Source: Candidatus Hydrogenedentota bacterium
GTDB lineage: Bacteria > Hydrogenedentota > Hydrogenedentia > Hydrogenedentales > JAJRTN01
Assembly: GCA_024278275.1 (NCBI GenBank)
Contig: JAJRTN010000171.1
Span: 1-40,597 of the forward strand
DNA length: 40,597 nt
Reading direction: 5' to 3'
Numbering within the stretch: position 1 is the stretch's first letter; every line of letters starts with the position of its first letter. A program made the position numbers and the translations under genes. The notes beneath the pieces are model-generated. The model was not told where the DNA came from and did no database searches. It worked only from the letters and a program-made list of their open reading frames with translations. Below are positions 1 through 40,597 of this stretch, in pieces.

Positions 1-1046
1 TCTTTGGTGTAGTACGCGCCCATCTGCTTCTGGTTGATGTACTTCTCGAAGATGTAGCCGAGGACATCCGGGTTGATCTCGTTGTCGGCACGCAGCGGCC
101 GCTCGTCCAGGTGCCAGGTGTAGGCATCGAAGAAGTCGAAACTGCTCTCGAAGGCCTCGTCCGGGATGTCGATCTCGCCGTATTCCCGGTCGAGTTCGTG
201 CACATCGAAGAGACCGCCGTTCAGGTACGGCACCCGCCCCAGGAGGGCTTCGAGTTCGCGCGCCCGATCCTCTTTGGGCTTGCCAAGGCCCTCGTGGAAG
301 AGGCGCAGGAGGAAGTAACGGTAGAACGAAAGGAATCGACCCTTGCCGCGACGTTCCCGCACCATTCGAAGACGGCTCCGAAGATAGTCGGGATCGCCAT
401 CGAGGAAGCCGCGCTTTTGGATGAAGTAAACGAACATCATGCGGTTCAGCATCAAGGATGCATACCAGTCGCGATCAGTCCGTTCATCGATTCCCTCGAT
501 GAAGTTCAAGAAGGCCTGATGCTCCCTCTTGAACCGGTCGTAGAACTTCTTGGTGACTTTCTCGACATCCAGCGCTGACCGTGCCCGGGCGGTCACATCC
601 GTGATGGTCAGGCGCTCTTCCTCTTCGAGCTCGAACGCCACGCCCTGCAATTTCTCGACGAGGGCCTGGGCCGTCTGGCCCCTGCGGTAGGCATGCTCGC
701 GGCACGCAGCATGAGTGCCCGCCTCGCGTTTGACCCATTGCCAGATTTGGGTCGTCTCCTTGCCGTCAACGAAGATGATCAAGTGCTCGTGGGCGGACTT
801 TCGCACCTGCTGTTCGATCTTCCGGCGGATGGGATATGGCGGCGTTTCGCCATTCGGGCCGGGGCTGCATGTGAACACCACCATGCCGCACTTCTCGGCG
901 ACCGCTTTCAGAACGTACTCAGAACCGTCGACTAGGACGACAAGGTCCGCCGTAGTGTGCCGGTTCCAGCCCAATTCCTCGACCAGAAGTCCCGGAAAAT
1001 CGAATTCCTGAAGCCTGCGCCGAACCTTTTCCACATTCACGGGCAT
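1..1046 (-). CDS. Eco57I/type IIG-like N6-adenine methylase (partial, N-terminal 348 codons)
   Basis: The frame is open from an ATG at 1046 to the window edge, so the 3' end, including the catalytic NPPY-type motif, is not visible. The visible protein begins MPVNVEKVRRRLQEF. A restriction-endonuclease-like N-terminal region contains IWQWVKREAG (101-110) and CREHAYRRGQ (115-124). A helical stretch with TDVTARARSALDVEKVTKKF follows, and the partial ends with GYIFEKYINQKQMGAYYTK (330-348). That last segment is the signature just before the SAM-binding motif in large Eco57I-type or PglX-like methylase/restriction proteins. The gene starts 3 bp after the helicase stop, so the two are very likely translationally coupled. 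Family knowledge suggests self-DNA adenine methylation, possibly combined with restriction, as part of an antiphage operon. Whether it is IIG, BREX-like or Hma-like cannot be decided from this fragment. Confidence 0.8.
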   Translation of the reverse strand, partial: MPVNVEKVRRRLQEFDFPGLLVEELGWNRHTTADLVVLVDGSEYVLKAVAEKCGMVVFTCSPGPNGETPPYPIRRKIEQQVRKSAHEHLIIFVDGKETTQIWQWVKREAGTHAACREHAYRRGQTAQALVEKLQGVAFELEEEERLTITDVTARARSALDVEKVTKKFYDRFKREHQAFLNFIEGIDERTDRDWYASLMLNRMMFVYFIQKRGFLDGDPDYLRSRLRMVRERRGKGRFLSFYRYFLLRLFHEGLGKPKEDRARELEALLGRVPYLNGGLFDVHELDREYGEIDIPDEAFESSFDFFDAYTWHLDERPLRADNEINPDVLGYIFEKYINQKQMGAYYTK

Positions 1047-1049
1047 CGA

Positions 1050-4000
1050 CTAATCCCCCTCCTGCGCTTCAATCAACCCCATCGAGCAGATTATCCGCGG
1101 CTCCTGTACGTGTGCTTCTTCCTCGATAAGGCAAAGGCGGCCTTCCTCACGCAACGCCAAGACAAGTTCGGCAAGTTTCTGATCATCAATCCCGATTCTC
1201 AGTTGCCGATTCAGTGTGTCCGTAGCCACCTGGCGCAATGGATAGCGATAGATTTCGTCGATAGCCTTCAGAAGATCTTCGGACTCAAAGAGTGTGTCCT
1301 TGACATCCTCGGCGTGGCGTTTGAGGCGTTCGTAGGTGCGGAAACGGGCGCCGCTTGGACGTCCCAACTGGCCCCCCACACGTTTCTCTTCTCTGGCAAC
1401 ATGCTGCACGGCCTCCTTGACCATTTCATGGTGCTTCTCATGTCGAGGAACAGCCGGCGTATCCGGTTTGCACTCGGCGGTCTTGAGGATCTCGAACTGG
1501 GACTCGGTGATACTCTCGCCCTTCTGGTCGACATATGCAAGTGCATCATTGTCCTCGGCCGTGCGCAAGTAGACGAGAACTCCCTCTGGACGCTGCCCAG
1601 TTGGCTCATGAGGACGAGAGGAATAAATAACATCCGGCAGGGCGGGAATTATCTTTTCTAGACTGGGGTCGGCTTCAATGGCGTTCTTCCAAATCTGGTA
1701 GGCGTAGGAAGCAAGATCCACTTCCGTATCATCTTCGCCGTCGAGTATCCCTGCCTTCTCGTTGTAGAGATCGACGATGGTCTGCTCGTCATCGTCATCC
1801 TCGAAGAACGCTTCATCGGCGCCGACCACCTCGGCGTTCTCTCGAAGCCTGCTTCGAACCCGGGTACGGAGTCGGATGATCTGTTCCACGCCTTCGGCGG
1901 GGAGGAACGAGTAGCAGAGGATGTTTTCGGCTTTCTGCCCGATGCGGTCTACGCGGCCGGCGCGCTGAATGAGCCGAATGATGGCCCATGGCAGGTCGAA
2001 ATTCACTACGACGGCACAGTCCTGCAGGTTCTGGCCTTCGCTCAGGACATCGGTGGCGACTAACACGCGGAGTTCATCCTGCGACGATATTCTGTCCCGC
2101 TTGTTGTTGCTCTCTGGACTGAAGCGCCAGGCCAAGGTTGTTGGGTTTTCTGAATTGCCCGTTGCCCCGGCCACGCCATGTATACCTCGTACCTGGAGCT
2201 GTTCCGTGATGTAACCGACGGTGTCCGCGAACTGCGAGAAGACGAGAACCTTGTCTGTTGGGTGCCTCTCTGTAAGGAGTTCGACCAAGGCCTCGAGTTT
2301 TGTGTCCTGCTCGGGATTCCATTCCCCGCAATTGGCCAACACCTTCAGCAGGGCTTTGGAATCCTTTCGGAGATCTTTGGCGAGTTCTTCGACAAAAAGG
2401 TCGGGTCGTAACCACTTGAACCGTTTCCGGTACGGCCCGGCGTAGTCGTCGTAGACCTCAGCGGCACGCTTTTCGAAATCGGCCTCGGTGCGGAGTCTCG
2501 ACTGGTCCCCGTTGATGTCACCTGCGCCGCTGTCATTCTCATCATCGAAAAGGTCGCCCACGTCCTCGTCGGCATCTGTCAAGCGGGTGTCGAGCATCTC
2601 AGCGTTCTGGGAGCCCAGTGGCAGCGGAAGTCCGTTGTCGATGGCGTGGAGATAGATGAAGTTGCGCAGGATGTGACGCTGAAGGGACTGTAGAAAGGCC
2701 GCGCCGCTGCTCTCAAGGCGCTTGAAAAGATTTGTCCTGCAAAATCCCATGAGGCGCTTACCCGCTCGCGATAGGTCTTGTAACTGCCGGGCCTCGGTCT
2801 GTGTCGGCGGTTCATGGGGTGTCGGCGCCTCGTAATTGCCCAGCCCATAGCGGGGTAGGTTTAGCGCATTGATTGCATTGACTACAGGAGGCGCATAGAG
2901 CTGGGCATATTGATCATTCGGGTCCTTGTCGTCAATCGCGAATTTGACGGTCTGAGGAACCCGCTCGGGGAAAAAGGACTTGGTTCCGTCTTCGTACGTC
3001 AAGTGTTTGCGCCCATTGCTTGGGTCGACCTCCGCGTAGTTGGCTTTGATGAAGCTGCGAGTTCGACGTACAAGATAGAGACGCATCAAGTCCCGCCAGT
3101 CATCCGCATGCTCGCTCTTTTCAAATGCTGCAAGTGATCGTACGGCGCATTGGTGTCTGCGAATGAATTCCGTCTCGGTCAGTTCCCGAAGCAACTGCTC
3201 AGGCCGGATGCCGATGTCGCGATCTTCTTCAACAAAAAGGCGAAGCTGATTGGAAAGATCCAGATAGGTCTTGTTGTATGGAGTGGCCGTAAGTAAGACG
3301 CACTTGCTGTCGTTTGTACGGATGTAATCTTGGATTGCCCTGTACCGTTTACCTTCACGGTTTCGTAGATTGTGACTCTCGTCAATTACGACGAGGCGGT
3401 AGCGTCTGAGATTTGGCAATTCCTCGATCGCTCGGCTTATGGAAAGAACTCGCCCGCGCAGCCGGTATTGCTCTCGGTAGTCCTGCCACATCTGGACCAG
3501 ATTCTTGGGGCACAGAATCAGCGTCTCGAGATCATGGTCGTCTTCGAAAATCCGTGCGAGCGCCGTGGCCATGAGTGTCTTGCCTAGGCCAACGACATCG
3601 CCGATTAGGACTCCGTTCCGTTTGTTGAGATGGTGCGCGGCAATCTTGACGGCCGCAACCTGGAAATCAAACAGCTTGTTGCCGAAATCCTTCGGGATGC
3701 GGAACTCGGATAGGCCCGCACGGGCTTCCCGAGAAAGGTGATAGGCCATCTTGACGTAGATGTGATAGGGCGGAATGGCCTCTTCGCGAGCCCAACTTTC
3801 GTCAATGATGCTGACCAGTTCGTCGGAAATATCCATGCAAAACCGGTCATCCCAGCGATCCTCAAACCACTTGGCCAGTTTCTGGCATGCGTCGCCGTCC
3901 AGCACGTCGATATTGAGCTCACCTTGGCCTACAAGGCCCGCCAACGTAAGGTTACTGCTTCCCAAGTAGCCGACGATTGGGTTGATTGGGTCTGGGCGAA

Positions 4001-4439
4001 ACAGTAGGTAGAGCTTCGCATGAAGAGGGTGACGGAGAAAGAGCTTGACGACTACCTTCTTGGCTCGGATCTGCGCGGCCAAGCGGCGAAGGCCATTCTC
4101 ATCCTCGTTGGTGGGGATTCCCATCAGCAGCTGCTGCCGAAACTCCTGAGCTAAACATTTCTTGAGCCGGATGGCCGTTTGGTTGTCCATTTCGCCCCGG
4201 CCATCGACCAGACTCATTGCTTCACGAAGTTCGTCGTGGGGGAGTCTCTGCATCCCAACGAGCAGACGGCAGCACTGACCCGCATCAGCGCCAGCCCATT
4301 GCTCGACGTACGAATCCAACCTTTTCCACCCGCGGAGGTTGAAATACCCGACACAGAAGTCGGCCCGATCAGACAATTCAAGCGTCTCTCTGAGTGCTCG
4401 GTCGAGGTGTTGTTCGATGTTGTCAAATACCCTGGGCAT
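1050..4439 (-). CDS. PLD-SNF2 family helicase (defence/R-M helicase)
   Basis: This is a protein of 1129 residues. The N-terminal third is a phospholipase-D-like domain, with HAK at 140-142 followed by GYLGSSNLT at 157-165, the HxK...GSxN pattern of PLD nucleases. A SNF2/DEAD-like motor follows: Walker A GDVVGLGKT (280-288), DESH (353-356), LLTATPYNKT, and a C-terminal helicase lobe with VLVFSQFADT and QRAGRVDRIGQK (motif VI). An acidic low-complexity insert (DEDVGDLFDDENDSGAG) separates the lobes. Only one PLD half-site is obvious, so nuclease activity may need dimerisation. The gene is followed 3 bp later by a methylase and preceded by a small DNA-binding protein. Helicase plus methylase pairs of this kind occur in several antiphage systems (Hma, DISARM-like, type IIG-associated), and the exact system is not determined here. 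A weak G-rich ribosome site lies about 11 nt before the ATG. Confidence 0.85.
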   Translation of the reverse strand: MPRVFDNIEQHLDRALRETLELSDRADFCVGYFNLRGWKRLDSYVEQWAGADAGQCCRLLVGMQRLPHDELREAMSLVDGRGEMDNQTAIRLKKCLAQEFRQQLLMGIPTNEDENGLRRLAAQIRAKKVVVKLFLRHPLHAKLYLLFRPDPINPIVGYLGSSNLTLAGLVGQGELNIDVLDGDACQKLAKWFEDRWDDRFCMDISDELVSIIDESWAREEAIPPYHIYVKMAYHLSREARAGLSEFRIPKDFGNKLFDFQVAAVKIAAHHLNKRNGVLIGDVVGLGKTLMATALARIFEDDHDLETLILCPKNLVQMWQDYREQYRLRGRVLSISRAIEELPNLRRYRLVVIDESHNLRNREGKRYRAIQDYIRTNDSKCVLLTATPYNKTYLDLSNQLRLFVEEDRDIGIRPEQLLRELTETEFIRRHQCAVRSLAAFEKSEHADDWRDLMRLYLVRRTRSFIKANYAEVDPSNGRKHLTYEDGTKSFFPERVPQTVKFAIDDKDPNDQYAQLYAPPVVNAINALNLPRYGLGNYEAPTPHEPPTQTEARQLQDLSRAGKRLMGFCRTNLFKRLESSGAAFLQSLQRHILRNFIYLHAIDNGLPLPLGSQNAEMLDTRLTDADEDVGDLFDDENDSGAGDINGDQSRLRTEADFEKRAAEVYDDYAGPYRKRFKWLRPDLFVEELAKDLRKDSKALLKVLANCGEWNPEQDTKLEALVELLTERHPTDKVLVFSQFADTVGYITEQLQVRGIHGVAGATGNSENPTTLAWRFSPESNNKRDRISSQDELRVLVATDVLSEGQNLQDCAVVVNFDLPWAIIRLIQRAGRVDRIGQKAENILCYSFLPAEGVEQIIRLRTRVRSRLRENAEVVGADEAFFEDDDDEQTIVDLYNEKAGILDGEDDTEVDLASYAYQIWKNAIEADPSLEKIIPALPDVIYSSRPHEPTGQRPEGVLVYLRTAEDNDALAYVDQKGESITESQFEILKTAECKPDTPAVPRHEKHHEMVKEAVQHVAREEKRVGGQLGRPSGARFRTYERLKRHAEDVKDTLFESEDLLKAIDEIYRYPLRQVATDTLNRQLRIGIDDQKLAELVLALREEGRLCLIEEEAHVQEPRIICSMGLIEAQEGD

Positions 4440-4497
4440 TGCCTGTGTCTATCCCCCCGTACGCGTCCGTCCAATCGTTAACCAAGTCGTCCAACTC

Positions 4498-4680
4498 CTA
4501 GTCACGCTGACCCTCCTTCAGCCATTTGTCTATGGCCTCGCGGTGGAACCGCCAGTGTTTGCCCACCTTCTGGCACGGGATCTTGCCTGTCTGTGCCAGC
4601 CGATAGAGAGACGACTTCGGCACTCTGAGATACTCGCATACCTCGTCAACCGTCATGACCTTTGGATCTCTGCGGATCAT
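4498..4680 (-). CDS. Excisionase-family (MerR-like) DNA-binding protein
   Basis: This small protein of about 60 residues contains the canonical helix-turn-helix/wing of excisionase-family proteins: VMTVDEVCEYLRVPKSSLYR, then KIPCQKVGKHWRFHREAIDKW. The ATG at 4680 was chosen because GGAG lies 8 nt upstream. A longer in-frame start at 4713 has no ribosome site. The gene sits 58 bp upstream of the helicase in the same orientation, so it probably heads the operon. Proteins of this family act either as recombination directionality factors or as small regulators. The position here favours a regulator of the helicase-methylase operon, although an excisionase role for a surrounding island is possible. 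Confidence 0.8.
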   Translation of the reverse strand: MIRRDPKVMTVDEVCEYLRVPKSSLYRLAQTGKIPCQKVGKHWRFHREAIDKWLKEGQRD

Positions 4681-5129
4681 GCCTTGTTCTCCGTCTCTCA
4701 AGACCTCGGGCATTTTGCTCGTTTCTGCCCGTTATTGTCAAAGCCTTTTGAGCCTAAAAAGGGCAGTCAAATCGCAGAATTGGTCGTAAGTCGTTGCCGA
4801 AAAGTGCTTCACATGCGTTGGTGCATTCACCTCTCGGGTGAGCGGATTTCAACTGCCGCGCAGTTGAGAACAGTCGATATAAGTAATTGCTGCATAGCGA
4901 GATAGAACGAGTAGAATCCTCCGCGATAAGGGCGCAATTGCCCTTTTTAGGTTCAAAACGCCACCTATCGAGCCCGTCCCACAACAATTGGAATTACCCT
5001 TGCCCGGTCTTGGACAGGCCCCTTAACCGGGCAACAGGAAAACGGGAGACCTGATCCAAAAAAAAGTGATTTCAGAAGGAAAGAACCCTATTCTATGCGG
5101 GTCGAAGCGTTACGGCGATTCTGTCTTGG
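4681..5129. other. Intergenic region between the R-M operon and the leader-distal end of the CRISPR array
   Basis: I see no supported gene here. The stretch holds the promoter side of the leftward R-M operon, a long-range inverted repeat (4746-4765 and 4939-4958) and the sequence flanking the terminal CRISPR repeat. Short frames over it have no ribosome site and no recognisable product. Confidence 0.5.
4746..4958. repeat. Inverted repeat pair (20 bp, 19/20), arms 173 bp apart
   Basis: The left arm at 4746-4765 reads TTTTGAGCCTAAAAAGGGCA. The right arm at 4939-4958 is its reverse complement with one difference. The arms lie just upstream of the excisionase-like gene, between it and the CRISPR array. 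They could be paired operators for that protein, the ends of a short mobile element, or att-like core sites. The sequence alone does not decide. Confidence 0.6.
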
Positions 5130-5165
5130 ACAGCAGTGGGGCCACCGATTTTCATCGGTGGAAAG
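5130..5165 (-). repeat. Degenerate leader-distal CRISPR repeat
   Basis: The outer 7 nt of this repeat on the plus strand (ACAGCAG) differ from the consensus GCTTCAA at four positions, while the remaining 29 nt match. Degenerate terminal repeats are normally leader-distal, which places the leader at the opposite (cas2) end. Confidence 0.85.
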
Positions 5166-6436
5166 CTGTTGTTCTTGGGCAACTTCCGGGGTTACTTCCG
5201 TGGGCTTCAATGGGGCCACCGATTTTCATCGGTGGAAAGGCCGGTGCCCCGCAATCCATCATTGTGGATTGTGAGCTTCAATGGGGCCACCGATTTTCAT
5301 CGGTGGAAAGAGCACCAGCCAACGCCGCGCCCTTCGCGAAGGCGGGCCGCTTCAATGGGGCCACCGATTTTCATCGGTGGAAAGCGTCGTTTTCCTCCCA
5401 GTCGAGTAGTCCCCATTGTCTGCTTCAATGGGGCCACCGATTTTCATCGGTGGAAAGAAGGAAGACGAGAGCACGGCCCCGGTAAAGAAACTCGCTTCAA
5501 TGGGGCCACCGATTTTCATCGGTGGAAAGACCCCATGGCCGATGGAGTGAGGTACGAACGACATCGCTTCAATGGGGCCACCGATTTTCATCGGTGGAAA
5601 GGACGCAGACACCGGCAGGAGATGCGACGGGGGTTTGCGCTTCAATGGGGCCACCGATTTTCATCGGTGGAAAGCAGCATGAGCGCCGACGGTTGGGACG
5701 GTGTCCGAGAGGCTTCAATGGGGCCACCGATTTTCATCGGTGGAAAGAAAGCACTATAAGCGGTGCCAGCGCAAGACGCACTGGCTTCAATGGGGCCACC
5801 GATTTTCATCGGTGGAAAGTCCGTGTGTCTACCGACAAGCCCCTGTGGGACTTCGGGCTTCAATGGGGCCACCGATTTTCATCGGTGGAAAGGGTCTGCC
5901 CGGCGGCCGGGGGTGTGATGGTGTGCGTGCTTCAATGGGGCCACCGATTTTCATCGGTGGAAAGTTCACACGGGCGAAGGGGGGGCTATACAGCAACAAA
6001 AGCTTCAATGGGGCCACCGATTTTCATCGGTGGAAAGTTCCGAAAGGCGAGGCAATACCGGTCGACGAGCTCTATGCTTCAATGGGGCCACCGATTTTCA
6101 TCGGTGGAAAGAGGCGTGGGCTGCCGGCAGGGCCGACGGAGATAAAAGGCTTCAATGGGGCCACCGATTTTCATCGGTGGAAAGTCCATCGATCCGTTCC
6201 CGTCCGATGAGGTTAAGATTTAGCTTCAATGGGGCCACCGATTTTCATCGGTGGAAAGAGCGACGATGATGGGCCCATCTGTCAGAGTTGTCTGCTTCAA
6301 TGGGGCCACCGATTTTCATCGGTGGAAAGGTTATCTGCCTGTCAATTATTCTCCTTCCTGCATAGCTTCAATGGGGCCACCGATTTTCATCGGTGGAAAG
6401 TCGCCCTGCCGGTGAAAGGCTGAAAATATTTGGCGG

Positions 6437-6472
6437 GCTTCAATGGGGCCACCGATTTTCATCGGCGGAAAG
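6437..6472 (-). repeat. CRISPR repeat with a stem point variant
   Basis: The plus-strand base at 6466 is C instead of T. In a minus-strand transcript the change is A to G opposite U, so the crRNA stem keeps a G-U wobble. In a plus-strand transcript it would be a C-A mismatch. This is weak extra support for minus-strand transcription. Confidence 0.85.
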
Positions 6473-7603
6473 CATCTGGTGCGTGGCGGTGGGCGGTGTC
6501 AGGTGGAGCTTCAATGGGGCCACCGATTTTCATCGGTGGAAAGTGGGAACTGGCATTCGAGCTCGGCTCCCATGCGGAACGCTTCAATGGGGCCACCGAT
6601 TTTCATCGGTGGAAAGTCCATCGCCAGATCGGTAGCGATGACCGTATCCAGAGCTTCAATGGGGCCACCGATTTTCATCGGTGGAAAGTTGCTGAGGCGC
6701 GACATCACGCGATCTCCCATTCCAGCTTCAATGGGGCCACCGATTTTCATCGGTGGAAAGCCCGATGAAGGCACCAAAGTCCCCTCCTTTGTTGCTGCTT
6801 CAATGGGGCCACCGATTTTCATCGGTGGAAAGGCCGGTGCATGGGTGCGGTTCAACCCGCTCGATGGGCTTCAATGGGGCCACCGATTTTCATCGGTGGA
6901 AAGCTCCTTGTTTGCGCCCAAGGTATTCGAGCGCGGATTGCTTCAATGGGGCCACCGATTTTCATCGGTGGAAAGCCGCCGGCACAAGGCACACCCGCCT
7001 CCCCAGGATCCACGCTTCAATGGGGCCACCGATTTTCATCGGTGGAAAGGCCTTATTTGTGTTATAGTTTAGGCGTAGTTTAGGTGCTTCAATGGGGCCA
7101 CCGATTTTCATCGGTGGAAAGCGGAACTTTATCGAGGGGAGTGGTTTACGCGGCTCCTGCTTCAATGGGGCCACCGATTTTCATCGGTGGAAAGAAATAG
7201 TCACTCACCCCCATTCGCCGGAGCTTTATCGCTTCAATGGGGCCACCGATTTTCATCGGTGGAAAGCCGCGCACACGCACGTAGCATGGTCGCGCATGAA
7301 GCAGCTTCAATGGGGCCACCGATTTTCATCGGTGGAAAGCCCCATCGACCTCTATAAGGTCGTCGTGGAGGCTCCCAGCTTCAATGGGGCCACCGATTTT
7401 CATCGGTGGAAAGGCGTTCAGCTGCGCTCCAGCGTTGCCCCCGTGGTGTCGCTTCAATGGGGCCACCGATTTTCATCGGTGGAAAGGGCCTTCTGTGCCT
7501 CGGCACGCACGGCGTCGAGGTGCTTCAATGGGGCCACCGATTTTCATCGGTGGAAAGATCGCGCTTTGTAAGTTCCTTTGGGGCAGTGGATTAGGCGACC
7601 GTT

Positions 7604-7692
7604 TTCGAGCGGTCTCCTTCCCGTCTGCCTTCGGGCGTCCTACTGGTCTCATGATAGCCTGTAAGCACTTGCCATGCAAGGTTCGAGCGGTC
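7604..7692. repeat. Leader direct repeat, 11 bp, two copies
   Basis: TTCGAGCGGTC occurs at 7604-7614 and again at 7682-7692 in the same orientation, 78 bp apart and therefore roughly one repeat-spacer unit or seven to eight helical turns. Both copies lie in the leader. They are candidate contact sites for the Cas1-Cas2 integrase or for a host factor. Confidence 0.5.
7651..7679 (-). promoter_or_regulatory. Candidate sigma-70-like promoter in the leader
   Basis: On the minus strand, TTGCAT (7679-7674) and TATCAT (7656-7651) are separated by exactly 17 bp. The -10 matches 5/6 of the consensus and the -35 only 3/6. Transcription would start about 85-90 nt before the first repeat. Confidence 0.35.
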
Positions 7693-7771
7693 CCCGTTTT
7701 TTTCGCACCATTTCACTGCTCGCGCGGCGGTATGGGGGGATCTTCAACTGACAAAGATCGGAAAGGTGGCG

Positions 7772-8062
7772 CTACACCACGATGGCGTGGCGTTCGACGA
7801 AGACGTAGGGCTTGCCGATGGCCTGGGTGGCGCCGGCGTTGTAGCTTTCGGCGGTTCCCAGGGAAAAGATGAGGATCTGGTCCTCCCGGTGATTGATGAG
7901 CGGGTTGAGGTCGGCAATCATCCGGGCGTGTTCCTTGTCGGACAGTTCGCATTGAAACACGGAATACTGGAGGTGTTCTCCGTAGCCGTTCATTTTCCGG
8001 AACACGCGCCGCAGGCGCTTGTCGTCGGCGATATCGTAGGTTACCAGATAGATGCGGCGCAT
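7772..8062 (-). CDS. cas2: CRISPR-associated endonuclease Cas2
   Basis: The 96-residue protein is of normal Cas2 length. It starts MRRIYLVTYDIADDKRLRRV, with the conserved first-strand Asp at position 10 (YDI), and contains the YSVFQCEL strand typical of the ferredoxin-like Cas2 fold. Cas2 dimers bridge two Cas1 dimers during spacer integration. The gene is the last of the cas operon, 3 bp after the cas4-cas1 stop, and lies next to the leader. Confidence 0.95.
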   Translation of the reverse strand: MRRIYLVTYDIADDKRLRRVFRKMNGYGEHLQYSVFQCELSDKEHARMIADLNPLINHREDQILIFSLGTAESYNAGATQAIGKPYVFVERHAIVV

Positions 8063-8065
8063 GGG

Positions 8066-9817
8066 TTACCTCGTGAGGAACGCGGGCAGGCGGGGCAGCT
8101 CGCCGGTGAGGGTTCTGGCCAGGAGCCGGGCCTGCACTTCAAGCACGCGTCGGTAGGAAATGCGATAGTTGAACACGGGATGGGTGACGAGGTCATCCAT
8201 GCGTTTTTCGTAGGCCAGGATGAACTTTCGCCGGGCGTCGTCTTTGAGGGCCACGGCCCCGCCGCGCCGGATGAAATCGCCGGGGGCGACCACGCCGTTG
8301 TTGACGGCCCACAGCACGACGGAATCGGGAATGAGGGGCCGGAAGGGTTCCATCATGTCGAGGGCGAGGGCGGGGCGGCCATAGCGCGGCTGATGGTAGA
8401 ATCCGAGATAGGGGTCGAGCCCGACGGCGGCCAGGGTGATGGTCCAGTCCTTGGCGAGCAGGGCATAGGCAAGGGAGAGCATGGCATTGACCGGGTCGCG
8501 GGGCGGACGCCGGTTGCGGTGCTCGAAGGAGAAGGCCATGCCGGGGTCCGAACCCTCGCCGCCCGCTGTCCCCGTGGGCTTGAGCAGGGCGCCGAAGTGG
8601 GCGAAGTAGGTTTTCGCGCCCATGCCTTCGACCCCCAGGAGCGATTCGAGGGACTCGGCTTCGGCGGCGCGGCCGACGGATTGTTTGAGTGCGTCGAGGG
8701 CGGCGCGGGGGGGATCGGGATGGTTGCGGCGCAGCAGGGTGCGCGCATTGAGGATCTTCTGGTGGACCAGGTCGCGGGCGAGTTGAAGGCAGCGGTCCGG
8801 TTCGGAGGCCACGCGGTATTGTGCCTGCCGCAGTCCCACGTTCTTGTGGCCGAGGCCGTGGGTCATGCCGTAGAACCAGCCACCGAAGGAGAAGAAGAGG
8901 ACGGGTATGCTCCGGGCCAGGCATTCCTGGAGGGCGGGTGTGGTGAGGGTTGCGCCGCCGAAAATGCAGACCTGCGAGGTCTCGATGAGGCGGGCCGATT
9001 GCACCTTCTCGCCGCGCACCTTGACCACCAGTTGGTCGGCATGCTTGCCGATGACCGCGCCATGCTTCTGGACGTAGAGGGGCAGGGCATCGTCCCGCGC
9101 GGGCACCAGGCGGCGCACCTGGTCCTCATCGGCCTGGTCCTCGCCCGCGAGGAGGATGTTGGTCTCGTCGGGCAGGCAGAGGGCCGCCAGCGAGCATCGT
9201 GGGCACTTGGGGCTGTCCTTCAATGGCGGCGGCTTGGCCTCCGATAGGGCCATGGCCCGCATCCGGTCCAGCAGGTCCAGCGTCCGCGCCACCAATGTAT
9301 CGTCGAGAAGGACCGTCACCCGGCGGCGGGACCGGGCGAAGTAGATCTCGCCATGGTCGCAGGCGTAGCCATTCTCCCGCAGGATGATGCCCCGCGCGCA
9401 TACCTGTACCCGCTCCGGTTCGTAGGCTCCCTCGGGGATATCCGGCGCGGTCCCGCGCTTCACATCCACCGGCACCGCGACCCCGCCCGCCTCCTCGACC
9501 ATGTCGAGCCTGGCGATGAGGCCCGCCGACGACGCCGACATCATGACCGACCGCGCCTGGCGCACCACCGGGTCCTCCGCCACTGCCAGGGCGAGATCCG
9601 CCTCCCCATCCTCCTGCCCGTTCGCCGATGCAGGGTCCGCGATGTTGCCGGTCGCCTTATCGACCCGGCGATGCTGAAACCGCCCATCCACCGTATCCGC
9701 ACTGTCCGCGAAGTCCCCCTCCACCCACTCGATCCAACAGAGCCGAGGGCAATAGGCATACTCGTTCAGCATCCGCGCCGGGATGAGGTCGGGAATGGTG
9801 GTTTCAACGTGCGACAC
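8066..9817 (-). CDS. cas4-cas1: Cas4-Cas1 fusion adaptation protein
   Basis: The fusion has about 583 residues from a GTG start at 9817, chosen because AAGGGGG lies 7 nt upstream and the protein then begins near the usual LIPARMLNEYAYCPRL. The frame is open about 100 codons further upstream without family similarity. The Cas4 part (about 1-220) has Cys23, a RecB-type core PVDVKRG (Asp118, Lys120), the QVCARGIILRENGY helix, and the Fe-S cysteines 205, 208 and 214. The Cas1 part (about 235-583) has the metal ligands Glu397 (LLGVEGMG), His475 (GFYHQPRYG) and Asp487/Glu490 (ALDMMEPFRP). In this fusion Cas4 trims prespacers and selects the PAM, and Cas1 integrates. It is a hallmark of subtype I-G. 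A gap of 485 bp holding a toxin-antitoxin remnant separates it from csb2. Confidence 0.95.
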   Translation of the reverse strand: MSHVETTIPDLIPARMLNEYAYCPRLCWIEWVEGDFADSADTVDGRFQHRRVDKATGNIADPASANGQEDGEADLALAVAEDPVVRQARSVMMSASSAGLIARLDMVEEAGGVAVPVDVKRGTAPDIPEGAYEPERVQVCARGIILRENGYACDHGEIYFARSRRRVTVLLDDTLVARTLDLLDRMRAMALSEAKPPPLKDSPKCPRCSLAALCLPDETNILLAGEDQADEDQVRRLVPARDDALPLYVQKHGAVIGKHADQLVVKVRGEKVQSARLIETSQVCIFGGATLTTPALQECLARSIPVLFFSFGGWFYGMTHGLGHKNVGLRQAQYRVASEPDRCLQLARDLVHQKILNARTLLRRNHPDPPRAALDALKQSVGRAAEAESLESLLGVEGMGAKTYFAHFGALLKPTGTAGGEGSDPGMAFSFEHRNRRPPRDPVNAMLSLAYALLAKDWTITLAAVGLDPYLGFYHQPRYGRPALALDMMEPFRPLIPDSVVLWAVNNGVVAPGDFIRRGGAVALKDDARRKFILAYEKRMDDLVTHPVFNYRISYRRVLEVQARLLARTLTGELPRLPAFLTR

Positions 9818-9910
9818 AGGAGCGCCCCCTTCGTATGAGATGAGCCAGGGGCCCGGTGGCACGCCGCCCACGGCCTTGATATTCCACCCGGGGCATGGGA
9901 GAAGGGGCAT

Positions 9911-10105
9911 ATGGTGTTTCAAGGCCGAGTAGATAACGGCATGGTCGTGCTGGGGGATGAACGGAACCTGCCCGGAGGCACTTCCGTGACCGTACTGAGC
10001 AACGCGGCGGGTGTTTCGGTTGCCACGCCGGGGGGTGCGCCCGTTGAGTTGCCCTTGGTCCGTTCCAGGTGGCCCGGAAGCCTGAGGATAACGGCGGAAA
10101 GCGTC
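9911..10105 (+). pseudogene. VapB/AbrB-like antitoxin remnant of a TA pair
   Basis: The frame starts at an ATG with a good ribosome site (GGAGAAGGGG) and gives MVFQGRVDNGMVVLGDERNL, then PGGTSVTVLS and VELPLVRSRWPGSLRITAES. This is the length and pattern of short beta-barrel antitoxins that precede PIN toxins: a small N-terminal fold and a toxin-neutralising tail. After about codon 65 the frame runs on without family resemblance because the toxin gene that should follow is broken. It lies antisense to the cas operon, in the gap between csb2 and cas4-cas1. The 5' end looks intact, so a short product could still be made. Confidence 0.55.
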
Positions 10106-10146
10106 GCGGTGGGGCTTCACGTGGGAGCGAACGTCCTCGAAAAAAG

Positions 10147-10257
10147 TCTGGAACGATGCCTATCTCGCGGCCTTCGCACGGACCGGTTCGCCCGCCCTGG
10201 TCACCTTCGACCCGGTACTGGCGCGTTACCAGGATGTCCATTGCACGATCCCTTCCC
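10147..10257 (+). pseudogene. PIN-domain (VapC-like) toxin C-terminal remnant
   Basis: A different frame from the antitoxin encodes VWNDAYLAAFARTG, then SPALVTFDPVLARYQDV. This is the C-terminal end of a PIN toxin, with the acidic residues of the NDAYLAAFA and TFD motifs. The first two thirds of a normal PIN domain (about 130 residues) are missing, although LHVGANVL just upstream may be a trace of the N-terminal strand. The toxin RNase is therefore certainly dead. It forms a decayed pair with the antitoxin remnant. Confidence 0.6.
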
Positions 10258-10302
10258 AGTGCCGGTGCGGGTGGCACTTTCCGGTTCGGTCCTGCCCCGC
10301 AC

Positions 10303-11739
10303 TCAAGGTTCAACCTCGGATTTGCCGAGGGGAAAAAAGAGGCCAAGCCCCCGATGTCGTCCTGCACCAAGGGCAAGTGGACCCGGTACGGAGTGTTTCC
10401 AAGCCAGTTCCACGTGCATAGCCGAGTAGTTCTCGAAATGCTTGGCGCGCTTATAGTCTTTCGGATGGTAGGCGTGGGTCTGGAACGGCGCTTTGCGGAG
10501 ATGGATGTCCGTTATGTCCTCCGGAGAGAACCCCGCTTGGCGAACTGCCTTCAGGAGCAGCTTCTCCGCTTTGGCGTATTTCATCCCATCGAAGCCCGGC
10601 AAGATCACGGGTGTCACCGTTCGGAAGCGTTTGCCCGATTCAGTGAAGCTCTTGAATCCCTTTTCCGTGCGCCGGGTGCGGCTGAGTTCGGCGACGATAT
10701 CGCCCCCGGAGTTCTTAAGGAGAGCGGACTGGAGTGCTTTCCCCGCCCAACTCACTTTCTGCCCATCGCCCCCATAGGGCTCCGCGAGGATGAAGCGGCG
10801 AATGAGGCCGTCTGCATGTGCGTGACCAATGGAAGGCAACGGTAGATAGGAGAATCGGGGGGGCGTTCTTGATTCCCCTTCCGCTACATGGCCGGCGATG
10901 TATTCCTCCGGGTCGCCGAGAAAAGCAACACCAGGGCGCTGGCCGAGTTCGCAGAGACGGCTTCGAACCCACGCGGAGACCAGGACCGTATCCCTTGGGT
11001 CAAAGGAAGCCATGCGCCGTGATTCACTGCCGGGTCTCAATAGGGTGAAACAGGCCGTGGGGCGATAGGTTTTTCCCTCCCGGGCATACCCGACCTCTGC
11101 ATACTCGGTGGGCTTCTGAGCGGGCGTGTAGACTGGCCCATCCCAGCGCGCCAGTGCGGATGCATGACAGGCTTTCAGGTTTGCGTAGGAGCCTGGGCAG
11201 GGACATCGCAGGGTTTTGTCACCCCACGCGGCGGGCTTCCATCGTTGGCCGGGATAACCGGCCTTCAGGTTGTCCGCCTGTTCTTGGGAGAGGATAAGGC
11301 CGTTGCCTGCGACAAGGTCGATCCCAAGGCCAACGGCGGTCAGCATGCGCGCGTAGTCGCACAGACGTTGAAGCTCTCCCTTGCTATCCGAGGCCACCGC
11401 CCACAGGTAGTGGACCGTACGCGTAGGGCCAGTGAACAGCACCGGGTTGAAGTCCTTGTCCGTAAGGCGGGCCTGCCTGTCCGGCTGCACATCCGATGCG
11501 TTATTGGGCACGTAGGTCTTTCGCCTCTGGCCCACCGCGACGGCAGGTGCGAGCACCACCGGAGGCGGGAGTTGTTCAAACGCCGCGAAAACCGTCTGGT
11601 CCTCCACCCGATTCCCGGCGGCTGCGTTGAGGAGCGCCTGGTAGAGCCGCCACGGCGAGGGGGGCCACTCGGTCCCCTCTGCGGTCTGCCCATGGAAACG
11701 GTCATCAAGGTAGGTAATCGAGATGCATAGCGTGTCCAT
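10303..11739 (-). CDS. csb2: Csb2 (Cas5-Cas6-type Cascade subunit, subtype I-G)
   Basis: The 478-residue protein begins MDTLCISITYLDDRFHGQTA and then EWPPSPWRLYQALLNAA, the N-terminal signature of the GSU0054/Csb2 family. It ends with the glycine-rich LALGAGRHRGLGLFFPLG, the G-loop of RAMP/Cas6 folds. In subtype I-G this protein combines the Cas5 role at the crRNA 5' handle with Cas6-like processing of the repeat hairpin. The start lies 2 bp from the csb1 stop. Downstream is the 485-bp interruption before cas4-cas1. Confidence 0.9.
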   Translation of the reverse strand: MDTLCISITYLDDRFHGQTAEGTEWPPSPWRLYQALLNAAAGNRVEDQTVFAAFEQLPPPVVLAPAVAVGQRRKTYVPNNASDVQPDRQARLTDKDFNPVLFTGPTRTVHYLWAVASDSKGELQRLCDYARMLTAVGLGIDLVAGNGLILSQEQADNLKAGYPGQRWKPAAWGDKTLRCPCPGSYANLKACHASALARWDGPVYTPAQKPTEYAEVGYAREGKTYRPTACFTLLRPGSESRRMASFDPRDTVLVSAWVRSRLCELGQRPGVAFLGDPEEYIAGHVAEGESRTPPRFSYLPLPSIGHAHADGLIRRFILAEPYGGDGQKVSWAGKALQSALLKNSGGDIVAELSRTRRTEKGFKSFTESGKRFRTVTPVILPGFDGMKYAKAEKLLLKAVRQAGFSPEDITDIHLRKAPFQTHAYHPKDYKRAKHFENYSAMHVELAWKHSVPGPLALGAGRHRGLGLFFPLGKSEVEP

Positions 11740-11741
11740 GG

Positions 11742-12773
11742 CTACTCTTCTTTCTTCGCTTTCTTGAGCGCTTCCTTCGCAGCCTTGGCATCAAACTCGA
11801 CCGAGCGTAATGCTTCAACCCCAAAGGTATCCGCGGATTGCCTTGCGAAATCGAGCGCTTGCTGGTGGGTGAGGGTAAAGCCTTCACGGCTGCCGTCGTG
11901 GTGTACCAGTTCCCAGGTGGCGGGGCGCTCAGGGTCGGCGGTCAATTCGCAACCCATTCGCAGAAACGTATCCTGGGGCGCGGTGAAGGTCACCAAAGCC
12001 AGGCCGAGAATGTACTGACGCAGCGTTGCGGTGGCAGTATCATCGGTGCCGGAAAGCTGACGTAGCGCGGCGAGACTGAGCACGGCCTCCCGGAAGAGCA
12101 CGCTCTGCCCGTCAATTAGCACGCCCCCCAACGCAGCAGGCGCCGGAACATGCCCCATACCTGCATCGGGGAGCTTCTTTTTCTCGGCATCCGTGAGCTT
12201 GTCGAATGCGGCTTCATAGTCATCCAGTGCCGGGGTGAACTGCGCCGAACGAGTGAGCTTATGCACATTATGGGCACGCACCGTAGCCCGTACGATTCGA
12301 GGAAGCTTCACTCCGGTTCCCCGGGAGTCCCAGCACCCGAAGATGAGGGAAGTAGGGGCCAGCCTGGCGAGGAGGGTAGTATCTCCGTGCTTCGCCGCGA
12401 GGAATGCGTCCTGGATAGCCTCGGAAAGCTCAGAGAAGCGAACGACCGCGTCAGCCACACGATGGCCCGCGTCGAGGATATCGACTATCTCGCCCGTCCT
12501 GGGAATGGTAACCTGTACTTGCGGGATAAGCTGTGAGTATGGCGCGCACTTGAAGAGGGGCTCCATCCGGTTCGCTTGCGAGCCAACGCTGTCGATCAGG
12601 CACACATTGCCGGTGACACGGCCATCGGCATCTGTGAGTTCGTCGATGTTATAGCCGACATCGGCAAAGGTTGGTGGGAAGATGACAGCATTGTCGCCTT
12701 CCACCGGCTTGAGGTTCTGCCGCATTACGATGGCAGCGTTGCTTGAGTCAAGTAGCGTGACGATTTCTTTCAT
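11742..12773 (-). CDS. csb1: Csb1 (Cas7 backbone subunit, subtype I-G)
   Basis: The 343-residue protein has the GSU0053/Csb1 pattern: NAVIFPPTFAD near the N-terminus, then NVCLIDSVGSQANRMEPLFK and a conserved TSLIFGCWDSRGTG segment. Csb1 is the Cas7-type RAMP that polymerises along the crRNA spacer. The C-terminus is lysine-rich (KAAKEALKKAKKEE). The start lies 3 bp after the csb3 stop, so cas3-csb3-csb1-csb2 form a tight translationally coupled block. Confidence 0.92.
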   Translation of the reverse strand: MKEIVTLLDSSNAAIVMRQNLKPVEGDNAVIFPPTFADVGYNIDELTDADGRVTGNVCLIDSVGSQANRMEPLFKCAPYSQLIPQVQVTIPRTGEIVDILDAGHRVADAVVRFSELSEAIQDAFLAAKHGDTTLLARLAPTSLIFGCWDSRGTGVKLPRIVRATVRAHNVHKLTRSAQFTPALDDYEAAFDKLTDAEKKKLPDAGMGHVPAPAALGGVLIDGQSVLFREAVLSLAALRQLSGTDDTATATLRQYILGLALVTFTAPQDTFLRMGCELTADPERPATWELVHHDGSREGFTLTHQQALDFARQSADTFGVEALRSVEFDAKAAKEALKKAKKEE

Positions 12774-12776
12774 TGG

Positions 12777-13556
12777 TCAGTTCTCCTGTTTGAACCTTGA
12801 AATGCCGAAAGCCTTATACCGGCCTTCACTATCCCGCTCGTACATCGAGAAGGAAAGAGTCCCCTGAGAGACCCCATAAATCCTCATTCCTATGGCCAAA
12901 GCGGCAATTCCTATGGGCAATGGCCGGTCCCAAACATGGAATTGCCTGCCAAGCCGCGTGGCATCCCTTGACGGGCAGAATCGCTGCAGGGCAATGAGGG
13001 CGAGCAATTCGGTTGCGGTGGCCGGACAGGTTTGGTAGGCGTTTCCCAGATCGTTGAGAGAGAATCCTGCGTCCTGGGCCGTCTCGCATTTCGAAATGTT
13101 GTAGGCGGTTACGCCACCTTTTGTTCGGGTGAGTTGGGCAAGTACTGAGGCATCAGGCCTGGCGGGAAGTGAAGCAATCAAGTCGGCTGTGATCTTGGCA
13201 ATGGACTGTTGCCCCGCCCATGTTTTCACCAATCGGTTCTGTGGATAGGCTTTTCTCCAATCGATGGTAAAACCAAAAGGTTTTCCCAGCACCACCGGCC
13301 CCTCCTTTTGTGCTTCATCGCCGGAGACTGGACACGCCTTCAGAAGATCCCACACTTTCTTGAGGCCGATGGAAGTGTCATTCGCATCGTGAGCCGCAAG
13401 CAGAAACTCGGTTGTTGTCTTGTTGATGTCCCGAAACCATCCCATGGCGGGCCGGTCTTGGGGCGTAAGGCGATGGGCCAGTTCGAAGAGGCCACAGCAG
13501 GCAAAGACCTGCCCGGGATTGCACAGGTCGACTTTCACGGTCAGGGTGGGCTTCAT
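12777..13556 (-). CDS. csb3: Csb3 (small Cas8-type subunit, subtype I-G)
   Basis: The start at 13556 overlaps the cas3 stop in an ATGA junction and gives a 259-residue protein starting MKPTLTVKVDLCNPGQVFAC. The longer frame overlaps cas3 and has no family resemblance. The CGLFELAHRLTP segment and the location between cas3 and csb1 match Csb3 of the GSU0051-GSU0054 arrangement. Csb3 takes the Cas8 place (PAM recognition and Cas3 recruitment) in the Csb3 variant of I-G, where other loci carry the much larger Csx17. The assignment relies on position and weak motifs more than on strong sequence signatures. Confidence 0.8.
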   Translation of the reverse strand: MKPTLTVKVDLCNPGQVFACCGLFELAHRLTPQDRPAMGWFRDINKTTTEFLLAAHDANDTSIGLKKVWDLLKACPVSGDEAQKEGPVVLGKPFGFTIDWRKAYPQNRLVKTWAGQQSIAKITADLIASLPARPDASVLAQLTRTKGGVTAYNISKCETAQDAGFSLNDLGNAYQTCPATATELLALIALQRFCPSRDATRLGRQFHVWDRPLPIGIAALAIGMRIYGVSQGTLSFSMYERDSEGRYKAFGISRFKQEN

Positions 13557-16369
13557 GATTCCTCCTCCAGGATGCCGTTCTGCTCGGCGGCGGAAGCAAT
13601 GGCATCCGCGCGGCGCAGGATGGACTCCAGCCACGCAAGCCCCCACCAGCCAAAGCGTCTTTGGAGCCGGTCATAGCGCAGCATGGCCTCATAGGCGGTC
13701 TGTTCGCCGGGGGTGCCGGTTCCCCCCAGTAAAAAGGCCCCTGACTGGAAATGGGGGCGAGCCCATCCGTGGTGTGTGGAAATGCTATGCAGAATAAGGT
13801 CGGCCTCAGGATGATCCCGGATTTCCGCCATGTCTCCCAATACCTGAAGACTACCGGCCTCATGTCGGTAGCCATCCAGTTTGCGCCAGTCAACGGCGCC
13901 TTTCGCCAGCGGGGCATTGTCGGATTCGGGGTCGTGTCCTGCGGCTATCTGCCAGCGTGGTGCCTCCTTACCCTTGTCATGGTGCTGCGCCGCCAGGACA
14001 AGCGCTTCACGAATTTTTTCTGGAAAGGGGAAAGCGGTGCACAGTTTCCTGGTGACTTCGGCGACATGGTTGCTGTGTTCCTGGACTGTGGGAATGGTGT
14101 CTGTCGAGCCCCCGACACGTCGTTCTGCGACGGGCCTCAGCAAGACAAGCCATTTCTCGCAGACTTCGTCGTCCTCGGCGAATTCGTCCGCGATTTCAAC
14201 TTGCAGCTTCAGAACCATTTTCAGCCCTTTTTCGCGTTCGATATATCGGATCGAGGTGGACACGCGTTCCCACGGTGGCGTCTCTGTGTCCGACCCACCG
14301 GAATCCCCCAGAATGCTGTAGTGCCATACAGCGCCCTCTCTCGTGAGGAGGCACCGGCATAGGTCCCTGCTCGCCACGTCCAACTTTTCTGCCGGGTGCG
14401 TCGTTTTCGGGTCGAAGAAACCGGCCTCGCTAAGTCCAGACACATCCGTCGGTAAAATGATGCTGGCATAGTTGAGCCGCATCGAACGGGGGTGCTCTAC
14501 GAGGTTCTTGAGTATGGTTTTGACTGCCTCCCCTTGAGGTGAAAGGACGATAACGGTAGCATCGTGCTTCTCCTGCGGGAATCCCTTGAGCAGCGTACTC
14601 ATATCATCTTTTCCCTGCTTGAGGATTGTGTGTGTTGGAAGCTGGAGGCGCTCGCAGGCACGCAGTGGGTGCGCGAGGAACCACCTTTTCAGGTCCTCCT
14701 CGGAAAGGTTTTTCAGGTAGGTGACTTCGCTCCGCCAAGCCAGAATGGTCTGCGGATAGTTGTCCTGGATGCCATGGAGCCACGATTCCGGCTCCGGACT
14801 CGCCGCCATGCCTTCGACCGAGGTTTGTGCCCAAAGGTCCAGCAAAAGGGGTGTCAGGTCGACCATCTCGGGAACCGGTGAGAATGCTTCGCGAACGGTC
14901 TCTTCTTGAAGCCAATGCTGAAGGCAGGAAATACTCACATCGATGCTCGAATCCTGGCCCCTCTTACCCCTGAGAAATGCAAGCGTTGCCTTTCGGGCCA
15001 ATTCCTCCGCTGTCTCCTTGCCCTTGACTTTATTCAGGGACTCGTCATGCACTACCTGCACATCGGCTTGGCTGCTACCGAAGCGATTGACCCGGCCCAG
15101 CCGCTGTATCATGGAATCGAGGGTCGACAGGTCGCAGACCATGTGGTCGGCATGGAGATCCATACCTACCTCGGCTGCTGAGGTGGCAACCAGGTAGGCG
15201 GCCTCTTCAGGGATGCACTCTGTCAGGAACGGCTGCATCGCTGGGAGTAACAACAGCTTGTCCCGTTCATATCCACGAATCTGGCCGGTGAGGATGTTCA
15301 CGCGGCGTGCCGCTTCCCGCCTCAGTTCATCGGACTTTTTCCTGGGGAGAGGGGTGCCTGGGTTGGCCTCTTCAAAGACGTTGACCGCAATATCGCCAAG
15401 CGCCTTCTGGATGCCATCGGCAACCTTTCCGGCATCCTCTGGCTTTCGGAGGAACACAACCACGCGGCAGGGCATTGATGCATGCTCAAGGGCGAGGTCT
15501 ATGATGCGTTCCTGGAGGGGCTTCCCATCTTTCTCGACCTCATTGAGGTAGAGCGTCTTGTTGGCCTTCAGCCGGGGGGCTATGATGTGGTCGGCCTCGT
15601 CCTCCGGACTAAGCAGGAGCGGCTCGGCACTGTTCTGACCGTTGACTGTATGCGTTGCCGAGAGTTCAAGCACCTGCATTTTCGCTATCCAGTGGATCGG
15701 TTCGCCGAAGTTTTGAGTTGCTTGTTGCTTGTTGTTTGTTGTTTGCGTCACGAAGGCATGAACCGAACGAAGCAGCTTCCCGAATGCCGGGGTGAGGTGT
15801 GCCTCATCGTGGATGAACAGGCAATCACATCCCAGCAGTCCGGCATGTAAGGGGCGCATGCGGCGACTGTCGCCATAGCCCGAGAACAGCAGTTTGCTGC
15901 CGATCATATCCACCGTACCAATCACGATGGCCGGCTTGGCCGGATTCGATTTCCACTCCTCATTGTCCGCGAACTCCCCTCGAAGCGTGCTTACAGCCAG
16001 GGGTGTAGTGGCGTCGTTGGACAGGGGGTCCAGTTTCATCAGCGCCGTAGCGGCCTTATACAGAGCGCTGCCATCATTGCCCAGTGCCTCGATAATCCTC
16101 TGGCGAATGGTGGTAACCAGATCGGTAGCTTGGTCAACGATGGTGCGCCGGTTCACAACATAGACCAACCGCCTGGGGAGGTCCGTATTGCAGGCCAGGG
16201 CCAGCAGCCAAATGGGTATCACCATCGTCTTTCCGATCCCCGTGGGAATATCGCAGACCGAGGGGACGTCATTGAGTAAGAGCCGTTCATATAGCCGCCC
16301 TTGCCATGGGAAGGGCGGGAATCCCGTGAGTGCCTTGAAAGCCTCCTCGAAAGCACGGTTTTTACTCAT
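13553..16369 (-). CDS. cas3: Cas3 helicase-nuclease with C-terminal HD domain
   Basis: The ATG at 16369 (MSKNRAFEEAFKALTGFPPF) was chosen because GGAG lies 8 nt upstream, giving 938 residues. SF2 helicase motifs are CDIPTGIGKT (39-48), VYVVNRRTIVDQ, FIHDEAHL (DEAH box), LELSATH, and MIQRLGRVNRFG (motif VI). The HD nuclease is at the C-terminus: EHSNHVAEVTRKL, then LAAQHHDKGKEAPRW, then STHHGWARPH. This order is reversed relative to most Cas3 proteins and is typical of GSU0051-like I-G Cas3. The enzyme unwinds and degrades DNA marked by Cascade. It is the first intact gene of the cas operon, 47 bp downstream of the broken WYL gene. Confidence 0.95.
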   Translation of the reverse strand: MSKNRAFEEAFKALTGFPPFPWQGRLYERLLLNDVPSVCDIPTGIGKTMVIPIWLLALACNTDLPRRLVYVVNRRTIVDQATDLVTTIRQRIIEALGNDGSALYKAATALMKLDPLSNDATTPLAVSTLRGEFADNEEWKSNPAKPAIVIGTVDMIGSKLLFSGYGDSRRMRPLHAGLLGCDCLFIHDEAHLTPAFGKLLRSVHAFVTQTTNNKQQATQNFGEPIHWIAKMQVLELSATHTVNGQNSAEPLLLSPEDEADHIIAPRLKANKTLYLNEVEKDGKPLQERIIDLALEHASMPCRVVVFLRKPEDAGKVADGIQKALGDIAVNVFEEANPGTPLPRKKSDELRREAARRVNILTGQIRGYERDKLLLLPAMQPFLTECIPEEAAYLVATSAAEVGMDLHADHMVCDLSTLDSMIQRLGRVNRFGSSQADVQVVHDESLNKVKGKETAEELARKATLAFLRGKRGQDSSIDVSISCLQHWLQEETVREAFSPVPEMVDLTPLLLDLWAQTSVEGMAASPEPESWLHGIQDNYPQTILAWRSEVTYLKNLSEEDLKRWFLAHPLRACERLQLPTHTILKQGKDDMSTLLKGFPQEKHDATVIVLSPQGEAVKTILKNLVEHPRSMRLNYASIILPTDVSGLSEAGFFDPKTTHPAEKLDVASRDLCRCLLTREGAVWHYSILGDSGGSDTETPPWERVSTSIRYIEREKGLKMVLKLQVEIADEFAEDDEVCEKWLVLLRPVAERRVGGSTDTIPTVQEHSNHVAEVTRKLCTAFPFPEKIREALVLAAQHHDKGKEAPRWQIAAGHDPESDNAPLAKGAVDWRKLDGYRHEAGSLQVLGDMAEIRDHPEADLILHSISTHHGWARPHFQSGAFLLGGTGTPGEQTAYEAMLRYDRLQRRFGWWGLAWLESILRRADAIASAAEQNGILEEES

Positions 16370-16416
16370 ATCTTCCGCTCCATGCGCTGTGTTTGCCCGT
16401 TCGATCATCGCCGGTA

Positions 16417-17102
16417 TCAATCGAAAACATGACCACTCTCCTTCGGTGCCTTCCCCCAAGCTTTGTATCTATCCACCAACTTGACCAGACTGAAACTTAT
16501 TTCCTCCCGCAGGTCACTGGGCTCAAGCAACTCGGCGTCGGGACCAAAGCCAAGCACCCAAACGACGACCTGAAACGACTGGTGGCGATGAAGATGAGAA
16601 TAAGCGCGCCATCCTTGCGCTTGGTGAGTTTCCGGTCGGGGCTCCAGGTGCGTTCGGCAACGTAGGTGGCCGCGTCACCCCAAAACGCAACCTTCACCCA
16701 GATGAGTTCGTGGAGAGGGAAATCGAAGTGGGGGTCGTGGTCCTCTTCGTGGGTATCGGGGAAGGTGGCCACGTCGATGTAATAACGCTTGATGCAATGC
16801 ACGGCCAAGGTACGAAAGTCGTCGGCAGGCTGTGCGGGCGCGTCGTATCGGTGGCATCGAAGGTAAAGAATAATCTGGAGGGGGGCCACGAGATAGGTGT
16901 GCCGCCTTCCGCTGGAACGGGCCTGATAGATAACCTGCAACTCCTCTTCGAGTCCGTCGTCCTCCACGGAGGAGAGCTTCACGAGGTAATTTGGCTTCCC
17001 TGTGTCACCCACCAGTCGAGGGGCGAACGTGATGATCTCCGTGACAACGAAAGGACGTTTTCTGGTGATGACCAACTGACCAGCTTCTGGCTCGTTCTGC
17101 AA
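16417..17102 (-). pseudogene. Chimeric DrmD-WYL gene, frameshifted
   Basis: From the ATG at 17102 the first 58 or so residues (GQLVITRKRPFVVTEI, then LVKLSSVEDDGLEEELQVIY) match my knowledge of the N-terminus of DISARM DrmD SNF2 helicases. Directly after VIY the frame continues as a WYL domain: VAPLQIILYLRCHRY, DDFRTLAVHCIKRYYIDV, ERTWSPDRKL. Near 16570 the frame is lost. The proper C-terminus (FQVVVWVLGFGPDAELLEP, then LREEISFSLVKL) continues one frame over and ends at TGA 16417. An intact WYL gene would be a likely regulator of the cas operon. Here a deletion seems to have joined drmD to the WYL gene, and a one-base shift then broke the product. The conceptual unshifted frame stops at 16497. 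The DrmD call is from memory of the family and should be searched. Confidence 0.7.
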
Positions 17103-17542
17103 TGTATGGCACTCCCCAGTCCGGGTTCCCCAAAGATCTCATCCCCGGTGATAACCCTCCCAAATAACCGCCCGTGGCGGATTCAACGGCCCCGACACAC
17201 GACGTACCGATATCTCGCGGCATGGGCCCTTGCAGGCGGCAAATTGACGCCCCGGAAGTAAATTGAAGACCCGCGAAACCACCACTTGCCCCATTATCCA
17301 TCGTCTGGTAGGCTAACAGTGAATCACGGCCCACCGCCACCCATTGGCATTCTGCCGATTGTGTCAAGCCCAGTCAAGCGGGCGGGGAACACCGAGTGTG
17401 CGACACGAGCGAATGACCACGGCGGCCCTTCCCGGGACACATCCCGAGCCGCCGGGTGAAACCGAGGTGATGCACGAGTACTACACAAAGGACGTCGAGT
17501 AAACTGACAGTGAACCGAAGCGCGGGTCTCCGTCTTTTGGAT
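17103..17542. other. Gene-free stretch upstream of the chimeric gene
   Basis: No gene is supported on either strand. The region carries two copies of a CTNACAGTGAAYC motif, at 17313-17325 and 17504-17516, and probably the promoter of the leftward cas transcription unit. It is most likely the scar of successive deletions and an IS insertion. Confidence 0.4.
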
Positions 17543-17677
17543 TCATCCGCACTTTCCGGGGAAGGCTTCGCGAACCCGTAGAAAGCTATACCCGTCATCT
17601 TGGAACCCGCAGCCCATTCGCTTGATGACTTTGAGCCTGTTGTTGACTCCCTTGAGGATACTGGTGTTGAGTGGGCG
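17543..17677 (-). pseudogene. ISL3-type transposase C-terminal remnant
   Basis: Forty-four codons ending in TGA read RPLNTSILKGVNNRLKVIKR, then MGCGFQDDGYSFLRVREAFP. This is the C-terminal signature of ISL3-type DDE transposases, whose tail reads roughly NTGVLEGINNKIKVIKRMAYGFRD...FLKIRAAFPG. Everything upstream of this tail is gone and no terminal inverted repeat could be matched, so the element is dead. It marks a former insertion between the cas operon and the phage-like genes. Confidence 0.75.
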
Positions 17678-17950
17678 CTTACAGTGGACTGGGATGCCCG
17701 AATTGCCGGTCATCATAGCGGGTGCGTGCGGATGGCCTGTGGCCGTTTTCAGCGTCGTGAACTCCCGAATTGTGTAACAGTGGATCGCATGCCCTGGTGA
17801 TAACCCGGTACCAGCATGAAAGGAAAGCGGAAAACGAATTCATCATCGCGCAGGCCCACGCCGACGGCAACCTCAAGCAGCAATTTCCAGTAAACAAACC
17901 GCTACTGGATGGCACGTTGAGAACCCCCGATTTTCCAAATGCCTCGTCCC
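17678..17950. other. Gene-free stretch between IS remnant and terminase gene
   Basis: No credible gene was found. Two further copies of the ACAGTGRAYY-type motif lie at 17678-17690 and 17774-17786. The stretch may be eroded IS or phage DNA. Confidence 0.35.
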
Positions 17951-18487
17951 TTATCCGTATTTCGGCCATTCTTTATGGAGCCGTTCCAGAAAGTCTCGGA
18001 GTTTATCGCGGCCTTCCTCGTCGAGTTGCTCAACGCTGACGTCTCCCGCGATGAGCTGCATAAAGGTGCCTTGTAGGACTTTGTGCTCGTGTTTCTGGAT
18101 GAAATAGCCCGCAGACCTCGCCAGTAGTTCGGAGGCGCGCAGGCGGGTCATTGGCGGTAAGCGTACATCATCCATCATGGCTGACCATGCCGCTTGCAGC
18201 TTCTGTCGATTCACGATTCGTTCTTTCCGACCCTCGATTTCACGTGATTGAATCGCGGCGATAATGTGACTTTTTGATACCAGTCGCCGAGCATAACCGT
18301 AGCTGAGATTCGCCACTTTTGCCGCAACACGAATGTCACCAGCATAAGCATCCACAAACCTCCTTTGACGCACCGTCAGTGACCGTGTTGAAGCCCGAGG
18401 CCGATATACTCGCGCGGCACCATGCTTCTGCTGGTAACCGCGTGTTACCAATATCGCCTTCTTCGTTTTTGACCCTATTCTCTTCAT
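17951..18487 (-). CDS. Phage terminase small subunit-like protein
   Basis: The 178-residue protein has the small terminase pattern: SLTVRQRRFVDAYAGDIRVA with AKVANLSYGYARRLVSK (the N-terminal helix-turn-helix that binds pac/cos DNA), then a basic region and a C-terminal acidic helix. The start at 18487 has GGAG 10 nt upstream. No large terminase, portal or capsid gene accompanies it, so it is either a prophage leftover or a satellite-type packaging gene. It lies about 280 bp from the tRNA-Gly fragment that looks like an attachment site. Confidence 0.75.
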   Translation of the reverse strand: MKRIGSKTKKAILVTRGYQQKHGAARVYRPRASTRSLTVRQRRFVDAYAGDIRVAAKVANLSYGYARRLVSKSHIIAAIQSREIEGRKERIVNRQKLQAAWSAMMDDVRLPPMTRLRASELLARSAGYFIQKHEHKVLQGTFMQLIAGDVSVEQLDEEGRDKLRDFLERLHKEWPKYG

Positions 18488-18572
18488 CGTTCAGTTTCTC
18501 CATGGACTTGTCCGGCCAAGCCATTCCTGCCGCGCGCGGACCTTTTGCAGTCATTCAAAGGTACAACATGGC

Positions 18573-18698
18573 CTACTCGCGGTCCCCCAGCAGGTCTGTC
18601 AACACCCCCAATAACTCACCCTTCGAAAGCCCCCGTAACACCTCCACCGCCGCCCGTGGGTCCGTTTTTGACATGGTATCCGGCGATTTAGTGCCCAT
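18573..18698 (-). CDS. Small hypothetical protein near the attachment site
   Basis: A frame of 41 residues begins MGTKSPDTMSKTDPRAAVEV and continues LRGLSKGELLGVLTDLLG, a short amphipathic helix-rich peptide. AGGCGG lies about 7 nt before the chosen ATG. The frame is open further upstream, but that part only translates the tRNA fragment antisense and is not coding. The function is unknown. It is 85 bp upstream of the terminase-like gene in the same orientation and could be co-transcribed with it. Confidence 0.4.
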   Translation of the reverse strand: MGTKSPDTMSKTDPRAAVEVLRGLSKGELLGVLTDLLGDRE

Positions 18699-18765
18699 TT
18701 CGATGCCGCCTAATTTATGCTTGTCCGTAAGTGCTTTGTCCGTTGTACTTATGACACCAGACTTG

Positions 18766-18814
18766 CAGCTTCCCAAGCTGGATGTCGCGGGTTCGAGCCC
18801 CGTGTCCCGCTCCA
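18766..18814 (+). other. tRNA-Gly(CCC) 3' half, probable attachment site (attR)
   Basis: The 49 nt include the anticodon arm (CAGC, loop TTCCCAA with anticodon CCC, GCTG), a T-arm with GGGTTCGAGCCCCGT, the acceptor 3' strand GTCCCGC, and an encoded CCA at 18812-18814. The matching 5' acceptor strand GCGGGAC and a D-arm are absent upstream. A lone 3' half is the usual trace left by tyrosine-integrase elements that insert in a tRNA gene. Because the CCA end points right, the element lies to the left. Confidence 0.7.
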
Positions 18815-18922
18815 TTCTTTTGATTGCCACCGAAGGCCGTGAACGGTTGCCACTTGTAAACAAACGTTGGTTCCTGTCGTCCCACCATCCAGGAGCAGAC
18901 GCAGGGGTATGGTGAACGTACC

Positions 18923-20584
18923 TCAGTTGCTCGTTGTTTGCGTGCCCCGTCGCAGCCTTTCCACCACATCGCGCAGCCGCGCCACTTCATCCAGCAGGGC
19001 ACGCTCGAGTTGAAAGCCAAGGCCGGGCGGTGCGTTGAGGGTTTGGAGAAGATCGCGGCAGCCGGCGCGCCGGGCGCGCCAGGCGATCCAACGGGCGCCG
19101 GTGGAGAGCACCACGTATTCCGCGGTCAGTAAGAGGGCAAGCAGCGCGGCGGTGTGATAAAAGAAAGCCGTATCGAGGTAGACGCCTTTAAAGTAGCTGG
19201 TGAAGATGTGGCAACCGGCGTAAACCACGAGCATCAGCGTTGGCAGGTCGGCCAGCAGGGCGACGGGCCAACTGGTGAGGAAACAGGCGCCGCGCACGAC
19301 GCGGTCGCGCGCCGGGCCACGGAGCAGGTCGGTCACGCGCCGGGCCAGTTCCGCCTGAAAGGCTTCGAGACCGTCATCCTTCCCAACGGGGTCGAGTCCG
19401 GCCCGGGAAAAGGCGAGTCCCACTTCACTTTGCTTCGCGCGGTAAACGTTTTCCACGGCATCCGTGGCGACGCGCACGTCGTCTTCGACCGCGCCGCCCT
19501 CGGTGAGCAGGGCCACGGCACGGTGGGTGTCGTCCTTTTGCCCCGGATTCCACGGGAGCAATTGGGGCAGCCGCACGGGCAGACCGCGCAGCGCTTCGAT
19601 GCAGCGGAAGAGCAGACCCGCGCCACCCCGCGCCCGCACGCTCATTTCACGGCCCACGGCAAAGCGCCACAGGTGAGGCTCGGCGAAAACGCGTCGTTCC
19701 AGGCAGCGGAAGGCCTCCTTCGCAAGGTCTCGGCCGGCCGTCTCCAGCATGTTCCGCAATTCCTCGGGCGCGGGCGTCATGCCACTCACGCGCTCGTGCA
19801 GGCGGGCAACCATCTTCGATAACAGGCCGGCCACGTTGGAACGCTTGATGCGGGCGATGCGTTCGCGGGTGAGTTCGTGGCGGAGGAAGCCTTCGAGCTT
19901 GGGGAAATCCAACTCCGCCGCCTCGGGCTTGTTTCCGGCGAGTTTACGGTCGAAGGCGTGAAGCGCGTTCACGCGGAAGAAGAGGTCGGGGGGAATGTCA
20001 AACCCGGCTTCGCGAAGACGCTCGGCCCAGTGCGCCGTGATGTCGTTTTTTTCGCGCGCCTTGGTCTCCACGCAAACCAGGGTCCGCTGCCCCCGCAAGG
20101 GTCTCAACAGCGACCAGGTAGCCTCGTCGAGATACTTTTCCGCTGTCGCGCAGAGAAGGATGACATCGCATTGATCGAGTACGCGCCGGGTCTGTTCCCG
20201 GTGCTGCTTCACCACCGTGTCGGAATCGGGCGTGTCAATGAGCACAAGGTGCTCCAGGGCGGAACGTGCCACGTAACGTCCCTCGCCGAAATCGAGCCGC
20301 GCACCGGGCGGGTGGTATACCACGGGCGCGTCGGTGCAGGGACGCATCTCGGAGGTCTCGGCTATCTGGTCGCCGGCGACGGCGTTGAGGAGGGTGGACT
20401 TGCCCACGCCCGAGCCGCCGACCAGCGCGACCACCAGCAGATCGTCAAGGCGATCAGCCCGTTCCCGAAGTTCCTCCACGCGCCGCGCCAGCAGCGGTGT
20501 TTCCTCGCGAAGGGCGCGCCAGGACCCGCGGTAGGCCGCCAGGTCCGACAAGGCTTCCACCAGGTCTACAAGGCTCTCAGGCAT
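18923..20584 (-). CDS. Dynamin-like/YfjP-type GTPase, second of a pair
   Basis: The protein has about 553 residues from ATG 20584 (MPESLVDLVEALSDLA). The frame is open further upstream, but there it overlaps the neighbour with no family resemblance. G1 is VGGSGVGKST, G3 is LIDTPDSDTV, and a possible G4 lies near CVETKAREKND. A long helical middle follows, then two hydrophobic stretches (WPVALLADLPTLMLVVYAG and HTAALLALLLTAEYVVL) and a coiled C-terminal tail (EVARLRDVVERLRRG). This is the layout of membrane-associated dynamin-like GTPases. It overlaps the upstream GTPase by 19 bp, so the two probably work as a heteromeric pair. It is the first gene outside the proposed island. Confidence 0.75.
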   Translation of the reverse strand: MPESLVDLVEALSDLAAYRGSWRALREETPLLARRVEELRERADRLDDLLVVALVGGSGVGKSTLLNAVAGDQIAETSEMRPCTDAPVVYHPPGARLDFGEGRYVARSALEHLVLIDTPDSDTVVKQHREQTRRVLDQCDVILLCATAEKYLDEATWSLLRPLRGQRTLVCVETKAREKNDITAHWAERLREAGFDIPPDLFFRVNALHAFDRKLAGNKPEAAELDFPKLEGFLRHELTRERIARIKRSNVAGLLSKMVARLHERVSGMTPAPEELRNMLETAGRDLAKEAFRCLERRVFAEPHLWRFAVGREMSVRARGGAGLLFRCIEALRGLPVRLPQLLPWNPGQKDDTHRAVALLTEGGAVEDDVRVATDAVENVYRAKQSEVGLAFSRAGLDPVGKDDGLEAFQAELARRVTDLLRGPARDRVVRGACFLTSWPVALLADLPTLMLVVYAGCHIFTSYFKGVYLDTAFFYHTAALLALLLTAEYVVLSTGARWIAWRARRAGCRDLLQTLNAPPGLGFQLERALLDEVARLRDVVERLRRGTQTTSN

Positions 20585-22338
20585 AGTTCCCGGCTCTTTC
20601 GCATGGTTTCCACCGCGTCGTTCTCGAAAGGTGCCAGGGCCTCGTGGACCCCCGCCAGACAGGGCGCGGTGATGTGGGTGCACAACGCGTCGGCGAAGCG
20701 CCTTTGTTGTTCGTCCCGCCAGGGACCGATGAGCTTGAGCCACCGGTCCGACAATTGATGCAGTAAGACCTGTTCAAAGAAGCCACCGCCGAGTATTCCC
20801 GCCACGGCGGTCACCTCGGGCACCCCCACGCCGCCCGAGTAAAACGACAGGGGCACGCAGATGGCCGTGGGCGCGACCACCAGGATGGCGTCCAGTTCCA
20901 TGAGTATCTGCCGCTTCACGGCATGATCCCGCCACCAATCCTCTAGGGTTCGCTCCACATGTGCGCGAAAGCGGTCGCTGAGCCCCTCCGATTCAATGGT
21001 CTGATCCACGACCGTCCGCACCGCGGCATCCGCGTCAAGCCGGTTCAACGCGTCCCGTACCAGGACGTTCGCCGGCGGTTGCAACGCGTGGGCCGAATCG
21101 GAGTATCCCTGCGCAAGATTGCGCGCGCCCGTAGCGACGGCCCGTTCCCGACACTCGGCGATCTCCTCCTCCGTGCGCGCCCGCCGGGCCGCCCCGGCCC
21201 CTCCCGTCCGGCCCATGGCCCGGTTGGCCAGTGCCCGCACCGGTGCAAGGCCCTTGGCCACCATCCCCGAGACCCGCCCCACGCTCCTGCTTAATACGCC
21301 GCGCCGCGCCTTGATATGGTCGTGCAAAAGCCGGCCCACTTCGGTGCCCGGCTCGGGGTCGTAGGTTCCCGCCATGGCTTCCGCGCGGGATTCGAAATCG
21401 TGGATTACGCTCCGCAGCATCCCCGCAAGCTGGTCCGTCCGTTCCAGGAAATCTTCCGCCTGGTGCGCGAAATGCGACACCGTGTCACGGAAAACGTGGG
21501 TTTTGATGGCGGCCACGTCCAAGGATTCAAGATACTCCCAAAGCGGAAGGTCCCCCTCGAGGGAATGAATGGTGTCACCATAGCGGGTGTCCACATCGAA
21601 ATCATGGGGTACCACGAAGCAGGGCGGGTTGTCGAGCCCCACCTCACGGCAGAAGTCGCCCAATTGGCTGCGGGCCGTGGCGTAGTCTTCGGCGGGGTTT
21701 GCCTTGTTCATGAGCGGCAGGACGATGCGGCCGGCGGCCCGTGCCGCCCGGTAATAGGCGATGATCCGGTCGTCCTTGTACTTTTCAGCGGTCACCACGG
21801 CAATGAGCACATCGCCCGTGGCGCGAATGTGATCCGCCCGGTCCCAGTTTTCCCGGTCGATGGAATCCACGTCGGGCGTGTCAAGCAACACCAGCCGGTC
21901 GGGCAGTTCTTCATGCGCGACGACGAAAAGGGCTGAACAATCTGTATCGCGGGAAATGGCGGAGTCCAAATCCTCAAGCGCCATGGCATGAAAGTCGGGG
22001 AAGAGACGACCCTCGATGGCTTGTTTTGCCCGCATTGCATTGCCCGCAAACACGGGGCGGCAGGTGGCTGCGGCGGTACTCCTCACCGGGCTGGCCTCGC
22101 GGCCCAGCAGCATGTTGAAAACCGTGGACTTACCGGTGTTGGTTCCACCCGCCACGGCCACCACAAGACAGCCCTCCCCCGCCAACTGCGGGACAAGTTT
22201 GTAGGTAAGGAGATCCACCCACTCCTCGGTGTGATCAAAGACCGCCTCATGCAGGGCGGGAATCGCGGACAATCCGTCCTGAAACACCGCCAGCGCACGG
22301 GCAAACCCGTCAATCCCCTGTCCCAGCGTATCGCACAT
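20566..22338 (-). CDS. Dynamin-like GTPase, first of a pair
   Basis: The 590-residue protein has G1 AGGTNTGKST (63-72), G3 LLDTPDVDSI and G4 LPLMNKANPAED, giving a clear P-loop GTPase of the dynamin/Era-like group. A helical region follows, with an Ala/Arg-rich stretch (RAMGRTGGAGAARRART), and then one hydrophobic hairpin (ILVVAPTAICVPLSFYSGG with VTAVAGILGGGFFEQV) near residues 480-530. Paired bacterial dynamin-like proteins remodel or protect membranes, and some act in phage resistance. Nothing in the sequence fixes the role here. The stop lies inside the next GTPase gene, indicating coupled translation. Confidence 0.75.
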   Translation of the reverse strand: MCDTLGQGIDGFARALAVFQDGLSAIPALHEAVFDHTEEWVDLLTYKLVPQLAGEGCLVVAVAGGTNTGKSTVFNMLLGREASPVRSTAAATCRPVFAGNAMRAKQAIEGRLFPDFHAMALEDLDSAISRDTDCSALFVVAHEELPDRLVLLDTPDVDSIDRENWDRADHIRATGDVLIAVVTAEKYKDDRIIAYYRAARAAGRIVLPLMNKANPAEDYATARSQLGDFCREVGLDNPPCFVVPHDFDVDTRYGDTIHSLEGDLPLWEYLESLDVAAIKTHVFRDTVSHFAHQAEDFLERTDQLAGMLRSVIHDFESRAEAMAGTYDPEPGTEVGRLLHDHIKARRGVLSRSVGRVSGMVAKGLAPVRALANRAMGRTGGAGAARRARTEEEIAECRERAVATGARNLAQGYSDSAHALQPPANVLVRDALNRLDADAAVRTVVDQTIESEGLSDRFRAHVERTLEDWWRDHAVKRQILMELDAILVVAPTAICVPLSFYSGGVGVPEVTAVAGILGGGFFEQVLLHQLSDRWLKLIGPWRDEQQRRFADALCTHITAPCLAGVHEALAPFENDAVETMRKSRELCLRAL

Positions 22339-22399
22339 ATACCCTAGCCTACGGCTTGAAGCGGCGGACGTTCAACATGGAAGAAACCGTGACATGAAA

Positions 22400-22434
22400 G
22401 CGGCGGCGGGAGGAGTTTTTCCTCCCGCCGCCGC
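22400..22434 (-). terminator. Strong hairpin terminator after the CFI-box gene
   Basis: A perfect 15-bp GC-rich stem encloses a 5-nt loop GTTTT. It lies 33 bp beyond the stop of the CFI-box gene and before the GTPase gene. There is no long U-tract, so termination efficiency is uncertain. Confidence 0.6.
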
Positions 22435-22467
22435 GGGGTCAACGTTTGTTCCGTGTCCTATGCCGGC

Positions 22468-25047
22468 CTAAGCCTTGCGGGCCCTGCGACGAAGCATGAA
22501 AACAACCCCGAGCGACAGGCCGATGAAGGCGACCAAGCCCGGCATGGCCACGGCCACTTTACCGATGAAAATGGCCGGCACAAGGAGCACGCGAACCAGA
22601 GCCGCCAGAAGCGGACTCTGGGCCACGGCGTCGGCGATGGCCGGGCTCACCCGGTAATAGGCGTCCACGAAGGCGGAACCGGCGGCGTTGTCGAGCATGA
22701 AGGTGTCACGCACGGAACGCAGGGCGTCGATATCCGCAGCCATGGGCGTACCATAGGCAGCCGTCGCGATGAAGCAGGGGCCGCCACCGCCGCCACCACT
22801 GCTACCACCGCCAATCAGACCGATAAGCGCGATAAGCAGTGCAATGAGCCACACCGGTATGGCCGGCGTGCTGGTGTACTCGGCGAAATCAACCAGCGTA
22901 ACCGCAGGAGTTCCGGGATCGGATCGCAGGTAGATGGAAACATCCATGATACCTGTCTCGCTGCTCCGCGGGGCGGTGAAGTCAAGCTGGTATTCGTTGC
23001 TGCCCGGGGCCGTCACGAAGTTGTCAGCAGTCGCCGTGGCCACGGTCCGGCCTTGCGCATTGACAAACTCAACACGGTCGACCCAGGCCAAGCCGCCCAA
23101 GGGCGAGGTGACGGACAGTGACCAGCCACCCGCCTTGCGTCCACTGAAGAAGCTAGCGGCGTTATCCGCCACGAGCTCAGCGGCCACATCCTCAGGAAGC
23201 GCGGCTTCCATGCGAAGGGAGAAGGCCTGCAAGGTGTACAGCCGTGCCTTCCATACGTTTGTGATCGCATCACTGTCAGCCACGTTGTCCGTGATGTTCG
23301 GCTCCACTTCGTTGTTCAGCAGGACCGACTGCAACTCAGTCGCGGGACCAACCGAAGTGATGGTGTTGGTCACGTAGTCCAACTCGGACTCAACACCCCA
23401 CATGGCCAACCCGTTGCGCACGTCACCAGCCGTGAGACCGGCCTCCGTCACGGGGAAGGTCAGGGTGAAGGGATCGTTGTTCGGCGTGCCGTCCTCGTTA
23501 ACACGCGGCAGGTCTTGAACCGCCGTGTTTGTCGCCAATGTAGCGGAACCGACCGACGGGGTGTTGGCGGTCTGCTTCATGGCTTCGGTGGCGGCGTAGA
23601 AGTGGATGTCGAAAGCGCGCACGTTCGGAGCGCCCACGCCTGCCGTAATGAACGCGGTGCCCAAGGCCGCCGTGTTCTGTTTTGTCTCGGTATCGGTGTC
23701 GGTAGCCCGGACCAAGCCATAGGTCAGGGCCGGGGTGTTCTTCGCGGAGGCCAGCACCGGGATGTGCAGGGTTGCGAAGTTGTCATGGGGCGCGCCCAAG
23801 GTGACGGCAACATCGGTAGCCTCACTTGTCATGAACTGGAAGGCCGTCGTGTTGATGCCGCCCGCACTATCGTAACGCTTATAGGTGAAAGCGTTGTCCA
23901 GCGTGGCCGACTCACTGCCATCCGCGGAGATAACGGTAATGTCGGCCTCCACGCTCGGCAAACCGGACACCGTCTTGGTCTCGGTCAACGGCGGGATAAC
24001 CACCTCGATGGACGAGCCGTCGGCGGCGGCGCGGAAGCCCTGCACCGACTGGCCGCCGATGGTAATCGCCACGTCTTCGGAAAGACCCGCACCCGTGATT
24101 TCCGCGACAACACCACCGAAGATCCAGGCTTCGGAGGGGTTGATGCCCGTAACACCAATCACAATGTTCGTGAAGTTGGCGGTCACGGCCTTGTTGCAGT
24201 CCATGGTGAGCGAGACCTCGGCGGACGTGGTGTTGGGCACCAGGTCACCCGCATTCTCGCCGGTCCACGAATCGAAGAGGAACCCCGTATCGGGAACGGC
24301 TGTCAGGTCGAGCACCGTGCCTTGCGGGTAGAAACCGCTCGGCGAAACGGGAACGTCCCCGCGCGGCGTCACGGTAATGGTGCCGCCGGTGCCCGCGGTG
24401 GCGATAAGCCGTGCGGGCACTTCGATAAAGTTGGCCACCAACTGGTGATCGCCTTCGACATAGAAATCAAGCGTCGTGGCGGTTCCGGCCAGGGCGCCGT
24501 CCAGGAACCAGTTTCGGAAAGTGTCCGTGGCATCGTCGAACACGACTTCCGCGGTGACCGGCGTATTCAGGAGGTACTCACCCTCGGCAAGCCCGGGGCT
24601 GCTGGAGGGCGTGAGCACGACCGTGGCCGGCTCCACGTTACCCACGGTAAAGGTGGACACTGTATACGTGGCCTTGGGCGATAAGGACGCCACCAGGGTG
24701 CTGTCCTCGCTCGGCATGTCGAAGGTCACCGGATTGTCCGTGCCCAAGTCCGAACCATTGAGCGTCCAACCGTTGAAATCAAGCAGATCGGCATAGAAGT
24801 CAACGGTTGCCGAGATGCTCTCCAAGGCACGGTAGGTGCCGTCGGCCAGGCGCGCATCACTGCTCACCGGGTTAAGGGTGATGGTCGCCGGTGAAGTGGC
24901 GTCACCCGTGGTACTCGCGGTCAGCGCGTAGGTCGGAACCACCTCGATGAGGTTGGCCGTTTCGGTCACGCTGTTCGGGTTAACCAGGTCCACCACGCGT
25001 ACGTTCAGCATGCCCGCCTGGTTCTTGGCCGGCACCACGACAAACAT
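22468..25047 (-). CDS. Exported CFI-box repeat protein, C-terminal part (downstream of an in-frame TAA)
   Basis: This 859-residue frame continues the preceding one in phase. Only a TAA at 25125-25123 separates them, and the 25 codons between the stop and the first ATG read as protein (ATDRVAFVGNGPNGEAVTEL). The frame holds three tandem InlB/bacterial-repeat-like beta modules (for example RLIATAGTGGTITVTPRG and VLDLTAVPDTGFLFDSWTGE), then an IPT/TIG module (GVTGINPSEAWIFGG) and a beta-rich region. It then has a glycine linker and the CFI-box C-terminus: CFIATAAYGTPMAADIDALR, a hydrophobic segment, and RRRARKA. The CFI-box tail probably anchors the protein at the cell envelope. Without readthrough this half has no good start, so it is probably untranslated or the stop is an error. 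Confidence 0.75.
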   Translation of the reverse strand: MFVVVPAKNQAGMLNVRVVDLVNPNSVTETANLIEVVPTYALTASTTGDATSPATITLNPVSSDARLADGTYRALESISATVDFYADLLDFNGWTLNGSDLGTDNPVTFDMPSEDSTLVASLSPKATYTVSTFTVGNVEPATVVLTPSSSPGLAEGEYLLNTPVTAEVVFDDATDTFRNWFLDGALAGTATTLDFYVEGDHQLVANFIEVPARLIATAGTGGTITVTPRGDVPVSPSGFYPQGTVLDLTAVPDTGFLFDSWTGENAGDLVPNTTSAEVSLTMDCNKAVTANFTNIVIGVTGINPSEAWIFGGVVAEITGAGLSEDVAITIGGQSVQGFRAAADGSSIEVVIPPLTETKTVSGLPSVEADITVISADGSESATLDNAFTYKRYDSAGGINTTAFQFMTSEATDVAVTLGAPHDNFATLHIPVLASAKNTPALTYGLVRATDTDTETKQNTAALGTAFITAGVGAPNVRAFDIHFYAATEAMKQTANTPSVGSATLATNTAVQDLPRVNEDGTPNNDPFTLTFPVTEAGLTAGDVRNGLAMWGVESELDYVTNTITSVGPATELQSVLLNNEVEPNITDNVADSDAITNVWKARLYTLQAFSLRMEAALPEDVAAELVADNAASFFSGRKAGGWSLSVTSPLGGLAWVDRVEFVNAQGRTVATATADNFVTAPGSNEYQLDFTAPRSSETGIMDVSIYLRSDPGTPAVTLVDFAEYTSTPAIPVWLIALLIALIGLIGGGSSGGGGGGPCFIATAAYGTPMAADIDALRSVRDTFMLDNAAGSAFVDAYYRVSPAIADAVAQSPLLAALVRVLLVPAIFIGKVAVAMPGLVAFIGLSLGVVFMLRRRARKA

Positions 25048-25122
25048 GTCGTTTTCGCCATCAAGTTCCGTAACCGCTTCGCCGTTGGGACCATTGCCGA
25101 CGAAGGCGACACGGTCCGTGGC

Positions 25123-26508
25123 TTAATTAATCGGGGCCATGCCCACGTATACCGCGTAGGCCTGCGCCGCCTCGGCAACACTCAACAGGGCACCCACGGG
25201 GAACACACCGTGGATGGCGACTTCCTCTTCCAGTCCGACGAGCATGACATCGGGATTAGCACTCAGAATCTGGATTCCGCTGCTGAAGGGCGCGAAAACC
25301 GAAAGGGTCTGGGTTGTCATGGCCAGACCGGTCGAACCGATGATGGTGGGCGAACCCGCTTTCAGGGACCATACCGGGTCGGCCGTCGGATCGTTTGTAA
25401 TCACCGTACCCACACCGTCATCGGAAACAGCGGTGGGGTAGGACCAAATCTGGGGACTTTCATTCGGACCAATGTCCAGGCCCGTCATCTCGATAGCCAC
25501 CGAAAGATCCGTACCCGTGAGATCGTCGATCTCGTCCATAACGGTACCGCTTTGGGTGGTATAAACCAGGCTGATCTCGGTGTATTGGGCCAAGGCCGTG
25601 AGGACGCCCGGCGCCATGGCGTTCACGTCGGCCGCCCATTGGGCGCGTGCCGCCGGCGTGTCAACCCCATCGACATTGTCAAGCAAGCCGGCAAGGTCAT
25701 CAACCGCGCTGACGACCAGCCAGGCATCCTCAACCTGCGCACCGACCCCGTTCTGCAACGCGGCAAGGTCGGGGGCCGTCACCGTCGTGTTACCGGAAGA
25801 AACAGCAACCTCCCCGTTCACGGCCTTGGTGGGGTTGGAAAGGTTGGCAATCACCACGGTCCGCTCAACCCCGTCTTCCGAGGCGGTGGCAATCCACACC
25901 TCGCCGGGCAACACGTCCATGATGTTGTCGGGATAGCCGTTACCGTCGCTGTCCAGGTCCCTGGTCTCCACCTCCAGCTCGATACGGTCGGCTTCCAGGT
26001 TCGCGTCCTCATAGGTAAAGGCCGTCTGCTTCAGGGCCTGGGACGTGTTGGTCAGGGCGTAAATGTAAATGGTCTGGGCCACGCTGCTCATGAGGGGCCG
26101 GATATTCAGGCTGGCCTCATAGGGCGAGTCCGTGGCCGCATCGCTGAACACCTGGCCGCTCCACACGCCTTCACTCCAGGGGGAAGCGCCTTCGCTGCTC
26201 AGGTTAGCCACGTAACGAACATGGTCCACGCCCGTGCCGGCAACCGCCGCCGTGAGGTCCAGGGGGACATCGCCACTGCCGGGGGGGGCAATGACCTTCG
26301 CCGTGTCGATATTAAGTTCCGGGACGATGCTTTGGACCGCTTTGGCATCCATAATGGACCGCAGCAGACCCGGCATGTCGAATTCCCCGTCATCCGAAGC
26401 AGCACCGATCACACCGAGGTCGTGCGCGGGCACGAACCCAATGATGAACGAGAGCACCACCATCATGGTGACGAGTGACGCAAGCGTCAGTTTCTTGCAG
26501 GTCCCCAT
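25123..26508 (-). CDS. Exported CFI-box repeat protein, N-terminal part
   Basis: The ATG at 26508 has AAAGGAG 8 nt upstream and starts a signal peptide, MGTCKKLTLASLVTMMVVLS followed by FIIGFVPA. The mature part is beta-rich, with a calcium-type loop DLDSDGNGYPDN and no recognised catalytic motif. The frame ends at TAA 25123 after VYVGMAPIN and then continues in the same frame into the CFI-box half. The full gene would encode about 1346 residues (22468-26508). Truncated here, the product would be secreted without its anchor. The role is unknown. Cell-surface display or adhesion is plausible from the module types only. Confidence 0.7.
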   Translation of the reverse strand: MGTCKKLTLASLVTMMVVLSFIIGFVPAHDLGVIGAASDDGEFDMPGLLRSIMDAKAVQSIVPELNIDTAKVIAPPGSGDVPLDLTAAVAGTGVDHVRYVANLSSEGASPWSEGVWSGQVFSDAATDSPYEASLNIRPLMSSVAQTIYIYALTNTSQALKQTAFTYEDANLEADRIELEVETRDLDSDGNGYPDNIMDVLPGEVWIATASEDGVERTVVIANLSNPTKAVNGEVAVSSGNTTVTAPDLAALQNGVGAQVEDAWLVVSAVDDLAGLLDNVDGVDTPAARAQWAADVNAMAPGVLTALAQYTEISLVYTTQSGTVMDEIDDLTGTDLSVAIEMTGLDIGPNESPQIWSYPTAVSDDGVGTVITNDPTADPVWSLKAGSPTIIGSTGLAMTTQTLSVFAPFSSGIQILSANPDVMLVGLEEEVAIHGVFPVGALLSVAEAAQAYAVYVGMAPIN

Positions 26509-27023
26509 TCTCACTTCTCCTTTACGCCGTTGTTTACCTGAACAGCCGTTACAGCGGAACAAACGCGCCCCGTTGATTCCACCGATCACTCTTATACTAA
26601 CCTACCGCCCCGGGGGGGCACAACCCCCCCGGACAGCGATGTTTCTACAAGCCAAAAACACGCCCCCTGGAGCGCGGATCTCATTCATTTTCTACGTAGT
26701 ATACGCAAGCCCAAGAACCTTGTCAACTGTTCATCGCGGCACTACCATAACCGGGATGTATCGCGGTGTAACCTCCTGGAATGCCACAAAACCGGGCGTC
26801 GCCAAAGAGGTTTTTTTATGGTGGAGGGTGTTACGGGCACCCCGCCTGTCATTCCAGGCGTACGCCATGGCCTGGTCACGAAAGCGCAACCCATTCAGTC
26901 CCCATCGCGGGGAGAAACGACGAAGCTGCCTGGTGTGATCGTGGCACCCTTTTATGAGCCGGATTGCCACGGTCACCCGGGGCTCCCTCGCAATGACGGT
27001 CTCTTGTTTCCGACTATGCCGGG
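26509..27023. repeat. Intergenic region with REP-like inverted repeats
   Basis: No gene is supported. At about 26,840-27,000 the stretch contains GTCATTCCAGGCGTACGCC and, near 26,950-26,998, the complement of CCGTCATTGCGAGGGAGCCC. These are typical CGTCATT-type palindromic elements found between genes. The rest is the promoter side of the CFI-box gene and the 3' flank of the GH5-like gene. One ORF over it only translates the repeat. Confidence 0.5.
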
Positions 27024-28052
27024 TCAAGGGACCAGCCCCATGACGTATTCGGCGAGTCCTTCTTCCACGGCGCTCCAGGTTTGACCTTTCACCATGCTCA
27101 GGTCCCATACCCAGAAGATTTGGCCGATGTAGCCCATGGCGTAGGCCTGTTCGAGCATTTCCCGCAACATCACCCGGGCCTCGTCAAGGGTATTCTTCTT
27201 GAAGACCCCGTACTCGCCCGCGATGGCGGGAATGCGGCCGGCGCGGATGGCCTCGCTTTCGTGGGCCTCGGGGCGCACCTTGCTGGTGCCGTCCCAGGGG
27301 TAGATGTGTATATCGAGGAAGCCGAGCCTGGATGTCGCTCCCGCGAGCACCGAGGGCCGGGGCGGACGGCGCGGGTCCCGGTCGTCGGGGACCAGGCCGT
27401 TGTAGGGCTTGCGGCCATGGGCGTCGGCGGTCCACATGCCGACCGTGGTCAGGGCCTCCGGATCCACGGACTTCACGGCCTCGGTGAGCGTGTTGGCCCA
27501 GTACACCACGCCCTCGTCGTAGCAGGCCTGGCGCTGATCCTTGTCCGCCATGTCGTAGGTCTTGCCGTTGGCCGTGGTCACGGTGCCCTCGTCGTAGCGG
27601 AAGGGGCCTTCCGTGTGGTTGACGCAAGCCTCGTTGAAAAAGGACCAGCCGAGCACCGCGTTGAGCAGGCCGGGATCGGCGTCCTTGATGTATTGCAGGA
27701 AGTGGCGGATGGCTTCGGCTTTGGCGGCGATGGGGCCGGGGGAAAGGATCTGCCGGTTGTAACCCGTCACCTTGGAATCATCCTTGCCGAAACCGGCCCG
27801 GTCGGACACGTTGTTGTAATAGGCGTTGTGGGGTACTTCGTCGAGGATGGGGACGACATACATGCCGTGCTTCGTGGCGCGCCGGAGGAAATCGGTCACG
27901 TTCTCCATGTAAGCGCCATTGAGTCCCATGGATTGAAGGTCGCCGGTGAAGCCGCCCGCCTTCTGGGTGCCCCATATCCACACGCGGATAACGTTGCCGC
28001 CCGCCTCGGCCATGGTCTGAAGAACCGCATCCATCGCCTCCCCGTCATACAC
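27024..28052 (-). CDS. GH5-like glycoside hydrolase, catalytic part (downstream of an in-frame TAA)
   Basis: The TIM-barrel part carries the acid/base Glu in LGWSFFNEACVNH (NE motif) and the nucleophile in IPAIAGEYGVFKKN, as in clan GH-A, most like GH5 mannanase/cellulase relatives. Barrel strands GNVIRVWIWG, GMYVVPILDEVPHN and LGFLDIHIYPWDG are visible. It is in phase with the upstream frame across TAA 28058-28056 (HATFN, stop, GVYDGEAMDAVLQT), so the two halves form one gene of about 620 codons. The listed ATG at 28052 lies four bases past the stop and has no proper ribosome site, so independent translation is doubtful. The substrate cannot be told. Confidence 0.75.
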   Translation of the reverse strand: MYDGEAMDAVLQTMAEAGGNVIRVWIWGTQKAGGFTGDLQSMGLNGAYMENVTDFLRRATKHGMYVVPILDEVPHNAYYNNVSDRAGFGKDDSKVTGYNRQILSPGPIAAKAEAIRHFLQYIKDADPGLLNAVLGWSFFNEACVNHTEGPFRYDEGTVTTANGKTYDMADKDQRQACYDEGVVYWANTLTEAVKSVDPEALTTVGMWTADAHGRKPYNGLVPDDRDPRRPPRPSVLAGATSRLGFLDIHIYPWDGTSKVRPEAHESEAIRAGRIPAIAGEYGVFKKNTLDEARVMLREMLEQAYAMGYIGQIFWVWDLSMVKGQTWSAVEEGLAEYVMGLVP

Positions 28053-28055
28053 CCC

Positions 28056-28895
28056 TTAATTGAAGGTGGCGTGCCATCCGGTGCTGTAGTGTTCGAGCAC
28101 GGTGTGGTTGAAGCCCCTGGGGAAAAAGGGCTTGCCGCTCTCCTTCTCGTAGAACGTGCCCGGCTCGCCCGGTTCCTTGCGCACGGCCAGGCGGGGCAAG
28201 GGCGTGACGGGGTCATGCTGTTTCGGGGTCAACAGGACGGGGGTGCGTTTCTCGGGTTTCTTCACGGGAACACGTTCTCCTTGCAGCCGCACGTTGTCAA
28301 AGGTGGCCACGTTGCCAAAATTGATAAGCGCCACTTCCCCCGTGGCGAAAACATCATCTTCCCCTTCAAAAAGCAGGCCGCCATTGGCATAGACCCTGAA
28401 GTGAGTGCCCTTGCCCTCGATGGCGAGATGGACCGGGCCGTCTTGGGGGCGCAGGCGGGTCTTGGCCTTGCCCAGTTCCTTGCCCTCGCCCGAGGTTTGG
28501 GCCAGCACGACTTCGCCGTTGGCGCGAAGAATAAGGCCGTATCCGCCGCTCCAGCCGCCGTTGGCCACGGGGTTGGCGGCCCGGGAGAGGAAGCCCACCC
28601 ACACGGTCTCCTTGTCCCAATACACTTTAGTGATATGCACATCCGCTTCGAGGCGAAAGTCACCCAGCACCACGCCGGGCAGGCCCGCCAAGCCACCCTT
28701 GAAATGCGGGTCGTGATGCACCAATGCGCCGTTGGCAACGGTCCACTGTCCTTCCTGGATGCGCCACGCCCCCATGTCGTCGCTGAAATCCCATTGCCGG
28801 TCCAGTCCAGGCGCCGCGCCCGCGTGCAGGCCCGCGACTAGGATCAGCATCACCGTGCCAGCCCGCACACCGCCTTTTCGTACCGCTTGACACAT
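28056..28895 (-). CDS. GH5-like glycoside hydrolase, N-terminal part with beta-sandwich domain
   Basis: The first 28 residues form a signal peptide (RAGTVMLILVAGLHAGAAPG). A LamG/DUF1080-type beta-sandwich follows (RQWDFSDDMGAWRIQEGQWT to NVATFDNVRLQG), then a Pro/Lys-rich linker. The start of the catalytic domain is ESGKPFFPRGFNHTVLE. The frame is cut by TAA at 28056 just inside the barrel, so this product would bind carbohydrate but not hydrolyse it. It belongs with the exported carbohydrate-active genes around it. Whether the stop is real, suppressed or a sequencing error cannot be told from the window. Confidence 0.75.
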   Translation of the reverse strand: MCQAVRKGGVRAGTVMLILVAGLHAGAAPGLDRQWDFSDDMGAWRIQEGQWTVANGALVHHDPHFKGGLAGLPGVVLGDFRLEADVHITKVYWDKETVWVGFLSRAANPVANGGWSGGYGLILRANGEVVLAQTSGEGKELGKAKTRLRPQDGPVHLAIEGKGTHFRVYANGGLLFEGEDDVFATGEVALINFGNVATFDNVRLQGERVPVKKPEKRTPVLLTPKQHDPVTPLPRLAVRKEPGEPGTFYEKESGKPFFPRGFNHTVLEHYSTGWHATFN

Positions 28896-29088
28896 TACAG
28901 GTCTCCTTGTGTTCGGCGGGTACTATACCATTGATGGGACGTAGCCGTTCACGAAGAGCGCGACCCCGGGGGATTCCGGTGAAGGTTCCGACACACCTTG
29001 GCCTTCACCCGGCCGACAGGTTACACTGTCCGGCGTGGATCAGACGAACCATGCCGCCGCGCCGGGCGGCGCGAGGAAGGAGAACAAG

Positions 29089-29796
29089 ATGGCTGGTATG
29101 CGTTGGAAGGGGCTTGTCCTGGTGGCCTTGGCGGGCGGCGTTGTTGCGATGACCGGCAGCATGGCCGCCCCGGAGGCACCCGAGGGCTGGACCATTGTTT
29201 TCCAGGATGACTTTGAAGCGGGTCTGGACCGCTGGGAGATGACAGACGCCAGGGCCTGGACCCTCGGGGAAGACCACGGCGGCAAAGTACTTTCGCTCAC
29301 GGGCAGCAGCAATTACCAGCCTCCGGTGCGTTCGCCCCATTCCATGGCCCGCGTGAAAAACCTGAAGGTGGAAAACTTCACCCTGAACGTGGAGGCGCGG
29401 CAGACGGGGCGTGAATACGGCCACCGGGACCTCTGCTTCTTCTTCGGCTACCAGGACCCCGCCCACTTCTACTACGTCCACATTGCCTCCAAGGCCGATG
29501 AGCACGCGAACTCCATCTTCCTCGTCAACGGTAAACCCCGCGTCTCCATCGCCACGGAGCGCAACAAGGGCACGAACTGGACGGGGGGCTACCATAAAGT
29601 ACGTATCACCCGCGATGTCGAGTCCGGTGCTATAGAGGTCTTTTTCGATGACATGGAAAAACCCATCATGAAGGCGCGGGACAAAACCTTCCTTTCCGGC
29701 GCGGTCGGCTTGGGCTCCTTCGACGACACGGGCAACTTCGACAACCTTCAGGTTCTTGTGCCCGGGAAGAAGCGGGCGGGTTCGGAACACAAGTAG
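29089..29796 (+). CDS. Exported LamG/DUF1080-like beta-sandwich protein
   Basis: The 235-residue protein starts at ATG 29089, where GGAAGGAG lies 6 nt upstream. An in-frame ATG at 29035 lacks one. The signal peptide is MRWKGLVLVALAGGVVAMTG with a cleavage site near SMAAPEA. The mature part is a concanavalin-like fold: WTIVFQDDFEAGLDRWEMTD, FGYQDPAHFYYVHIAS, GAVGLGSFDDTGNFDNLQV. This is the pattern of DUF1080/3-keto-disaccharide hydrolase-like and LamG proteins common next to glycoside hydrolases. The catalytic role is not certain, and it may only bind glycans. It diverges from the GH5-like gene, with about 190 bp between the two starts. Confidence 0.75.
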   Translation: MAGMRWKGLVLVALAGGVVAMTGSMAAPEAPEGWTIVFQDDFEAGLDRWEMTDARAWTLGEDHGGKVLSLTGSSNYQPPVRSPHSMARVKNLKVENFTLNVEARQTGREYGHRDLCFFFGYQDPAHFYYVHIASKADEHANSIFLVNGKPRVSIATERNKGTNWTGGYHKVRITRDVESGAIEVFFDDMEKPIMKARDKTFLSGAVGLGSFDDTGNFDNLQVLVPGKKRAGSEHK

Positions 29797-29797
29797 G

Positions 29798-29815
29798 CGT
29801 TAGCGGCCGCTAACG
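29798..29815. repeat. Perfect 18-bp palindrome (possible terminator or operator)
   Basis: CGTTAGCGGCCGCTAACG starts 2 bp after the stop codon at 29796. It contains a NotI-type core. It could form a hairpin ending the upstream transcript, though there is no T-tract, or serve as a protein site. Confidence 0.45.
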
Positions 29816-30085
29816 TGCGCTTCAGCGCGCCGCGGCGGGACACGAACGATGACGGACAAACACGAACCGGCAGGGACGGGCCTTGTCTTCAAGTCCGTGT
29901 CCTTCCTTTTCCCCTTGCGGCGTTTATCGCGGATGGTGATGGACCTATCACGCGCGGAAATAAAGGGCTTGGGCGTTTTCTTCTTTCCGAAGGTGTGGTG
30001 AATAATTGGACGGGACCGGGAATACGCGCTCTCCCTGCCGTGTCATGTTGCAGCGAAGCAGGTTTAGCAATGGAGAGTTCTCCCA

Positions 30086-30250
30086 ATGGCCGTCCAATCG
30101 ACCGACAACGCCGTCTTCGCGGACGTGCGCGATGTTACACTCATCGCGGGTGTGGCCCCCTACGCTTACAAAGGCACCAACCATATCCACCGGCCCCATC
30201 TCCGGCCCAGTGGCCAGGGTGGCTGTGCGGGCCAGGGTGGGAAGGATTGA
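30086..30250 (+). CDS. Possible small protein upstream of the VOC gene
   Basis: A 54-codon frame begins MAVQSTDNAVFADVRDVTLI and ends SGQGGCAGQGGKD. GGAGAG lies about 8 nt before the ATG, and the stop is 25 bp before the VOC-protein start. There is no family recognition and composition gives little support, so it may be chance. Confidence 0.2.
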   Translation: MAVQSTDNAVFADVRDVTLIAGVAPYAYKGTNHIHRPHLRPSGQGGCAGQGGKD

Positions 30251-30275
30251 ACGAACACAACAGAAGGAATGCAGT

Positions 30276-30635
30276 ATGAGCAATGCAGCGGTATGGTTTG
30301 ACATCCCGGCGACCGACCTGGAGCGGGCCGTCGGCTTTTATGGCAAGGTGTTGGGAGAGGCCCCGCGTATCGAGGAGATGGACGGCACCCGTTTTGCCGT
30401 GTTGCCTCACGCCGACGGCGTGAGCGGGTGTATCGTGGTTTCCGACACCCTGCTCCCTTCCAAGCAGGGCGTGCTGGTCTATCTGAACGTCGATGGCCGT
30501 CTCGATGAGGCCGAAGCCCTCGTGGCGGACAACGGCGGGCAGGTGCTCCAGGGGAAACATGCCATCGGCCCCTACGGTTTCCGCAGCGTGGTGCTGGATT
30601 CCGAGGGTAACCGCATCGCCCTGCACAGCCGATAG
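30276..30635 (+). CDS. VOC/glyoxalase-fold family protein
   Basis: The 119-residue protein starts at ATG 30276, with AAGGA 8 nt upstream. It begins MSNAAVWFDIPATDLERAVG and continues FYGKVLGEAP, the beta-alpha-beta entry of vicinal-oxygen-chelate proteins. It closes with VLDSEGNRIALHSR, containing the typical second-half DPxGN-like motif and a C-terminal His. The length fits single-unit VOC proteins that dimerise. The substrate is unknown, and many relatives are annotated only as glyoxalase/bleomycin-resistance proteins. It converges on the HU-domain gene across a strong hairpin. Confidence 0.85.
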   Translation: MSNAAVWFDIPATDLERAVGFYGKVLGEAPRIEEMDGTRFAVLPHADGVSGCIVVSDTLLPSKQGVLVYLNVDGRLDEAEALVADNGGQVLQGKHAIGPYGFRSVVLDSEGNRIALHSR

Positions 30636-30672
30636 CGGCCGAACACGGGGGAAAAGCGGTAACTCACCAAGT

Positions 30673-30711
30673 CCCCGGGAGCGCCGATCTCCCGAGTCGG
30701 CGCTCCCGGGG
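30673..30711. terminator. Bidirectional hairpin terminator between convergent genes
   Basis: A perfect 15-bp stem (CCCCGGGAGCGCCGA and its complement) encloses a 9-nt loop. It lies 37 bp after the VOC stop and 14 bp after the stop of the leftward HU-domain gene, so it can serve both. Confidence 0.65.
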
Positions 30712-30725
30712 GGACATATCGCCGG

Positions 30726-31868
30726 CTAATTCACGGCACTCGCGAGGGCCGCCCCGGCCTTGAACTTGGCCACCTTCTTGGCCTTGATCTGTATTTCCTT
30801 GCCCGTCTGTGGATTCCGCCCTCTCCGGGCGATCTGCTTCGCTGTTTCGAAAAGCAGACGCAGCTCGTTTCTATTCAGGCCCTTTGCCGCGATCTGTATT
30901 TCCTTGCCCGTTTGCGGATTCCGGCCTGTCCGCGCCCTTTGCTGCGCCACATGAGCCGCTTCGTGCGCGCTCACGGCCAATTCGTGTTCTTCAAAAAAAC
31001 GTCCAAAGTCTCCGAGGTCCACTTCCTCGCCGGAATTGACCACATCGATTATCCCGTTCAACAGGGCATCGTAGGCCGCCGTTACCATGGCGGTGGGCAG
31101 ACGGGATTCCTTGGCGATCTCCGCCAGGAGTTCCCCCTCCGTCACGATGTGCCCGGAAAATCCTCCATCGGGACAATCCCCCGTAGGTACCGGGTCCGGG
31201 CGCCGTTCCCCGGCCAAACCCATGCCGCGCCGGATGTCCGACTTCTCAATGCCGCGCAACAGAAGACCGACCGTGTCCGCGCCGCCTTCATCCGCCACCG
31301 TCTCTCCCGTGCCATCCGCCGCGTTCACGAGTACGCCGACCACTTTTCCCCGGACCGCTTCCCCGTTGGCGGGCTTTGTCCGGCCTTTGCCGGGTCGTTT
31401 GTTCACCCAATCCCAACCGCGTACTTCGACTCTGCTCGCGAGACTCACCGTGTCGCCGGACCGAACCCATGCCCCGTTGTTCGGACCGTATACCCACAGG
31501 CTGCCATCGGCATCGGCCGCGCCGTCTCGAATAACCATCTGAAAGGGAACCTGTTGCGCACCCTCCGAGAACCGAAAAGGTGATGCGGCATAAAAATCGA
31601 CCTCCGCTTCCGACGCGCAACCGTCCGTCGAGGCGCCTCGCCTGGATATGGAGAAGGAGCCAAAGCCGACCAGCGCGACCCGGTTCCCCTGTTTCAATGC
31701 CCGGGTCGTCGAGTTGATAAAGCCATCGAGCGTGCCTTGGACAACGGCTTTGGAAAGACCACTGTCTCCGGCAATGGCATCGATCAGTTCCGCCTTATTC
31801 ATCGCGGCGGCATTACCACACACGATCAATACCGACATAACCACGCCCAAAACAGGTAAGATGCGCAT
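30726..31868 (-). CDS. Exported protein with two HU (DNABII) domains
   Basis: The ATG at 31868 has GGAGG 8 nt upstream and gives 380 residues. Residues 1-22 form a signal peptide, MRILPVLGVVMSVLIVCGNA then AA. A canonical HU N-terminus begins right at the predicted cleavage site (MNKAELIDAIAGDSGLSKAV, then VALVGFGSFSISRR). A beta-rich middle of about 150 residues is not recognised. A second HU-like half follows near 240-290 (ELLAEIAKESRLPTAMV, then VDLGDFGRFFEEHE). Two copies of the HU DNA-binding arm (GRNPQTGKEIQI) follow, and the end KKVAKFKAGAALASAVN is the standard HU C-terminus. HU normally bends DNA in the cytoplasm. Here the signal peptide implies export, perhaps for binding extracellular or biofilm DNA or for DNA uptake. 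That role is inference. Confidence 0.8.
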   Translation of the reverse strand: MRILPVLGVVMSVLIVCGNAAAMNKAELIDAIAGDSGLSKAVVQGTLDGFINSTTRALKQGNRVALVGFGSFSISRRGASTDGCASEAEVDFYAASPFRFSEGAQQVPFQMVIRDGAADADGSLWVYGPNNGAWVRSGDTVSLASRVEVRGWDWVNKRPGKGRTKPANGEAVRGKVVGVLVNAADGTGETVADEGGADTVGLLLRGIEKSDIRRGMGLAGERRPDPVPTGDCPDGGFSGHIVTEGELLAEIAKESRLPTAMVTAAYDALLNGIIDVVNSGEEVDLGDFGRFFEEHELAVSAHEAAHVAQQRARTGRNPQTGKEIQIAAKGLNRNELRLLFETAKQIARRGRNPQTGKEIQIKAKKVAKFKAGAALASAVN

Positions 31869-32206
31869 AACATTATCCTCCGTCACCGTTGGCACCATGG
31901 GTAACACCGAACACACTTGCACTAACAGCGTACCATGCACAGGCGAATTATGCCAACAATGATAGAATAAGTAAGGATACCCTGCAACAGCCTACCGACA
32001 CGCCGACACGCCCGCTAAAGACGGACGGTCTCTTTGTGTGACGCCCCGTTTCCCTTGTATTTCAGTAGTGGCACCCCGGTTTTTCGAAGAACGATTTTCA
32101 GCCGGCCGGCCACATGCTGTATCATGAGACGGTTTCGCGGATAAGCGCCCGAAACGACCCAAAACCGCGCTTCGGAAAAGCAGTAAAGCAAGGAACAGCA
32201 AAGCTC

Positions 32207-33616
32207 ATGGCCAAGAATATCTACGAGAAGATCTGGGATGCCCACGTGGTGCATACGCCCGAAGGGCAGGACACCATTTTGTATATCGACCGGCATTTCG
32301 TCCATGAGGTCACCTCGGCGCAGGCCTTCGAAGGCTTGCGCATGGCGAACCGCGCCGTGCGGCGACCGGAACTGACCTTCGCCACCATGGACCACAACAT
32401 CCCCACGACCGACCGGTCGATCCCGATTCAGGATCCCCTCAGCCAGAAGCAGGTGGACACGTTGGAGGCGAACTGCGAGCAGTTCCACATCACCTGTTTC
32501 GACATGTACGATCCACGCAACGGGATCGTCCACGTGGTGGGACCGGAACTGGGCCTGACCCAGCCGGGGATGACCATCGTGTGCGGCGATTCGCACACGG
32601 CGACCCATGGGGCCTTCGGGGCGCTGGCCCACGGCATCGGCACGAGCGAGGTGGAGCATGTGCTGGCCACGCAGACGCTCTTGCAGAAGAAGTCGAAGAC
32701 CATGGAAATCCGCGTGACCGGCGCCCTGCGAACGGGCGTGACGGCGAAGGATCTCGTGCTGGCCATCATCGGCAAGATCGGCACGGCGGGCGGCACGGGC
32801 TACGTCATCGAATACACGGGCGAGGCCATCCGCAAGCTGAGCATGGAAGGGCGCATGACGGTCTGCAACATGACCATCGAGGCGGGGGCGCGGGCGGGCC
32901 TCATCTCCCCCGATGACATCACCTGCGCTTACCTGAAGGACCGGCCCTACCTGCCGAAGGACCGGACCTTCGAGGAACTGGCCGAGGGCTGGAAGGCATG
33001 GGCCTCGGACGAAGGCTGCGCCTACGACACGGTGGTCGAAGTGGATGCCGGCGAAGTGGAGCCGCAGGTCACCTGGGGCACGTCGCCCGGCATGGTGACC
33101 GGCATCAGCGGCAAGACGCCCGTGTTGGCCGAACTGGAGGGCAACGACCGTCTCGCCGCCGAAAAGGCTTTGGCCTACATGGATCTCGGCGAGGGCGTGC
33201 CCATGACCGAAGTGCGCATCAACAAGATGTTTATCGGGTCCTGCACCAACGGGCGGATCGAGGATCTGCGCGAGGCCGCCGCCGTGGCCCGGGGCCACAA
33301 GGTAAGCGAAACCATCGACCAGGCCCTCGTGGTGCCCGGCTCGAACGAGGTGAAGAAACAGGCCGAGGCCGAGGGACTGGATCAAGTATTCAAGGACACC
33401 GGATTCGAGTGGCGCGAGGCGGGATGCAGCATGTGTCTCGCCATGAACGACGACCGGCTCGATCCCGGCGACCGTTGCGCCTCCACCTCGAACCGGAACT
33501 TCGAGGGCCGCCAGGGCAAAGGCGGCCGCACCCACCTCGTCGGCGCCGGCATGGCCGCCGCCGCCGCGATCAAGGGCCATTTCGTGGACATTCGGGACTG
33601 GGACTTCCGGGGATAA
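32207..33616 (+). CDS. leuC: 3-isopropylmalate dehydratase large subunit
   Basis: The 469-residue aconitase-fold protein starts [15 protein letters not shown]. Hallmarks are [54 protein letters not shown], and the Fe-S cluster cysteines in [14 protein letters not shown] and [12 protein letters not shown]. It isomerises 2-isopropylmalate to 3-isopropylmalate in leucine synthesis, together with LeuD. The length and cysteines are normal for the bacterial LeuC type. The ribosome site AAGGA lies about 12 nt before the ATG, slightly far. leuD follows after a 780-bp insertion-rich gap, so the usual tight leuCD spacing is lost. Confidence 0.97.
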
Positions 33617-33750
33617 TCGCTGGAACCCATGCCGCACGACCGTGCCGCGTGTCGCGCGGATGCTCGCCGGGAAAGGCTCAGTATCCTGTTCCTGTCCCGT
33701 AAGGCCGATTGTCGAGACTCCATTTTCTAAATATGGGCCGGGGCCCTGTT

Positions 33751-34035
33751 CCCAGTCCCGTAAGGGACGATTGATAGTAGCCCAGCACTTTAGTGCTGGG
33801 AAACGGATGAAACAAAGAAGCCAGTCCCGTAGGAACGTTTGAAGAAGAACGTGCGGACAGATGCCTCATTCCTACACAAGCAGCCTGTACCATGCCGTGT
33901 TCAGCACGAAAGGACGGCGCGGACTCATCGGCCCGGAGATACAGCAACGCCTACGGGACTTAATAATGTATTGGGAGTATCGTTTTCCCAGCACTGAAGT
34001 GCTGGGCTACTGTCAATCGTCCCTGCGGGACTGGG
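33751..34035. repeat. Inverted pair of 55-bp REP-like elements
   Basis: The left copy is 33751-33805 (plus) and the right copy 33981-34035 (minus). Each contains CCCAGTCCCG, GACGATTGA and the palindrome CCCAGCACTTTAGTGCTGGG or its CTTCAG variant. They differ by a few substitutions and two small compensating indels. The pair flanks the RAYT fragment, as in REP/RAYT (BIME) units. Confidence 0.8.
33861..33965 (+). pseudogene. REP-associated tyrosine (IS200-like) transposase, N-terminal fragment
   Basis: The ATG at 33861 starts MPHSYTSSLYHAVFSTKGRR, then GLIGPEIQQRLRDL. This is the first 35 residues of the IS200/RAYT transposase family (usually about 140-160 residues). The sequence then runs into the right-hand REP element, so the HUH motif and catalytic Tyr are missing. 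The fragment is inactive but shows how the flanking REP pair arrived. Confidence 0.75.
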
Positions 34036-34396
34036 AACGGCTTCCGGGTTTGATACTGTTGAGTGAGAGCGGGCCAATCGTCTACGGGACTGGGAACGGC
34101 GGTTTTTCGGACCCTGGTGACGAAATCGATGCCCCATGCACGAAGGTGGTGGTGGGCCAGGGCCCACCTTACAGGCTCGATGACCATTAACGAAATGATA
34201 CAAATAATCGTAATCGTTCACGAGTTTCTGTTTCTTATTTCCATGGTCCTCCGTGGGAAAAGAGGCGCGGACATCCCGGCTGCATTGATGCGGACAAGAT
34301 CTCTCACGAGCGATCTTCTCACACAGTGCCCGTCCATGAAGGCCGTAAATGGTTACAAATAATCCAGGCACTGCCTGAAGGAAGGAATATCACACC

Positions 34397-34993
34397 ATGG
34401 ACAAATTCACCACCCTGACCGGAATCGTGGCGCCCCTGGAGGCGCTGAACGTGGACACGGACCAGATTATCCCCAAGCAGTTTCTCAAGCGCGTGGAGCG
34501 CTCGGGCTATGAGGGGATGCTGTTTTACGACTGGCGCTACCTGGAGGACGGCAAGACGCCGGACCCGGCGTTTGAATTGAACGCACCGCGCTACCAGGGC
34601 GCGAGTATCCTGCTGACGAAAGACAATTTCGGCTGTGGTTCGTCGCGCGAGCACGCGCCGTGGGCGCTGAACAACTATGGCTTCCGCTGTATCCTCGCGC
34701 CGTCCTTCGCGGATATCTTCTACTACAACTGTTTCAATAACGGCATGTTGCCCATCGTGTTGCCGGGCAATGTGATCGAATCGCTGTTCACCGAGGTCCG
34801 CGCCACGGAAGGCTACGAACTTACCGTCGACCTGGCGGCCGAGACCATTACCAAGCCCGATGGCGGCGTCATCGCCTTCGAGATTTCCCCCTTCCTGAAG
34901 GAACGCCTGCTGAACGGCTGGGATCAAGTGGGCCTGACCCTTCTGCACAAGGACAAAATCGCCGCCTACGAGGCCAAACGGGGTATTGCATAG
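34397..34993 (+). CDS. leuD: 3-isopropylmalate dehydratase small subunit
   Basis: The 198-residue swivel-domain protein starts [20 protein letters not shown], continues [20 protein letters not shown], and includes [20 protein letters not shown] and [17 protein letters not shown]. All are classic LeuD signatures, including the GCGSSREH substrate loop. It partners LeuC in leucine synthesis. GAAGGAA lies upstream of the ATG. It sits 780 bp after leuC because of a REP/RAYT insertion, so transcription must either read through the hairpins or start from its own promoter. Confidence 0.97.
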
Positions 34994-35502
34994 CGCGCCC
35001 AATAAGGTAATCCCTTGCCCGTGAAGTTCTGTACCCATGGCCACGGGAACATGTCTTTGCCCCTCCCTGCCGTCATTCCCGCGAAAGCGGAAATCCATGG
35101 GAAAGGGTAAAACGTCGCCTCCGGCCAGGGAGCCCCGCTTTCGCGGGGATGACGGTAACAAAGAGGTGGATTCCAACCGCTTTGAATGCGGCAGGATGCC
35201 GCATCTACGTTTCGTAACAGTTCACAGGGAACGCGACCCACCGGGTTACCGGGAATGGTGGCCGCTTTTTCATGGAACCACGGGGCTCCGTGGAGACGAT
35301 TCCCGGTTCCGGCCAGGCGGGTTGGGGAAGGAGGCCGTCCTCGCTTTCCGCGCCGCATCGCGGTGTCCGGGTACGGGTATCCTCCCAACACGGGCGTGAA
35401 TGGCGAGACAAGTTCCCCACGTTGCAGGACGGGCATGGCCCTGTTATTCTCCATGCTGAATTTTTCGGTCCGGGACGGGCCGGATGGCTGGAGAAAACAT
35501 GC
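34994..35502. other. Gene-free region after leuD with a REP-like element
   Basis: This 509-bp stretch holds one REP-like inverted repeat (35070-35155). I see no gene of its own. Long frames across it on both strands are translations of the palindromes. The ribosome site of the SGNH gene is at its right end. Confidence 0.5.
35070..35155. repeat. REP-like element (CGTCATTCCCGC family)
   Basis: The inverted arms are 35070-35090 (CCGTCATTCCCGCGAAAGCG and one more G) and 35135-35155, matching 20/21. Between them lie about 44 bp. A second member of the same family is at 36798-36889. Confidence 0.8.
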
Positions 35503-36780
35503 ATGGCAAGTGCCTGGAAAACAATTCGCGGCCTGGTCGGCGTGGTCCGCTACCTGTGGACCCTGGCGGCGATAACGGGGACCCTCCTGCTCCTGCTGGA
35601 ATTGGCGTTGGCGTGGCACTACCGGCGGGTGGATGCGCAAAACCTGGCACAAAACGCGCCCAAACTGCTCGTAGACGGGCGAAGCAAAGCCGACGGTTAC
35701 GGCGACGATACGTGGATGCCTCAATACTTCCACGAACTGAAACAGCGCAAACCCGTCTGGCACAGCTATGACTATTGGCGCGAGGGACCTTTCCAGGGGC
35801 GGTACATTCGGGTTGACGAAGCGGGCCTGCGCAAAACCTGGACGCCTGAAAAGATCGGGGCGAATCCGCTCCGCATCTTTCTCTTCGGCGGGTCCACCCT
35901 GTGGGGCATTGGCGCGCGGGACGACTTTACCATTCCGTCGTACCTGGCGAAAGCGCTGGCCAGGGCCGGGGTTCCTTCGGAGATCCGTAATTACGGGCAA
36001 ATCGCTTACATTACGACGCAGGAACTTATTGCGCTGGACCGTGAACTGTGCGCCGGAGAACGGCCGGACCTGATCGTTTTCTACGACGGCGTCAACGACG
36101 TTCAATTTGCCGAAATGAGCGGACGGCCCGGCATCCCCTATCAAGAGGACATCCGCACGCGGGAATTCGGCCTCCTGAAACGGCTGGTCAAGGACAACCG
36201 CAGGGACCTGGCACAAATCTATTTCCAGGAGGTCATCGCGAATCGCGCCCTCGTACGCTTCGCCCGCAACATGACAGGGCGCCATGGAGGCGGTGAAAAC
36301 ACCGATGGCGGAAACCTGGCCACGCGCCTGGGCCTCAACGAGACCAGCCCCCGCACCGACATGCCACGGGAGCAACTGGCCAAAGAGATCCTGCGGATCT
36401 ATCGCTACAACCAGAACCGCATCCAGGATTTGGCCGACGCCTTCGGCATCCCGGTGATCTTCTACTGGCAACCCGTGTCCTACGTGAAGAAAACCTGCAC
36501 GCCTTTCGAACGAAAGATGCAACGAAACCGTGCCAAAACGCAACCCGATCTTGAACCGCTTTTCAGGGAAGTCTATGCCGCCGTGGCATCGGACACCGCG
36601 CTCATGGAAAAACGAAACTTTCATAACCTCGACGGAATTTTCGAGGACAGGGCAGAGCCTTTCTACATTGACATCTGTCACCTCACGGAAAAGGGAAACC
36701 AGCGGGTGGCGCAACGCATGATCCAGGACCTCCTTCCCCTCGCACGGCAACGATTGAAGGACCGGCGGGATGGCTCCTGA
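35503..36780 (+). CDS. SGNH/GDSL-family hydrolase, membrane-anchored
   Basis: The 425-residue protein starts at ATG 35503 (GGAG 9 nt upstream). The N-terminal hydrophobic segment (residues 13-37, GVVRYLWTLAAITGTLLLLL) is uncleaved or a signal anchor, so the enzyme probably faces outward. SGNH blocks are FLFGGSTLWGIG (nucleophile Ser131), NYGQIAY (Gly block, 163-), FYDGVNDVQF (Asn in GVND, 196-199), and DICHLTEKGN (catalytic Asp and His near the C-terminus). Such enzymes are esterases or acetylhydrolases acting on acyl or acetyl groups, often on polysaccharides. Its stop overlaps the earliest possible start of the next gene. The exact substrate is unknown. Confidence 0.85.
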   Translation: MASAWKTIRGLVGVVRYLWTLAAITGTLLLLLELALAWHYRRVDAQNLAQNAPKLLVDGRSKADGYGDDTWMPQYFHELKQRKPVWHSYDYWREGPFQGRYIRVDEAGLRKTWTPEKIGANPLRIFLFGGSTLWGIGARDDFTIPSYLAKALARAGVPSEIRNYGQIAYITTQELIALDRELCAGERPDLIVFYDGVNDVQFAEMSGRPGIPYQEDIRTREFGLLKRLVKDNRRDLAQIYFQEVIANRALVRFARNMTGRHGGGENTDGGNLATRLGLNETSPRTDMPREQLAKEILRIYRYNQNRIQDLADAFGIPVIFYWQPVSYVKKTCTPFERKMQRNRAKTQPDLEPLFREVYAAVASDTALMEKRNFHNLDGIFEDRAEPFYIDICHLTEKGNQRVAQRMIQDLLPLARQRLKDRRDGS

Positions 36781-36797
36781 GAGAAAGGCCCGCCCCC

Positions 36798-36889
36798 ACC
36801 GTCATTCCCGAGCCACCGGGAATCCACGGGCGGTGGAACAACCGTGTCGCCGTCGGGGCCTGGATCCCCGCGTTCGCGGGGATGACGGT
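36798..36889. repeat. REP-like element overlapping the 5' end of the FN3 protein frame
   Basis: The arms ACCGTCATTCCCGAG (36798-36812) and CGCGGGGATGACGGT (36875-36889) pair at 13/15. The open frame of the downstream gene runs through the element and would add about 40 REP-encoded residues if translation began at 36770. Confidence 0.75.
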
Positions 36890-36898
36890 TCGGGACGG

Positions 36899-39205
36899 GT
36901 GGTTGCCTTCCGCCATGGAAGACAAGGCATCGCGGCGATAGCCCTCCTCCTGGCGTTGGCCACGATCTCAGCGCGCGCGGGCGTACTCCAGGACAGTCAC
37001 CTTGACGCCGTGACACGCACGTTCCTCTCCGAGGCATGGGCCCGGGGTCCCGTCGCGACGGACCCGGACGGCGTCCTGCGTCTCGGGCCGGAAGCCCGGG
37101 TCACACGCCGCTTCGATAGCCCGCCGGAAGCCTTTTCCATCGAAGTCGAATGGCGGGTTCCCAAGCGGTGCGCGAGCACCGTGCTGGAAGTCCTTGACGC
37201 GGACGGTGCGCCGACCATCTCGATTCACTCCGCGGAACGAATCATTTCGCTGGACACCTCCACCTCTCACGAAACCCTTTGCGCGGCCTGGCTTCCCGGG
37301 CAATGGATGCGCTTCCGCATCTTCATCGATACGAAGGCACGTCTCTATGAAGTCTGGGTGGAGGAGAACCCCAACGTGCCGGCGCGTCCCCTGCCGGCGG
37401 GCGTGGGGATACCCGCGGGTTTCGCCTTCGCCACGGACACGGGCGCCGCGCAATGGAATAACCTTCGTCTGTACCCGGATACGCCGGATGTCCCGGCGTC
37501 CCATGACGCCTGGCACGAAATACCGCACGGCGCGGCATCCGCGCCCTATGCGGCAACGGGTGAATACGGCGGGGAGAAAGACGGCGATACGGCGGTGGTG
37601 GCCGGGGATGGTTCGTCCGCCGGGTCACAGCGAAGCCGCACCCGCGTCGACGGACGGGCAACCGCGCTGGAAGTGACCGATTTAGTGTACGAGGCTCCCG
37701 CGTTCAACAAACGCAGCCAATTGCATTACCTTCGCCCCCTGGAGAATCGGCTGGACGACGGCGATTACGTGCGCCTCGAAGCCCGCCTGCGCATGACAGA
37801 CTGGGACAATGCCCACCCCATGTCCCACGGCGCGGCGCGGTCGGTCGTGCTTGGCTTCGTCCTGCCCTTTGGCATCCGCGCCCACGTGGTGAGCCTGGGC
37901 ATCATGCCGGACAAGCGCGTCGGCGGCCTGCGCATGGGGCTCGTGGGCTACCGCACCCTCGAACGGGAAGGCTTCGCACGGCCCGTCTCCGGCGTGGATC
38001 CGGCGGCATACCACACCTACGCCATCGAGAAGGACGGCTTCAGTGCTATACGCCTTTACTTTGACGGCCAATGCGTTCAGACGCTTCCCATGGAGGCCAT
38101 CTACCAAACGCCCGATGCCCCCCTTGACGCAGGATCCCATGCCTACTTCGGCGCGGGCTCGGGTCGCGGACGGAGCGTAAGCCTGTGGGATTGGGTGCGC
38201 TGGGAACACCGCCGGGAAGGCACGCCCGCCCGGCCGCGCATCCTGGGCGTTCATCCCCGGGTGGACGGCGGGGCGGTAACCCTCGCTTTCATGCCGGTAC
38301 GCATGGCGAAGCGCTACGTGATTCGCTACGGAGCAAGCCCCGGCGAATTAGACCGTGAAGTCACGGGACGACCGGGTTTCGTCGAGACGGTCACGGGGCT
38401 TGAAAACGACACGCCCTACTATTTCACCGTGGCGGGGCGCGACGCCGACGGCCGGCTCTCGCCCCCGTCAAAGGCCGTGAAAGCGGTCCCCCGCGACCGC
38501 CGCCACGACTGGCTTCCCCAAGGCGCGGTAATCCAGTACATGGAACAGAACCAACGCGACGACGTCTATGTAAGCTACCGGACCGACCAGGTGATGTGGC
38601 TCGGATCGGCGGTCATGGACAAGACGAACGGACGGCGTGACATCTTTTTTCCCCGGCTGTGGAACCGCGACTACACCTTGGGGCGTGAGGCACGGACGCG
38701 CTTCCAGGGGATTCTTGAGCAACTCGCCGCCAACGGCGTGGCCTACCACGGGTTAATGAATATCAACAAGGGTTTCGGTCAACTTACGGGCGGCCCCGTC
38801 GGGAAAGACGGCTGGGACGGGGGCTTTTACAATCCGCCCTTCGACTACAACTGGCCCGGCGCCGTGGATGGCCGCCCTGACTGGAATCACCCCATCGTGC
38901 GCAACTACCTGCGCCAGTATCCCGCCTGGTATTTGGGCTTCACCCCTCCGCCCATGGGCTTCCATTTCGACGATCCCGTCACGGGAGGCGGCGGAGCGAC
39001 CCTCGCTTCGCGGAACATCTTCAACGCCTACTTGAACAGCCACCTGGGCGACGCGGAATTGGCGGAACGAGGCATCACCAAGGTCTGGCGTCACGACCGG
39101 GAGACCCGTGGCGAAAACACGCGCCTCAATGCGTTGTGGGAAACCTTTCGGACCATGGACACGGAGGAACGCACCCTGATCGAAGTGGGTGCTTACCTGC
39201 GGTAA
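36899..39205 (+). CDS. Exported FN3-containing putative glycosidase, N-terminal part
   Basis: The start is uncertain. GTG 36899 gives a clean signal peptide (VVAFRHGRQGIAAIALLLAL, cut after ATISARA), but the ribosome site is poor. ATG 36770 would overlap the SGNH stop and translate the REP element. The mature part has a LamG-like sandwich (RVTRRFDSPPEAFSIEVEWR), a second beta-sandwich, and an FN3 domain (RILGVHPRVDGGAVTLAF to FTVAGRDADGRLSPPSKAV). A barrel-like region follows, with MWLGSAVMDKTNGRRDIFFP and MGFHFDDPVTGGGG. TAA at 39203-39205 follows VGAYLR, and the frame continues in phase beyond it. No assigned GH family was recognised. Confidence 0.65.
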   Translation: MVAFRHGRQGIAAIALLLALATISARAGVLQDSHLDAVTRTFLSEAWARGPVATDPDGVLRLGPEARVTRRFDSPPEAFSIEVEWRVPKRCASTVLEVLDADGAPTISIHSAERIISLDTSTSHETLCAAWLPGQWMRFRIFIDTKARLYEVWVEENPNVPARPLPAGVGIPAGFAFATDTGAAQWNNLRLYPDTPDVPASHDAWHEIPHGAASAPYAATGEYGGEKDGDTAVVAGDGSSAGSQRSRTRVDGRATALEVTDLVYEAPAFNKRSQLHYLRPLENRLDDGDYVRLEARLRMTDWDNAHPMSHGAARSVVLGFVLPFGIRAHVVSLGIMPDKRVGGLRMGLVGYRTLEREGFARPVSGVDPAAYHTYAIEKDGFSAIRLYFDGQCVQTLPMEAIYQTPDAPLDAGSHAYFGAGSGRGRSVSLWDWVRWEHRREGTPARPRILGVHPRVDGGAVTLAFMPVRMAKRYVIRYGASPGELDREVTGRPGFVETVTGLENDTPYYFTVAGRDADGRLSPPSKAVKAVPRDRRHDWLPQGAVIQYMEQNQRDDVYVSYRTDQVMWLGSAVMDKTNGRRDIFFPRLWNRDYTLGREARTRFQGILEQLAANGVAYHGLMNINKGFGQLTGGPVGKDGWDGGFYNPPFDYNWPGAVDGRPDWNHPIVRNYLRQYPAWYLGFTPPPMGFHFDDPVTGGGGATLASRNIFNAYLNSHLGDAELAERGITKVWRHDRETRGENTRLNALWETFRTMDTEERTLIEVGAYLR

Positions 39206-39949
39206 CGGCTCGGCCATTGGGCACCCATCCACATCACGGGATCCTTTTGGGGAGAGGACGAAGCCCGGCTGCTGCGGGTGGCCGACATGGACTCCCTCGA
39301 CGCCACGACCGGCATCCGGCGCACCGTGCGGACCGGGGTGATGGACGCCAAACTGCTCCGACCGGTGCATGGCACGCTGCCCTACCAGAACGTGCTCGGT
39401 TCGGGCGACACGCGATATCTGCGGGATCACCCCGAGCACGCCACGGCCTTCAAGATGCACGTGGCCGCCCACTACGCACGGGGCGACTGGATGGCCGCGC
39501 CCCACGGCAACTTCGGCGGCATCGGCCAGTCCTGGGACCCCGATCCCGCCGCTTACCAAGACATCTTCCGCTTCATTTCCAGGTATGCCGAAAGACTCTT
39601 CAATCCGTTCACCCAAAGCATGAGCGACGCGGGCCGGCTAGAGGGCGCCAAGCGGGTTGGCGTGGCCGTGCGTGCCGCGCCCGGCGACCCCAACCGCCTG
39701 ATCGCGCACTTGGTCAACCGAGGCTATGACAGCACCCGCCATGATGCCGTGAAGAAGCGGGACTTCACGCTCATCATCGCCGCGCGCCAACTCCCGGACG
39801 GGGCCGCCATCCAGTCCGCCCGGCTATTCTCCTACGACGGTCCCAACGGCGCGGCGCTGTCCGTGCGCCGCGACGGACGTACATGGCGTGTGGCCATTCC
39901 TGTCCTGCGGGTGTGGGACGTTATCGAGATTTCGCTGGTCTATTCCTGA
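39206..39949 (+). CDS. Exported FN3-containing putative glycosidase, C-terminal part after in-frame TAA
   Basis: This is in phase with the preceding frame: after the TAA it reads RLGHWAPIHITGSFWGEDEA, then RLLRVADMDSLDATTG, so the full gene would run to TGA 39949 (about 1017 codons from 36899). The first ATG is at 39278. Barrel-like strands (MDAKLLRPVHGTLPYQNVLG) are followed by a C-terminal beta domain with AARQLPDGAAIQSARLFSYD. ADM, GDW and FGGIGQSWDPDP resemble glycosidase active-site loops, but no catalytic pair is certain. Independent translation seems unlikely. Confidence 0.6.
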   Translation, partial: RLGHWAPIHITGSFWGEDEARLLRVADMDSLDATTGIRRTVRTGVMDAKLLRPVHGTLPYQNVLGSGDTRYLRDHPEHATAFKMHVAAHYARGDWMAAPHGNFGGIGQSWDPDPAAYQDIFRFISRYAERLFNPFTQSMSDAGRLEGAKRVGVAVRAAPGDPNRLIAHLVNRGYDSTRHDAVKKRDFTLIIAARQLPDGAAIQSARLFSYDGPNGAALSVRRDGRTWRVAIPVLRVWDVIEISLVYS

Positions 39950-40034
39950 ACGTGCTCTTTCACGATGGTACGTTTCGCGAAGGGGAATCAGCGTCCTCGT
40001 GCCTGCATTCGGGAAGGGCCGTGAGGACGGGCGA

Positions 40035-40597
40035 TTACCGGGTCGCGGTGTTGGCGGCCCCGTCCACCCGCACGAGCACGGGACTCTCCGGTTCGGCGTG
40101 CAGCTTCGACAGCATCGCCCCGCGCACGTCCCGAAGCCACACGAAGGCGTGCTGGCCGGGACGGCCCGGCGCATCGAGGGTCCGAAGCGTAAAACCCTCG
40201 ACATCCTCGGCCACCACGGCAGGACGACCATCCGGCGCTACGGTGGCGAAACGAATGTTTTCGAGGTGCAGGCCACGCACATGCCGGCAAAAGAATCCGT
40301 AGGCCGGCAACGGGCCGAACATCCTGAATTGCGGATACTCGGTCTCCCTTTCCTCGATAATACGCAGGGCGTGGGGCGCGGAAAGGCCGCCGGCGAATTG
40401 CAGATCCACATTCTAGATGCGCAGGTTCTCGATGGAGTGGCCGGGAATCCCGGTAATGGCGCAGCAGATCTCCCCCGCTCCAATCGCCTTTACGCCCGCG
40501 ATGCGTATGTTTCTCATAATGCCGACCCCAGGCGTGGGCATGTCTTTCTTGAAGCGGCGCGCCCGGTTTCCAAGGCGGATAAAAATCGGCGTTCCCA
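40035..40597 (-). CDS. GH28-like/right-handed beta-helix protein, C-terminal part, with in-frame TAG
   Basis: The partial gene is open to the right edge and in phase across TAG 40415-40413. Upstream of it are PIFIRLGNRARRFKKDMPTP and MRNIRIAGVKAIGAGEICCA, then ITGIPGHSIENLRI, the stop, and NVDLQFAGGLSAPHA. The repeated short beta strands (NIRI, NLRI, NVDL, LHLENIRF, DVRGAML) are the coils of a pectate-lyase/polygalacturonase-type beta-helix. The PIFIRLGNRAR motif is typical of GH28-like exported enzymes. Homologous helices usually have Glu at the stop (IENLRIENVDL-like), but this is a guess. The piece after the stop alone is 40035-40409. It fits the exported carbohydrate-degrading neighbourhood. 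Confidence 0.65.

What the first reader, a model, noticed from the sequence alone, without database searches (positions are those of the whole stretch)
1..18814. A whole defence region may be an element integrated in tRNA-Gly(CCC)
The 3' half of a tRNA-Gly, with anticodon loop, T-arm and encoded CCA but no 5' half, lies at 18766-18814, next to a terminase small subunit and an IS remnant. Its orientation puts the integrated DNA to the left, where I find a helicase-methylase operon, a complete I-G CRISPR-Cas locus and DISARM debris. To the right the genes look chromosomal. This predicts an intact tRNA-Gly(CCC) carrying the same 49 nt beyond the left edge, and a mobile defence island that includes a CRISPR system.
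Basis: partly seen in the sequence, partly recalled or inferred. Interest (0 to 1): 0.7.

Follow-up and report, generated by a model that had tools for sequence, protein, structure and literature searches.

The report
CRISPR-bearing defence island in tRNA-Gly
A stretch of bacterial DNA carrying a CRISPR immune system and other anti-virus genes appears to have inserted itself into a glycine tRNA gene using an integrase that is now broken, and relatives in the same phylum carry other defence islands in the same gene, so this tRNA looks like a reusable docking site for immunity genes.

Summary
The window is one whole contig (C142) of a Candidatus Hydrogenedentota genome. Window 18766-18814 is the 3' 49 nt of tRNA-Gly(CCC); identity runs to 18821 (56 nt). 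Contig C168 holds the only other exact copy found, inside an intact tRNA-Gly(CCC), followed by the C-terminal half of a convergent tyrosine integrase cut off by an IS. Both contigs carry the same 18-nt repeat at the distances from the core where six related elements with both ends on one contig have theirs, so they are very likely two ends of one element. The contigs are not joined, so island membership of the I-G CRISPR-Cas locus is inferred. At least seven of 68 phylum genomes have interior 3'-half fragments of this tRNA. The four such islands scanned along a long island side carry defence genes; one has both ends, 19.9 kb and an intact integrase. CRISPR-Cas on tRNA islands is known from Vibrio, so this is a new member of a known kind. 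Less ordinary: a phylum-wide integrase family with paired 12-bp arm sites inside int, and satellite-like relatives.

The parts
18766..18821 (+). attR: displaced 3' part of tRNA-Gly(CCC) (nt 28-76 of the tRNA) plus 7 nt of shared 3' flank
   Evidence: 100% over 56 nt to G000:C168, where the tRNA is intact
18687..18704 (+). candidate right-arm integrase site, 18 nt; the same 18 nt lies 139 nt past the core on the integrase side (L005 596-613, minus strand)
   Evidence: wider 46-nt similarity at 78% over window 18669-18714; 1844 random comparisons within the window shared at most 12 nt
17951..18487 (-). terminase small subunit-like gene, 178 aa
   Evidence: phrog_51 E 4.8e-7; homologues in 2 of 67 other phylum genomes
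17560..17940 (-). possible IS/transposase remnant
   Evidence: read by eye; ORF 17679-17969 matched no family
16497..17102 (-). chimeric scar ORF: about 61 aa of a DrmD-like N-terminus fused to the C-terminal half of a WYL regulator
   Evidence: PADLOC DrmD on residues 3-62; 47-49% to WYL genes beside two Hydrogenedentota Cas4-1 loci
13553..16459 (-). cas3g
   Evidence: PADLOC Cas3g E 9e-168
12777..13646 (-). cas8g (csb3); start uncertain, ORF overlaps cas3
   Evidence: PADLOC Cas8g E 3e-32
11742..12773 (-). cas7g (csb1)
   Evidence: PF09617 E 4e-37
10303..11739 (-). cas5-6g (csb2)
   Evidence: PF09609 E 3e-35
8066..10120 (-). cas4-cas1 fusion; in the closest homologues the match starts at residue about 107, so the true start is probably further in
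   Evidence: PADLOC Cas1g E 3e-174
7772..8062 (-). cas2, 96 aa
   Evidence: identified by its sequence and place only
5127..7557 (+). CRISPR array, 36-nt repeat, 33 good repeats from 5204 plus a degenerate one from about 5127; spacers 35-38 nt
1050..4439 (-). HKD(PLD)+Snf2 helicase
   Evidence: PADLOC C3a139 E 4e-50; the same model hits a helicase beside a tRNA-Gly fragment in G060:C887; paired with the type IIG gene in 3 of 3 IMG/VR loci
3..1046 (-). type IIG restriction-methyltransferase, first 348 aa, cut by the contig end
   Evidence: PADLOC REase_MTase_IIG E 2e-116 to profile positions 3-343 of 1100; remainder not found in the assembly
18923..20743 (-). right chromosomal flank: dynamin-like GTPase

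Best explanation
The left 18.8 kb of the window is the right part of a genomic island that integrated into the 3' half of tRNA-Gly(CCC). A tyrosine integrase coded at the island's other end (contig C168) recombined a circular attP, holding a copy of tRNA nt 28-76, with the chromosomal tRNA. That rebuilt an intact tRNA on the integrase side (attL) and left the displaced 3' half at 18766-18821 (attR). The integrase probably bound arm sites on both sides of the core: 61 nt before it in the window and 139 nt after it in C168. The island carries defence cargo: a type IIG/HKD-Snf2 pair and a type I-G CRISPR-Cas locus. It is now probably not self-mobile, because the integrase's N-terminal half is cut off by an IS. 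Shown: the two att copies, intact tRNA, integrase half, arm repeat, and the same layout in relatives with both ends on one contig. Inferred: that C168 and C142 are ends of one element, that everything between is island DNA, the action of the integrase, and loss of mobility.
For: Exact 56-nt copy in an intact tRNA-Gly(CCC) with a convergent integrase C-terminus carrying HxxR, H and Y. Shared 18-nt arm repeat at the same geometry as six two-ended elements. A tRNA or tmRNA lies in 23 of 29 fetched loci of related integrases. Five of the 34 stretches fetched hold a second, exact 26-52-nt tRNA 3' copy. G047 has a 19.9-kb island in the same tRNA with a 576-aa integrase and a 51-nt copy. Interior 3'-half fragments with similar breakpoints occur in seven genomes. 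Defence genes were found in the four tRNA-Gly islands with a long scanned side. GC shifts near the boundary.
Against: The contigs are not physically joined; the integrase N-terminus and the rest of the type IIG gene were not found. No empty-site close relative is held, and no tRNA-Gly was seen beside the flanking genes in the distant relatives examined. G000's left arm lacks a clear 12-bp tandem (6 of 9), as does its right arm. A scar between terS and cas leaves room for a later rearrangement. The related I-G locus in G044 has none of these integrases on its contig. GC at 8-12 kb is 61.6-66.9%, not clearly below the right flank.
Confidence: 0.8

Rival explanations
1. The tRNA fragment, arm site and terS are a true island end, but the CRISPR-Cas and helicase region to their left was joined to it later by an IS-mediated deletion or inversion, so CRISPR never travelled with the island.
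For: The stretch 16.5-17.9 kb between terS and cas holds a chimeric DrmD/WYL ORF and an IS-like remnant read by eye. The genome has 24 other copies of the IS end seen in C168, at least 22 at contig ends. G044 has a related I-G locus without this integrase family.
Against: Among the ORFs scanned left of the scar there is only defence or unassigned sequence. GC stays below the right flank over much of 1-18.8 kb, though not at 8-12 kb. Three other tRNA-Gly islands carry comparable defence blocks.
Confidence: 0.14
2. The element is a phage satellite (P4- or PICI-like) rather than a plain genomic island, with TerS used to redirect packaging of a helper phage.
For: Four two-ended relatives of 7-10 kb carry an integrase plus DnaB_C/AAA_25, CHC2 or PriS genes (Toprim below its cut-off). 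TerS sits at the end opposite the integrase here, about 16 kb from the integrase in G010:C101 with a type I R-M system between, and between two integrases in G002:C116.
Against: TerS homologues occur in only 3 of 68 genomes, G000 included. The G047 integrase and the window TerS match no phage record, and one IMG/VR scan with that integrase, which reaches close relatives only, gave none. No replication gene was found among the window ORFs scanned, and the far att of G010:C101 was not found.
Confidence: 0.25
3. The window's left edge does not lead to C168 at all but to chromosome, for instance to contig C117, which starts with the C-terminal part of a type IIG gene next to tRNA-Pro(TGG).
For: C117's gene part begins at about profile position 424 (PDLC03596) where the window's part ends at about 399.
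Against: No sequence overlap between the two contig ends. Three full-length homologues that match the window part at 56-59% match the C117 protein at about 21-30% over its main aligned stretches, so it is a different enzyme.
Confidence: 0.04
4. The 56-nt copy is a chance or unrelated duplication of a tRNA piece, not an att site.
For: The window alone shows only a half tRNA.
Against: Exact identity, right orientation, integrase next to the intact copy, arm repeat, recurrent breakpoints in other genomes.
Confidence: 0.01

Closest known systems
tRNA/tmRNA-integrated genomic islands as catalogued in Islander (PMC4383910, passages read)
   Same: Tyrosine integrase, intact tRNA at one end, displaced 3' fragment at the other in the same orientation. 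Islander's anticodon-centred class (2083 of its 3919 islands) fits a core that includes the anticodon arm.
   Different: The two ends are on separate contigs and the integrase is truncated, so Islander's own filters (same replicon, length, whole interval) cannot be applied.
CRISPR-Cas-bearing genomic islands of Vibrio, several at tRNA genes (PMC6360697, passages read)
   Same: CRISPR-Cas as cargo of an integrase island, some at tRNA-Leu or tRNA-Met loci, in places with R-M genes and lower GC.
   Different: Different phylum; subtype I-G here, while the passages seen name I-F, I-E, II-B and III. The paper reports excision of VPI-6 and an excision assay for GI-24; here only sequence.
P4-like satellites with antiviral hotspots (PMC9122126, passages read)
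   Same: Integrative element ferrying exchangeable defence systems; relatives here have primase/helicase-type genes.
   Different: P4-like hotspots are small (paper: about 1-5 kb); this island is at least 19.5 kb. No helper or cos site tested.
Tycheposons of Prochlorococcus (recalled; only search listings seen)
   Same: tRNA-integrated tyrosine-recombinase elements with satellite traits (recalled).
   Different: Not compared by sequence.

Membership tests
tRNA-integrated genomic island | Intact tRNA and a displaced 3' fragment in the same orientation | tested here: met
   orientation holds if C168 is read reversed and placed left of C142
tRNA-integrated genomic island | Tyrosine integrase inside the island next to the tRNA | tested here: met
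   PF00589 positions 114-169, phrog_1 and phrog_216; only the C-terminal half remains
tRNA-integrated genomic island | tRNA and fragment on one replicon with the island between | tested here: inconclusive
   two contigs; linked by the shared core and arm repeat; no overlap found at the window's left end
tRNA-integrated genomic island | Absent from a close relative at the same site | not testable with these tools
   nearest held genomes are same order only
Type I-G CRISPR-Cas | Cas3, Cas8g, Cas7g, Cas5-6g, Cas4-1 and Cas2 with an array | tested here: met
   Cas2 by inspection only
DISARM | Intact core drm genes | tested here: not met
   only about 61 aa DrmD-like N-terminus in a chimeric ORF; the Snf2 helicase scores best with C3a139 HKD+Snf2, above DrmD
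Phage satellite (P4/PICI-like) | Integrase plus replication (primase/helicase) module | tested here: inconclusive
   replication-type genes in the four 7-10 kb two-ended relatives examined, not seen among the window ORFs scanned; the middle of the island is missing
Phage satellite (P4/PICI-like) | Helper-dependent packaging | not testable with these tools
   TerS-like gene only

The most novel reading that the evidence does not exclude
Hydrogenedentota host an undescribed, phylum-wide family of tRNA-seeking satellite-like elements. They share one integrase family with paired 12-bp arm sites written into the 3' end of the int gene and mirrored beyond the core, carry primase/helicase or TerS genes, and reuse tRNA-Gly(CCC) to ferry defence systems. 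The window's member is a satellite-like element carrying a whole I-G CRISPR-Cas locus.
Probability: 0.25. Interest if true: 0.7.

Novelty: new member of a known kind. Interest (0 to 1): 0.45.

Why it matters
It turns a guess from half a tRNA into a mapped island end and shows how a CRISPR-Cas locus could move in a candidate phylum for which three paper searches listed no title on the subject (papers not opened). It names a recurrent docking site, tRNA-Gly(CCC), where defence islands can be sought directly. The arm-site geometry (repeats about 50-100 nt before and about 105-173 nt after the core) suggests a way to pair island ends that lie on different contigs, a common problem in metagenome bins.

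Tried and rejected
Empty-site test by synteny: no tRNA lies in the 19 other-genome loci scanned around the right-flank GTPase and no tRNA-Gly in 9 of the 14 other-genome loci with the left-flank polymerase; flanks were about 1.5 kb and the relatives are distant, so the test is weak. The rest of the integrase and of the type IIG gene were sought in the own genome without success. The integrase of G047 and the window TerS gave no match in 50,697 phage records; an IMG/VR scan with the G047 integrase gave no relative. The far att of the G010:C101 element was not found. Spacers against the loci held at that time gave one hit, 17 nt of a 38-nt spacer, treated as chance. DISARM as a real component was rejected. 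That defence cargo is special to tRNA-Gly is not established: in a small control of 10 large ORFs from six islands, at a stricter cut-off (1e-10 against 1e-5), one island (L118, tRNA-Lys) had defence hits and the one protein scanned from another tRNA-Gly(CCC) island (L104) had none; G010:C101 at tRNA-Lys carries type I R-M.
Full report
Observation. The window is the whole contig C142 of a 5.35-Mb, 200-contig genome. The closest relatives of its Cas4-1 protein in named genomes are labelled Candidatus Hydrogenedentota. Window 18766-18814 equals nt 28-76 of a 76-nt tRNA-Gly(CCC) and the identity runs 7 nt further, to 18821. ARAGORN finds no full tRNA in the window. The only other exact copy found in the genome is in contig C168 (5426 b), where the tRNA is intact. 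Two other tRNA-Gly genes match at 81-83%.

The other end. Reading C168 in the tRNA's direction: a DEAD-box helicase and a B-family polymerase gene (named from their translations, no family search), then tRNA-Gly(CCC), then a convergent tyrosine integrase C-terminus (PF00589 positions 114-169, phrog_1 and phrog_216), then an IS at the contig end. That IS end has 24 other matches in the genome, at least 22 of them at contig ends. The integrase keeps HxxR, H and Y (catalytic roles recalled). The half with the first arginine is missing: a search with a nine-member family alignment found model positions 324-540 there, and N-terminal model positions elsewhere only in the different tmRNA-site integrase on C78. 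The integrase reading frame runs into the tRNA's opposite strand.

Linking the ends. Between 400 nt left of the window core and 500 nt past the C168 core, the one repeat reported is 18 of 18 nt (window 18687-18704; L005 596-613 minus). The window arm against 1844 random 700-nt comparisons within the window shared at most 12 nt. I then looked at six other elements whose two ends lie on one contig: G047 tRNA-Gly, L110 tRNA-Lys, L122 and L114 tRNA-Arg, L127 tRNA-Arg (only 1.7 kb, a remnant), L130 tRNA-Pro. In the six the best inter-arm repeat (13-26 nt) lies about 52-87 nt before the right core and about 105-173 nt after the left core; in L130 the best one is inverted, with shorter direct ones. 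G000's repeat falls in the same places. In the left arms of 44 tRNA/integrase rows, 32 have a near-perfect tandem (at least 8 of 9; period 11-13, 12 in all but one) against 120 of 2200 random segments. Of those 44 rows, five are neighbouring tRNAs that are not the target and three are second copies of the same place, so the cleaned count is 30 of 36. G000 itself scores only 6 of 9, and G047 7 of 9. On right arms, the five two-ended elements at other tRNAs score 9 of 9; among tRNA-Gly fragments G011 scores 9, G009 8, and G000, G047, G014, G039 and the two of G060 6-7. On the integrase side these paired sites lie inside the int reading frame.

The left edge. The window's left edge cuts a type IIG gene. 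Its first 200 nt have no overlap with any other contig. Contig C117 starts with the C-terminal part of a type IIG gene beside tRNA-Pro(TGG), which could have been the continuation and would have weakened the island reading. It is not: the ends do not overlap, and three full-length homologues that match the window part at 56-59% match the C117 protein at about 21-30% over its main aligned stretches. In those three IMG/VR loci the same helicase lies directly upstream (69-72% identity, 3 of 3), so helicase and type IIG gene form a conserved pair that also occurs on virus-labelled contigs.

Relatives. The integrase C-terminus has matches in 43 of 68 phylum genomes, G000 included. Of 29 loci fetched (best match per genome), 23 have a tRNA or tmRNA within the fetched flank. 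Five of the 34 stretches fetched hold a second exact tRNA 3' copy, of 26, 49, 49, 51 and 52 nt (in L122 ARAGORN reads the copy as part of a 95-nt tRNA-Gln). The four of 7-10 kb carry replication-type genes: DnaB_C or AAA_25, with CHC2 or a below-cut-off Toprim, or PriS (only some of their ORFs were scanned). G010:C101 has the integrase at tRNA-Lys, a type I R-M system, and a TerS-like gene about 16 kb from the integrase.

tRNA-Gly(CCC) as a reused site. A search with the tRNA and its flank hit all 68 genomes. Interior 3'-half-only fragments starting at tRNA nt 26-32 occur in seven genomes (G000, G009, G011, G014, G039, G047, G060 twice). ARAGORN reads the G011 one as a 73-nt tRNA-Gly, but its 5' half does not resemble the gene. 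Two more fragments begin at base 1 of a contig (G056, G052) and were dropped; the list was cut, so seven is a lower bound. G047:C68 has both ends: tRNA, 576-aa integrase, 51-nt copy, 19.9 kb, with type I R-M subunits and several PADLOC candidate genes. G009:C47 carries type I R and S, dCTPase, Orf5/HEC-06, AbiD and PD-T4-6 hits left of its fragment. G060:C887 carries type III R-M, candidate genes and an HKD+Snf2 helicase, the same PADLOC model as the window's helicase. The far ends of the last two were not seen. With G000 that is four of the four tRNA-Gly islands whose long island side was scanned. Against this, the one protein scanned from a fifth (G065:C544, L104) had no hit at 1e-10, and a sixth (G002:C88, L119) was not scanned.

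Cargo in the window. The I-G operon is cas3, cas8g, cas7g, cas5-6g, cas4-1 and cas2 with 33 good repeats and a degenerate end repeat. I-G Cas5-6g occurs in only 2 of 68 phylum genomes. Among the 80 Cas4-1 loci kept, the nearest are Hydrogenedentota (64-81%), the rest mostly Proteobacteria and related groups at about 54% and below. G044's locus (Cas3 56%, Cas7 68%) has no integrase of this family on its 25-kb contig, so the CRISPR locus is not tied to the element. 'DISARM debris' is a chimeric ORF: a DrmD-like start fused to the end of a WYL gene that is longer, with an N-terminal part, beside two other Hydrogenedentota Cas4-1 loci.

Known context. Islander describes this signature (PMC4383910, passages). 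CRISPR-Cas on tRNA-integrated islands is reported in Vibrio (PMC6360697, passages). P4-like satellites carry defence hotspots (PMC9122126, passages). Two searches combining Hydrogenedentota with defense or integrase, and one combining Hydrogenedentes with CRISPR, listed no title on this subject; those papers were not opened.

Judgement. The island reading is well supported. That the CRISPR locus lies inside it is likely but rests on contigs that are not joined. Present mobility is doubtful. The satellite reading is open.

Noticed in passing
G000:C117 (L124) 63-4722; G000:C16 (L091) about 7990-8423; G000:C173 (L092) 6-395: The same genome has three further truncated integrases of this family beside tRNA-Pro(TGG), tRNA-Arg(ACG) and tRNA-Val(TAC); upstream of the tRNA-Pro lies a low-GC stretch (52.7%) with part of a different type IIG gene.
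   Followed up: partly
integrase loci of Hydrogenedentota, about +115 to +172 after the tRNA: Paired 12-bp repeats are written inside the int reading frame and appear as VTPTVTPT-like protein tails, so the tail looks shaped by DNA sites.
   Followed up: partly
L281, L282, L283 (IMG/VR); L284 (Synechocystis plasmid pSYSX): The HKD+Snf2 helicase and type IIG gene of the window lie together on three virus-labelled contigs; on L283 a complete 72-nt tRNA-Gly(CCC), with no BLAST match to the window's tRNA beyond 11 nt, lies about 650 nt upstream of the helicase. On pSYSX a homologous methyltransferase follows a helicase-related gene (not aligned).
   Followed up: partly
L145, L146, L188: Hydrogenedentota loci share the Cas4-1 protein (64-77%) but have strongly diverged Cas3 and Cas5-6 relatives (about 25-55% over pieces), suggesting effector and adaptation modules were exchanged.
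   Followed up: no
window 8066-10120: The Cas4-1 ORF has about 106 extra residues at its start that the closest homologues lack, so the real start is probably internal.
   Followed up: no
G002:C116 (L137) 5244-9529: A TerS-like gene sits between two tyrosine integrases beside tRNA-Pro(CGG).
   Followed up: no

Follow-up and report, generated by a model that had tools for sequence, protein, structure and literature searches.

The open reading frame that immediately precedes a type I-G cas operon in a contig of Candidatus Hydrogenedentota begins like the DISARM helicase DrmD and continues as a WYL-domain protein. The question that it raises is whether two defense systems were fused here by deletion, or whether the frame is an ordinary protein architecture, a new regulatory gene, or an error of assembly. 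We analyzed the whole stretch of 40,597 nucleotides, here called the window, together with related genomes. The frame is very probably a chimeric pseudogene, left by a deletion that ran from drmD into a CRISPR-linked WYL gene and since decayed. Table 1 gives the positions of its parts and of the neighboring features.

TABLE 1 Features of the chimera and its surroundings (positions in the window)
Feature	Positions	Strand	Basis or remark
drmD–WYL hybrid open reading frame	TTG 17102 to stop 16497	-	Open reading frame list
DrmD-derived segment, codons 1 to 58, beginning with TTG; small N-terminal beta-barrel of the DISARM helicase (SNF2/RapA-like)	16929..17102	-	
Junction, codon 58 (DrmD)/codon 59 (WYL)	16928..16929	-	Tyr in place of the DrmD invariant W66; beta-strand predicted there in each parent
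WYL domain with the first portion of WCX, frame shared with the DrmD segment	16578..16928	-	Identity to the G038/G062 WYL proteins and clade
Site of 15-nt in-frame deletion, WYL barrel, between residues 78 and 79	16868..16869	-	Alignment against 16 homologues
Frameshift, one base missing (CGT TT- CAG), in the conserved TSRFEV segment	16573..16577	-	Frames, alignment, profile matches
Remaining WCX domain, in another frame, up to just before cas3	16417..16572	-	Profile match 4.1e-9, positions 298-333; translation
cas3g, directly downstream of the chimera	13553..16459	-	TIGR02621, 6.5e-176
cas8g2	12777-13646	-	110 bits, below the NCBIfam cutoff of 125
csb1/cas7	11742-12773	-	Profile match
csb2	10303-11739	-	Profile match
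cas4/1	8066-10120	-	Profile match
cas2-like	7772-8062	-	Inspection and position
CRISPR array, 34 repeats, about 72-nt spacing	5127..7560	.	
Possible relic of the C-terminus of an ISL3-type transposase, upstream of the chimera	17540..17690	-	PF01610, E = 0.016, below cutoff; suggestive only

The assignment of the first 58 codons (LQNEPEAGQLVITRKRPFVVTEIITFAPRLVGDTGKPNYLVKLSSVEDDGLEEELQVI) to the N-terminus of DrmD, made in the original prediction, was confirmed by several profiles. Two PADLOC DrmD models matched residues 3 to 62 (PDLC02632, 1.8e-10; PDLC02621, 6.1e-10), and the hybrid N-terminus was also matched by the NCBIfam model NF038317 (2.1e-7) and by a profile built from 59 DrmD N-termini (6.8e-14). 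It is 61% identical to the intact DrmD of 1,060 residues encoded in another Hydrogenedentota genome (G059; contig JAKPUV010000908.1, Candidatus Hydrogenedentota), and codons 1 to 58 align with DISARM DrmD (NF038317; the RapA/SNF2-like helicase of class 1 DISARM) at 61 to 68% identity to the best relatives. The DrmD pattern PExGQLV...LSSVEDDxLxEELQVxWE is present through codon 58, and the final invariant W is lost. What the hybrid does not share with DISARM DrmD is the helicase part (about 1,000 residues) and the company of other DISARM genes. The SNF2/RapA-like helicase core was detected neither in the hybrid frame nor elsewhere in the assembly, while the same helicase query did match G059. 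The closest PDB structure to the model of the DrmD N-terminus was RapA, in agreement with the description of the class I DISARM helicase as RapA-like (PMC12458937).

The remainder of the frame is related to CRISPR-linked WYL regulators. A WYL-WCX profile of full-length relatives matched from about residue 59 onward (1.7e-30), and the Pfam WYL model alone stayed below threshold (15.9 bits versus a cutoff of 21.8). The WYL half is 57% and 54% identical to the WYL proteins of genomes G038 and G062, the top two WYL matches in a set of 100 genomes, and clusters with them in the tree (support of 99/97). Both of these genes lie directly upstream of a type I-G-like cas3, on the same strand, and each encodes a full-length HTH-WYL-WCX protein of 337 residues. 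From codon 59 onward, the hybrid has the same clade, place, and strand relative to cas3 as these regulators, but it is devoid of their HTH and linker and carries a five-residue deletion in the barrel as well as a frameshift. The winged HTH is absent from the hybrid frame, and the N-terminal half of the WYL protein is absent elsewhere in the assembly.

The two halves meet at a sharp boundary. In the alignment of 59 DrmD N-termini, the tryptophan of ELQVxWE (W66 of the G059 protein) is invariant; the hybrid has a tyrosine there, the counterpart of Y173, which is invariant in the WYL family (numbering of the G038 protein). Codon 58 is thus the last of DrmD-like sequence and codon 59 the first of WYL, so that the in-frame transition without a spacer that had been predicted is placed by the Trp/Tyr switch at 16929/16928. 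The join is exactly in frame, for which the chance is 1 in 3, and a putative ribosome-binding site, GGGGAG, precedes the TTG start. In AlphaFold2 models, the junction lies within the final strand of the DrmD barrel (G059 residues 61 to 67, at low to moderate confidence) and within the initial strand of the WYL barrel (G038 residues 167 to 174, with high confidence there). A join within strands of both parents fits a blind deletion, not a fusion of whole domains. The extent originally given to the chimera, positions 16417 to 17102, does hold sequence of both origins, but the frame closes at 16497, one base is missing, and of the WYL protein only the C-terminal half is present. The end of WCX lies in a second frame (QVVVWVLGFGPDAELLEPSDLREE...), whose translation reaches 16417, and the two frames gave separate matches to the WYL profile that meet at profile position 298.

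Beyond the junction itself, the hybrid carries lesions that set it apart from its relatives. The residues aligned to AYREA, which in the model form the hairpin linking strands 2 and 3 of the WYL barrel, are deleted only in the hybrid and kept in all 16 homologues; the deleted stretch includes E196, which is invariant or nearly so among them. Homology to the WYL beta-barrel is clear (1.7e-30), but the barrel has lost its hairpin and differs from its homologues at R222, G246, and Q276. The WCX domain is discontinuous, split by the 1-nt frameshift. Among the WYL-half positions conserved in all homologues, 3 of 20 are changed in the hybrid; by the same count, 14 of the 15 relatives from the phylum have 0 of 21 changed and the remaining one has 1 of 22, and a distant Desulfosarcina protein alone equals the hybrid. 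Its branch is also the longest of its WYL clade (0.60 versus 0.35 and 0.38). The codon-position GC of the hybrid is still coding-like (third-position GC of 0.73 in the WYL half), which suggests that decay is recent or incomplete; judged from the sequence, it seems young. Given the lack of an HTH, the 15-nt deletion, the frameshift, the altered conserved residues, and the long branch, the hybrid gene is probably not a working protein. The idea of a working fused gene is not supported, in view of the internal deletion, the frameshift, and the lost conserved residues.

If a DrmD N-terminus followed by WYL were an established family, full-length homologues of this kind should be found, and these were sought. 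About 85,000 genomes were scanned for the DrmD N-terminus with short peptide patterns and the best 80 loci were kept, a procedure by which very divergent fusions could be missed. In 79 of these best 80 loci the N-terminus runs into DrmD helicase sequence, the remaining one is cut off by the end of its contig, and a following WYL was seen in none of the 80. Plasmid records contained one WYL protein and one drmD, separately, and not the fusion; nothing was found in phages and viral contigs, and no fusion was seen in relatives. The homologous WYL proteins have an HTH at the N-terminus. All of this speaks against an ordinary architecture, which is extremely improbable and had nothing found in its favor; the refutation proposed along with the original prediction was thus tried and did not refute it. 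At least nine of the best 80 loci have drmD frames that end early (L063, L070, L071, L088, L092, L113, L116, L124, and L126), suggesting that decay of drmD is common; the hybrid shares decay with these truncated or frameshifted genes of other genomes, but none of them was seen joined to WYL.

An error of assembly would offer a trivial explanation, namely, a misjoin of the start of a drmD contig to the end of a WYL-cas contig, with the frameshift as a further error. That the window is one contig of a 200-contig assembly speaks for it, but a misjoin should have left what is missing of drmD and of the WYL gene on other contigs, and neither piece is present. The join lies inside a 40-kb contig with intact long open reading frames on both sides, the frameshift is outside any long homopolymer, and a 15-nt deletion is untypical of assembly error, all of which makes this explanation unlikely. 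In the assembly, which is 96% complete, we found neither the rest of drmD and the HTH half of the WYL gene nor any match to DrmA or DrmB, both queries of which recovered their targets in the positive control, G027. The missing halves and the absence of DrmA and DrmB are as a deletion predicts, unlike a simple misjoin.

A functional fusion, in which the SH3-like barrel of DrmD takes the place of the HTH in an HTH-less WYL regulator of the CRISPR operon, draws on the in-frame join, the TTG start with its plausible GGGGAG site, the location on the cas3 strand immediately upstream of that gene, and the coding-like codon-position GC. The literature also describes WYL domains fused to others and CRISPR loci under WYL control (PMC4012209). 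We consider it quite improbable all the same: the arrangement is unique (0 of the best 80 loci), WCX is frameshifted and the hairpin of the WYL barrel deleted, conserved residues are lost, and the break falls within predicted strands, not between domains. A newborn two-barrel regulator of this HTH-less kind, combining a RapA-like SH3 with a WYL sensor, perhaps completed by frameshifting, and tuning the type I-G operon, is highly improbable; if true, it would be a new regulatory gene born from a deletion between two defense systems.

The preferred reading, a deletion scar, implies a series of events. An illegitimate (nonhomologous) deletion would have fused drmD at codon 58 with a same-strand HTH-WYL-WCX gene at about its codon 173, the latter standing upstream of a type I-G cas operon. 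The deletion would have removed the remaining drmD, any intervening DISARM genes, and that half of the regulator which holds the HTH. Later, the hybrid frame would have decayed through the 15-nt deletion in the WYL barrel, the 1-nt frameshift in WCX, and the losses of conserved residues, the cas operon staying apparently intact meanwhile. Both intact parental types occur in the phylum, as a DISARM drmD of 1,060 residues and as HTH-WYL genes beside cas3. The deletion from drmD into a WYL gene upstream of cas3, as proposed originally, is well supported by the WYL clade, the missing halves, and the absence of DrmA and DrmB. Four observations count against this reading: no genome searched has drmD, WYL, and cas3 together, so that the intermediate is unseen; the join is exactly in frame; the codon-position GC is still coding-like; and the related operon of G044 has no WYL before its cas3. 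A deletion mediated by an insertion sequence was considered and rejected: the possible ISL3 remnant is about 600 bases off, not at the junction, and below the Pfam cutoff.

As for the source of the WYL half, a DISARM-linked WYL gene was also rejected. The WYL gene beside drmD in G059 sits in a different clade, and therefore the WYL half does not derive from a DISARM-linked WYL of the G059 type. In that genome (locus L021), the HTH-WYL gene lies directly before drmD (2144-3181 and 3414-6596, respectively); no WYL gene with this profile was found at the other 79 of the best 80 DrmD loci. The WYL-drmD order of G059 would predict a WYL remnant upstream of the hybrid, and a profile search of the whole window found none.

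The former order of the genes is a separate matter. We infer from the scar that DISARM once adjoined the CRISPR operon; the order drmD-WYL-cas3 itself, part of the original prediction, occurred in no genome searched. Cas genes beside drmD, or WYL downstream of drmD, were found in none of 67 relatives of the order and at none of the best 80 DrmD loci, mostly viewed with up to 5 kb per side. The operons of G038 and G062 encode a Cas8 of about 730 residues, whereas the operon downstream of the hybrid is a different I-G variant with a Cas8g2 of about 290 residues. Loci L022 and L023 hold type I-G-like operons with a large protein (about 730 residues) in the Cas8 position and WYL before cas3, unlike the small-Cas8g2 variant of the window and G044. 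The closest relatives of the cas3 in the window are those of G044 and G050 (58% identity). There is no WYL before cas3 in G044, and the contig of G050 is too short to tell. Its absence in G044 raises the possibility that the WYL gene was part of a different cas locus, since lost; it was either gained or kept in the lineage of the window or came from another I-G locus.

The type I-G set downstream of the chimera is complete (cas3g, cas8g2, cas7/csb1, csb2, cas4/1, cas2, and array), and from their sequence both the cas genes and the array of 34 repeats appear undamaged. The listed frame of cas3g begins at an upstream TTG, and its likely start is an ATG at about 16371-16408. The hybrid and cas3 share one strand and no terminator-like site was reported between them, so that transcription of the cas genes may begin upstream of 17102, within the putative former leader of drmD. 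The only promoter-like site in the promoter scan (17377-17349) is at chance level (1 found, 0.6 expected), and scanning the surroundings of the junction for Rfam families, tRNAs, and promoters yielded no informative match. The suggestion that the fusion placed cas expression under a new promoter is accordingly possible but not well supported.

Other genes of the window are of interest in their own right. Beyond the CRISPR array, a protein of 1,129 residues with a PLD domain and an SNF2 helicase (1050-4439, minus strand) is possibly a restriction-like defense gene; it was rejected as a DrmD, its match being to the helicase only (9.5e-29). Two adjoining dynamin-like GTPase genes, whose listed frames overlap (18923-22338, minus strand), lie near the CRISPR region, and dynamin-like gene pairs can serve defense. 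Between them and the chimera sits a small protein (17951-18487, minus strand) with a weak match to the phage terminase small subunit (PF03592; E = 0.0041, below cutoff), perhaps a prophage or mobile-element relic.

The chimera is real and unique, a single case of modest interest as a record of turnover. It also advises caution, in that a profile match to a DrmD N-terminus need not signal a DISARM system. As a scar, it would be the physical trace of the turnover of a defense island, in which DISARM was lost save for 58 codons and the neighboring CRISPR operon persisted, even after the loss of its putative WYL regulator. If the proposed order is right, this locus would be a natural case of a type I-G operon stripped of its WYL regulator.
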